Below are positions 1 to 64,000 of a DNA stretch of 64,000 nt, piece after piece; within the stretch, counting starts at the first letter, position 1; each line of letters starts with the position of its first letter. The translations under genes were made by a program, and so were the position numbers. The DNA comes from Physcia stellaris. Its lineage: Eukaryota; Ascomycota; Lecanoromycetes; Caliciales; Physciaceae. The stretch covers positions 62,001-126,000 of the forward strand of contig JABSSW010000076.1 of assembly GCA_018902385.1 (NCBI GenBank), read 5' to 3'. The notes under the pieces were generated by a model. That model saw only the letters and a list, made by a program, of their open reading frames with translations, made no database searches and had not been told where the DNA came from.

Positions 1-3000
1 ATTGCTGTGAAGACCTGGCAAAGGAGGTTGCTGCGATGAATTACCCTACTGAGAATTTAAAGTCATGTGAACTTGAGTCGTCGACTGCCGACAAGGCCGT
101 TGGACCCACTTGGATACACAGCTTGCCCCATGTACAACAGGAATCTCTTCTCAAAATACTCAATCGGATCAGAGTTGACCCTGAGTATCTCGCTAGCTGT
201 ATTTGCAAGTTGCCCTCTGCGGAGCTCATGGCTCTCACGTTTTCTTATCGATCCAAAGCTCCGGTTGCCTCTGTTCTCCCAGGGTACCAATCCAAAAAGA
301 GCCATGGCCGTCTCGATGTGCAGGCCAAAGAGTCAAATAGAGCTTCCATCCAGGATATACGAGGACTGTTCCAGGATGATCCACTTTATACTATACTTCA
401 TGGCCTTTTTGACGAGTCTTCCGGTCCAGGATCTTGGGAACACTGCCAGAGGATCGAAGTTCTATCCACGGTCTGTGCCAGGGTTATGGTAGGTGGTAAG
501 CGCGGCAGCGACGACCTTGTAACTACGATTCTTGACTCTTTTTCTGGTCAAGAAGCTATTGGTACACAAGTGAAGCTCGAAGCGTTTCTCCTAAATGTTG
601 TCCAAAATGGATCCAGCCTCCTGGACTTACCATTCGACTTCTTCTCGGGTGGATCAAAACAGCCAGTGGAGATTCGGAATGCCAACGCTGCAATCGCAAG
701 CTCAAACTTCTTCGAGAGATGCTCGGCAGAGTTCTTAGCGTTGCTCGGTGATGAGCTACATCAGGTCATACCGAGAGATCTTGTCGGGTTCGTTCAAGCC
801 GTATTAAGGAAAATTGAGGACCCAGTGCTTCGCACTCGCGCTAAGAATTTCATCGTGCCAAAGTGGTTTTTCTGCTCTTTTATCTCGAATATTCTCATAT
901 ACCCTGAGGTAAGTGTTATCAAAGCTCTCATACACACGAGCTGGGCTGACCACATCAATCAGAGTTGCGGCCTATTGATGAAACACCACATTGGGGACAG
1001 TGCTAGGCAAGGACTTCTCAAACCACTTGCAGCACGAGTGCAGAAAGTGGTCCTTGAGATTGTGTCGCCATGGTAAGGTCGACAGCCCCTAAACAACCGC
1101 TCTTTCATGCTAACTCATCAATCAGGAATCGCTATAGCCTCGTTGACTCGACAACAAGATCGACAATTGAAAAGATTTTCTCTTTCTTCGAACCAGCTAA
1201 GGAGGAAGCTACCGCTCGATCCAGGGGGAGCACGAAATCGGGACTTCCCAGTCAGCTGCAACTGCATTTCTACTTATAAGCCCACGCGTTGCCATAAGTC
1301 TTATTCGAGCACTTTGTCCGCCCGCGCCGCCATCACCGGCATCCACGGATGTCAGTTCAAGTGAGAACGCCTCGACGGCTTCTTCAATCGCTGCATCCTC
1401 GACTCACACATCGGGATCCTTAGGATTTGGAAGTGCGCCACCTTCTTCACTAGCTCCGAGTATTAGTGGCACATCAATGACAAGTCAGACCATGTCAAGC
1501 GAGTTTGCTTTCATCAGATCCGAGCCTTCTCAGGACCCAGTAGAAGATGAGACCGGCTGTGTTCACCCCAAGGCTGGACCGCCTGTCCGGGATAGTACTG
1601 ATACAGCACTTTTAGAAGCGTGCCAAACACTTTCTATTACCTTTGATATTAGCAAAGCAAGCTCCGCATCGTCAATTAGAGCCAGTGACTGGGCATTGGT
1701 CACGATTTGCAAAAATCAGTTGTGCCTTTCACCTAGCTCCGAGGATGATCAGTTGTTGGATGTAGGAGACACTCAAGCCGGCCCGGACATTCTAGACGTC
1801 AAATCTTATGAAGTTCTCTACGACCAACTTGACGACGCCGTATCCAAGGTCACTGCTGATGCGCCTCAAGAATCTAATTTCTCTGCTGTTGAGGAAGGTT
1901 TAGAAATCGATGTTTTCGCTACTTTGCATTCCCTTCTACGGTCCGCGATGGCTAGTTGCGAATCACAGCTTGACTATCGCGCCGCTTACTACTGGTGGCA
2001 AAACATAGAAACACTCCAGGAGCTGGGCCGGCTGGAAGGTTCTGAGATGGCCTTTGATAGAATGATCGACTACTTGGCAGACAAGAAGACCAACGCAATT
2101 GGAAAGGCTATCAAAGTAACCGAGCTTCTAGCAAACGAGGTTCACCACCTTGGGATGCTGGCAGCGCGCCAGAAACAGCAGCTTCAGGGCATGCAAGATA
2201 GACGTGGAGCGCTTAGGGACAAAATGTGGTACTTATCGGATGTGAAGCACTCAAAAGCATACGAGGATGCTTTGAATGTCACTCATGCCCTGAGGTTGAT
2301 GGTGGATTCCAAACGAACTTCGAGGAGGCCGTCCGCTACCACACAATGGGCCCGGCAGCGCTTACGTTCATCGAATACTAACGACAAATGTCAAATACAA
2401 GTGCTAGAATCGTTGGCTTCCTCCAAAGAATACGGAGGTCTTTCGAAGCTAGCTGATAACCAAGTCGAGATGATTACGCGATGGATGACCAAGCACAGCA
2501 TTGAGAACTTTTGCAAAGGAGAAGAGATAATCCATCGATTCTGTCATGAGGTTCAAAAGTGTGTCAACAAGCTTGCCGGGCCGGGTATGATCGATAGTCC
2601 TGTCTTGTGGTCGAGTGAGCTGTTCAAGCATGAGAAGCGACAATTGGATACACCCCGCGTCAATACTTCCATGATGCCAGGAGCCACTGCTATGGGTGAT
2701 CCTCGTCGGCTACCTTCAAGCGTCGAGCTCCCTCCTTTCAAGCCCGCATCATCGCCATCATCATCCACTCCTCTAAGTCTCCGCAATCTAGCAGTCAATA
2801 CACCAAAGACTATCAACGGCTTCTGGCAAGCTACAAAGCCAGCACCTCATTTCATGGAGGGCATGTCGTACTTCAAGCAGCCACAGCCCAATCCACCCGA
2901 GACTCCCACGGCCGTACTATCACCTACTTACCATCAACTTGGGCAACACTCCAGGGTCCAGCATTCACCCGGTTCTTCCACCCATGGCGTTCCGCCTAGT

Positions 3001-4347
3001 AAAGCCGTCGTGGAAGCGAGCAAAGCCTACAAGGCCTTCGCTGATCGTATCAGGACTACCATCACTGCTCTCTTACTCAGTGATCTTGGCTACATAATGT
3101 GGAGCCAAGGCAGTGAAACGGACATTTGGATCAATGGGAATAGGTCAGGAATAAACCCCCAAAGCAAGTCACTTGCGTACGTTACCCAGATCAAGGCCGA
3201 GCCACTTAGTATGGCATCGAGTTCTGCACTGAGTGACGCCTTGAGCGACTCGACCATCACATTCAGTCAACATGAGAGACCTGACGACCACACTCCGGTC
3301 CAGCCTATGCAGATTGACAAGTCGCCCCGTTCTGCTTCGTCAGATAGCAAGGCCCAAAAATTGCCTCACGACTCTAAACCAAAGCCCTCGCACAGAGAAG
3401 CTCCATTCCCTTTCTCCGATGCGTACAAGAGGCTATTAGCCAAGTTCTCATCATCTTCTGATCCATCGGTAAAACTTGACACCCTTGCCGAGCTAGAGTC
3501 CATTGTAATATTCTCAGTTAGCCACTCTCACAATTCTGGGGATGGATACCGAGGATCCATGTATAACGCGGTACCAACTAACAGCGCCCTTCGTTCACAA
3601 GGCTTAAACATTCCTCGAACAAAGGCTACAAGCTTGGAGGAGGTTGTGGCAAATTGTACCGAACGCCGGGCCGGCACGATGAGATACGCTGGCACAAACG
3701 CCTCCTCAAGAGGAAGCTTGAAGCAAGCATTCTACCCGCCTGACACCGATGCCGTAGTAGACGCCTTGCTCAACATCTTCCGCAACGACGAGCTCCGACC
3801 CACGACGCTATATCGCGACCTTCAACTTATTGCTACTTTCATACCGTCCGAGATATTGGATCAGAGCGCCAAAGGCAAAGCCTTCTGGGACGTTGGCCTC
3901 GCAGCACTAGCCTACAAAGAAGAACGCTGCGAAGCCATGATCCACCAAGCAAACCAGATCACCAACTACCATGTCTCCGTCAACAAAGACACGAGCAGCT
4001 TCATGAACGCCTATTCGCCTGACCTCGTCGACACGAGCCTGGGGGACGCCGCACAGCTCTTGGTCACCATTGCCAAAGAAGGCTCTCCGGTCGCTTGTCG
4101 CGAGCTGGGGCTTTTCTACCTCACCCATCCAGAGCTGTTGCCCCGCGTAACGCTTCCGTTCTCGAAGTCAAAGGACGTATTCAAATCGGTAACTTCGAGC
4201 GATCGCACGAGCATTGAGACTGGTGGTTTGGACCCTCTGACATTTGCAGTCGTCTTCCACTGGATGGAGCTCGCAGCAAATGGGGGGGACAAGGACGCGC
4301 GCAATTTTATAAGGGGCAATGGCGAGCTGAGCACTGCTCGGTCATGA
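1..4347 (+). CDS. Large conserved fungal protein of unknown function, 5' partial
   Basis: The reading frame is open from base 3 through the first ATG at 36, so the true start probably lies left of the window. Exon 1 ends at 1072; the intron is 1073-1125 (GTAAGG donor, GCTAAC branch, CAG acceptor) and exon 2 runs to the TGA at 4347. After the splice the frame must change by one base near the G5 run at about 1224-1228 (RSRG read into EHEIG). With one more G the whole protein, about 1,430 residues in view, is continuous. The N-terminal third is helical and hydrophobic; a WFF..FI..ILIYPE patch vaguely recalls RasGAP-type folds, but I would not name it so. The middle (about 2640-3420) is Ser/Pro-rich and disordered. 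The C-terminus has Sel1-like helical pairs (CRELGLFYLTHPELL, WMELAANGG). I do not recognise the family. Confidence 0.75.
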
Positions 4348-6032
4348 TGGGTAGTTTATTGATTTCAGGTCTTTCTCTATCTCTATGGATCCTTTAATTC
4401 TCTTTCGTGTACCAGTCTCTAGCACACGTATATACTCGCTTATTTCGGTTTTTCCTGGGTACTCAGGGCGGTAATCTTCTGGCATTTTTGTTGCAGGATC
4501 GGCGGCGATCAAATCAGGTAATTTGAGTCAAGATTCTGTGTATCTAGTTTGCGGAAGCAATCGTGACAGATTAGAAAGCCTTTGAAGGCTTCAATTTGAG
4601 AAAATGTAATTAATTCTCCCAGATTTTCCAAGCTCCCGAGAATATGCGCCCAGCAACTCAACTCAAACACCAGGAATCCTTTCCTCAAACATTGCTTTTG
4701 GGAATGTACAAGTTGTCAAGGCTCCACGCAAAGCAGGAATCGGCATAGATGGCACTTGTGAGTGATACATAATTTCGCAAAAAGGTGCTGAACATCTCCG
4801 ATGGAATAAATCAGGACATCCGAGCATATCAAGAATAACGAGATCCTGTCCAAGCAAAGCAAGAAATGTCCAAGGACGAAATGGTTGAGCGCCATTGACG
4901 TACCTGTGAGAGAGAGTTTCACCACTTCCCAAACCGGTTCCCGAGCACTTGGATCGATCGATAATGGCCTCTGCATTTGATATTCGATATGCTCAAGTTG
5001 ATAACGCTTAAAACCGATGCCAATGTAGCCATCCTCTCCCGAGGTGCTTTGTAGCACATTTGACATCTCCCAAGACACTTCAATATTGCCACGCTGATAA
5101 AGTCCTAGCAATGCCTATGATGAGGGCAGCTTGCCCGTTCCCGTCCAGGACGCGCTTTTGTAACAGACGGTAAGCTGCTGAGCGGAGCTCCCTGCCCGTG
5201 ACCCGGGCAGACGGTACAGCAGCGCTCCTGACGACGTCAATGACACAGTCACCATCATCTGAACACTTGGTGTAAGAACATAGTCATCATCAGTGGTGAT
5301 ATAAGTCACTGCTGACGATTCGATGAGGCAAAGGAGCATCGTAGATCTGTAGATGGTTCCGCGGACCGCCAGTCTCAAGGTAGTGACTAGACAAACTAGT
5401 ACCATCTTTTATTTGGATTCTGCGAACCTCTTACATGACAGGAGTAGGAGGATGAAGAATCATAAGAAAGTGCCTATCATTTACGAGCACCGGGCAGTGG
5501 GCCTGGTGATATTATGAACCGGCGCCTTCATAGATCGCACCTACAAATTCGCGTAAAATCGAGATGTCAACGACGATTGCCGCCATAGCCCGTGCTGTGC
5601 ACGTACTGCCGCCGATTCGCTGATATTCGCTCGTCCAAATAGTCATGAAGGTACGTTGCTAGCTTGGAATACTCCATCCCATTCACGAGCGTGGCATTTA
5701 TTGTGAGTGTAAAAGTATCTAAAATCTTGCAAGGAGAAAAAGCTCCGTATCAGTAGATTCTCCTCGTCTTCACATCCGAAGACTTGCATTTTTCACAAGT
5801 GCTCAGTGACGAGGCAAGACTTTTCAGCCTTGATATAGACCACATTAAAGGTGGCATTAGAGGCTGTGATTAGGCCTCTCCAAAAGACTCAGCTCAATGC
5901 GGTAGCGAGCATGTTACGTACATAAGGTTAGACTTCCTTATGAAGCCAGCCTTCCCTGTGAGACATATGAAAGGAGAAGATAATTATACGTCCACAACAC
6001 CTCGCTCCAAAATCCCGGCACTACACCGCAAT
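4348..6032. other. Gene-poor interval with one doubtful minus-strand ORF pair
   Basis: This stretch lies between the 3' end of the large unknown gene and the 3' end of the GH16 gene. On the minus strand two adjacent open frames (5115-5405, 96 codons; 4716-5111, 131 codons) meet across a stop at about 5112. The first has a hydrophobic N-terminus and reads like a small beta-rich secreted protein (SWTGTG, Cys and Ser/Thr rich). A decayed or mis-assembled small gene is possible, but no family is recognisable and neither piece has clear splice partners. The rest (5410-6030) shows nothing convincing. Confidence 0.3.
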
Positions 6033-7448
6033 TTACTGGGCCCGGTAAACCTGAAAGCTCTTGAATTCCCAATAGGCGTCTTTGAAAGCTGTTGAGTTCT
6101 TGGTGACGAGGTCTTTGCATGTGCCTGGACAGCGATCCTTAATCGAGTAAATAGCCTCTTGTCCAGCCCAGGCACCACAGAGATCAACATTTGCGATGAT
6201 GCGCTGGTTCTTGAAATGATGACTGATATCACACCTGGTGCTCGGAAAATCGGCGAGAGCTTCGCCCCATGACGAGGGGTCGGGAGAGATACCGTCCTTG
6301 ATGTCGGTAGGTATGGCAGATCGTGAAAAGAACCAGACACGAATGCCAGCGGAGCGTAGTTCCATCGCGTAAACCTAATAATGGCCTTTGTCAGCTCTCA
6401 CGTATGCACACATCAAGAACAATCAAGCTCACCCCACCACCCATGTCATTCAAGGCTTGTCCGTAAGTAGTGACGGGGCCTTTGACACCACAGCCTTGAT
6501 TTGAATTGGTACTATTGTGACAATCCTTCGACAGAACCTCGCCTGTCTCCTTCCTGATAACATCCATGTGGCAGCTATCACCGCTGTCAGCCGCTCAACC
6601 TTGCAGGACCGTCCCGTTTCAAGCATGTGAAGCTCAAGAACAACGTTAAGTTTACTGCTCGGTAGGAGAACATGGTATCGCTTGTAGCAAGACGTACTGA
6701 TCAGAGGTGTGGAGAGTCATCTGATTTCCCGAAGTCCCTTGATTCACCGCCTCTACTACATCGATCTCGCCATTTCTTGGCCAATTGTCGGGATCCGTAG
6801 TCCACAAAGCAGGCCTAGTATCAGCGATTAACGGCCTAGACTACATTGACCATTGCCGTGCTTTGCCATACCAAGTCCCACAACCATAAGGTGTGTGCAA
6901 AATATCGAATATAAACAGAGTTTTCATGTTGTACGTTTTCTTAGAATGGATTCTGACCGATTTGCGGCCTGTGTCCGCGACAGCACCAGGGTCGTCGACC
7001 ATGACACGGAGTACCGCCGATTTGGATGATGCAAAGGTCAGGTTTTGTTGGGCGGAGCTTTCGCGGTCAACATAATGTACGAAACCCTGACTTGGATCAT
7101 AGCCCGTGTAGTAATCGAAGTTATCGAAAAAGGTGGTACCATTATCTGCAAGCATTTATAAGCTAGCCGTCTGCAAAATGCCGGTTTCTTTAGCTTACAG
7201 GTATCTTCCGGTTGGTAATGTAGTTGGGTATACGTGGGATACTTTGACGGCATATAAGTCGTAACTAGTGCTGTGACAATAGCAGTGGCACAGCCAATAG
7301 CTATAAAATACCAGCAACAGTCCTTCAATCCGCATCGACGTACTCGCTGTGTCGGCTGTTCACTGCGTTCAGGAGTGTAGTCAGGAGGAGAGCCATCCAG
7401 GTTAACGATGGCTGAGCGTGGCTGCTTTGGCCTCTCTTGAAGCTCCAT
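6033..7448 (-). CDS. GH16 endo-1,3(4)-beta-glucanase, membrane anchored
   Basis: Five exons: 7448-7199, 7145-6872, 6814-6698, 6574-6433 and 6374-6033; introns are 53, 57, 123 and 58 bp and all phases join, giving 374 residues. The N-terminus is a short Pro-rich cytosolic segment, then one membrane span at about residues 44-66 (WYFIAIGCATAIVTALV) without a cleavable signal, so a type II membrane protein is expected. The catalytic domain carries the GH16 signature GEIDVVE in exon 3 (Glu nucleophile, Asp, Glu acid/base), preceded by DPDNWPRNG, as in mixed-linkage glucanases. The C-terminal part is Cys-rich (CPGTCKD). The likely role is cleavage or remodelling of beta-glucan at the cell surface. 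The third intron is twice the length of the others. Its acceptor was chosen to keep the frame; a neighbouring AG at about 6584 would bring in a stop. Confidence 0.88.
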
Positions 7449-8090
7449 CTGGATATAAAAGAAAGTGTGATTGCTAGAAGTCTTCCCAGGCCACCAAAAG
7501 ATTGTCTAGATCTGTTACAGTGAAAGGATAGTCGAGAAAAGCGATATGCGTAAGAGTATTGCAATGGAGAAAACATGCGAGAGTGTAACATTCTAGGATC
7601 CCAGATACAGATAACTCAATGGCGACAAAGGGAAATCCAAGGGAAGGAGCGCCTGACTGAAGCCACACAAACTTCACCTGTTGCAGGGTAACGCAGGACT
7701 GAATCGTCCTAAGCGAGAGAACGCACCATGTAGCTCCAGTCCCTTGTCGTCTTCAAGCTACTTTGAGGTGGAACAGACCTAACGCTCTGCCTCTGTTGAC
7801 CTTCTGATAGCCTCGAAGGAAGTTTGCGTATGTCTAGATTGTCAATAGAGACTGTTCGTGCCTTATTGCGAGGCATGCTACGCTAGACGCCAATAGCCAG
7901 AAACTTAGGATAAGGGAGGGGGTTCAAAATCACAGTATTGTTTTCTTCTCTGAGACTACAACCTTGGCTAGCAAATGTTGCTTCAGGCCCACCGTTCGTT
8001 GAATCATATGCGTACAACAAGTTTCTTACAAAGCCGTCAGAAATCTCCTCATCCCAGCATTCGGTCAACTCATCCTAAGGATTGCCTGGC
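7449..8090. other. Intergenic: GH16 promoter and inhibitor-2 3' flank
   Basis: This 642-bp gap is shared by the start of the GH16 gene and the end of the phosphatase inhibitor gene, both on the minus strand. A 61-codon minus-strand frame at 7883-8068 lies wholly in the inhibitor 3' flank and has no coding character. I see no RNA gene. Confidence 0.5.
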
Positions 8091-9058
8091 TCATGAACCA
8101 TTGGGAATACCACGAGGTGCCTTGGGTAAGGGAGGACTCCCGTCATCTTCCATGAGATCCTCTATCTGCTCGGGGTGACTGGCAGAACAGTTTGTCAGTC
8201 TCTGTATAGTAGAACATCAAGGAAGAGCCGCAAACCCGAGTAGGCCCTTAATGTCCTTCATTTCATAATGTTTCTTGCGCATTTCTTCGAATTCTTTGTG
8301 CCTGACATTGCCGTCGTGGTCCTTTGGGATGTGCTCTCCATCAGCTTCCGGATCCACGACAACTTGTTTTTCACCTTTGACACTTCCACTTCTTGAGATA
8401 CGGCCACCTTCGCCACCACCGATACCACTGCCGAAAGACTCTTCCGGCTCGCCCAATTCAAGCGCAGGTATCCCAGCTTCTTTCGTCGAGCGGGAAGCTC
8501 GACTACTTCCTGAAGGCGTTTCAGCCTTGACTTTATCGAACTCATCAACCATCAATTCCTGCGCATCGAGCATACGCATCTCCTCTTCGTCCTCTTCAGG
8601 CTCATAATGCTTAGCATAGGGCGTTTTGGGTTCATCAATCTTCATGGTGCTGCTCTTCTCCTGCTCTGTCAGGTACAGGTTTGCCTCATCCCATTTGAGT
8701 CGTGGCTCGTCCACCAATTCAGAGGGCATCCCGGGAACACTACTCTGTCTACGAGAGACAGAACTGCGAGGGTTTGAGCTATTCCTTCTATGACCTGCAT
8801 TCTGAAGGGTATTGGAGAGAGTGAGGTCAAGATCAGCGGATGGTGAAGTGGAAGAAATAGTCGGGGGCGGTGCCGTAGCTACACTGGGCGGTTGCTGACG
8901 AGGCGGTGATGTATGAGAAGCTGTTTTAAGTATACCTGCAACTCTGGTCAGTATCTGCTACGGAGCAGGTCAAGTCCACACCTTCGACGGAACTCACCCT
9001 TTGGACGTTTGGGTATGTCGGTCGCCTGGGCCGGACCTGAGGATGAGGTTTGTGCCAT
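8091..9058 (-). CDS. Protein phosphatase inhibitor 2 (IPP-2/Glc8 family)
   Basis: Three exons: 9058-8998, 8935-8236 and 8178-8091; introns are 62 and 57 bp; 282 residues. The family regulates type-1 protein phosphatase (Glc7/PP1). Visible family elements are the SILK-type PP1-docking site KGILK at residues 20-24, formed across the first splice; the central block RLKWDEANL near residues 98-106 followed by TPYAKHYEP; and the HYEMK helix near residue 240. An acidic Pro-rich tail ends in RGIPNGS. Exon 3 is easily missed, because reading through the second donor (GTTTGC) gives a plausible stop at 8217. The spliced form continues GLLG into HPEQIEDL, which matches the usual fungal C-terminus. Acidic, Ser-rich linkers suggest disorder and regulation by phosphorylation. 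Confidence 0.9.
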
Positions 9059-9301
9059 GCTATTGTACAACAGTATTTACCAAAGCATTCAGCCTCTTGA
9101 TTCCTTGCAGTGAATAACTGACTGTGTTCAATCGATGTACGGTGTGTTGAGAGGTTCTGTTAAGCCAAAGAAAAAAGCTTGGTTGATGATTCGTACTATC
9201 TCGATGTTCTCTTGTCAAGCGGGAGTAGTTGCATGTGAGAGGGCTGGACGGTCACCTTTACTGTGCGCTTGACTTAACATGCCAGATGACGTATCTGTTA
9301 C

Positions 9302-9885
9302 ATAGTGATGCGGGCGCTGTAATTTCCCTATATTTTAGCGCGTAATTACGCTCTAATTACCGTAAGATGGGTTGGTTTTATATCATAAGACTTATTTATA
9401 GAAACAGGTGAGCAGTATGCTGAGTAAGTAGGCCGATGTATGGTGTTTTGGTTGAGTCAGAAGGATTAAAGAAAAGAAAATGCTCCAACCCTGAATGGAA
9501 AAGGTACTTAAAATTTGGTGGAACTCGCACCAAAACAGAAGTATCTTTTTCCTTCAACCCTAGAGAACATTTTTATATTTTTGAACAAATATCTAGCATA
9601 TCCAGAATCAAAACCATGCATCGATGCGAAAAGTGCAGAAATCGACGAATTGCCTCCTGCCCAAAATAAGCTACGTCATATCAATTATCGAGGCTTTATT
9701 TGATGCTTCATTTGAGGTCTCGTTGACTTTACTTCTCGTTGACCTTCTTTGAAACAGGCGGCATTTGAGGTCGCAAAAGGCTATAACCCTAGAATAACCC
9801 TAATTTTACGTTATGTAAGATGAAAAGGTCTTATTTACGTAATTACAGCAGCGCGCCCATCTTACGCGTAATTCAGCATCACTAT
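9302..9885. mobile_element. Candidate non-autonomous TIR DNA transposon (MITE-like)
   Basis: The ends are inverted copies of ATAGTGATGC (9302-9311) and GCATCACTAT (9876-9885). Similarity extends inward in scrambled form: both ends carry GGGCGC or GCGCGC, GTAATTAC, ACGCGTAAT and GTAAGATGGG motifs facing inward. The 584-bp interior is AT-rich, unlike its flanks, and encodes no transposase. I could not identify a clean target-site duplication, so the exact ends are uncertain. It could instead be an unrelated palindromic spacer. Confidence 0.45.
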
Positions 9886-9973
9886 CATAATAATCTGTAG
9901 CGCCAAATGTCAAGTTCAGCCGAGGCTCTCGGGCCGACAATATTTCCGAAGCTCTAATGCAGTCAAGCACCTC

Positions 9974-10000
9974 AGAACAGCAGAACAGCAGAACAGCAGC
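9974..10000. repeat. CAGAACAG microsatellite
   Basis: About three tandem copies of the octamer CAGAACAG, followed by imperfect CAG units. It lies in the 3' flank of the condensin gene, outside coding sequence. Confidence 0.7.
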
Positions 10001-10209
10001 ACAGGCAGCAGCTCGTTAATAATAATCAACAATAACGTTTTTAGCAGGTTCCCAAGCGCCTCTCCAGAGATCAACCGAAGAGTTGTCCTCATCATCTTGT
10101 CATAGCAAATCCATACATAGAAGCGCACCATGTCGCAATTATCCTGATGCCCTGGCTTCTCTTTCAACCGGACGCTTGGGCAAACGTCCTCTCCCGAGTC
10201 GCAAGATAC

Positions 10210-13200
10210 TTACAGCTCTTCTTCATCGTCCAATAACTCCTCTAGCAGTGTATCCCCAGCCTCTGTCACGGCCTCATCTTTAGGGTTCTCAATCTTTGAC
10301 TCATCGCCCATCTGCATCGGCTCTGGTACCGCGTTTTCCTCTAAAGCCGTCAATCCTTCTTGTGCCATTGTTTCTTCCTCGACACTTTTTCTGTTGACAT
10401 TGCTATCACCGACAGCTTTAACGAGAGCAGTATGTAACTTGTTCAGCGCGGTCCTGGAGGTGGCATCCGTGGCGATCTTAATATCGATGGCTTCCGCAGT
10501 AAGATCAAGAGCTGTCTGGAGCTTCTCGCCATCAGAATTAGGTGTAATGTACAGCTTTCCAAGCATCATTATTAACGCTTTTTTCTCTTCTCCTATAAGA
10601 AAAGTCAGAATGATTACGGCTTTGGAAGCAGTGACCTAAACCAAAATGACTTACTCGAACAGCTGTTGCTCATGATCCGCTCTAGCACTGCTTCGGCTAG
10701 ACTAAGATGAACATCCCCGTTGACGGCCCTCGTCTCCTTCCTGCCGGATTCATCCCAGCTGGTACAAGCCTCATCTTGAACGACTAGCTTCCTGGTGTCT
10801 GTCCAGTCCACCAACATCGTGCACACAACGGTTATTCCTACCATCTCTTCTTCATCATCAATGTCTTCTCCCAAGCTAAGTAACGCATGCACAATCCCAG
10901 GTGCTACGGCTGCCATATGTCCCATGTTCTTCCGTTTGCTGTGGCAATAGACGGGCAGAAAGTAGCTCAGTGCCTGACGAACGGCGGCGTTATCCTTGGT
11001 ACCTGGATCAAAATAGCAGATCACAGCTTGCTTAAGCAAATCTTCGTCCTCTATCACGGCTGTGAGCATTAGTTTACAAAGCGCAATTGTCGCCGCAGAC
11101 TGCACATCCGGTGTATGAACCGCTTTCAAGGCTTTTGTAAAAATTTTGTAGACCGATTTCTCCATAGCCGAGTCCTCATTCGTCGTAAGTAGGCTAGGAT
11201 GTGTGGTTAAGATGTCCGAAAGAACGTGAAGCGCAGTGACTTGAAGGGCATCATGGCCCTTGGTGAAACAGTGGACGAAAAGTGTAAGATTTTCTTCCGC
11301 CAGGATCTTGAGATTGTGTCAGTCCACAAGCAATTACAGACAGTGAGAATCGAATTACCTTATCGAGGAAGCAGCACAAACCTAGACAGAGCAGACCTCG
11401 CTCGCGTATCGGTGCTTCGTGGCTTCGCACCGCCGGTACAACTAGGTTGTTCAGCATTGCTACGAGGTGTACGTCCTGCTGTAAATCCCCTTCTATATTC
11501 TGTAACATGCACTGTGCGATATGAAGGCATTTCATGTTTATCAAGAGTTCTTTGATGGCTTTTGCCTCATCTTCGTCGCCTGTTGCGCGACTGTCTTTTA
11601 TCATGTTTTTCTGGAGGTTGTCTTTAGTCGGTGTATTCTCACTGATCTCAGACCGTGCAGAATGGAAACTTTCGTCTTCATTATCACCCATAGGCACATC
11701 GACTGCAATAGTGTCATGGACCTCAGCAATTGCCTCAAGAACAACGCCACAGAACTCTCTTTCACCAGCGTTGTCGTCTCCGCAGACATCTCGCAGAACG
11801 TCAACCACTAACTTGGTTATTTCATCCGGGAGCTCAGCGATGGCAAGGGTTTCCCTCAGAAGACCGAAGGTTTTCCTCCGCCCGACTTCATCCGAGTAGT
11901 CTAAGCTCTTGGCGATGTGAAGCAGCTGTTCGACAATGAACTCCTGCTCAACAGTATCTTGTTCGTCCTCATTTTCTGAGTTGGTACTGTTGTGGCGAAG
12001 GGATTCGACTAGTACATTGGTATATCGCTGGAGGAAGAAGGCCAATTTGGTTACCTCCGGCATCTTTTCTTCGACCAGCGACTCGTATTTTCCACCACCT
12101 TCTTGCCGGCAAAACTCGTTGAAACTCCTAGCCATGAAAACGCTTTCGGGAGTCAGAGCGTCCCAGAATTGATCCGTGAAGGTTATCTCGTCACGGTAAT
12201 CAGGCCTCCCAACCCAAAATTCTTTCATTGCTTCCAAAGCCACACCGCCGTCCATCGCAGAATTGACAACATCGATACGCTCCAGGAGCTCCAGCAGACC
12301 TTCAGTGCTGGGCGGTGAAGCATCCTTGATACCTTGCATATCGTCGGTAGCTGTGTACGGGCCTGCACAGTCCTCGATCCATCGCTCGCGGAACAGCCTT
12401 GCGGCAGCTTTGCGAACATTCTCATCCCGATCACGCAAACCCCAGCGAAGCAGTTTTTCCCTCATGGACAAAGAGAGGTGTCGGAAGTCACCTAGCGCTG
12501 GGAGCAATCTTGAATATAACGCTCTCCGGGTTGCAGAGTCCAGATCACGAGCTCGCTCCAACAGGTATGGGAGGGTTCCTGGTGTTAGTGGTAGGTTGAG
12601 CAGGAGTGAACGACGTACATCCGCACTTGGATCGTTTTGCAACACTTCAAGTAACTTCACAAGGAGTCCGCTAGCCTCGTCATCCTCACTATCAGCTTCT
12701 TCTTGAGCTCCATCATCCTCATTGCCTGCTAATCTTCCCAGGCCAAGTACGGCTTGGACACGGATCATTGGCTCTTTATCTCTTATCCTTTTCAACAGAG
12801 CCATTTTCAATAGATGATAGTATTCGTCGTCAATTGAGTCAAGAGAGTTGATGATATGAGCTACAAGCTGGGTTGAACGATAGCGGACGGTCTTTTCTTT
12901 CGAGGCCATCAACGGAAGCATAATTGAGAGGAGATGCGCGACAAGCCGCGAGGTGGGTGTTTCTGGGAACGACTGGGTCTCTTCCATATGTTCTTCTGGA
13001 ACCAGCGCTATATCTGAAAAGAATATCAACAAAGATGCTTGCACGACTTTCCCAAGCTGGTTTGCACTACCTTTATCGCTTGCATGCTTAAGGAAGAACC
13101 CAAGAAACTTAACAATCCGATCACCGACTCCTTCGCTCTTTTTGACCCCCATTAACCGAATGACGCATCGAGCCACTTCCACGTTGAAGTCGTCTTCCCC

Positions 13201-13491
13201 AAAGTCCTCAAGAGTGTTGCTCCCCGCGTTTGCCAACTGGTAACAGCAGACCTCTTGTGTCTTTCTGAGGCTTACTGCCAATTTCCGGTGCCCCGCCGCA
13301 CTTCTCTGTGCATCCCCGAAGATGCTGCATATCTGCGTTCTCAGTGTGGAAGAGGGACCCTCATCTGGAATGGCGACCGTAGGGGAGGAAACGCGTGAAG
13401 CGGTTGTCCTGCGCGAACCGAGTGTCTGCGTCGATGACTTGCTAGAGAGGCTAGAGGCTGCCGCTGTCCGTGTGGTAACCCTTCCAGGCAT
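10210..13491 (-). CDS. Condensin complex non-SMC subunit 3 (Ycg1/CAP-G/Cnd3)
   Basis: Three exons: 13491-11359, 11306-10655 and 10592-10210; introns are 52 and 62 bp, all in phase, giving 1,055 residues, close to yeast Ycg1 length. CAP-G is the HEAT-repeat subunit that, with Brn1/CAP-H, grips DNA in condensin during mitotic chromosome compaction. The protein starts with a Ser/Thr-rich tail, then HEAT-type helical pairs (for example EPMIRVQAVLGLGRLAG, SADVRRSLLLNL, DENVRKAAARLF). A linker with acidic stretches precedes the C-terminal Cnd3 block (ERGLLCLGLCCFLDK, ENLTLFVHCFTKG). The C-terminus is acidic (EELLDDEEEL). The stop TAA at 10210-10212 lies inside a consensus splice donor (CT|GTAAGTA), so a further exon or alternative tail is possible; I see no convincing acceptor and exon downstream. 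Confidence 0.93.
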
Positions 13492-13757
13492 GACTTCAAC
13501 TGCTCTCTGCTCTCAAGAATCGATTTGAGGCACGTTGAGAGGGGTGGTCTGTCTCTGCATGTTTGCCAAGCATTACATTTTGTAAATAGAGCAAGCTTGG
13601 CCTGGCAATGGCGGCTATACGGCCCGGTGTAGGCTCTCAGGCAGTTGCGTCATCGTGCATCTAGATCTTCCGACACCGTGAGAAAATTTGGTTGATGTAT
13701 TGTTTGCTTTCGATTCGTGCTGCCACCTAGGTAATTGATTGTCAACCGGCGGTGACC

Positions 13758-14960
13758 ATGTTATCGCGCACCATTCGCGGGTTTGGTACAACAGCGTACA
13801 AAGGAGCAAAACTCGCAAGCGAAGTCCATTCAGCAAATTCCTATGGTGTTCGAGTCGCCATGGCACAACGAAATGTCGATGGCTTTGTCGGAGGTAGGTA
13901 CTTCTGCCCACTCTAACGTCTGGCTTCGCTTCTCATAGAGCACTATCTAATAATGATTCAAGCCATTGGCAATACTCCGCTTATCCGCATGAAGCGTCTT
14001 TCCGAAGAGACAGGCTGCGAGATCCTTGGAAAAGCCGAGTTTCAAAATCCTGGGGGCAGTGTCAAAGATCGTGCCGCTTTATACGTTATCCAGGACGCCG
14101 AAGAGAAAGGTCTTATAAGGCCTGGAGGGACAGTGGTCGAGGGCACAGCGGGAAACACAGGAATAGGCCTTGCTCACGTCTGCCGCTCCAAAGGCTATCA
14201 ACTGGTCATATACATGCCAAATACACAATCACAAGGCAAAGTCGATCTATTGAGGTTACTTGGGGCGGAAGTATACCCTGTCCCAGCAGTTGCTTTTGAG
14301 AACCCGGAGAATTACAATCATCAAGCCAAGAGACACGCTGAGAACATGGATAATGCAGTCTGGACAAATCAATTTGACAATATAGCAAACCGTAGAGCAC
14401 ATCTAGAGACGACCGGCCCCGAAATATGGCATCAGACTGAGGGGAATATCGACGCATTTACCTGCTCGACTGGTACAGGAGGAACTCTTGCTGGTGTCAC
14501 TCGATATCTGAAAGATGTATCCGATGGTCGCGTGAAATCGTACCTTGCTGATCCTCCGGGAAGTGTCCTGCACTCATATATCACATCAGGTGGCAAGCTG
14601 AAGGAGCGAACGGGATCCTCAATTACTGAAGGTATTGGCCAGGGTCGCGTGACCGACAATTTAAAGCCCGATATAGACTTGGTTGACGGCGCATTACATA
14701 TTAGTGACGAAAAGAGTATCGAGATGGTGTATCGATGTCTAGACGAAGAGGGTCTATATCTCGGAGCGAGCTCTTGCCTCAATGTTGTAGCAGCCAAGGA
14801 GGTGGCAGAGAAATTAGGAAGAGGGCATACGGTGGTCACGATCTTATGTGATGGCGCCTACAGATATGCCGACCGATTGTTCTCCAGAAAGTGGCTGACA
14901 GAAAAAGGATTACTCAAGGCGATACCAAGCCATCTAGAGAAATATATAGTGCTGTCCTAA
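13758..14960 (+). CDS. Cysteine synthase-like PLP enzyme, probably mitochondrial
   Basis: Two exons, 13758-13893 and 13963-14960; the 69-bp intron uses CTAAT near the acceptor; 377 residues. The acceptor at 13961-13962 restores the family motif [10 protein letters not shown], whereas a nearer AG would add residues not seen in relatives. This beta-family PLP fold would make cysteine from O-acetylserine (or a related ester) and sulfide. The PLP lysine is in GSVKDRA (K80), the substrate loop is GTAGNTG (107-112 region), and the phosphate cradle is CSTGTGG (about 213-219). Residues 1-40 are basic and hydroxylated with no acids early, like a mitochondrial presequence. It resembles the fungal subgroup around yeast Mcy1/YGR012W more than the main cysteine synthase; that placement is from memory. 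Confidence 0.9.
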
Positions 14961-16492
14961 TCGATGCCATAGGTAATGTGCCCCAAATTCTCAATTTATC
15001 ATGGAGATACCAAGCACACAAACACAGCCAGATCCTATTGTGGCAGGAAGTCGCATCGGATATAGGGCAGATGGCCTCTTTTCAATGGTCGGATGATTCT
15101 GGGACAAATTCTCGGGTATCCCATGGTCTGGTAGTAAGTGGTGCTGATTTTCATGATACACGGACAGATCTGCGATTACCCGACTTGGGACGGAATCAGA
15201 AGATGGTGTCAATCTTCAGGTCGGCTTCATATGCTTGGTGCCAAAGACGGGTACGCGTTTTGTCACAAAGGATAGGTCAGTGACAATGCATCAGGAGAAG
15301 ACAGCACCACACCAGAGCGTGGGATAGTAATACTCTACGTCGAAGGGTTGCCACTACATATTCTTCGCTCGTCAACCTCAACCGCAAATCAACTGCCCGT
15401 GTCGAACATTGGGGTATCGTCGGTCTCCTAAGGTAACCGATTTACAAATTCAAGATGATCCCCCTGAACGATATCATCTCGCCTGCCAGATATCGGAACA
15501 TATCTTCCGCTGGATCGTCCTCACCAAAGTATTAATCGATAAGAAAGGGTCGTCGTCTAAATTCCCAGCACACATGGTACGGAACCCGTCTGACGGGTCC
15601 ACTACAGTCAAGGTGGGAAGGGAGGTCATGGGTTATGATTGGCGACACCTTTCAAAGGCGGCCCGATCAGTGATTTTGGTGGCACATGTGCTGGTTGAAG
15701 ATGCGCAATCTGTTCATGTAGCCTTTGGCTGGTGGATGTGCAGAGACTGCCCAAAATCAGGAATTGAATACGGTGAGCGTCGCTTTTAGGGAGACACATC
15801 ATTTCCCAAGCATGCGATATGATACTCGCCGCAAATTGACGGTTCTTGTTACCCGATCATCAAGTACTTGTTCTGAAGCGATTCGACTACAGCCGTGAAG
15901 TGAGTACATGGTACCCCCACTTGAGGAGACTCCCATCTCCACGACGGATCTTGATGTTGTTCCACCACATGCGGCATGTAGTCTAGTGTGACAAGAGGAG
16001 ACGAGGAGTCGAGGACATTCGTCCGAGCGGCAGTGGCAGATGGAAACACGGATCTGTCATCTCGAAGCACGGCTGTTTATTCCCACTCCACCCGGCCACC
16101 AGCGGCTGGAATTGAGATGCAGCACTTATGCAGGATTTATGCAGACACTACTCTAAAGTCCGAAGTTTTTATCACTTGATCGCCACCATCCATACTCGGC
16201 ATTTCGGCAGCTTTTGGAACGCACCTTCACTGTGTTTGAACAAGCTTCGACCAAGTTTCGTCATAGGTACCTCCATCGTCTAAATTATATCCGTTTTAGC
16301 ACAGTCAGAGTATGGATGACAAACTCCGTTGGCCTGGAGGGGCGAGAGGGGTTTTCTATTACGCTGCTCGTCTCTTGTCCGCTTTCTTCCCTTGTCGAGT
16401 GTAGCTTCCCCGAATCGGATATATACCAATCTTGTTCCATTGCATTTTCTTGGTCTGACTCTCCTTGCTGTTCTTCTACTCCAGTTGCATCC
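14961..16492. other. Long intergenic region, no clear gene
   Basis: This 1.5-kb stretch lies between the cysteine synthase stop and the transporter start. Open frames here (for example 15409-15789, plus strand) have no domain-like pattern and no splice partners. The last few hundred bases are presumably the transporter promoter and leader; the transporter frame is open upstream of 16493 but the composition there is not protein-like. Confidence 0.5.
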
Positions 16493-18532
16493 ATGTCCAG
16501 TCCCTCACCCCGTCTAGAGGGTTCCATCTTAACAGACGATACCTCGTCTAATACCTTGACTGAGGTGCTCACATCAGGCACTGTGAGAAGCGCTGTATAC
16601 TGGCGCGTCGTAGCCTCCCACTCTCTCGTAACTCCCCAAGTTCTTCAGCATCACTATGCCGGCTCTGGCACCGTCCACGACCCTTTTAATGTCGAATTCA
16701 TCCCTCGCGATCCTAGGGATCCACTGGGCTTCAGCATGTTTAAGAAGTGGACCATCACCCTCCTCATCGCCTTTGCCACTTTAGCCGTCTCCTTCGCATC
16801 CTCTGCATATTCCGGGGGCGTGGAGGAGATTATGCGGGAATTTGATTGCACTGAGGAGGTCGCGGCTCTGGGTATATCACTCTTTGTGCTTGGATTTGCC
16901 ATTGGCCCGTAGGTCTTTTCGGAGCAATCATTTCCTTTTCCAGATTCGTTCTGGAGCTGTACCCACGACAAGACATCTTACAAGTCAACGCTTACCCCAG
17001 TCTGGCAATGCTGACTCCGAAAAATTTGCAACAGATTGCTCTGGGCTCCATTGTCTGAAATGTAAGTCATTCTCAGAGCCCGCGCTGCCTCCTCGGTATT
17101 CTATGATTTATTTCGACTCATTAGCCATAACCCAAAGCCGATGCTGACTTCGAACTTTATCCAGGTACGGACGGCAGGTGCTTTTATTGGAACTTATGGA
17201 GCTTTGACCGCGTTCAGTGCTGGAGGTGCTGGCAGCAACAGCGTCACCACACTGATCGTTCTGCGCTTCTTTGCCGGAGCATTCGGATCCTCCCCTCTTA
17301 CGAATTCTGGCGGCGTCATAGCGGACATGTTCCCAGCAAGACAGCGAGGTCTTGCTATGTCGGTCTTCGCCGCCGCTCCCTTCATGGGGCCCACGCTAGG
17401 CCCAATCGTAGGAGGCTTTGTGGGCGAGACTGTTGGCTGGCGATGGATCCAAGGGGTCATTGCGATCTTCACCGGTGTCCTCTGGATTGTAGGCACGTTT
17501 ACTATCCCAGAGACCTACGCTCCAGTACTCCTCCGCAAACGGGCCGAAGCCCTTTCAGCGCAAACAGGGCAAGTGTATCGCTCCGGACTCGAGATCGCCC
17601 GTGGGCCTCCGCCCTCAGTTACCGAGAGATTTAAAGTCGCGCTTTCCCGCCCATGGATCCTGCTTTTCCGTGAACCCATCGTCCTCTTCCTCTCGATATA
17701 CATGGCCATCATCTACGGGACCCTGTACATGTGTTTCGGCGCCTTCCCAATAGTCTACGCCGAGAACCGCCATTGGAGCCAAGGCATCAGCGGACTCGCC
17801 TTCCTCGGTGTCGCCGTCGGGATGATCGCCGCAGTCATCTACACCATTCCAGACAACAACCGCTTTATACGTGCCGAAGACGCCGCGAAAGCCAAAGGTG
17901 CGCGAGCAGCTCCTCCTGAGGCACGTCTCCCACCCAGCATCATCGGATCCATATGTATCCCAGTGGGATTATTCATCTTCGCGTGGACCAATTACCCGAG
18001 TATCCACTGGAGCGTCTCCATCATCTTTACCGCACCCTTCGGCTTCGGCATGGTTCTCGTGTTTCTCTCCATCATGAATTACCTGATCGATACCTACACC
18101 ATCTACGCAGCCTCCGTTCTGGCCGCGAACTCTGTCTTGCGATCCCTCTTTGGCGCTATATTTCCTTTGTTCACGACGTACATGTATGACGGCCTCGGCA
18201 TCCACTGGGCGACCAGTATCCCGGCCTTCTTAGCACTAGCGTGCGTCCCGTTCCCATTCCTGTTCTACAGATATGGACCGAGGATCAGGCTGAGCTGCAA
18301 ATACTCGAGGGAGGCGGATGAGGCAATGCAGGAAGCAGTTGAGGAGGAGGAATCGAGGCCGCAGGATGGGAAGAAGAGTAAGAGGCAAGATGAAGAGCCA
18401 GAGGATGTGGAGAAGGCGAGGAATGTTGAGGAGGGAGCTGGAGACGAGTCGGAAGCGGAGAGGAGCAGGAGTGTGGAGCACGAGAGAAGAAGGGAAACTA
18501 AAGAGAGAGACGTCGAGAAGGGCGAGGTATGA
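16493..18532 (+). CDS. MFS transporter, DHA1-type drug:H+ antiporter
   Basis: Three exons: 16493-16908, 17035-17061 (27 bp) and 17165-18532; introns are 126 and 103 bp. The tiny middle exon encodes LLWAPLSEM, the standard motif preceding YGR (motif A) in fungal DHA1 pumps. Exon 3 starts YGRQVL but must change frame by one base at the T4 run 17182-17185 to continue IGTYGALTAF; one extra T makes a continuous protein of about 603 residues. Family marks include DPFNVEFIPRDPR before TM1, NSGGVIADMF and the TM5 motif GPTLGPIVGG. Twelve membrane segments can be traced. The C-terminal tail of about 70 residues is unusually long and charged (Glu/Arg/Lys). Substrates of such pumps range from azoles to polyamines and cannot be told here. 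Confidence 0.85.
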
Positions 18533-19332
18533 ACGGTTACACAAGGGAGCATTGATTGGAGTTTTAACGTTTCATATTAGCGGGTGGTTAGCATTTGCTG
18601 GAGTTGCATTGCTGGGTATTCCGTAGTCGGTCGATATTGGCTTCACAGCTACGGTGTCTCTAGTAGTTGAAGCTTTATCATTCTAGTATCCGTATTTATT
18701 CGAATATAAAACGCAGCATACTAATATATTCCTCTATGGAGGTTTAGAAAGACGTCTCTAACCTAAACCTGGCTTATCAACGCGTTCATATCAAGAACTA
18801 CCATAGATCTACCTCGTCTTTTTGGCTTGCCACTAGTCGAAAGAGTGACCACGCTTCTAGTCCTGTTTCTAGTACCTAACCTCTTCTCGGAAGATGACAT
18901 GTTTCCGATGGCTTCATAATCATCGATCGCATAGTGGATATCTAGAATTGAAGAGAAACCCAATATCGATTTTTGGTCAATTCGAGGTAAAATCATACCG
19001 AGTCATTGGAGGAGCTTCGTTTGGAGTAGTACCACAAGTATTGACCCGTGGGATGAAGCATACAAACTTGAGGGGGCAAATTACGGAGCGACGTTGAGCC
19101 ATCATGAAGATCTAGGAGTAAGACTGAGAGATGGCGGCATCGGTTGAGAAGCACCACAGGGGAACCATGCTCTTATTCCTGAGCATCTAGTATTTCTTCA
19201 CCAAGCACATCTTGGAAACGGCCAATTGCACGCTTCAACCCTAGAGCAAGCCTAAGGGCGACCATAGAATTTTGTCTGTAGATGAGAGTACTTCCTCCCC
19301 CCCATTGTAAGCCTTCCCAGTTCAATGCCCCC
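18533..19332. other. Intergenic, convergent gene ends
   Basis: This 800-bp interval lies between the transporter and the RA-PH gene, which point at each other. It is AT-richer near 18650-18740 (3' flank), and no coding or RNA feature is recognisable. Confidence 0.5.
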
Positions 19333-21687
19333 TCAGCTTCCCATCCATGGCCCCTTGGGCGGACTCATACTTCTCCCCTCCCCTCCGGCCCTAATATCAC
19401 CCCCAGCAGTCCCAGGCCTCCTCCACTCCCGGCTCGGCGGAATCTGGATCGCAACCTCGGGACTGGTCGCCACCTCGATCAAGCCCCCGGCTGGGACCTG
19501 TTCAGGCTTCACCCCTCTGCCCTTTCTCATATGCTGGGGTGGGGGCTGATACTGCGGCGTCAGGTCAATAAGGGGTTTGGGCGGTTGGGGTTGGGGCCGG
19601 CGCGTGGAGGATGTGCGCTTGATATTCGTGGTTGACACGCCTGCTGTGGCGGCTGTGGAGAAGGTATCTTTGTGGGGAGTACCGGGTGAAGCGGTGCTTG
19701 TAGGTGGTTGAGCTAGGGTGGAAGGTGGCACGGATGGTAAGAGATCGTTGGGAAGGGAGAGGTGTTGAGCTTTTTGGCGTTGGGTGTATGTTCGACCGAG
19801 AAGGCTCGTAGGAGCGAAGGGATCGGGCGATTGCACTTGAGCTGAAGGTTGTTGGATGAATGAAGGACCGGAGTTATTGGTCGTTGGAGCGGAAGTGATT
19901 GGGTCTTTTGTGAGTTTCCTGGGTTGGCTCGAGGGTCCTGCTTTTGCTGTCGGACTCTTCGTCGAGAAAATTGATTTTACTGGTTGGATATACTGCATTT
20001 GAATGTTGCTCTCCGGCAATGGCTGAGGCCGGTTTCTAGCAATAGAGGCTCCATTGATAGCTTCTTGATGTACGCCATTGGTCGCTACGTTTTTGCTGCC
20101 GTCCTTAGTCCTCTGCCCTTCGCCAAGAACGGTTACCAGATACCAGCTTCTCCATTCCTGAACAGCTTTGTACCATGAAGTTGCAAGTTGCCGATCGCTT
20201 GTAGAGAAGAAATGCACAAAGTTTGCAGTGCTCATGAACATACTTGATTTCTGCTGGCTCTTGACCGCGAAGCAGACTTTCTTTGGAGGCTTGATTTTTT
20301 TCGAGGCATAGCGAGGGGTGGGGATGTAGATATCGAAGTCCGACAGATGGCAGATGTTGGCTGTTTCGCCTCCATTCTTTTTCGAGACAAGGACTTGGCC
20401 ATCCGATCGAAGGGTGATCCAGCGCTTGTCCCAATGACCTGGCTTTTGTGAATAATACATATAGACGCTTGTGTCCACAGGTTGAGACTTGGAGACGTTC
20501 TTTACGTCCAAATCATCGTCTTTGCCTCCTGTTGGCGATGCAACAATCACCAGAGTATTCTGTGCATCGTAGTCCCAGGAATTCAAGACGTCCCGTATGT
20601 GCTCATACTTCCGCAAGGGTCTTTCGAGTCCAACCTGCTTGAAAGACTCCAACAGCACGGTTGACCTCTCATCAATGGGTGCCGCGAGCTGCCTGGCTGT
20701 GGAACGAATGACATCCACTGGCGTGGTGGACGGTGTTATAGGAACCGAGACTTCCTTTTCTTCGTGCTTGACTCTGACCATCCTAGATCCAGCGTTGACT
20801 GCCGAGATAGGAGCATCGAAACGAGGAGCTTTTATCGGCTCTTCAGGTCCACTTGGGTTCGGAATTACTGGAGCTTGTGGCTCAATAGGTATGGGACCCG
20901 AAATCATACGCTTTAAGTCCGCCTTGTTGTTCGAATTCTCAAAAGCTAGGGGACGAGGCATCTGTTTTTCCATCCGTTGGGAAAATGTGCCAGATGTCTC
21001 TTTGGCAGTCCGCCCCATGGGGACTGGCTTCGACAACGGTGGAATTCCTTCCTGCGAATTTGCGCTTCGTCCATACGTGGGCCGTGATGTTCTCTCCTCC
21101 ACCCGTTCTGCTGTGTAAATTGTATTGCGCCGATCCCGTCTTGATTGCGTCTTCGCTCGTGCTCCCCCTTTTTCCATGCCTCGTGATGCGGTCTGCGAGC
21201 GAACAGACTCATCCGCTTCTGGCATATCCAGCGTGGGATATTTGTAATCCCTCGATCCACTCATTCTCTCTCGATTGAGCTCAACAAATGGTGCTTCTTC
21301 CCGCCGGTCTTTGGGCGTACCTCGTAATAGGCGGTCAGGTTTCGCTTGTGATTGCGCAATCGATCGAGCACGTCTCCTCGGTCCTAATTCTTCCAGTTGT
21401 GAAAATTCAGCTTGATGCCGAACAGAAAAGTCCCCACAATCAGGCGAAGGGAGATCTTGTGCACGCTCAAGATGAGTTACAGGCAGCTTTGGTGCGTTTG
21501 GGGAAGAAACAGGGTGGGAGAGATTTGCAGTGCGGCGATTGCCCTTGTACCTGGTCATGCTTCTGGAAATAGCGTTGGTATTGGGGCCTGTAGCACTGGC
21601 TACCATGGGTCGGGTCTCTTGGTCCGCGGTACTGCCTCGCAAGCCCATCTCCTTCGATTCGGGAGACGTCGGTAGGCGAGTCTCCAT
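19333..21687 (-). CDS. RA-PH domain adaptor protein
   Basis: One uninterrupted frame of 784 residues. Residues 1-300 are basic, Ser/Arg-rich and disordered. A Ras-association domain spans about 308-392 (MVRVKHEEKEVSV ... NTLVIVAS). A pleckstrin-homology domain spans about 413-525 (GHWDKRWITLRSDGQVLV ... WYKAVQEWRSWYL), with the invariant Trp near its C-terminal helix. The tail (about 540-784) is Pro/Thr/Gln-rich. This RA then PH order is that of the MRL/Grb7-type adaptors and of a conserved filamentous-fungal family thought to link a small GTPase to the membrane or cortex. The role is inferred from the domains only. The stop lies just after GPWMGS; a further short exon cannot be excluded. Confidence 0.85.
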   Translation of the reverse strand: METRLPTSPESKEMGLRGSTADQETRPMVASATGPNTNAISRSMTRYKGNRRTANLSHPVSSPNAPKLPVTHLERAQDLPSPDCGDFSVRHQAEFSQLEELGPRRRARSIAQSQAKPDRLLRGTPKDRREEAPFVELNRERMSGSRDYKYPTLDMPEADESVRSQTASRGMEKGGARAKTQSRRDRRNTIYTAERVEERTSRPTYGRSANSQEGIPPLSKPVPMGRTAKETSGTFSQRMEKQMPRPLAFENSNNKADLKRMISGPIPIEPQAPVIPNPSGPEEPIKAPRFDAPISAVNAGSRMVRVKHEEKEVSVPITPSTTPVDVIRSTARQLAAPIDERSTVLLESFKQVGLERPLRKYEHIRDVLNSWDYDAQNTLVIVASPTGGKDDDLDVKNVSKSQPVDTSVYMYYSQKPGHWDKRWITLRSDGQVLVSKKNGGETANICHLSDFDIYIPTPRYASKKIKPPKKVCFAVKSQQKSSMFMSTANFVHFFSTSDRQLATSWYKAVQEWRSWYLVTVLGEGQRTKDGSKNVATNGVHQEAINGASIARNRPQPLPESNIQMQYIQPVKSIFSTKSPTAKAGPSSQPRKLTKDPITSAPTTNNSGPSFIQQPSAQVQSPDPFAPTSLLGRTYTQRQKAQHLSLPNDLLPSVPPSTLAQPPTSTASPGTPHKDTFSTAATAGVSTTNIKRTSSTRRPQPQPPKPLIDLTPQYQPPPQHMRKGRGVKPEQVPAGGLIEVATSPEVAIQIPPSREWRRPGTAGGDIRAGGEGRSMSPPKGPWMGS

Positions 21688-22600
21688 GATGATGATTGAT
21701 GGGAAGAATGGCTGTGTTCGAATTGATGCATTTGGAAGTAGTAGAAAATGTATTGTTTATGCAAGTGTCCAGGAATTCATTGTGCTGTGATTCTGCGCGA
21801 GATCAGCACGCGACCAACCCCTTTTTAGCCCTTGGCATCCATACAGTATCAATTTCAGACCCCAAAGGTCCTACTTTCGATTCACGATCGAGAGGACTTT
21901 TGTAATTGTTCATATATGGTAGGAAGAAGCTGCTTAATTATAAATGAATAAGAGAGATTATTTACGCTGTTAAATGTAAGCACGCGAGGCACGCTATCTA
22001 GGGAATATCCATTTTCTTTGCTACCACGTATGCAGAGGTCCCCCGTGCAACTGGTCGAGAAACAGCCCTCCGAGTCTTTCTCTTGCTCAAGAACTCTGAA
22101 GACTATACGACAAGATCGTCGTACTGGAAAACGCAAGGCTGCCGAACCCAGGTTATGTACCGCGAGCCCTGCCATCGCTGGGTGGGAGAAAGGGCCTGTG
22201 TCGGTTCTCAATGAGACTGCCGGGTACAGGAATTGTAGAAATAGCGGTGAATCGTCAAAGCGGAAGAAATTGTGCAGATGTCGTTGCGGAAAGAAAGAAG
22301 CATCGGCCACTGATCGGAAATTCTCCATCCCCCTAACGTCTGGCAAACCCCAACCAACACCATCCTGGCTATCCATCGCTATGCTGATAATCGTGAGGAA
22401 GTCTATTGCCCGGCTTTTATCCTGAACACGCCTCGCTACCGCATGTAGGAAATGCTTTGTCCAGCCAACTCCGCCCGCTAGTGAGCAACAACAACAAAAC
22501 CCACCAATCCACTTCATCCCGTGATTTTGCATTCTATATAGGTTCAACGAGCCAGCAGCAAGTAATGACAAGTGACAGAAAGAAAGAATCCTCAACCACC
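21688..22600. other. Intergenic with a doubtful 237-codon minus-strand frame
   Basis: This is the region between the RA-PH start and the Nrp1-like stop. A minus-strand frame (21882-22595) starts 6 bp after the Nrp1-like stop and lacks domain character. It has scattered Cys and Phe, no typical composition, and most likely represents 3' UTR of that gene plus spacer. Confidence 0.45.
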
Positions 22601-24915
22601 TCAGACGGGAGATTTGGTATTGTTGGCGCCGTTACGTCTAACACCGTCGTCGTTCATTGTAAGACTGCCGAGACCACTAGATAAGAAGGCAAAGGGGTCG
22701 GAGCTGCCGTCGATAGCCCCATACGGCCCACCATAAGCGGAGCCATTAGGCGCACCGGAGGTTGAAGGGCCATTAGAAGCCGAGGAAAACGCGGCTTCAG
22801 CTGCACGGCTGTCGAATGGTCCGCCGGATTGACTACCGATGGTCTGGTTATAGCCAAGGGGCATACCTCCAGTCTGACTGACACTGCTTTGCCCAAAATT
22901 CGACATAGGGGGGTACCCACCAGTTGGGGCCCCGAGACCTGAAGGTAGAGCGAACGTACTAGGAGGACCACCATAGCCTTGGCCACCGTAACCTCCAGTG
23001 TTGAATCCGCCTGCTGCCGCTGCAAAAGGCCCTGGGCCAGGCGTACCAGCCATCGAAGGCGGTCCCATTCCGAAGCTGGAAGGTGGATCCATGGGCGATG
23101 GGAAGGCGGAATCAGCAACGACTGCGGCCCCTGCACGACTGGCCCCACAGCGGAGACAGCTTACGTTCTTTGCAAAGTTATGGTAGCCACAGCCTTCCGA
23201 GCCACACTTCCAGTCGCCTGCACGAAAAGGTACCATACCCCCTCCGCCCCCCATGCCACGGCCGTGACCCATGCCATGTCCGCCGTGGTGGCCCATATGG
23301 TGATGAGGAGCCATCATATGCGGCGGACCATATCCGTAATTTGAGTAACCCATGGGATCTCCAGTTGGGCCCCCTCCGTGAGCTGGGAATGAGCAACGGA
23401 AACATGCTGTACGACGTTGGAAGTTTGAGAAGCCGCATGAAGGACAAGTCCAGTCACCAGGACGAGGCCTGTTCTTGCTCGGAGGAAAGGGCTGTAAAAT
23501 CTCGGCAGCACGGTCAAGGACACGGCTCGACGATGGAGAAATCTCGACGGCTTTCTCGTTCAATGCCCGGCCATTCATTGCCAAACTTTCCATTGCCTTA
23601 TCAACTAGTCAGTGACCATTACCTCGAGCAATTCGATGGAGTCTCGATGGATCAGAAATGCTTTGCAATGAAAAGTGTAATGGAACACGTGTAACAGATT
23701 TGCAAAAATAAATGTCAAGATTGCACTTAGATATTTCATCGCCAGACTGCAAGAGTTATGGACAATGGTCGTGACATACTTGATCACTTCGAATGGCTAG
23801 GCGAGATCCGAAAGTACAGCAGGGTAACGCGCATTGCAGAGGCTGAACACGGTTGAGAACATAAAAAAACTAGTTTGACTAACCTCTTCATGCGAAGAAA
23901 AGACGGCGAAACCAGAACCAGTTGGTTTATGCTGATCTGGTGTCCTGAGTGTCCAGAACGCGATTGGGCGACCACCGAACTGCGTAAACCAACTTTCGAG
24001 TTCGCTCTGGGTGGTGTCATGCGGGAGCCCAGACATGTGCAATACCTTACTGCGTTCTTTCAGGAAAGCGGTCACGTCTGCATACGCATCCATAGGACGA
24101 GTCAAGATATCCTGATGTTCTTGGGGTGGCTGCGATTTTCGAATTAGGGAGCGTAACACCCTTGCAAGCGTGATTGCCTCCTCCATGGCACGACGTGGTG
24201 AGGCCGGGGCTAGTGCCTGCAGATGAAATGGCAAATTATGCTTTATTGGTGCAGAAGATTGAACAGGTTCTACCTCAAGAGCAGCACAAATGTTGGCCAG
24301 GGAACTTGGTCCGTAAGGCAAGGCCTCGGGGTGCAGTTGTTGCCAGCGAGCATATTCTTGGCGGAGGTCGAAGGTACGTGTATGCTGCAGGTAATTCGGA
24401 AGTATGACAGCTTTGTCGCGGGCTTCTCGGGGAAGCTGCACGCGCAGATCCCAAGCATCAAGGGTGACGAATGCGAATTGGAGATTGTTAGGAGTGATGT
24501 GTTCATGGACGAAGGCGTCAAAGCGGTTGACGGCGTCTTTGAAAGTACCAGCGCCACGGACATGTTCCCAAGTGAGAGTTGTCAGGCTCGCTGAAGGAGC
24601 AATCAGCAAGAGTCTGCTGTGTGCATTGGATCATGACCGGGCGAACCTACTGCATAGCGGGGTTATTGGTGTGTTGGATGGTTTAACAAGGACGCTTTCC
24701 CGGTGAAGCTGCAATCAATGATGAGCACTATCACACCGATGTAGAAAGGCAATTCGCACCTCCTCGGCGGATTTTGCGTCGAGCAGTATCCAACCCAGCT
24801 CAATGACCTCGGCGGAATCCTTGGTGACAAAAACGCCATGTTCATCGCAGGTAGTGGCTACGTGTATGACGACGTAGCGATCCAGGTTGGGCTTTGAAGC
24901 CTGGGTGTTGGCCAT
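22601..24915 (-). CDS. Nrp1-like RNA-binding protein: pseudo-exonuclease, RRM, two RanBP2 zinc fingers
   Basis: Four exons: 24915-24760, 24708-24651, 24590-23884 and 23596-22601; introns are 50, 60 and 287 bp, all in phase; 638 residues. Residues 1 to about 190 look like the ERI-1/RNase T exonuclease fold (YVVIHVATTCDEHG, PITPLCTSLTTL, FVTLDAWDLRVQLP). The first catalytic pair, normally D-x-E, is H-V-A, so this domain is probably catalytically dead. An RRM follows at about 250-320 (KVLHMSGLP, GSGFAVFSS), interrupted by the 287-bp intron. Two RanBP2-type fingers (CPSCGF...CFRC near 358; CGSEGCGYHNF...CLRC near 440) flank a His/Gly-rich linker. The tail is Gly/Ser-rich. By analogy with yeast Nrp1 it would bind RNA in the cytoplasm and perhaps enter stress granules. 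Confidence 0.88.
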
Positions 24916-26031
24916 ATCTGGATTACTGTATGTGCGAAGCTTCGAAACCTGCCCAAGACAGATGAGTAGACTGCTCAAGGCCTCACTGACCCGTGGCCTG
25001 CAGCGACGGGATGAGAGCAAGGTAGGGAGATCTGACCTATTGGTTGGCAGGTGAAGTGAAGTGATATTGGAGTTGACTGCAGACCGGACCCCCGGCACTT
25101 CTGACGTGGACGAGAGTTCTGGGAGAAGAATGAATCCTTAATGTGAGGAAGATGAAATGATATCCGAGGTGAAAATCAACGAGAAGCAGATCAAAGGAGC
25201 GTAAATGGGGGTGTCGAGTGAGCGACGTCAAAGAAAGGAAAAATATGTTGGTGAAGGAGGGTCTCTCATTAAAAATTCAGATCCAGGTCGAGGTCCCCGT
25301 CCAGGTCGGATTCAGGAGAAACGCGCCAAGACGCAAATTAGCTTCAACGGCGAGAGCAAAAGTGATAAACATGATAATTTATTATTATTATTAACCGGAA
25401 GGACCGTTTCATGACCGCTACATCCCCCGTTGTTATTATTACGTTAAACAGTAGTAGTATTTGCCTGTCCTGTCATCCTTCCCATCCTACGCGTTTGATA
25501 CGAGCAATGACAGAGGCATCTATAAATACCATATGCGCCCAGTGCTCTCTAATTACACTGCTGTGACGTGCTGGATGACGAGGCAGCTCGACCTGTCAGC
25601 TCCAGAGCCAGGGCTACGGGAGTGTTACAGACATATTCGCGACGAAACAGGCCGTCGTACTGACTGACTCCCTCTCCTCAAAAGAGCCCGGGTCTCAACA
25701 GGGGACGTGCGCACGCTGCAGCTTGCCACGCGATCATACCGCTTGTTTCTACGCTCCCAGTCACGCCTTGCGAATCACATCAACCGCAATGTCGCCAAAC
25801 TTGAATGGCTGTTATTCCATCCGTGGACAGCTCGCTGATACCTACATTACTGATACCGCTTCTTAGACTGGGCATGTCAGATGCGACTGAATTTAACCAC
25901 CACCAAAACAGCGCCTTAGCACCTGATCACATCATTTCCTTTCGCTTTTCTCCCGTGGCCCAACGCCGCCCCGGCTTCAACAAGTCAGCCGGCAGCCGAC
26001 CCCGGTACTCGTACATGAGCTCTTAAGCCAC
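24916..26031. other. Intergenic, no gene seen
   Basis: This is the promoter side of the Nrp1-like gene and the 3' flank of the F-box gene. A short TTATTATTATTA run lies near 25378-25391. The plus-strand frames at 25205-25667 and 25805-26026 show no protein-like pattern. Confidence 0.5.
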
Positions 26032-27737
26032 TCATCCCATCCAACCGTGGTCTTTGGATTTCTTCTTTCCATGCATTGACGGCTTTGGAAGGGCATCCTC
26101 GCTTGGAATCGCCAGGAATCCTCCGAAGCCGTTACCCACCATGACGCTATCACGCGCTCGCTCTCCCCATTGCGGACCGAGCTGATGACTATTCCCGTAC
26201 AGACTTAGAGGGCGGGTTTTGGTTGCACTACCTCGACGATTCGCGGCCGTGGGCGGCGAGATGTGGGTGAATTGCCATTCCATTTCGACAATGGCCTTGC
26301 TGTAGAGATGCAATGGACGAGCCAATCCAGCCTCACGCGATTGCGTGCCATTCTGAGCGAAGGGAGCGGTAGGTGGGGGCAGAAGGAGATTTGGGAGGGA
26401 CGTGGAGAGGACGAAGAGCTCGTCCAGCGCTGGCAGCACTCCTTGCAGTAACGAAGAAGCAAGATACTCGTAAAAGCTTTCGGCGGGAGCACGCAAGGTG
26501 TGTGGGTGTCGCGTTGCGGTGTTAGGGCTCATAATCTCATAATGGAGACTCCTGATCGAGGGAGAGGCAAGCGGGGGCCTTGAGGCGGGCGAGAGAGCAC
26601 GCGAAACGGTCTCAGCGATATGAACTGTTTGGAGATACGGTGCTGCGGCGAAGACTTTGTGAAGTGATTCAAGATCAACACCTGTATTAATAAGTGTCAA
26701 ATCTGCCATGACCTCACGAGTTTCTGGGCGCGAGAGGTATTTCATTATGCCTTCGGTCGATATGGTGGGAGAATCTTCGAGTATGAGCTTGGTCAAAGGT
26801 GGAATCGAGAGCCTCTGAGGATTCGAGCCGAATATACAGTCGTCCAGTAGTGGTAGTCCGTGAAGCTTGAGTTCGTGGAGGATGGGGAATGAGGTTAGAG
26901 CATAGATCAGGGTTGAGGGCTCGATTGCCAGCTGGGATAGCTCCAATATTTCAAGGTTTTGCCAAAGTCGTGTTTGAGACAGCTTTGCAAAGCTACGTTC
27001 GGCACCACTGCCATACTTCATCTGACGTAAATCAGGGCATCGAGATTGCAATTCAGCTTTAAGCGTGCTTGAGCCCGGTTGGTCGGCAAAAAGGCCCTCA
27101 GGAAGATCAACGTAACGCAGATTCGCTAAGGCGGAGACGGCACGCGCGAGGTCTGCTTTGTTGGACTCTCTTGTCATATATGGCAGTTTGAAGAAATGGA
27201 CCTGGGCAGCCAGATATTGGTTCTCTCGGACCGTTCTGGATAATAGCTTCAGGCGCTCCGTTGGCGCATCTTTCGGTTCGCCATTGCGGTTTAGGAATGA
27301 CTTCCTCTTCCTCTTCTCTGCCAAGTCTATCTCGCGCTGGCAAAAGTGTACGGGATCGATTCGGACGCTGTGGTATCTGCGAATTGTTATCGTCCGTGGA
27401 GAAGCAAGAGCAACACAGTTGCCCCGGACTTACAAGAGCTTCTGGCCAGTCTCCCCCATTGACGATTCACCAAGATACACTGCGCTAAGTCGCGCAAGTC
27501 GCAAAGCATACAATCGCCATCTTGCATAGAGTCCTCCAGCTTGAGGTAGGTGTGGTCGCGAACATGCGGACAGACGTGGGCGAATATGTTTTCTAGGACA
27601 TTGCTCGGGAGTTTCGATGCCAGGCTTCTACCGCCAGAGCGCGCGGTTGACAGGGGATTCTGGAAGGCATCGAGGCCTGCCTCTGGTGTCTCATTTTTGA
27701 GCTTTGATTTGGACCGGATGTGGTTGAGGAATTTCAT
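26032..27737 (-). CDS. F-box protein of a conserved filamentous-fungal family
   Basis: Two exons, about 27737-27434 and 27376-26032, with a 57-bp intron (GTAAGT ... CGCAG). The N-terminus MKFLNHIRSKSKLKN is typical of the family; an in-frame ATG at 27758 would add seven residues. The F-box follows (KLPSNVLENIFAHVCP ... CDLRDLAQCILVNRQWGRLAR). After the splice the frame is off by one: RSS should run into LYHSVRIDP. One additional T at the TT just before the donor (27434-27435) would restore it. The rest (LPYMTRESNKADLARAVSAL, LRYVDLPEGLF) forms degenerate leucine-rich repeats. Such proteins recruit substrates to an SCF ubiquitin ligase; the target is unknown. The Ser/Pro-rich C-terminus ends KSKDHGWMG. 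Confidence 0.8.
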
Positions 27738-28460
27738 GATGAAAGGGGGAGCCGGCATAGGAGAAGCTTAATAATGGGCAGTGGGGGTGTTCCAAGGTCA
27801 GTAAAGACGCGGGGCTGTCTTGGCGCTGCAGGGTTTCAGGGGCTTTTGCGGGCTTGAGGTCGCCGGATGTTGTTGGGTTCAGGCCAGCGAGCACACCAGT
27901 GTTCCAGTTCTTCCTCAGTCCAAGGTCGTCTGGGAGAGTCGGTTCTGGGGGAAGATGTGGGCTTTTGAGCGGATTCTCAATAAAGGTAGAGACACCGGGT
28001 GCTTACCGTCATCCGTCTTTGATTCATGTGTGACCTGTGCAACGAATTCTCAGCATCTTCACCATGGATATATTATACAGACCGGAACACGTCATAACCA
28101 GCGCTCTCCCGTCACTTCGCTGGCCCTGATGTCTTGTGTCGGGTACCTACTCGTCGCGCTGAACCATGAATCATGGACGTCTTTGTCGGCAAAGCAGAGG
28201 AAGCGTTTGTGTGGGGTCTGTAGGATAAGAATTGCAACTTTTGATCCAGCCCTCTAGCATTTCCGTGTGGACCGGTTTGAGTTCATGGCAGAATCAGGGT
28301 TTTGGCGATACAGCTAGATTGCTGTCTCGTGGAAACTGTCTGTCCAGGATGGAAAATTCCTAATTTATAATCCCGAACCCCAAAAGACCTCAGTAAGTCC
28401 CGGTATCGGTTTCAGTACAGATAGGCCTTTAATCGCCTGCTGGAGATAGCTTTTTGCATC
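27738..28460. other. Intergenic, no gene seen
   Basis: This 720-bp stretch holds the F-box promoter and the 3' flank of the RmlD-like gene. The 145-codon plus-strand frame at 27820-28257 has no domain-like features and overlaps promoter sequence. Confidence 0.5.
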
Positions 28461-29654
28461 TCACTTGCGGTAGGCTCTGACCTGCCATCTCCTAGGGGTT
28501 GATTAGCTGCAGAAACGAATTATTGGTATTCTTTGGGGGTGCCGTGTCAGCTTACCACCATGCCGTAAAATCCACAGTCTTCGTGCTAATGCCCAGATCT
28601 TTGAGGCTTTGATTGCTGAGATGCGTATCAAATGGTCTTTGGATCCCTCCGCTTTGTCCAACAGGCTCTTTACTCGCTACCATCCCTTGCAGTGGGAGAC
28701 CCATGATATCCGCAAGGGTCTCGCAAATCTGGTATTTCGTCATGCGATCGTCAGAGGAGAATTGTAAGATCTTTGGCAGATTCGCCCTCTCTGCACCCGC
28801 GTCCAGGTACTTCGTAGCTATATCCACGCACACCCTTGCTACGTCCTCGGTATTGGTAGGGTAGCGTTGTGCCCAGTCATCCATGATTACCTCGGCGTCT
28901 TTATTCTGAGCCTTCCACACCGCATCCATGAGCACGTTGACAGCCGACTCTTTGCTACCTATGCTGTCATCGACAGTCCCGTAGAGGACTGGTACTCGAA
29001 GAATGACGCCAAGGCATTGCTTTTCGGTGATCTCTAGGACTACCCTTTCGCCGTCAAGCTTTGTCTGCCCGTAGAGGTTCGGTGGTTTAGGCGTAGAGGT
29101 GACTTCGTAGGGAGCTTCGCCCGGTAAGCCTGAGAAGACATAGTCTGTGGAAATGTAGAAGAGCTGGATGGAGCGAGAGGAGGTTGCTATGGCAAGTAGC
29201 CGAGTTGCTGCGACATTGAGTTCACGGGCAGCGGATGGGTTGGCGTCGCACTGCTCTGGGAGACGATTGGCAGCACCTACATGGAGTTATCGACATTGAA
29301 AGGCCAAATTGGTGGGTTGGTGTGCCGGAAGGAGCAGGAAGTCTTACAGTGGATCACAACATGCGGCCTTGATATTGTACAGCGTTAGCCGACCTAACTC
29401 TGGTTGTTTGTAATCTTAGAGGACTGAAGAGAGGTAGAGTATGCGTATTGGGACGAAGGAGCGTACTGAGTGTGGTCTAGAACGTCGTTGACAGCACTTT
29501 GGTCTGTCAGATCAACCTTGAGGATCGAGGGCGGATTCGATCTGCTAAAGCCTGTGCCTACGACGTTCCAGCCTGCCTGGTCGAAAGCCTTGATTAGCTG
29601 ACGGCCCAGCAAGCCGGTGGCACCAGTAATGAGCGCGACACGTTGATCAGTCAT
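28461..29654 (-). CDS. RmlD-like NAD(P)-binding protein (MAT2B / dTDP-4-dehydrorhamnose reductase family)
   Basis: Four exons: 29654-29467, 29367-29348 (20 bp), 29276-28556 and 28491-28461 (31 bp); introns are 99, 71 and 64 bp, all in phase; 319 residues. Both tiny exons are needed: the 20-bp one gives PHVVIH of the Rossmann core, and the last gives the family tail WWRWQVRAYRK. Reading through the last donor would stop at once at 28552. The nucleotide loop is GATGLLG (11-17), the second strand is CAANR (70-74), STDYVFSG starts at 112, and the catalytic-type Tyr138-x3-Lys142 is in NLYGQTK. In animals this extended SDR (MAT2B) regulates methionine adenosyltransferase; in bacteria the family reduces dTDP-4-keto-rhamnose. 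Which role applies here is open. Confidence 0.9.
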
Positions 29655-30556
29655 TCTGCCAGGGGTGTAGTATGTATGCAATTGGAACGGCGCGATGCTT
29701 TTACATTCATGGGTGGACCTGACAAAAGACAGATGTCATGTTGCCAACTACATGCAGTCATCATGCTGAATTCACGTGCTCACTCTTCTCTACAGCCAAC
29801 CTCAAGGGATAGCTTGCAATGAAAAGGTTTCCAAAAATTACTCACCGATCCGAAGACCAGTGAGATCAGTCAATATAGTTGTAGTTTTCAACTAGCAAAA
29901 ACGCGATCTCGGACGAATCCTCACTGATACGCGTAAAGCCCTTGCACTCGGTTAAGGGAAAAAAGTTAGAGATTTGAGGGGGTGGTAGAGCAATAAGTAC
30001 ATAGAGCGCCATGCCGGGTAATCGAGAGTGAAGTAGGTTTCGCGCTAACGGACTTCGATATTTTCCTCACGAGCCACTCCGAGTCCTAACTGAACTCATG
30101 GGCAGACTCCCTCCTCATTCATCAGCCACAATCTTCATGGACTGTGAACGGAAACTGGGGATTTACTTTGCAACTCTCAAAACGGGAGAAAGGAAGAAGA
30201 CGATGAAGAAAGCGGGCAACGAATGTTCAGCGCTCAGTGCCGCGAACTCAAGGGAAAAGGTCGCTTCAAGCATCAAAAGAGCATCACATGTGGAGTCAAA
30301 GAAGCCCACTCGACCGTGTGGGCTGGGAGATTACAGATAAAGCTCCCTTCTATGAGAGTCAGAGAGCTAGTCTCCAGTCTCTGGCCATCCTCTTAGCCCT
30401 CATACAATGTAAGTCAACAAAGCCAGTCACACCTGGGCTTGGCCTTGCGACCTTTCGTTGTCCATGATATCGGTGGGAGTATAGCAGGCACTTACAGCCA
30501 ATCTTTCCAATGCAGTGACGCCTTCGGAGGGGCTCGATCAAACACTCATGGACTGA
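29655..30556. other. Intergenic, no gene seen
   Basis: This 900-bp region lies between the RmlD-like promoter and the monooxygenase 3' end. The small plus-strand frames at 30098-30467 are Lys/Ser-rich and look random. Confidence 0.5.
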
Positions 30557-32332
30557 CTAGGCATCGTTGCATGCCCACTTTGCATAATCAAAGTCCAATT
30601 CCTCCATGGTCATGACCTCTCTTCTCCCCTCACCTCTCTCCGCGAATGCTCTCTTGATGGCCGGAAAGCGTGCACGCGCCCAGTAATCCGCGTCACTCCA
30701 TCGTTTTGGCAGTTTACCAATCTCATTTTGTTTGGCCTTTTCGGCCCATCCAACCATATAATTATGGTAATCTAAGTCCTCCAGGTTCGACATCTCGTGA
30801 AACTTCCTTCCACTACCTCTCTCAGCAACCCTGGCTTCCTCCCATCTATCCATTACTTCGATGGAGGGTAAGCATAATCGACCGCTCCATATGCGAGCAA
30901 TGACTGCGGCCTGGCCCTCACAGGTTCGGAAAGGGAGAATCTTGGATGGCACACCTGAGTGATATTCGGAGTCAGCACTACCTGTTCGAAGTTGATTCTT
31001 GCCAATGTAGGACGTGTTTAGGAACACGTTTTCCTCAATTTGCTCCATGATCTAGTATACAACTAGAGTAGGGGAAAAATTGGCAGAGATGTACTGACCT
31101 ACAAAGGCCAGCGTGGGGTTATCTGTATAGAAAACATGTTCATAGAGGCGATGCACTCGTTCTCCAGTAGTGATGAGCGGTGGCTGCAGAGATGAAAGAA
31201 AAGGATACGAGTGATGATAGCCAGTACAGAATAGAATAGCATCGACGTTCTGCTCAACACGGCCATCAGCAAAGCGGACAGCTCGTTCAGGGCTGCTTGG
31301 ACGAGGACATAGAAATTCAACGATCTGGGGCATGACAACTTTGTCGTTCGAAGTATGACCAGCCGAAAGCGGCGATATTGAGCGCTGGGATATGATTAGA
31401 GGAGAAACACAGCAAGGGCTAATTTGAGTAGAGATGTCAAGGCCAGAGGCGGAATTGCCGACTATGATCGTCTTCTTGGCTGCGAACTCCTCGGGCCGTC
31501 GGTAGAATTTTGAATGTGATATCCGCCCTGGGTACGCTTCGTTCCACTGCTTGATGCCTTTAACGTCAGGGATATAGGGAACTGCATAGTGTCCGCTGGC
31601 AACGGCAACAGCATCATACGACCCAGTGGAGCTCTTATCTGAGAGCAAATTACAGCTTGTAACTTGCCAAATGTTCCGGTCTCGGCGTACTTCGGTCACC
31701 TGGGTTTGATATCGAATGAGATGTTTTACGTCGTCTGCATATTCCTTCAGGTAGCGCAACACGGATTCACGACTTGGAAAAAGCTGATCATTTGCAAGAG
31801 AACGATTGTCGGAGTAGGCCATCAGGGTATGAGGTATGTTAGTCTCCAACTGGTCGTACATTGGCGATACGAACCTGTCTCTCTTCCGAGGCTTGTGGCA
31901 TGTTCCCCTTTTTATCTCATCATCTTGCCATACAGGTCCTTCAAGTGGTGCGTTTGGGTCAGTTTGAGGGATATCAGTTTTAGCATCAGACGTGTTGTGA
32001 GTGTAATTCCAACAACCGCCGCAGAGTGCTTGCTGCTCGTATATGTCTATTTCGGAAAAATGCTTTTCCGCAAGGAGATACCTGCTCAGTGGTCAATATG
32101 AGAGCTCGACAGTATTCGATATAGAGCAGAAGACTGCCAGATTAGCCCAGAAGTTTGATTCGCTTCTGAATCTACGAATCCCCAAGCCAATGATTTGACG
32201 ATTTGCTCGATTCCATCCCAGCCGATCACAACAATCCTTGTGTATCTCTCATAGTAGATTCTCTACGCACTTTGCGCAGGCAGTCCCTCCCGGACCCCCG
32301 CCGATGATTGCAACTCTCCTGATGTGATCCAT
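30557..32332 (-). CDS. Flavin-containing monooxygenase (FMO family)
   Basis: Three exons: 32332-32271, 32081-31099 and 30954-30557; introns are 189 and 144 bp, all in phase; 480 residues. FAD binds through GGGPGG at residues 11-16. The FMO fingerprint F-x-G-x3-H-x3-(F/Y) appears as YPGRISHSKFY at about 204-214, with Tyr in place of the first Phe. The NADPH loop is GNSASG at about 229-234, and the late motif FCTGY is present. It would use FAD, NADPH and O2 to oxygenate a soft nucleophile (N or S) in a small substrate, which cannot be named from sequence. Without splicing the second intron, two separate frames (ending VVY and starting MEQIEEN) appear, but the spliced join VGVPSKILPF restores the usual fungal sequence. 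Both introns are much longer than the window norm. Confidence 0.9.
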
Positions 32333-32834
32333 GCCAAGACACTTCAATAAGGATTTCCAGTCAGATCCGAAACAGATCTTCGAGGACTACTTGCTCTGAC
32401 AACCGTGTGACCTTTGGCTGCAGAATGAAAATTCAATATGCAGATGTTTTCGGGAGGGAGTTCATCTCCATTCCTAGTCTGATCGTAGGTCAGGACCTGC
32501 ACTGGAAGTCGTTCGCATGGCGTCCCGCCGATATATACATAATGGAGTGGTCAAGAATCATGATTACAATCGTATAGGTACGATTGATGGGTCTGGTGGA
32601 TGGTTCTGACGGCCCGCTAGCCCGTAGACAGCTCCGAGGTCTTGGCCAAAGACTCGATCTTCTTGGCGCGTTGCGTTACCTTAACTACAGTACGTTACGA
32701 ACAAAGACTCTCAGGTACATCGACGAATGCGCCCTGCGATCTGATGACATGGGAATCTTTAGAATGCGAAGATTCATACGCTATCTTCTATACCCAAAGT
32801 CTCGCACCCTCAATCGGAAGGGGACATTCTGCTG
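32333..32834. promoter_or_regulatory. Divergent promoter between monooxygenase and telomere-protein genes
   Basis: The 502 bp between the two start codons must hold both promoters, as the genes point away from each other. I see no defined operator. Plus-strand frames at 32584-32835 overlap the telomere gene leader and are not convincing exons. Confidence 0.5.
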
Positions 32835-35800
32835 ATGACAATGCCTCCCTCGGATCAATCGCTGAGCGACGACCGACTCCCGATTGCTCTGCTTCAACCT
32901 TCTCAAGGATACGAGGGCAAGACAACTTCCGGCATAGTTACACTGATATGGCCGTACTCTGTCTCCCAGAGCTCCTTTAGTATCTTGCTTGTAGAACCCG
33001 ACTTTCGTTTGCGACGACAGAGGGGACAAATCAGAGTGCATCTCACAGGCTCAAGCGCCATAGCTTTGGCGAGGCTGGGGGTGCAAAGTGGCGATTCTAT
33101 TCTCCTTAGCTTAGAGGGCGTCGTATGGGCGAAAGATGAATTAAATGGGAAAACCCCAGGGAGAGGTATAGAATGGGAGCTACGATATGGAGAGCGAATA
33201 GTGTTACAGGTAAAAGAATATTTTGGAGACAACGCTCAAGACTACAGCTAATTCACAATTGTCTAAAGCTTCAGCGAGACGGGCAAGACCCAATTCTTCT
33301 AAACATAGATCATCCTACGGCCCCTCCTGAATCACAATTCTCGTTGCCCACACCGCTTGACTCGCCTCGATCTCCGGATGTCGTTCTTTCAATGAGATCA
33401 ACGCACCTCTTGAATCGGGAGAATCATGATCCGCAGGCATGGGTATCTCCGGCTTTTCTCAAGCGTAAAGAACTGTCATCAACATCCATACTGAATTCCA
33501 TATATGATCCAATGAAATATGGAGATGACTATCGAGAGACAAGTCCCAGTAAAAGAACCAAATTTGGCAGGAGAAGTGGGGGGTGGAGATATGCGCCTCA
33601 GTCATCAAGCCCGATTGAGGAGGTTGACACTGCTCTTGACGAGGAGTATGGAGTACTGCAGGAAGCTGAAGATAAAGACGCAACCGTTCAGGAGTCTGGT
33701 GCTGGTTTTGAGGCGCCTGCTAGCGTCTCGACTGAGGATCGTCTTGAGACCTGCCTACTCGTAGAACAAGATGAAAAGGCATTGGATGCTCTTGTTCCTT
33801 CCAATGTCGTTGCTACTGATAGCAAACTTACTTTCGAAAGAAACGAGGATCTTTCGAGAGACGCTCATGACGAAGAAACCCTCGTCCAGGATGCAACCTG
33901 CAGGGACTCATCAATTCAAGTTCCATCGCCACGTGCAGCAGATGTCAATTCTGAGCTCATGCGGCCTAAGACACCTATCCAAGATACCTATGATAGCGAT
34001 ACGTTGTCAACGTCAAAGTCGTTAGCTAATCCCAGCGAGAAGGCCGCGGCAGATGCACTGTACAGCGAAGACCACGTGAACATCCACAATGTGTCTTCAG
34101 CGGGACAAAGTCCAGTCTCATCACCAGCGCAAGTCTTGTCCAGTCCCAACAGGTTGTCAAGACCGAATAGCTCGTTGTCAAACCGAAGTGAACCCTCTGA
34201 GAACGGCTCTTCCATGCTTCGTAGCCACCTTGATGGAGAAGACATAGTAAACGAGCCTCATGGCGAGGAACCTTTCTCCAAGCGTTCATATATCGCATCC
34301 GAAAGTAGTGGCAGGAGTGATATGGAATCAGAGGACAGTGGCCTGATTGTAAAAGTGCGAGACGGTTCAGGTGATGACGAGCGACACGACAGACCGATCC
34401 GCGACAATCAACAGGATATGGCACCTCCGTTTGACTCTCCACCATCGTCGCCCCAAGCGTTCGATCACGGATATGACGGCTCGGTTTTCTCCCGGCCACG
34501 ATCTCCTGCAGTATCCCTTCCGAGCGCTGACGAACAAGCTGACGACCTATCGACCGTTACGAATTTACAGGCAGAGACCCTTTCGAAAGGGGCAACGAGC
34601 GAAAGAGATACCGTTGAGACTGAATACGAACAAGCGCTCAATTATCCAACATTCGCGCAGGATACACCGTATCATAAGCAAGAGTCCAGACTTCAACTGA
34701 GGACTACATTGCCTTCTGGTCACGAGCCTGAAAGCAGCCCAAAAACAGATGATAATGATATCACCCAAAATTTGCAGCATGGAGACCCAGATTCTGAGCG
34801 AATGAATGACTCATTCCATCGAAAAGACCAAGGCTCTACCAGATTCGACGACAGCTCTGGAGGAAGCAAGGCTATCCTCAAGACCTACAATGGAACTATA
34901 GAAAGTGACACAGAGAGCGTGGACATAGATCATCAAGCAATTTTAAGTGGTGGTCATCGTGCTTTGAGCCAGCCGGCGAGAACAGCCACAATTATCGAAG
35001 TAGGAAGTTTTCCCAATGAGGACAATGTGCACAACGCTCAAGACGAAGATGATTCTGATGGCGAAAGCCATCCTATGGCAAATGCGCGATCAGTATCCTT
35101 TAGTAACGGATCTCATTCCCAACCCATCGAGATCATTGATGTAGACGAATATGAAGCCGTCGGATCTCGTATGGGAAAGGAAGATTCAGCCCAGTCTGAG
35201 GAATGCCACTACTGGAGCGATGAAGTTATTCAAGACCCAGAAAGGGCTGGACTCGAATCCATAGACGATGATGATCTGAGTGAGGAGCAAGAAATTGTCG
35301 CAGCCGAAGAAGATTATGAGGAAAACTACGAACAAGAATATGAAGAGGAGTATGAGGAAGACTATGAGGAAGTCAATGAGGGAGACATAGAGGATGACAT
35401 AGAGGACGAAGAGATCTCGCCTGACGCCCTCGAACAATCAGGTCAGGGCCAGGCCCCTGGGCCAGACGCGAAGACTTGCCACGTAGAAATTATCGATCTG
35501 GAAAGCGATGATGAAGTGGAGCCTCCGAGAACGTCCACCGTGCATGTCGAGGGTCCTCAGGTCTCAAATCCTGTCCCAGATGTGAAAAGTGCATTGACCG
35601 AGGAGTCTGGCCTTACGTTAGATCGAGAGGCACCTGGTGAAGCCTCAGAGCCTCCACAAAAAGAGCTGAGGCAAGAGCCCAATATTGAGATCGAACAGGA
35701 CGCTTCACAGCAGGTCCCAACTTTTGCCGAGTCGCCTACTGAAGCGAAAGCTGAAGTACGAGATACCTACTCCGAAGACGATGCCTTCTCAGACACAGAA

Positions 35801-37345
35801 GCTTCTGAAGCAATTCTGGCAGTGATACCAGAAGAGAGACCAAAGCCCCAGTTAGGGTTTACAAGACACTCCGTAGATCTTACAACCACTACCCAGGAAG
35901 CAGTACTATCCCCGGCTTTGAGTAATAGTGCGGATACACATGCATGGAAAGACGGGGATCGAATTGAACCAGGCGTGAATGCTATCACAAGCTCTCCTGT
36001 AAGTCATGGACCAGTAGCTGCTTTGCTCAATATTGCTGCCGACACAACGAGCGTTCAGTACTCTATTGATGAAGAAGCACATCATACGCGAACTGCTTTA
36101 AAGAACATCGCCATGGCACGGGACGAAGCAATACCTCATCAGAGTGGCGAAGACTCCAACGAGCAAGAAACGAAAGAGCGCTCAATGCAGGACCTCCGCG
36201 ATGAACTCACCCAGCGAAGCCAGCTTCTCACACCGAATGATACTCAGACGTCAAAGATTGTGCGTGAACCATCAGATCTTTCTAGATTATCCCAGGACGA
36301 ACAAGATACACTACCGACACCAAGCTTGACGCAAAAGACGTCCGAATTCTTGCTGCCGATTACGCCTCTAACTCGAAAACCGTCTCTGATTGAGCAATTA
36401 AAGGAATTGAGGAGTGACTCGGGACGAAAAAGACGATCAGGCCTCAGTAATCAACTACCAATTGCTGCGAGTCCGTGGTTTGGAACAAGCAGGTCAAGTC
36501 AGGTGGGTCATTCCAGCGACCAGGAAAGCATACCTGGAGCGGAGGAGGAGACTGGTCGAGATGGCGACGTCAGCAGTGAATCGGAACAAAGTGAGCTTGA
36601 ACCAGAGCCATCGCTACCGAGGCGTCGTGCTGTTTCGCCACCACTGAGTTCGGTATTTGCTCGATTACCTTCTTCATCCCCACCGCCACGTCCTGAGCCA
36701 GACTCCGGCTTCCGTACCTCGCTCGCATACTTCGCCCCTCTTTCAACGCTTCGTTCCCATTACAACTCGACGACTTCCGTGCTAGCACTCGTGATTGCAT
36801 CTGCGCCAATTACTCGTGCCACTGCAGGACCCAAGGATTATCATAAGACGCTTTACATAACCGACCCATCTTCTGCTTCTCCGCCCTCGGTGACGTCGGC
36901 GCGCATCTTTCGCCCTTCAAGATTCCCATTCCCCGACGTGCAGCAAGGCGATGCAATTCTTCTGCGAAACTTCCGCGTCGTCAGCTACAAAAAGCAGCTG
37001 GGATTGCTGAGTACTGACAGTAGCGCTTGGGCTGTATTTCGCCGCGGCGAAGAACCACAGATCAGAGGTCCACCCGTCGAATTTGGTGCCGAAGAAAGAG
37101 GCTTTGCCAGGGGTCACTGGGACTGGTGGGCCACGGTTGAGCAGGAGAAGTATGCAGATGCTGTTCCAGAGGATAAGGCAGAGAGTCCAAAAGGAAAACG
37201 AGGACACAAAAGCGGGAACAGTAGATCGAGCATTGTAAGGCATGAGCTGAGGGACGGTACGACGTATGTCGACAGGCCGAAGGTTGAGAACACCGAGATG
37301 CACGAGTTGAGAGATGGAACCCAGTGGTCGGACAGCAAGCTCTGA
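32835..37345 (+). CDS. Large POT1/Cdc13-type (Telo_bind) OB-fold telomere protein
   Basis: Two exons, 32835-33209 and 33269-37345, with a 59-bp intron in phase; 1,483 residues. The N-terminal 125 residues form an OB-like module (SGIVTLIWPYS, LLVEPDFRLRR, GDSILLSLEG). The C-terminal module at about 1290-1390 (LRSHYNSTTSVLALVIAS, RDATAG-like loop, GDAILLRNFRV, STDSSAWAVF) matches the Telo_bind fold of POT1/Cdc13. Between them lie over 1,000 disordered, acidic residues with phospho-type SP/TP sites. Two near-perfect SUMO-interaction motifs occur there: IEIIDVDE at about 744 and VEIIDLESDDE at about 864. A Tyr/Glu tract (about 35310-35400) separates them. It probably binds single-stranded telomeric DNA, perhaps as the large CST subunit. 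It ends with two repeats of HELRDGT. Function is inferred from folds. Confidence 0.82.
35310..35412 (+). repeat. Low-complexity Glu/Tyr coding tract
   Basis: About 34 codons made almost only of GAA, GAG, TAT and GAC, giving EEDYEENYEQEYEEEYEE-like repeats inside the telomere-protein gene. The degeneracy suggests an old, slowly diverged triplet expansion. Confidence 0.85.
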
Positions 37346-37935
37346 TGCCCTATTCCCACATTTACATGCAGCCTATGCCACAATTTTCGGCTTCTTCAGT
37401 ATTTTATGCCCTAGCTCCTCGTCGTGCAGCTGCACTTATTGCATGGTTTGGGTGAGTTGTCGCAAGGATGATAACCTGATACAGTCTCCTGGCGGGTAAT
37501 ACCGCTGGTGTACAATATCGACATATCGAGCATGGCAAAAGGTGTTTGGCTTGGGTCATACATGGCTGTATACTTACATGAACAGGAGGAGATACTGTAC
37601 AGCTTTACTTGGAAAAAAAGGGATCAGACTTGCTTTTTGTTGGGTGTTCACCAAATTCCCTGATTAGAGAGCCAGGCTTCTGTCCCACGAGAGGAAGAGT
37701 TGGGAGGCCAAGCTGGTAGTGTAGACCTCGTCAGCGAAAGGCCTCGAAGAACTCGATTGGTTCAGAAGCTATCATGCCATGAATTATTTACTTGTTCGCG
37801 CGGTGCATCATGCACTTTTATCACATCTCATTTGTTGGTTGACCTTTGTATCTTTCAACCATCTGTTCTGTCCATTCTCAAGAGCAAACCAAGGTCACGA
37901 GTAGTCGGAGAAGTAACTCACCAACCCACCAACAT
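37346..37935. other. Convergent 3' flanks
   Basis: This 590-bp interval lies between two gene ends that face each other. No coding or RNA feature is seen. An A-rich stretch near 37611-37620 may belong to the 3' end of the telomere-protein transcript. Confidence 0.5.
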
Positions 37936-40077
<2,142 letters not shown>

Positions 40078-42705
40078 TTACTTCTCCTTCGCATCGTCGC
40101 GCGGTTGGTAATCCCAGCTCTCAAACCTCCCGCGCGTAAGAGCGGACCAGCACAGCCGTCGTGCTCGCTGACTTCTCAATACCTCGGCGTGAATGCTCTT
40201 AAAGTCCCAACGCTGCTCGGCTTCTTCCATGAAATGGTCAAGCATAGCCTTGTCGGCATCATTCGAGGGATTTATAGCTAGATTGACCAGTTCCTTCGGA
40301 TCTGCAAAGAGATCGAACAGTTGAGGCGGGTCCACTGGACACGTAATGAACTTCCATTGACCTCGTCGGATCATCATATAAGGAGCTATCGTCCCTTCAC
40401 CAGCATATTCCCCAATGACAGTATTTGGCTCTTCCGAGGTTTCGCTTCCATACAAGTATGGCAGGAGCGATTTACCATCCAATGGTAGACGCTCGTCCAA
40501 AGATGAACCTATAAGCTCTACAAGGGTAGGAAGGAGGTCCATGCTCGATACGTTCTCTTTGATAATTCTGGGCTCAATGCGTTGAGGGTAGGATATCAGC
40601 AGGGGTACTCGAGCGGAAGCCTCAAACCAAGACATCTTATACCTTGAATTAGAACAGATCAGTACGATTCGATTGGCGTAAAGACAGGCTTTTGAAAGGG
40701 GGTACTACTCGCTTGAGACATCTAGGGCCGCTTACCACAAGCCTCGTTCTCCCAACATGTCTCTGTCGATAATTCAAGAATCAGCATTCGCATTTCTCTG
40801 TAGGCTCTGCATTGCAAGAAAGCTTTTCCGCACGGCCACTCCACCACAGGTCACATAGTTGCAATAGAGATCTTGGGCAGGGGAGGAAGGGCAGCGAGAA
40901 GACATACCCATGATCCGAAGAAAATATGACAATTGTATCTTCGTCCATGCTACACTCCTTCAATACCTCCAGAAGCTTGCCTATTGGAACTGTCAGAACT
41001 CGCTTCTCTTACCATAGCTTGTGGTTGAACATTGCTTCCTGTGACTCGATCGAACGACTAGGGAAACACGCACCAACGTTGTCGTCAACATAACTAACAG
41101 CTCCAAAATACGCGCGCCTAGCACGTTTCACGGCCTCATCAGGTAAATCGGTATTCCACAAATCGCAAACGCGTAGTAGACGCTTGCTATGTGGATCTTG
41201 CTCTTCCTGAGCAATCTCTACATCTGGCAGAGGGATGTTAGCTCCCTCATAGCGGTCCCAATACTTGTTATGTATTGTATATGGATCGTGTGGGCTGTTG
41301 ATAGAATCAGAGTCAGCGAATCCAACTCAGGGCACCGTCGAGCTAGGAGCACGTTCTCTATCAGACTGCTTCTACACCAGCCTTGAATCACAAAAGAGAC
41401 CTTGTATTGGAACAACGGCTTCGAAAAGACCTACTGGGTTAAGGAGACTGTCAAACACCATGGCCGAGAAGCTGGAGGACGGCGAGCTGCGGCATAAAGG
41501 TAACGGGTCGACTCTGTTGATATAGATAACATTAGCATGTTCTATCCTTGGGGCACGCAAAGACGTGTCTTCCTCATAACTCGTTCCCACAGATGCACAT
41601 GATTGTCTTGATAAAGAACATTCAATTTTGGTCGGGAATAATAAGTAAATTCAAAAGCCTTACTGTACATAACCTCCTCGTCAAAGTCCAGCTGATTGGA
41701 GCGGACGCAAGGACCTGCCAGCGCTCAATATACGCATCATCTTCTAGGTGTACGCCTCTTACCTGCCTGAAGGATAGACGAAGAGGAGTGATACCATTCG
41801 AGGCGACGGTCAGGATCATCCCAGTTCACGGACCTGGGATTGAGCGATTGATTTAGCGCAATTATTTTTTACAGCTTTGGTACAGATTTCATAGACTCAA
41901 ATCCGAGCATGTCTGTAAGAGCAGCTTTAATTGCATTCCTCGAACTTCAGGCCATGGGCCTTACTTTCTTTCAAACGTACCATCCAAAATCTCCCGGATA
42001 AATGTCGGTGGTGAGTCTCTCCTCGAAGCCATGAAGCTGCTCTCCAACGAAGTGCATTTTTCCAGCCAGAACGGTCTCGTAACCTTCCTTCCGAAGGTAG
42101 TGGGCATATGTAGGCACATCGCAGGCTAAAGACGAAGCGTTGTCCCAAGCGGCGATTCGACTAGGAAGCTGTCCTGTGACCAGGGACGACTATTAACCGT
42201 CTTAAAGTCAGTCTTGCCCTTTCGATAGGCGTCGATCTACACGAGAGGTCTCTCCAGCTGGTCTCACTTGGGACAAGCCTTGCGAGCCTCGAACATCCAG
42301 AAGATAGTTCAAAACCGAAAAGTTGGGGAGTACATACCCGTGCTGGCGCGCACAGAGGAGCGGCACAATAAGCCGACGAGAAGACGGCGGATTTTGCGGC
42401 CAAAGCATCGATGTGAGGTGTCTGGATAGGAGACGATCTGTTATGAATGTGAAGTAGAGGAGCAGATACTTGGTCGCTGTTGGTAGGATCAAAGTCAGTA
42501 GGCGTCACTCGACTACATGTAACTCTGAAGAAAGCATTGACCATGTGTCTTCGGTCTTTGACGGAGATGCGGCAATGGAGGAGCATCAGTCGGACAAGAC
42601 ATACCCAAGAATCAGGAGTATGTTTGGCTTCCTGGTGATACTACATTCGGACTGCGTCGAGGAGCTAGGCGGTGTTTGGAGAGGAGGCGACTCAGAAATG
42701 TACAT
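40078..42705 (-). CDS. Choline sulfatase
   Basis: Ten exons: 42705-42605, 42476-42338, 42189-41981, 41833-41763, 41714-41664, 41513-41435, 41294-41074, 40980-40908, 40762-40736 and 40642-40078. All nine introns keep phase, and the product is 511 residues. It hydrolyses choline-O-sulfate to choline and sulfate, feeding sulfur and glycine-betaine pools. The formylglycine site is LCAPAR (Cys76), ending exactly at a splice. Other family blocks are GQLPSRI, LAGKMHFVGEQLHGFEERL, YPGDFGW|SVNWDDPDRRLEWYH, RPWCLTVSLT|HPHDPY and IFSSDHG (metal site). The C-terminal part includes GQWKFITC and PPQLFDLFADPKEL. Six introns are 128-150 bp, far longer than the local norm; the others are 48, 93 and 93 bp. No frame defect was found, so the gene looks functional. 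Confidence 0.92.
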
Positions 42706-43729
42706 TAAGGCTCAGTGGAAAGTATTGAAGGGTGTAGTGGAGAGGGTTCTAGATTGGTAGATTGTATTAGGAGATAGCACCTAGGTAGCTGGGAGGCTGG
42801 CTGGTGATGGCGGAGGTCGTCGGTCGAAGGGGGAGTGGAAGTAGGGAAAAGACAAGATGGCCTTCTGATTACAGGATTTATAGGATTAGTTAGTGTCGTC
42901 TGTCCGAGCTTCATATACATTATTAATATTGATATTTTGCAACATGTGACCGGAGCACCTCAACCACTAGGGTTTTCGCGTCATCCAAGTCTAAGGTCAG
43001 GTACTTGATGTAAGTACTACTTAGTGCTTCTAGTGCTGTGTCCTCACCGCCAAACTCTTTGGAGGCAAATGCTCCCCTAAGGTACCCTATTCCCCTCGCT
43101 CGAATGTCAAATCTGTCCGGTCATTGGGTCGCGTGATGACTTGCTCGTTAAGTCCATGTGCTTGATGTATGGGAAGCGCTGCATCATATCCATGTCCTGT
43201 ACCCGACTGCAACAGCATACCTACATGTACTCGGACAGAGAAGCGGTCCCTCAGACGAGTTTCACGCAGTCATAGCTAACACGTTGACTCGCCCATTCTC
43301 CTCGAGTCAACACTACAGACCATCATACTACTCTGTACTCGGACAAATCTCCGAGCTCAGCCTTCTATAGTCCTGACCATGTTGGATCCAGTTCGTAAGG
43401 ACCCACCTAGGTCCAAACCGCCATCAGCGCAGGGAATGTGCACACAAAGGGGGTTTGGGCACGGACGCTGTTGATGCGAATCCGGTCCCGAATCCCAATG
43501 GCTGGGAAACTCGTATTACATGGCCAGAGTGCCCTTTTCTGCAGGGGCAACATGCCGGAATAAGACGTCATTCGTCGCTAGTTCAAAGATAACCAACATG
43601 CCTAATGTACACGGGGCCACGGTCATAGCCAACAATGCCAGAGAAAGTGCAGCGTCGCCAATGCCATATATGCAAGCGCTTCCGAAATCGTGAGTGGTCG
43701 TACAGCCAAAAGATGCTTCCCTCCTCCAG
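42706..43729. other. Intergenic, no gene seen
   Basis: This interval lies between the choline sulfatase start and the eIF4E-like stop. A short hairpin CTCGGACAAATCTCCGAG lies near 43331-43348 and the motif TGTACTCGGACA recurs about 100 bp earlier. No coding frame is convincing. Confidence 0.5.
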
Positions 43730-44946
43730 TCATGACCCTGCGCTGTTCGCTTGGTCCACGTTAGACTCTTCACTTAATGCGTGGAAGGTATCGCGGCGTT
43801 TGCTGGGGAAATGATGATGCTGAGTGGCGCTAGCACTCTTGTCTTGCCGGGCCTGATCCAGGGCCGAGCGTTGTGCTATGCTGTCGCTGTGTTTTCGGAA
43901 GACGATTTCCGTATCGGGAGGAAAGGCGAGAAGCCGTTTGATAGTCTCCCTAATGCCGTTCTGGTTAGCAAAGCAGATTTATCGGTTGCAAGGCTCTGGG
44001 TAATGGCAATTGCAGATGTTCTGGCTTACCGAATCTTAATATTGCGTCCTCCATCAATTCTCGTCCAGACACTCAGAACGTCCTCGCTACTTCTGACACT
44101 CAGCACCGCGCCGCAGACTTCTTCACCGGCTTCTGCAAACTGGTCTCCTACAATAGCGAGCAGCAAGTCTTCCCAATAGCGATCGGCAACGCCTTTCTTC
44201 AACCGAACGATCCATTTGCCACCCCTTTTGTTCTCTTCATCCTCCCACACTGGCCTTATGCCTTTCTTGAAAATGTGATAATCAGACACTGAAGGCAGAG
44301 CAGATGGTCGCTTGAGATGACAATATACCGTCCAAAAAGACTCGACGGTAGAAAAAGTGGCCAGCGCTATCGTAGACTTCTCATAATCAGAGTATTTCGA
44401 TGTTGGTGGCCTATACCATACAATCCAAGTTGCTTTCAGAGAGTGCTCCGGACTTGTGCTGGAGGATAGGCTGGTCAGTGAGGATGTGGAAGCCTTAGCT
44501 TTGACGTCTGCGTTTGTCCCATCTCTTTCGCGCTTTTCGCTGCTGGCCAAGGTTGGGGTATTGAAGCTGCCAAGATCTAGGGATGTTCCCGGGGTCCTTG
44601 GTGTTTTCGCAGTAGTTCCGAAGGACGCAAAAGCACCAGAGCCAAGCCCGAAGGCAGAGGATGCGCCGGTCGTTGGGGTAGAAACGCCTGTCGTAGCCAA
44701 AGGGGTTATGCCGTTCAATGGATTGGCTTTCCCTCCAGTACCACCACCCTCAGTCCCAAAGCGCTTCGCAGCAGAGTATGTTCGGGAGGTATCGGGTCTA
44801 GTAATTTCCTTGCTATTGCTGTTCGTATTCGAGGTGGATAGAGATAGTCTGCTGGAGCTTTGGTAGGAAAGCGTGCTTAGCTATAGTACTAAAGATTCAA
44901 GATCGGCATTAACTTACTTCGAGCGCCTCTGCCAAAGGTTGTCCAT
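43730..44946 (-). CDS. eIF4E-family cap-binding protein (4EHP/eIF4E2-like)
   Basis: Three exons: 44946-44918, about 44875-44030 and 43949-43730; the second intron is 80 bp and the first only about 42 bp; 364 residues. The start MDNLWQRRSN followed by a Ser/Thr-rich leader of 140 residues is typical of the fungal eIF4E2 group. The cap-binding core begins at WIVWYRPP (about 160-167). Key Trp residues are W163 and W220 (RPVWEDEEN), with WIVRLKK and the YWEDLLLAIVGDQF helix. The C-terminal exon continues IKIR into ETIKRLLAFPPD and ends Gln/His/Ser-rich. It would bind mRNA caps and act as an alternative initiation factor or repressor. The first acceptor (GCTAAG) was chosen to hold the frame; that intron is the shortest here and is the least certain call. 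Confidence 0.85.
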
Positions 44947-46851
44947 AAATGATTGGTTATCGAGCTATTCAGCAGGACGATAATGCACTGCGGGTCTCCT
45001 ATAGACTGAGCAAGTAGCTGTAAGGGATGTGGGGGAAATCAAAGTGCTTTGTGTGTTCTAATGGTCTTCCAATGCCACCATTGGATGCTCAACGACCTTT
45101 CGTAACAGACGTTCGAGCACAAGCGTATATTCGAAGATTTCTCTGTGAGTGATAAATATCTTTGGAAGTCAATGAGGATTTCACTGTGGGCACAAATTCA
45201 TGGAGTAATAATAATTTAACGTCAAGGTTATTCGACAAATAGTCGTCAATAGGGAAATAATATTCGACCTACCCAGCTCGCTAGGTACTAGCAGAAGCGG
45301 CGTCTTGGCGGACATGGTGGAAAGCCAACCACCAGGCTTTCCATCTTCACTTTTTTTCCTTCCCCAACAACGACCTCCAACTCAAATCAATGCCAGCCCG
45401 ACTTGATCGTCCTACTCGGCTGGCATTTCTGATGGACAGGTCGAGATCAACTATGCCGCTTTGAAAACCATCACCATGAGGGCCAACAACACTGAGCTTC
45501 CATGACACGGCGATGACCTGAATGTCGGAACAGGCTTTTAGGGTGTAAATCGTTGTCGGTTAGTTCCAGGTTGCACTGACCTTTCCTCTCTCCCGGTACC
45601 TCATGAAGATAGACTCAGTTCTGGTAATCCGACAGTTCAGCCGCGTATACACTCTTGCCTGGTGCTTGGCGCTGGTTGAGCATGATGTCTCAAGGCAAAG
45701 TCTGAATAATATGTCATTATTGAATATTGCATGACTGTTACACTGTTATAATTGAGAGATTACTGACCTGTCTCTTCATGCTTAGGTTTTCAATCGAACC
45801 TCACCTCTCCTCATGCAGCATTTCACGCGCTCGAATCTTTTCTCGAGAACTGTACATGACCACATCAAACTGGGTTTAGGACTGTATGAATTCCTCATAG
45901 TCTCAAACCCCCTTATATCAATGTTATCTTCAACTGTGCCCGGATAATTTCAATAAAGTATTTAATGTGGCTGTTCAATGAGCGGCCATCCAATTTGACG
46001 ACTATCTCGCAACCCTAGCGGCTACCGCGATCATTCTGTTGGCGCATGATCAAACAATAATCTCACTGACCCAGCCCGCGAGAACCGTGTTCTGGAATCA
46101 TCAGCACTGTAAGGCAGATGAGATAGAGAGTGCTAAATAATCACGATCGTATTCCTAATTACAATCAAGGTACTGGCAGAGTGGCAATCCCTGATATAAA
46201 TTTTCAACATATCACATTTTGACACAAAGTTTATCGAGTGACAGCTTCAACGGTCTACCTAGGTCTAGTCTCACTAGTCCAACTTGATCTCAAAGCGCTA
46301 ATCGCGCTTGCTTATTCCGCTTCATCTCGGGCCGCCATACGTCACAATATATGTAATTTGAGCCAATGTGTAATATATGAATGAAATGCGGATAAACCAG
46401 TCCATAATACTAAAACCCACTGAACTCTCCTCTTGTCCAATGGAAAGTACTTCCAGCATCAGATTCAATTTTATTTTCAGCATAGCAATATGCGACGCCC
46501 GGGTCTGACAGTTTAATATACGTGAATGGAGCTCATTCTGCGGCCCACGGCGTTTCCCAACTCCAGTGAAGCAGGGGGCCAGTACAAGAGAATGTATGCC
46601 AAATCAGAAGATGAACGAAGGCTGCTTGGTGATTACGGGTATTCTTATCACATTCAATGAACATATGATCATTACTGATCCTCCATCGTAGTGATTCACG
46701 GCACAGTCTATCAGCGGTGTCAATCCCCCCGCCAGGGCAAGCTCCGTCATTAAAGATTATGAAAGTAAGATCATCCATTCAGAGGTAGTTTATAGGTAGC
46801 TGATGCTAGGCCTTGTTCTTTGTCCAGAGGATACCAGCGGGAGTCCGGCCA
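44947..46851. other. Long gene-free region upstream of the SUMO protease
   Basis: This 1.9-kb stretch is AT-richer than the genes, especially 45680-46500, and carries stops in all frames. It lies between divergent genes, so both promoters are here. A likely 3' splice site (branch near 46796, TTTGTCCAG at about 46819-46827) suggests that the SUMO protease has an untranslated or short coding first exon within it; a GTAAGA donor near 46768 would fit. An 81-codon minus-strand frame at 46533-46778 looks random. Confidence 0.5.
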
Positions 46852-49800
46852 ATGAACACGTTGACAAAGACCAATCACTCGAGGCCGCAGCATGACAAAA
46901 AGCTAAGACCCCCAACGGTTCCAGAGAATGGCAAAAGCCAAGTCTTACACCTCGAAACAATCAGAGGTAGTAACGTTCGGCAGCCTCCTCTAGCCACCAG
47001 TGAGGATGAGATCAGTGAAGTACCACCAGCAAAAAGGCGGAAAACGGAGTCAAAAGGCAGCAAGCTTGATAACTCCTCAACAAGTAGTGATGCTCTAGAT
47101 GGCGTTGATCCATACATTGTAGGCGAAGAACCGGTCATATTACTTTCACGCGACAGCCAAAGGCCAAGTCGGACAAGATCTTGCCATGGCCAAGGCCAAT
47201 TGATCAGTCATCCAGGTTCTGGTGTCAATGGCCACGTAAAGGAATTCCAGAAGGTGGAAGCAAGGATGAGGAGTGACCCTCTAAAATCAAATAAGATGGC
47301 GCGTGAGAGTGGTCATGCTCGGGGCGAACGTTCGAGTCACTCCAAGTCTGCAATGTTACCGATCGCAGGTCCTCCTACCATACCGGATCTCATAGACCTC
47401 TGTGATGATGAAAGCCATGAGAAGACGCATCACGACATATCATTGAAACGAAGAGAACAAAGTATCAAGAACCGCTCTGACCCGATGCGCAAGGAAACGG
47501 GTCCAGGAGAATTACCACAGTTGCGGCCGCAAAGCACGGCGACACAATCTCGCCATTTTGCAAAGACCAATTCCATAGAACGAGCTAAGAGCACACCTCA
47601 TAGGCCGCGACTATCATCTACGACATCGCCCAAAATCCAGAAAGAGGAACGGAGACTCAGTGACCAGTTTAGGGCGACGGACGGCAAGAGGCGGAATACA
47701 GAGTATAGTTCAAGTCCAGACGAGCTTGCTGGCGATCCCGCTCCAAAGTTGGACCAAGCTTCGCTTCTACCCAAAGTATTACTCGGAGGGACCAATTGCC
47801 GAAGCGCTAGCCCAACAAAGTCATCATCGTCGACTCGCAAGGGATCTCCAATAGGAGAAAGTACCGGGGGCTTGGCCCCAAGCAACGTTCCAATATCAAC
47901 ATTCAGTCGCTCATCAGTGAACAAAGCACTTCCCAGAACCTCAAACCGTAGAGGCAGAAACAACGTGGAGTCTGAGCCATCGTGGGGGGCCCCTTTAGTA
48001 ATGGTCAATGTGGGGGGCAGCATGCTCAGTTCAGCAGGCTTAGGCTTGCAACTAAATCCCAAAACTGAGTCGTATGAAATTATTAAAAGTGGTCGTAAGA
48101 TCGTGAACGACGATGTCACTCTGCAAATTCAGCCTCAAAAGCTGCTGAAAGTGACATGGTCAAGGTCTAAGCCGCAAGTCCGCTTCTCGTCATCGAAAAG
48201 CAACAACTGCGATCACATATTAGACCTCGAGTTGTGCAGTGCAAAAGATTGCCAAGACCTACTGAGCAGATTGCAAAATGAGTGTTCGCACGACCTGCAA
48301 GTGGAGAGTAAGGATGGGCAAGTCGGACCTCGAGAAGACCGTTTGGGTTAATCGCTGACGTTCTCTAGGGATTACCTTGAAAAGCTGTTTCAAAAAAGAT
48401 TCCAGGAACAAATGAAGAGCCAATCATTCCGCAGTAGCCGTGCTGTCGATGAAGGTGAAGATCTTGATCTCGCTGCTCGTAACAAAGCGAATAGGCGTAC
48501 CAGCAACAGTGTACCGGACTTTGTGAAACAAACAAGCACCAAGAGAAGGCGCGTAGGCCGAAATGTTGACCAGATGAAGATCGGTAAAGAGGAAGTCGAA
48601 CCTTCTCATTCGGCATTGTTCAGTCGAAGTAGCTCCCCGAACGCCCCAAAGGATCAAAGCGTCCTAGAGTATGGAGTAAGCCCATCAAGGATACCCGAGA
48701 TCACCCGGAGCCTGCAGCCTAAGAAGCACAGTACTTACTCAACAAGGTCACATGTGACAAACGAGCTTGGAGCAAGTAGTGTGTGTTCGCCTCTCCAAGA
48801 TAGTATGTCTATTCATAAGATGTCTCAAGTTCATGACCTTGGCGAGCCATGGCGCAAACCATTAGTCTATCCAAAGAACGGAAAGAAGAAATCTACAGTC
48901 GAGTGGCTGGATCTTGAGCGTCTGAATGAAGGCGAGTTCTTCAATGATACGTTGATCAGCTTTTACCTGCGGTTTTTGGAGCAGAAACTTGAAGAGCGGA
49001 ATCCCGAGATGGCTAAAAGGATCTACTTCTTCAACTCGTTCTTCTATGCTAGTTTGACAAAGACTCAGAGAGGCAAAAAGGGTATCAATTACGAAGCGGT
49101 ACAAAAGTGGACGAGAGGCGTGGATATCTTTAACTGTGACTTTGTTGTTGTACCCATCAATGAGTCACTTCACTGGTACTTCGCAGTGATATGCAATCTA
49201 CCTTCGCTCAACCGCGGCTTTAGTCTTGATGACACTGCTACTCCGCCACCCCTTCCCAGTACGGATCCTGTACCAAAAGAAGATCAAGCAACCAGCACGA
49301 GCTACCCAATAAGTGGATCCTCCGAATTACTCACTCGTGCGGCAGCTATCCAGGGTACGATTGCAGATCAGACCTTTATACCGCCCACCGAAGAAGATGC
49401 GAGATCATCTCTCGCAGAGTTGAGTTTGGACAACGAGGAACAACCTGACGAACAGGGCATATTAGATGCACAAATTAAGGGCGAAGAGGCAGAGGCTTCC
49501 AACCATCTTTCAAAGCAAGAAGCGCAGAGTCAGGCATCTCCTCGCAAACATGAGGCTGCTGTTGGTTCTTCGGTTGAATCCGAAAGCCCTTTAGCTGTCT
49601 CGTCTTGTAAAAAGAGGAAGAGAAAATCGTTTGCGACAGGAAAGAAGCTTGATCCTACAGAGCCGGCCATTGTCACCTTTGATTCACTCGCTGTGGCCCA
49701 TTCTCCAACAGTGCGGATACTGAAGGATTATCTCAAAGCAGAAGCGCACGAAAAACGCAGCATGACATTTGATGATAGTCAGATTAAGGGTATGACGGCT

Positions 49801-50661
49801 GTGGGAATACCCAAGCAAGACAACTATTGCGATTGCGGACCGTATCTGCTTGGGTACATGGATAGATTTCTTGAAGATCCAAAAGAATTCATAGAAAAGA
49901 CTATGCGAAAACAGCTAAACCCGGAAAAGGATTGGCCACGACTCGACCCAAGCAACCTTCGCTCGGGCATGCGTGATCTTGTACTTGATCTTCATAAGGA
50001 ACAGGAGGACGAGCGAAAAGCAAACACGAAGAAGTCAAGCAAAGTTCAACACTCCCAAAAGCCGACTTCCAGTCTGTTACAAGATCATCCGCATGAGACG
50101 AAGAGGGATGGGCTTGCACTCGTAGCTGAGACATCAGGGAAAGCCCCATCGGCTTCCCAAGGCGGACCGAAGCCTGCCAGCATTTGTAAGACAAAGGATC
50201 AAACTTTACAGCACAGTCTCCGGGTCGATGACGATGCAGAACGGGCTAAAATCTCGTTTTCAAGGGGCAGGTCAGGGGAGGGTGCCAAAGCTAGTATTTC
50301 CGCTTCAGAAGAATCACATCCAGTAGTGATCGTAGATAGCCAGCCAGCCGAAAGCCAGTCACCTCGCCAGCCCGCGGCTGTTGCTCCCATCAGCGCCCTT
50401 CAGGCGGAAGAATCCCCGGTCGCGTTGCCGTCTACGATACAAGATTCTCAACCACAGGAGACGTTTCAGTCCTTGGAGGATTCTCAGCATGGAATACGAA
50501 CTCCGACTCCGCATCCGGGTCCGGTCTCTCCAGGGCCAGCCCCTACAAGTCCTGTCCGGACTGGACCAGTCTATTTGCAGCCCAGGAGTGAGGAATTGAG
50601 GTGGCAGGATCCACAGCAGCCCAAAACCAGCCCAAAATTCCATCTCCGGGTCGAGATCTAA
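46852..50661 (+). CDS. Ulp2-type SUMO-specific cysteine protease (C48)
   Basis: Exon A runs from about 46852 (ATG; frame open upstream to a probable acceptor at 46827) to 48307. Exon B runs 48369-50661. The donor AGTAAGG at 48307-48308 and the acceptor CTCTAG at 48368 leave the frame one base short; an extra G in the GGG at 48368-48370 fixes it. A weaker donor at 48282 would also fit. About 1,250 residues. Ulp2 removes poly-SUMO chains in the nucleus. The protease core begins STVEWLDLERLNEGEFFND. It has the Trp-His pair ESLHWYF, the catalytic Asp in VTFDSLAV, and Gln/Cys in KQDNYCDCGPYLLGY. An insert of about 150 residues, rich in Ser/Glu, splits His from Asp, as in Ulp2/SENP6-7. A SUMO-interaction-like IPDLIDLCDDE lies in the N-terminal arm. 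The C-terminus is Pro/Ser-rich. Confidence 0.87.
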
Positions 50662-51059
50662 CGAAGATGGCGTCACGTGGTCGTCTCTAAGTCTCGATAT
50701 ATATGGTGCAATCTAGACAATGGGTCCAGGTCCTGATGAGGTTTGGTAGCAAAGTGGCAGGCGCTGGACGACATATCAAGGGCAAGCAGATGGTTCCCAA
50801 ATAGCATGGCTTAGGAGCTTGGAAGATATTAGAGGTCGTCCTAACAGCTGCGACTGGCATCGCCTGTAGAGTAAGGTAACGAAGACATGAAGCTCACCAC
50901 GATATCAGCCTTTGGAACTGGACTCCACATCGAACATCGAAATCTACTTTACATGCATAGTATATGGCATAGACCTATAAGCCGCTCTAGAGAGCCTCCT
51001 GGCATGGCTGACGCAGAGATATCACAAATTAGTGTAAGACACTTGTATCTTGATGACCC
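50662..51059. other. Convergent 3' flanks
   Basis: This 400-bp gap lies between the SUMO protease and glucosidase II, which point at each other. No feature is recognised. Confidence 0.5.
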
Positions 51060-54000
51060 TCAGAAATCGATTTTCCACCCCTTCCCAACGCCCACACCTG
51101 GATCTCTCACCACAGCCCAGGCCGCCTTGCCACCTTCTCCTTTCCAATACCTCAGTCCTGCGGATTTTTCGCCCTTCCCCTCCTCGGAGACACGAACGCT
51201 CGTACGTCCTTCCCATTGCGACGGCGCGTTGATCACAACGATTTTCTCGATCCTTACTTTTTCCATTGACTGTGAATAGGCCTTGGCCTTCTTACTTTCC
51301 TTACCCGGCGGCGTTAAAGGTTCTGACCTCAAATTACCCAAGTGCGTGTCCGAATTGGTCCCAGAAGCAAAGATAAATTTCCGATGGATGAAAGCGCCTT
51401 CTTGATAATCGAACGTCTCGCCGTCATCCACATACAGCTCGCCTTCAGCTCGCAGCTCGTCTGCCCCACCAAGAACGACAACAAGCGTGTAGGGGTCCCA
51501 TTTCATCAGCCCACTACTTTTACGAGCGCGTTCTTTTCGAGGAAAGATATTGCCGCCTTGCATAAGCAAAGGGATTTTGTCTAATGGTGCGTAGAACGGG
51601 ACAGCCTTGCCGGCGCCTTTATAAACAGTGTAGTCAAAGTAGTCATAGTAAGTCTCCCTCGCAGGAAGGTAGATATCAACACTCTCTGCTCCTTCGCTCA
51701 CGACTGGCTTGACAAGCAAACCAGTACTGCCAATGTAGAACTGATCATCAACATCAAAGGCTGCTTCGTCACTGGGATGGACATAGTAGTGCGGGCGTAT
51801 GATGGGTGAGCCGTCGACTGAAGCTTGGTGGAAGGCGGTATACCACATTGGTAGCAGCTGGTACCGAAGTCGTATTGCACGAGTAATAATCCCGGTATAC
51901 GGTTCCCCCGGAATGTATGGCTCTCTTCTTCTGGTATCGATGTGCGCATGGGCACGGAAGAAGGGGTAGAAAATGCCAGCTTGGTACCAGCGTGTCAGAA
52001 GGTCCTTCTCTGGGTTTCCGAAAAATCCGCCAACGTCTGCTCCCGAGAAGGGAAATCCAGCTATGTTGTTAGCCAAAGTCATCGGAATGGAAGCGGCGAG
52101 ATGGGACCATGAGGCTTGGTTATCACCCGTCCACATAGCGCCCATGCGCTGAGAGCCGGAAAAGAACGAACGGGTAAGAACGAAAGGTCGCTTTGGTGTT
52201 TTCGGATCGCGCTGCAGAAGAGCATTATAGGTGGCATTTACAAAAGTAAGGCCGTTAATGTTGTGCAAGTCCCGGTGCTCCCAGTTCCCGTAATGAAGGT
52301 TATCCTTCGGCATGGTAGTTTCAGGCCCGTTGAAAACGGACGGCTCGTTCATATCGTTCCAGATGAACAGATTAGGCGCAGTGCCTTGGAACGCCTTGTA
52401 TTGGAACAGAGATGCCCACCATTTCTGGGCCTCTGGTGAGAAGCAATCAATCCAATGTGCAGAGCCCGGCCAACACCAACCTTCGTAGATGTCGTTGTCT
52501 TTGTTCTTGACAGCAAAAGATTTAGACTTCAAATCGTCGACCACCGCATAATCGTGAGTGTTTTTAATGTGGGGATCAATCAACACTACCAGCTTGCGCA
52601 AATGGGAATCGAGCTGAGCTTGCATGCCCAGTGGATCAGGGAACGTATGGGGGTCCCACTGAAAATATTTCTTCTCGTTGGTATACTCTAGATCGAGCCA
52701 GATGATATCATATGGAATATGATGTTTATCAAACTTGCGGTCAACTTCCCGCACATCATCATCGGAGATGTAATTCCACCTACATTGATGATAGGCTATG
52801 GCGAATTGCTGTGGAAGCTGGGTGTAGCCAGTAAGGTCACTATAAGAATGCACAACGTCCTTAGGGGTCGGGCCGAGGAAGACGAAGACGTCCAGAAGGC
52901 CAGCTTCTGAGAACCAATGTGTCTGCGTTTCTGTTCTGCCTCCAATGCCGAGACTCAAAGGGTTACTGGAAACCTTGGACTTGACAATATCTATCCAGGT
53001 TTCGGCTGCATTCAGCCAGAACACTCCAACGGTCGAGTCCTTGCGATGCGCTTGCATAAAAGGGATTGCGCCATAGAGTGTCATGGGACTATCCATTTCA
53101 TATTCGAAAACATCGCTGTTGTAAAGCCTGTACGGTTGCTCAAAGTTACCCGAACCGCCACTTTGATGCATTAGCTTGTAGACTCTCATGGGATCCTGGA
53201 AATCGTACTGACCGAGTCTGCTTGAGTGAGAGAGGGCCTGTATGCTGCGGAATGCCAAAAACGTGCTCATAACCCGGGAACGCAATGTCGAGTCCTACAC
53301 TCTCGGGCCCCTTGGGCTTTGAGTCGGTATTACCGCCGAAGGACTCTTCCCACCAAGTGCTCTCATCTTCACCGGCGTCGGTGCTCTCTTGCTGTGACTC
53401 CGCTTTGGGCTCCTCGCCCTCTTTGGCTTCCTTGACCTCCTCGGCGGGCTTTTCAATTTTAGGCCGCCAATGCTCCATATTGAGAAAACCCTTGCCATTA
53501 ACGCTAACATGAATCTCACCATCACGCCAGAAGTCAATAGCAAAGGGCGAATGTTTTATTGCAGCCTTGTAACTCTTTCCTGGTCCGTAGGTAACCGTAG
53601 TCGCTTCGGGGGCCATCGATGGTGAAGCACGCTTGTCCGCGTTCAACGCCCCAACGATGGCCCATTTGGAGGCTTCATTGTATCTTTCTTTACGAGCGAC
53701 ACTGCCGTGCCGTAGCTCGATATCCCCCTTTTGTCGCTTCTCCTCATCAATTGAAACCCGGGCAACGCCTGACTCGAGGAAAGCAATAGTCAAAGGAAAA
53801 GCTACAGGCCCGTAGCCTTCTCCCAGCGATTTGGAGACTATCCCCTTCAAGACGCCATTCTGTACATTAATGGTCGCGGGATCTAACATGTATGGACTGG
53901 CCCACTGATCACCTCTGGAGGTTGCTTCATCGGCAATGGCTCGATTCCGCTTGCAGAAGCCCGATTGGTCGCATCGCTTGAAGTTTTCGTGTTTTACGGC

Positions 54001-54126
54001 AGCTGCAATGCCTATCGTTAGCAAGAAGCCTTCCAGGGAGCTTTCGGACTTACCGGTCGGTGTCGCCGAGTAGAGTAGCTGGACAATGAGGATAACGAAG
54101 CCTGTCCACCGACCGATTGGAGGCAT
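51060..54126 (-). CDS. Glucosidase II alpha (catalytic) subunit, GH31
   Basis: Three exons: 54126-54054, 54002-53213 and 53160-51060; introns are 51 and 52 bp, in phase; 987 residues, the usual fungal length. It trims glucose residues 2 and 3 from N-glycans in the ER lumen, as part of glycoprotein quality control. A signal peptide (GFVILIVQLLYSATPT) ends at the first splice, followed by the conserved VKHENFKRCDQSGFCKRN. The N-terminal GH31 domain has an acidic insert of about 45 residues (EEVKEAKEGEE). The second splice rebuilds KQTRGGSGNFEQPYR. The nucleophile lies in WNDMNEPSVF and the acid/base Asp in MWTGDNQASW. The C-terminus ends RDPGVGVGKGWKIDF, with no KDEL-type tail, consistent with retention through the beta subunit. 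Confidence 0.95.
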
Positions 54127-54580
54127 TTTGAACCGTCTGGCTTGTTGGACTACGATGGTTGATTTTGACTTGACGGATCAGGACCCGAGAAAGGAGTTCT
54201 CCGTAGAAGTACTGAGTACTGCCAGGGCAAGTGCCAACAAGCTGGTGATTATCTGAAACAGCCACTCGGCCACACAAAATTACCACCAACTACTCAATAA
54301 GGTAAGTTTACTTTCGCTCCCACGTACGGATACAGGGGGATAAATTACCGACAATCGATACCGGGAGACCTGCATTAGCCTAATCTCTCCAACGCCTAAT
54401 GGAGAAAAGCCCCCACTTCCACTTCGAGTGCACCCGAATTTCATGGATCCTCCTTTTCCTTCTCCTCCTTCTTCTTCTTCCACCCCGGATCCCCCAATCT
54501 TCAAGCATCTGAATCCAAAGACTCAAGGTCTTCTTCGTCAAACGATCAAGGCGAGAGAAGCTCACGAGAAAAACACCGAT
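54127..54580. promoter_or_regulatory. Divergent promoter between glucosidase II and NDK genes
   Basis: A 454-bp spacer between two start codons pointing apart. It contains a pyrimidine-rich CTCCTTTTCCTTCTCCTCC run near 54441-54480, common in fungal promoters and leaders upstream of strongly expressed genes. The frame upstream of the NDK start is open to 54428 but Pro/Ser-rich and probably leader. Confidence 0.5.
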
Positions 54581-55397
54581 ATGTCTGCATCGGAGCAAAC
54601 GTGGGTTTCCTTCTACGGTCACTGTTCCCGAGACTGCCGCTGATCGCTGCGTGTAGATTTATTGCCATCAAGCCTGATGGAGTCCAGGTATGTGACCTAC
54701 AACAGTCACTTCGACGTCAAAAAGGATCCGGAAGGCTCATCATTCGAGTAGAGAGGGCTCGTTGGCGATATCATCTCAAGATTCGAAAAGCGGGGGTATG
54801 TCTTGCACTATCGCTCCCCGTTTTTCTCGGCTGCAGTGTTTGACCGCTCTATCTTGTTTTAGCTACAAGCTTGTAGCGATGAAGCTCGTCACTCCCTCCA
54901 AGGAGCACCTTGAAAAGCACTACGAGGACCTCTCCGATAAGCCTTTTTATAAAGGCCTTGTCACATGTGAGCTAATGCTCCCTTGCTTCGTTCAGGGTAG
55001 TATTGAAATGTAGGAAGACATGCTCAGCGGGCCAATTTGCGCCATGGTCTGGGAAGGACGCTCGGCGGTGAAAACTGGACGCGGTATATGCACCCCAATA
55101 GTACCACTACTCAGTCCGCATTTCAAGACGCTAACGTGTCAACAGACATCCTAGGCGCTACGAACCCACTGGCTTCGGCCCCAGGTACTATTCGTGGCGA
55201 TTACGCCATTGTACGGTGCTCCTTGCGTTCATTGATCACTCGGCGGACTGATGAGTATGTAGGACGTCGGGCGTAATGTCTGCCACGGTTCTGATAGTGT
55301 CGACAATGCCAAGAAGGAGATAGATCTATGGTTTGAGAAGGGCGAGGTCCTCCAGTACAAGAACGCCCAATTCGATTGGATCTACGAGAAGCCGTAG
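54581..55397 (+). CDS. Nucleoside diphosphate kinase
   Basis: Seven exons: 54581-54600, 54657-54687, 54752-54795, 54863-54966, 55018-55083, 55146-55210 and 55263-55397; six introns of 51-67 bp, all in phase; 154 residues, the standard length. It transfers phosphate between NTPs and NDPs. Blocks in order are [83 protein letters not shown] and [12 protein letters not shown]. His118 is the phosphohistidine; the C-terminus is WIYEKP. The 5' exons of 20, 31 and 44 bp are invisible to simple frame searches. An in-frame upstream ATG at 54428 would add a 51-residue Pro-rich extension; I prefer 54581. Confidence 0.95.
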
Positions 55398-56185
55398 ATT
55401 AGTCACGGCATAATGCCATGCGACGCCGTCTAAGATGACGTACCTCAAGCGTTGGCGTCTCTGAAAGATTGCATAATCAGCATAGATGATACGGATGATG
55501 ATACCTACATACTTTTCTCATGATATCTGTCGTTGGTGATTGCAAAATGTGGCTCGACTATGGGTTACAATAGTGAACTTCCTCATACAGTCGCCCCCTG
55601 GTCAATCCTACCCAGGTCGGTACGAAGAAGATGCTAACCCCCTTTAACCCGGAGCTCCAAAACTTTAATGCAGACTCTTAACCCTTTGAGCAGGGTTTTC
55701 CGAGTACAGCGAGCAGCCAGCCGAACACGGTCGAGTAAACCCTACCTAGGTAGACATCTTCAGAACCAACCTAGGGAATCGCGAAATTAACATTAGTCGA
55801 GCCCCTTTTTTATTGGCTGGAAAAAGTGTATCTAGCAGGTGCCATTATCATCGGTTCTACAGAGCAGCTTCTATGTTACAAGATTTTCAGAGCATGTATT
55901 TGACATCAACCTAGGTTGACAATCCTTGGTTGACATCCCTTGCACGCAAAGCCAAGCTCCCTTGGGCAGCACACGTCGACTTACAGTACATACCTCCACT
56001 CTGTTAGTACATTGAGATCATCAAGAAAGTTGTCGTGCTCCTTGCTCCGTGGATGCCTTCATTGCAAGGATGATGGTTTGTACAAAGTTGCATGGGTCGT
56101 CAAATGGCATGTTCGGATGTGAGCTTCATGTCATTCGTGGAATGAGGCCGTTTGCGGCAATCGCAACAGGGTACTTCGCACTCGG
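55398..56185. other. Convergent 3' flanks, no gene seen
   Basis: This interval lies between NDK and the histone demethylase, whose ends face each other. It holds several CCTAGG-type 6-mers (near 55745, 55771, 55912) but no coding or RNA feature. Confidence 0.5.
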
Positions 56186-59100
56186 TCATGGGGCTTGGTT
56201 CAGGTAGTCGTCAATAAATCTCCCCGTCTCTCCTTCGTCGTCTTCTTGTCTCCCGTCCTCCAGTTGCTCGACCACCTCGTTCCTTGGCCCTACGTCATCA
56301 GAAGGATCTGTCACGAACTCTGCAAAGACCTGATCCATGCCATTTGAGGCATTATTAGCGTGGTGGGCAGGACTGTAGAAATGCCCATGCTCATGAGGTC
56401 CGTCTCGCATTGCCGCAGCAAAATGACTGTTTTGTGGGCTATACAAGCTCGGATCAGCCGAAGGGCCAGAGGCGTGACCCATCGGCGAACGTGGAGAGAA
56501 GTCAGGCGAGCCGAGAAGTCCAGGGTGGTGGTTGCGAGGGTGTGAATTATGAAAATACGGGCCAGAAGCAAAAGCCGGGGAGTTAGGATGGGAATGTCTC
56601 TGAGAGTGGCCTTGTGGCATATAAGGCGTGTATGTAGGATCGGCGTGGTTGGTAATGATGGCTGTTGGCAGCCGGTGCGTGTTAGAATGAGGCTCTCCCC
56701 CAGTACCGGTGGAGGATGAGTGCGGAGTGTCGGATCGATTGCGACGCTGTGGAGCTGGTTGCAGGGGTTGATGACTCTTGTTCGACTGAGCATCACTAGA
56801 CTTGCGGGGTTGTTTGGGAAAGGTATGCTGTTTTGTACGGAATTGAGGAGGGAGATCGGCGGGATCAGTCACGCCGTGCTCAGCCATCAGCTTCTGCTGC
56901 TTGGTTGGACGGGCCTTGCGAGTAGAGAGAGATTTTTCAAGAACAGGAGGGGCTGTTGGGGCCACAGGAGCCCATTTGTGAAGTTCCTGACGGAAGAAAT
57001 TCGTTTCGTAGGACAGAAGGACCTCAGCACCTTCGATCTTGCGAAGGTAAAACCGCTGGGTTGTGACTTCTTCAGGAGTCGTCATGACCGGATTGATGTA
57101 TGGCCGCATGAAATCACGGAATGTTTGCGCCGTGTTGATAATATCATCAAGGATATCTTCTTCTTCGGGCTGGAACGGCAGGAAAGGAATCTCAGCCTGC
57201 CACTCTTGTAAATCCTCGAGCTTTGGGCGAGCAGCGTCTCGAGGTATCTTAACGCGCCAGTCACAGATGGGGCAAGTAAACCTATCGTCTTCCTTGATCT
57301 TGCCGCGCGCAATCTTCAGGCAGCGACTATGATACCTATACAGGCTATCAGTAAACCTATTTCACGAATACGAAGCAGATACTTCTACCGACCATTCGTG
57401 ACACAGCTCGCACTCAATCATTTGCCCAGCTTCTGTTTGTCGGCACATGCAGAAGGTCTCCTTGGTCGATTTCTCCTCGCCGGCTTGCTCGTCTTCCGGA
57501 GTATTACTTCGGGAGGCAGGCTCTACAGGCATTCGTGGTTTGTCTGACAATTCGAAACAAGCCTCGTTATGTTGCTTAACATAGGTCATGTGAACTTGTA
57601 AAATGTGCAGAGGTGCATTAGCCTTCCCAAAAAGTTTTTTTCCCTTTCGCATCCAATCTTCGTGGCGCTTCAATTCTTTCTCAAGATCAATCGTACCAGC
57701 CGGCTTACTGTTGAGTTCGGACAGCGACTCAAGGACTTCGCGGACGTCTTTGTATTTAGGGCGATTTCGGAATTCGGGGTCCTTGCACCTCTCATACATA
57801 GACACGATCTGTCTGTGCGCTTCTCTTTGCTTGGTCAAGATCGCGTCAACCGCAGCTAGAGTCTCGTGCGTCACAGGTAATGAACTTGCTCGAGCAGACA
57901 AGGCCTCGAGCTGCTGATAGTGTACACTCTCAGCTGCCATCAGCTCTTTGGCCTTAGACTCCCAGAGTTCGCCTTGCGTCTGCTGTTCCCTAAGGTGAAG
58001 CAGAAGCTCACTGTGTTCCGGCATACCTACTTCGGAGCCCCGCCGGATGAGATCAGTGACTTCTTCAAGGGTTTGGGATTGTTTCCGTTTATCACGAGCT
58101 TCGTCGTTCCACTTCATTTGCTGGGCCACTTTGTCCAGTCTCTCGACTTCAGGTATGTCAACGTTGAAGCCCTTACCCAACTCCACAAGATCTTCGATCT
58201 CTGCGGTTGATCGTAGACCGGGGCTCGAGAGGGCGCTCTTAGCGTTACGCTGAAAATCTGCAATGGCTTCAGAGCGTTCTGAGAGGGTGGTGATTTCGGG
58301 GCAGTCGAAGGAGATTTCCTCAGCAGCTTTGAGGAGCCGGTGAATATTATCAATCTTCCTCAGCTCGCGCTCGCGCTCCTCCTGCTCAGCGACCTTGTTG
58401 AAATTGCTCTTCCGCCATAGCCGATCGTTTTTTCGTCGGTTTTGCTGCTTGCGGGTTATGTAGTTGGTTGCCTCATCGACCCATTCGTTGCAGCGGGCTA
58501 CAAAATTCTTCAAATCAGGGAGACCTGGAAGGTCCCACGGTATGCGCTCTCCTTCATTTACTAATCCCCGCAGCACTTTAAGGGAAGGCCGAGGCTCGTC
58601 TTCCAGCGCCTTGTTCAGTTTCTCTTGCCATGCTTCAGGCGCATTCGCTCGATCGACGACTTTTTGTACTGCACCTCGCAGAGTATTATCAGCGAGTCGA
58701 TACAGAAGAGTGTGATCCGGACCACGGAGTCGTTGCTCTTCAGAGCCCTCACAACACTCGTAGCTCCCGGCGTGCAACAAGCACATTACTTTTGAGCTTT
58801 TTAAGCAACGAAACCGTGAAAGATAGCTATACGCTTTGCAGTAAGTGCACTGGTACTCGACTTCTGGAACATCTTTGTCTTCGATCTCGAAACCAAGCTT
58901 GCAGGTGACTTCAGACCCTGTTCGGGAGCCATCCATTTGACATCGATGATCACTGATATCTTGGTGTCGCTTCACAAGCATTGACCGCTGTTCCAGCTCA
59001 CGGTCACTCATGCGTTGCAGGGCGGGACCCAGCCATTTCGCAGTTTTGATACTGGTGTCTCGACCTGCCGCTGTCATCAGAAGCTCGTCATGCGAGAAGC

Positions 59101-61694
59101 ATGGCTGCTTCCGAAAGTCTTGAAGTCTTTGCACCCCCGCCGCACCAAATGGCTCCCAATCCGCGGGAGCGAAGTTGACTGCTTCATTGAAGTTGAAACC
59201 ATGGTTGAAGCCCGCATGGTACGCTTGCGGAAACGTTATCACAAATTGACCCGCGCGCTGATCTAGGGCATAAACATCCACGCCAGCCTTTTTGAGCTGA
59301 TCCGGGGGCAGGAGGGTGACTAGCTGAAACAATAGATCAGGCTGAGATTCAAATAATTCAGGCACAGCTGCCTTCATTGCTTGCTCGAATCGCTCGGCAT
59401 CGGCTGCCGGGATGCAGTACCACGTCTTTGTGGCGCCGAAATGCTGGTAGTTCGCTGAGTAACTATAATGATCCTCGTTATGCCAACAGAAGGTTGAGAA
59501 GCACATGCCAACGTAGAGCCACGGGACAGTCATGCCTGAGATGTCCGACTTGATATGTCGAAACAATGACTCTGGATGAAGTGGCAGGAGATTCAGATTC
59601 CACAAATCAGTAGAATACGGATTCAGTGCGTTCTTCTCCATGGTAGGGAACCCGCTCCCGTGAGTAGTAGAGTGAATGTCGGCACCGTACTCGACCTCCA
59701 CAACTTCAGTAACACTCTCCACCAAGCGCCAGAATTCTCTTTCGACATCGTCTTCTGTGACTACACGTTTGCAGTTCAGGACCGGATCAAATTGCATTTT
59801 CGGTGCAAAATAGCTATCTTTGAACACCTTTGCCTTCTCCTGGAATTGGCGTAGCGAATAAATGCCGCCCTCCTCGAATCCGAACTCACCTGTACCGACA
59901 AGACACCTCGGACAGTGCCAGTCGTGCATGATGGGAATTTTGACGGGAGGATCCACGCAATACCTGTGATAACCGTAGTCGCAGCCTTCGCAAATAAGTA
60001 TTGACTGGCGATCCTCGCTTTTGCCGCATGCTTCACACATCTATTTTGTACAGTCAGCAGTCTCAATCAATGCAATGGGGGTCGCATCCTACCTCTCCTG
60101 GTTTTAGGTTACCACGCTCAGTGGCTGTTCTAGGTGTCAATGGCCGAAGTGTACTCATATGCGAGCCAACAACGGTGGGAGGCGCTGGATAATATCAGCA
60201 AAGGGCCATATCATACGTCAAGCCATGTGGGGGCTGGGAGAGTCACCTTTCTTTAGTCGCTTACTCCGACGACCGTTTTCGTCTTCTCCATCAGCGCCAA
60301 GAGCAGTGTCGATCAACGGAGGTCCATTAGGGCTATCGTCGCTGGCTGGTCGCTTCAGCGGAGTCTGATTTGGGCAGTTCAACTGTCCCGAGAGAATAGC
60401 ACCTTGACTTGATCGTCCACTAATATCTTGTGATTGGAGAAAAGTTGATCCTGAAAGGAGCGCCATACTGGTCGATGCTGTGTCATCGTTGTCGCGTTTG
60501 GTTAGTGGAACCGGGGACTTTACGGCCTGGAACGAGGCTGGAGTCATGTTGACAGCTGTAAAGCCACCAGAGTTCACTGCAGTAAAGCCTGACAATGCAA
60601 TTGGTGGTGACTGTATCGATGGAGGGGATGCAACAGCGGAAGAGATGTCCAGTGGCGGACCCTTGCTAGGCTGCTCAGAAGCTTGAATTGATACATTGAG
60701 GGCAGCTGAGGCGCGAATCGCTGGCGACTCATCTCGGAGACTTGACGGAGTGTCCTGGTAGGATCGTTTCATAGGCGAGCTGGCGGACGAAGGGGTAAAA
60801 GGTCCACCGTATTCAAACTCTAACTGTTGCTGTACCGCCGGTTTGGCAATGCGCAGATACTCTTCATAGGGAAATAACCACTTTTGGAACGAGTTCTTGA
60901 GGGATGTTGACAACGACGACATGATCTTGCCACTGTACCCAAGATCACGCCCAATTTCTGCCCATTTTTTACCTTTGCATACCTTCTCGAAACCACCTCG
61001 AGTCTCTACTGCCTTTTTCAATTTGTACAAATCTAGGGGACGTTTGTCGACACTTGGAAAGCGGTTCAGATTCACACCATGTTGTTTATGGAATTTTTGC
61101 AATTGGTCCATGTAGTTGAGATTTGTGCGAGTTCCTGGCTCAAGTCAGCTTCCCGTCGCTGCGCGGGTAAACACTTCTCGGCGGGAGACTGACCTCCTTC
61201 AACAGAATTCAGCTCTTGGCGTCGAGTGCGAAAGTGAAATTTCTGTATACAAATTAGATATTCCAAGCCGTGCAGGCTACCACCGTTTGACTCGGAAGAT
61301 ACCTCGGTGTCAACCGCGAAATCTGGCTTCCAGCTATCTGGGGTATTATCTTGACCGCTCCGTACTTCTGTCCCTCGCTGGCGATTTTCATGATATAGCG
61401 ATGAGGATCCGCGAACTCCTCTTCACTTGGTCTGAATGTTGGCGCATCTTGTAAGCCATGAGGTCTTATCCTCTTTCGCGTTTCTCGAGCAGCTAGCGGT
61501 TGTCCTTTCCTTTCAACTGTGGACATATCCAAGGGCGGAGCCCGTCGAGCGCTGAGGGGAATGTGGGGCGCATATACCGGGTAGATGCCATTGTTGGTCG
61601 ACGTGGCGAGATTGATTTGGAAGCTGCCTGTTGAAGGTATCGTCTGGGTCAGGGTGGTTGAAGCACTCGCTCCAAGGGTGGGAGGGACCACCAT
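56186..61694 (-). CDS. KDM5/JARID1-type histone H3K4 demethylase
   Basis: Six exons: 61694-61303, 61242-61194, 61134-60247, 60184-60093, 60040-57393 and 57335-56186. Introns are 52-62 bp, and the total is about 1,739 residues. It removes methyl groups from H3K4 using Fe(II) and 2-oxoglutarate. Domain order is complete: JmjN (APTFRPSEEEFADP ... DSWKPDFAVDTEKFHFRTR), ARID (YMDQLQKFHKQHG ... GKKWAEIGRDLGY), PHD1 (CEACGKSEDRQ), JmjC with iron ligands HNE (about 661-663) and the His of YHAGFN (about 749), C5HC2 zinc finger (YQCTYCKAYSYLSRFRC), PLU-1 helices, and PHD2 (CMCRQTEAGQMIECELCHEW|YHSRC). In JmjN the frame is one base short at the C4 run (plus-strand G 61340-61343); a fifth C gives IIPPDSW. 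The C-terminal 250 residues are His/Pro/Ser-rich. Confidence 0.92.
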
Positions 61695-62552
61695 CTTGTT
61701 AAAGACGGTGGGCCAAAGTGTAGTCCTTGGCGACTCTGATGCCCGGCCTCGACCTCATATATCCACAGGCCAGGCGGCAAGCAGACCGATCACCGAAAGA
61801 TGCAAACGAGAGAGCGATCTGGGTCGACGGTGTAACTGTAGTGTGGAATGAATGGCCCGCTACTCGCATGCAAGTGGGATGCTTGGCATAATCGACAGTG
61901 AATGAGTGAACGGGGCAACACTTTCTTCAGTGCGACCACATGGACAGTCGTCAAGTTGCAGAATGAAACATAGAGGGAGTGTGAGACGGTAGTCGAGTTG
62001 TGGGAGAGAATGTGGAAATGGTCGGGTGAGGGAAGGTACGGATCGCAGGAAGGGTCGTAGCGGGCAAGAACCTGAGGTGAGATACCTTAGGTAGAACTAT
62101 CAAAGACCGGAGTTTTGAGGCTACTTTAGCCTTAGCTGCTACACAAGATGCGCCAAGTTTCGTTTCGATACTTACCTTACCAAAACCTTGTCATTGGCGT
62201 GGTAAAATAAGTAAATTACAGCAGCTCGGTAATTCAATTGAATCACGCTCGAGTACGTATGTACCTACCTACCTTAGTACGTATCTCGTAGCACATCCCC
62301 GGTGCAAAGCAACACATCCTGCAGCCTGCTTGACAAGATCACTGGAATTTCGACACGGAATTGAACACATGTGTTTCACTTCGGTATTACATCCAGTGAA
62401 CTCGGCACGATCTGCGTAAATTCCCCGGCAACAGCCCAGCTGACATATATCAAAGGCCTACTCTGCATGTGAGAGCCTTTGAACGACAAATTGCAAGTCA
62501 CTCAATGACTCGCTGCCCCAATGGTATAGCAAGATTGCACAACAACGCCGTC
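61695..62552. promoter_or_regulatory. Divergent promoter between KDM5 and SLX1 genes
   Basis: An 858-bp spacer between two start codons pointing apart. It includes a GTACGTATGTACCTACCTACC stretch near 62254-62274. The plus-strand frame is open from 62469 into the SLX1 exon but not protein-like before 62553. Confidence 0.5.
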
Positions 62553-63953
62553 ATGGAGTGTAAGCCCATTCCAGCATTCTACTGCTGCTACCTGCTTCGC
62601 TCGACAAAATCTTCTTCATCTCTTTACGTTGGTTCGACGCCCAATCCCCGACGTCGACTCGCTCAGCACAATGGCGACGTCAAAGGAGGTGCAGTAAGAA
62701 CTTCCAAGCCTCACTTGCGACCGTGGGAGATGGCCGTCATAGTTACAGACTTCCCGTCAAGCATTGCAGCTCTGCAATTCGAGTAGGTATCATTTCATCC
62801 AAGCAACCAGAGAGGCCCTGTTGACTTAGATTACTTTGAGCTCTCTCTTCATTACATCACATGTTCTGCATGAAATTCAACTGTCACGCCGCTTGGTGTT
62901 TTAGCCAGTACTGAAACATGCATGTCCAGGTGGGCGTGGCACAACACGCATATTACCAAGAAAATCTCTGACGACCAGCGCATTACCCTAAGGGAAACTA
63001 AGAGCCGTTCTTCCAAGTCAGGTCGCACTCGACGCCGCCCGCTGCGACCTCGAGCGTCCATGACTGACAAGATCTCAAATCTACATTTGCTCCTGCGTGT
63101 CCCCAGCTTCGCAAGGTGGCCGCTGCGAGTCCGTTTTTTTCGTGAGGATGTTCACCAGGTATGGCGAATTTGGTGCGAGAGAGCTGATGGTGAATTACGA
63201 GATGACCTTGACGTTATTCTTGACTGGGAGCAACCATTGGAGCCACTGGTAGAAACCACGAGTCCTGGAACCGTCCAAGCGAAACCCTTGTTGGATCGTC
63301 CATCAACAGGCAATAACGGCGTTCCAAACTTAGATATCGGCTACGGTAAGCTGAAAAGCCAAATCGAGAAAGGTTGGATGCTTACCGAGGACGGGGACCA
63401 AAGTTGCGTCGTGTGCTCGAAGCAGCTGCTAGATCCAGCATCGACAGCCCTAATATGTACTGGAATAGGGTGCACTGCCACCTCGCACATGGCGTGCCTT
63501 GCGAGACATTTCTGTAAAGGTACTGCGGAGTTTTTAGTCCCAGTATCTGGAACCTGCCCTTCGTGTCAGACTAAACTCGAATGGGTCGATATGGTCAGAG
63601 AACTGTCTTTGCGGACACGAGGCGGGAAAGAAATAGGCCTGCTTATGAAGAAGCCACGAGTACGTAAGGGTAAGGGGGAGATTCTTGTGAAGCCTGGTTC
63701 CGCCTTTGAAGGCGATCTGTTAGAGCCAAACCAAGAAGTCGATTCGTTACCGGTCGAGGGCTATAATGAGGATGACTTACCAGATGACTGGCTTGAACAG
63801 TGTGGCGATGATAGCATCTCAATTGCGAGTACGGACTCCGGGCTATCGGGTACCTCTGAAGTTCACATTCGGGCTCAAACAAGCGCAAGAGGGGCACAAC
63901 TGGAGAGCGTCGTTGAGGACAGTGACTGGGATAATGCAGAGGTCTTGGAATGA
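62553..63953 (+). CDS. SLX1: SLX1 structure-specific endonuclease subunit
   Basis: Two exons, 62553-62782 and 62930-63953, with a 147-bp intron in phase; 417 residues. With SLX4 it cuts branched DNA (5' flaps, Holliday junctions) during repair of stalled forks. The GIY-YIG nuclease occupies about residues 8-95: [27 protein letters not shown] with the catalytic Arg, and the metal-binding Glu in AALQFEWAW, rebuilt across the splice. A RING/PHD-like zinc module follows (CVVC ... CTGIGC ... HMAC ... CPSC). The tail is acidic and Ser-rich, ending [11 protein letters not shown]. An earlier in-frame ATG at 62469 would add 28 residues; [10 protein letters not shown] is the more typical start. Confidence 0.92.
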
Positions 63954-64000
63954 GACTCCATGCCTCTTAGAAGGTCTTCAAAAACAACATCGACACGATG

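Follow-up and report, generated by a model that had tools for sequence, protein, structure and literature searches.

Single-base losses that break genes in a Physcia stellaris assembly very probably reflect residual consensus errors, mostly at short homopolymers

The window analysed here is a 64,000-nucleotide stretch of contig C76 (C76:62001-126000) from a 43.97-Mb assembly in 147 contigs. No N was present in any of the loci read, and the assembly is contiguous and was probably made mainly from long reads. Among the window genes, which have short GT-AG introns, five with interrupted reading frames were examined, together with genes outside the window (Table 1). When the local intron was removed, by hand and by script, all five window genes left a remainder of 2 modulo 3, and in each the downstream frame lay one base off the upstream frame. 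The first-pass annotation, made from the letters of the window, had claimed that each of the five lacks one base, and both this count and its coordinates proved right. The window also carries a full-length U4 spliceosomal RNA gene (Rfam RF00015, 96.4 bits).

Table 1. Location of the genes and of their frame breaks. Plain coordinates are window positions; C and L numbers denote contigs and sampled loci.
Feature	Location	Strand	Break or remark
Large-protein gene	1..4347	+	Start upstream of the window, frame continuing upstream into C76; exon ends at 1072, followed by intron 1073-1125; one base lost within 1201-1276, an interval that holds G5
MFS transporter gene	16493..18532	+	Within 17175-17188, T4 run
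F-box protein gene	26032..27758	-	At splice junction around intron 27433-27377
U4 spliceosomal RNA gene	29800-29953	-	
Ulp2-like SUMO protease gene	46810..50661	+	At splice junction around intron 48308-48368
KDM5-type histone demethylase gene	56186..61694	-	Within 61331-61345, C4 run
PA-domain gene	C8 (L015, near 9.79 kb)		One base short; own family match for upstream piece only
SSZ1-like Hsp70 gene	C8 about 120800 (L033 about 900-920)		One base short
LHS1-like Hsp70 gene	C39		Hsp70 positions 1-177 in one frame, 186-417 in another
AP-3-beta-like gene	C22 about 51611-51767 (L019 about 1611-1767)		Two losses at G5 runs or one gain

Family matches flank the break on both sides in the Ulp2-like and KDM5-type genes only. 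In the KDM5-type gene, JmjN ends at the break and is followed by ARID, JmjC, zf-C5HC2 and PLU-1. In the Ulp2-like gene, which also has a Peptidase_C48 match, the break falls inside a PH_35-like domain (PH_35 being the fungal deubiquitinating-enzyme PH domain), between two matches below the cut-off, one to PH_35 positions 41-109 on the upstream side and one to 118-190 on the downstream side. The MFS and F-box genes were matched on one side: the MFS break is followed by a match to MFS_1 profile positions 71-347, and the first exon by itself gave no Pfam match, while F-box and F-box-like matches lie upstream of the F-box break and just an LRR match below the cut-off lies downstream. On the other side of these two breaks, the family fit is presumed from motifs of the families. 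The large-protein gene has no Pfam match on either side, and its break was identified from open frames, codon statistics, a frame-switch model and the remainder of 2 modulo 3.

Frames such as these might be closed by unrecognised or non-canonical splicing. At each place, every GT-AG pair spanning 40-199 nt was scored as an intron candidate, and each of the five had some pairs that close the frame (5 of 57 in the large-protein gene, 2 of 19 in MFS, 6 of 20 in F-box, 9 of 47 in Ulp2 and 6 of 20 in KDM5). Moreover, a model in which frameshifts were costly took other introns for the MFS, F-box and Ulp2-like genes. However, the intron used was the top-scoring pair at four places; at the F-box gene it was second of 20 (8.8 vs 9.0), and the top-scoring pair there also leaves 2 modulo 3. 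The best frame-closing pairs scored 3.1 to 6.8 nats below the introns used: 4.7 vs 11.5 for the large-protein gene, 7.6 vs 13.4 for MFS (intron 17062-17164, which leaves the frame one base short), 3.4 vs 8.8 for F-box, 4.1 vs 9.5 for Ulp2 and 4.7 vs 7.8 for KDM5. The alternative acceptor in the Ulp2-like gene drops the first five downstream residues and costs 6.7 bits of PH_35 (16.6 vs 23.3), and the one in the MFS gene adds a stretch that brings no gain in family score (106.4 bits with it, 107.1 without). Splicing would also leave the breaks of the SSZ1-like and LHS1-like genes unexplained, as neither could accommodate an intron at the break. We thus consider it very improbable that splicing closes these frames.

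One-base losses are not confined to the window. Three firm breaks were found outside it, in the SSZ1-like, LHS1-like and PA-domain genes, each a loss and each at a run of 4 to 6 identical bases. The two pieces of the SSZ1-like gene match chain 7z3n_D at positions 86-260 and 266-532, and the SSZ1 label is backed by the name of the solved chain 7x3k_B. The labels LHS1 and AP-3-beta are our own assignments and say more than the underlying matches to Hsp70 and Adaptin_N do. The SSZ1-like and LHS1-like breaks came from a family scan for Hsp70, and the PA-domain break from the frame-switch model. The family scans scored 9 of 342 candidates for MFS and 11 of 34 for Aldedh, and every candidate for TCP-1 (24), HSP70 (22) and SNF2 (47). 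None of the nine scored MFS matches contained a stop, and no break was seen in TCP-1, SNF2 and the scored Aldedh candidates where adjoining pieces were listed, the gaps fitting introns or the frame being common to both pieces. On these grounds, most genes are intact. Junction gaps in these scans were judged by hand, many matches covered part of a profile with no listed neighbour, and two HSP70 genes (C20, C15) have wide gaps, so that breaks could be missed in these places.

The AP-3-beta-like gene can be read as carrying two losses or one gain. The frame-switch model called one insertion at three of its four settings and two deletions at the fourth; the model of that fourth setting kept to two deletions over the whole penalty range of -6 to -14, yet it had been trained on that very reading. 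We prefer two losses, since the 50-residue stretch between the two sites resembles a fungal AP-3 beta motif and both sites lie at G5 runs.

The frame-switch model is homology-free, carries equal penalties for losses and gains, and had a training set of 211.3 kb of gene-rich sequence, the window included; an earlier version with 435 introns had called zero breaks. Four settings were run, and the counts and the detection test refer to the setting that admitted breaks most readily (frameshift -8, intron -11). Three of the five window deletions were called at one setting and two at the three others; the KDM5 break was called at all four and the F-box break at one, and the MFS and Ulp2 breaks were called at none. 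Of 240 planted deletions and 240 planted insertions, the model called 177 and 182, respectively, correctly, indicating that gains would have been seen had they been present.

At the permissive setting, the model made 12 deletion-type and 5 insertion-type calls, plus 3 insertion-type calls on C76:18500-62000, all checked by hand and not blind. Four deletions were upheld (three in the window and the one in the PA-domain gene), as were, ambiguously, the two in the AP-3-beta-like gene. Rejected calls comprised one deletion and two insertions in a transposon-like element near 131.8-133.7 kb of C76, a second deletion in that element called at other settings, deletions at L015:6829 and L025:3076 and insertions at C76:45715 and C76:47515, all four of which are introns, and a deletion at L016:8819, where the frame simply continues. 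A deletion called at C76:61697 at a laxer setting is likewise a continuing open frame, and an insertion at window position 53214, called at one of the four settings and at looser penalties, is an intron by hand reading. The element itself, at about 131800-133750 of C76, consists of retrotransposon-like reading frames with stops and adjoins a gene-rich block.

The upheld tally came to 8 losses and no gain, with the AP-3-beta-like gene as either two losses or one gain. This tally leaves out calls that have no family anchor and were neither upheld nor rejected, namely four insertions (L008:7793, L009:3201, L016:566, C76:50820) and two deletions (L008:7280, L026:5725); a deletion at L025:470, called at other settings only, was likewise neither upheld nor rejected. 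Five of the eight losses came from the first-pass annotation, which leaves three firm losses and no gain found independently of it. That annotation had seen losses only and had proposed that losses be compared with gains in further genes of the same assembly; on our sample this count gave three firm losses and the ambiguous AP-3-beta-like gene, under balanced detection, in agreement with its view apart from that one possible gain. Losses therefore outnumber gains, as expected of homopolymer undercalling, and the breaks are spread over unrelated genes on C76, C8 and C39 (and C22 if the AP-3-beta-like gene is counted).

All five window losses had also been placed at short homopolymers. Runs of at least four bases were found at three of these sites, those of the large-protein, MFS and KDM5-type genes; at the F-box and Ulp2-like sites, which lie on splice junctions, the exonic run is only two bases. 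No single run exceeded chance (P of 0.153 for the large-protein gene, 0.112 for MFS, 0.948 for F-box, 0.979 for Ulp2 and 0.123 for KDM5). Across all tightly placed sites, compared with random coding intervals of equal lengths and leaving out the 76-base interval of the large-protein gene, runs of at least four occurred at 7 of 9 sites against 1.05 expected, and 0 of 20,000 draws reached 7. Without the AP-3-beta-like sites, the figures were 5 of 7 against 0.80 (P about 0.0003), and for the window sites alone 2 of 4. These intervals were hand-chosen after the sites had been seen, which biases them somewhat toward runs. The homopolymer part is thus weak when just the five window sites are considered; the sites outside the window are needed to make it clear, with runs then enriched above chance. 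G or C made up 6 of the 8 runs of at least four (large-protein and AP-3-beta-like genes included), whereas in coding DNA runs of at least four are more commonly A/T (643 vs 472 for G/C).

Homopolymers are also favoured by natural indels, and the genes could be real pseudogenes in which a natural one-base deletion has set decay under way. The frames are otherwise long and open, however, several of the genes match families around the break, and each carries a single lesion in the sequence read, the AP-3-beta-like gene excepted. Moreover, the SSZ1-like and LHS1-like chaperones, which are also broken, are poor candidates for chance pseudogenes. Because the genes are otherwise open, unrelated and partly housekeeping, pseudogenisation fits poorly, and we rate it as improbable as the splicing explanation.

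A missing base is also what a -1 shift would compensate, so that the frames might be restored at the ribosome, by programmed -1 frameshifting, or by slippage in the transcript. The break of the SSZ1-like gene indeed contains an in-register A_AAA_AAC heptamer (register assigned by hand), which is most simply read as an undercalled A run. In a search for X_XXY_YYZ with Y = A or T, this was the only in-register heptamer among 10 sites: eight had none, and GGGAAAG at the LHS1-like site is out of register. The genes are not united by function, and the runs, at 2-6 bases, are short ones for slippage. Compared with -1 programmed ribosomal frameshifting, the likeness lies in the direction of the shift needed, and the differences in the nine sites that lack an in-register heptamer and in the unrelated genes. 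Recoding of either kind is even less likely than splicing or pseudogenes. Least probable of all is that the fungus truly has many genes one base short that are recoded by -1 frameshifting at short homopolymers; if this were true, the SSZ1-like gene with its in-register A_AAA_AAC would be a case in point.

Residual single-base consensus losses, mostly at short homopolymers, thus fit better than unusual splicing, pseudogenes or programmed frameshifting, and we hold that they very probably break these genes. The feature is most likely a sequence artefact and not biology. The consensus would have dropped single bases, mostly within runs of four to six identical bases, and each loss would put one otherwise intact gene out of frame. 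The frames, the matches to families on either side of several breaks, the surplus of losses among the sampled genes and the enrichment of runs were observed directly; that the actual DNA carries the extra base is what we infer. The earlier preference for homopolymer undercalling in the assembly over pseudogenes or ribosomal frameshifting is thereby supported. PMC12007338 ties deletion errors to homopolymer runs, with lengths of four to five bases the most frequent, and reports insertions as well. The likeness to the homopolymer deletions of long-read drafts described there lies in single-base losses, mostly in runs of 4-5, that break otherwise intact genes; that paper concerns other genomes and tabulates insertions too, whereas our sample is small and no insertion in it was firmly upheld.

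Outside the window, the breaks found and upheld with the model number two or three (the AP-3-beta-like gene counting as one or two) per 69,834 predicted coding bases, which at a detection of about 74 percent corresponds to a break about every 17 to 26 kb of coding DNA, an estimate from very small numbers. Some genes in the assembly would accordingly be split or truncated in an annotation, and such genes could pass for pseudogenes or gene loss.

The genome is bipartite, with gene-rich DNA of about 50 percent GC and AT-rich blocks of about 20-36 percent GC, mostly 22-30, a composition that is presumably the product of repeat-induced point mutation. Taken with the short GT-AG introns and with protein families such as PH_35, this composition points to a filamentous fungus. 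Long AT-rich blocks adjoin gene-rich DNA at C76:1-18500, at about 126000-130000 and beyond 136000 of C76, and were also seen at sampled loci L012, L017, L018, L023, L027 and L031. Within the 96 kb of AT-rich DNA at the sampled loci, 486 A/T runs of 6, 315 of 7 and 95 of 8 were counted; the runs of 8 fall below the expectation of halving, which might be another sign of run compression, with repeats possibly contributing.
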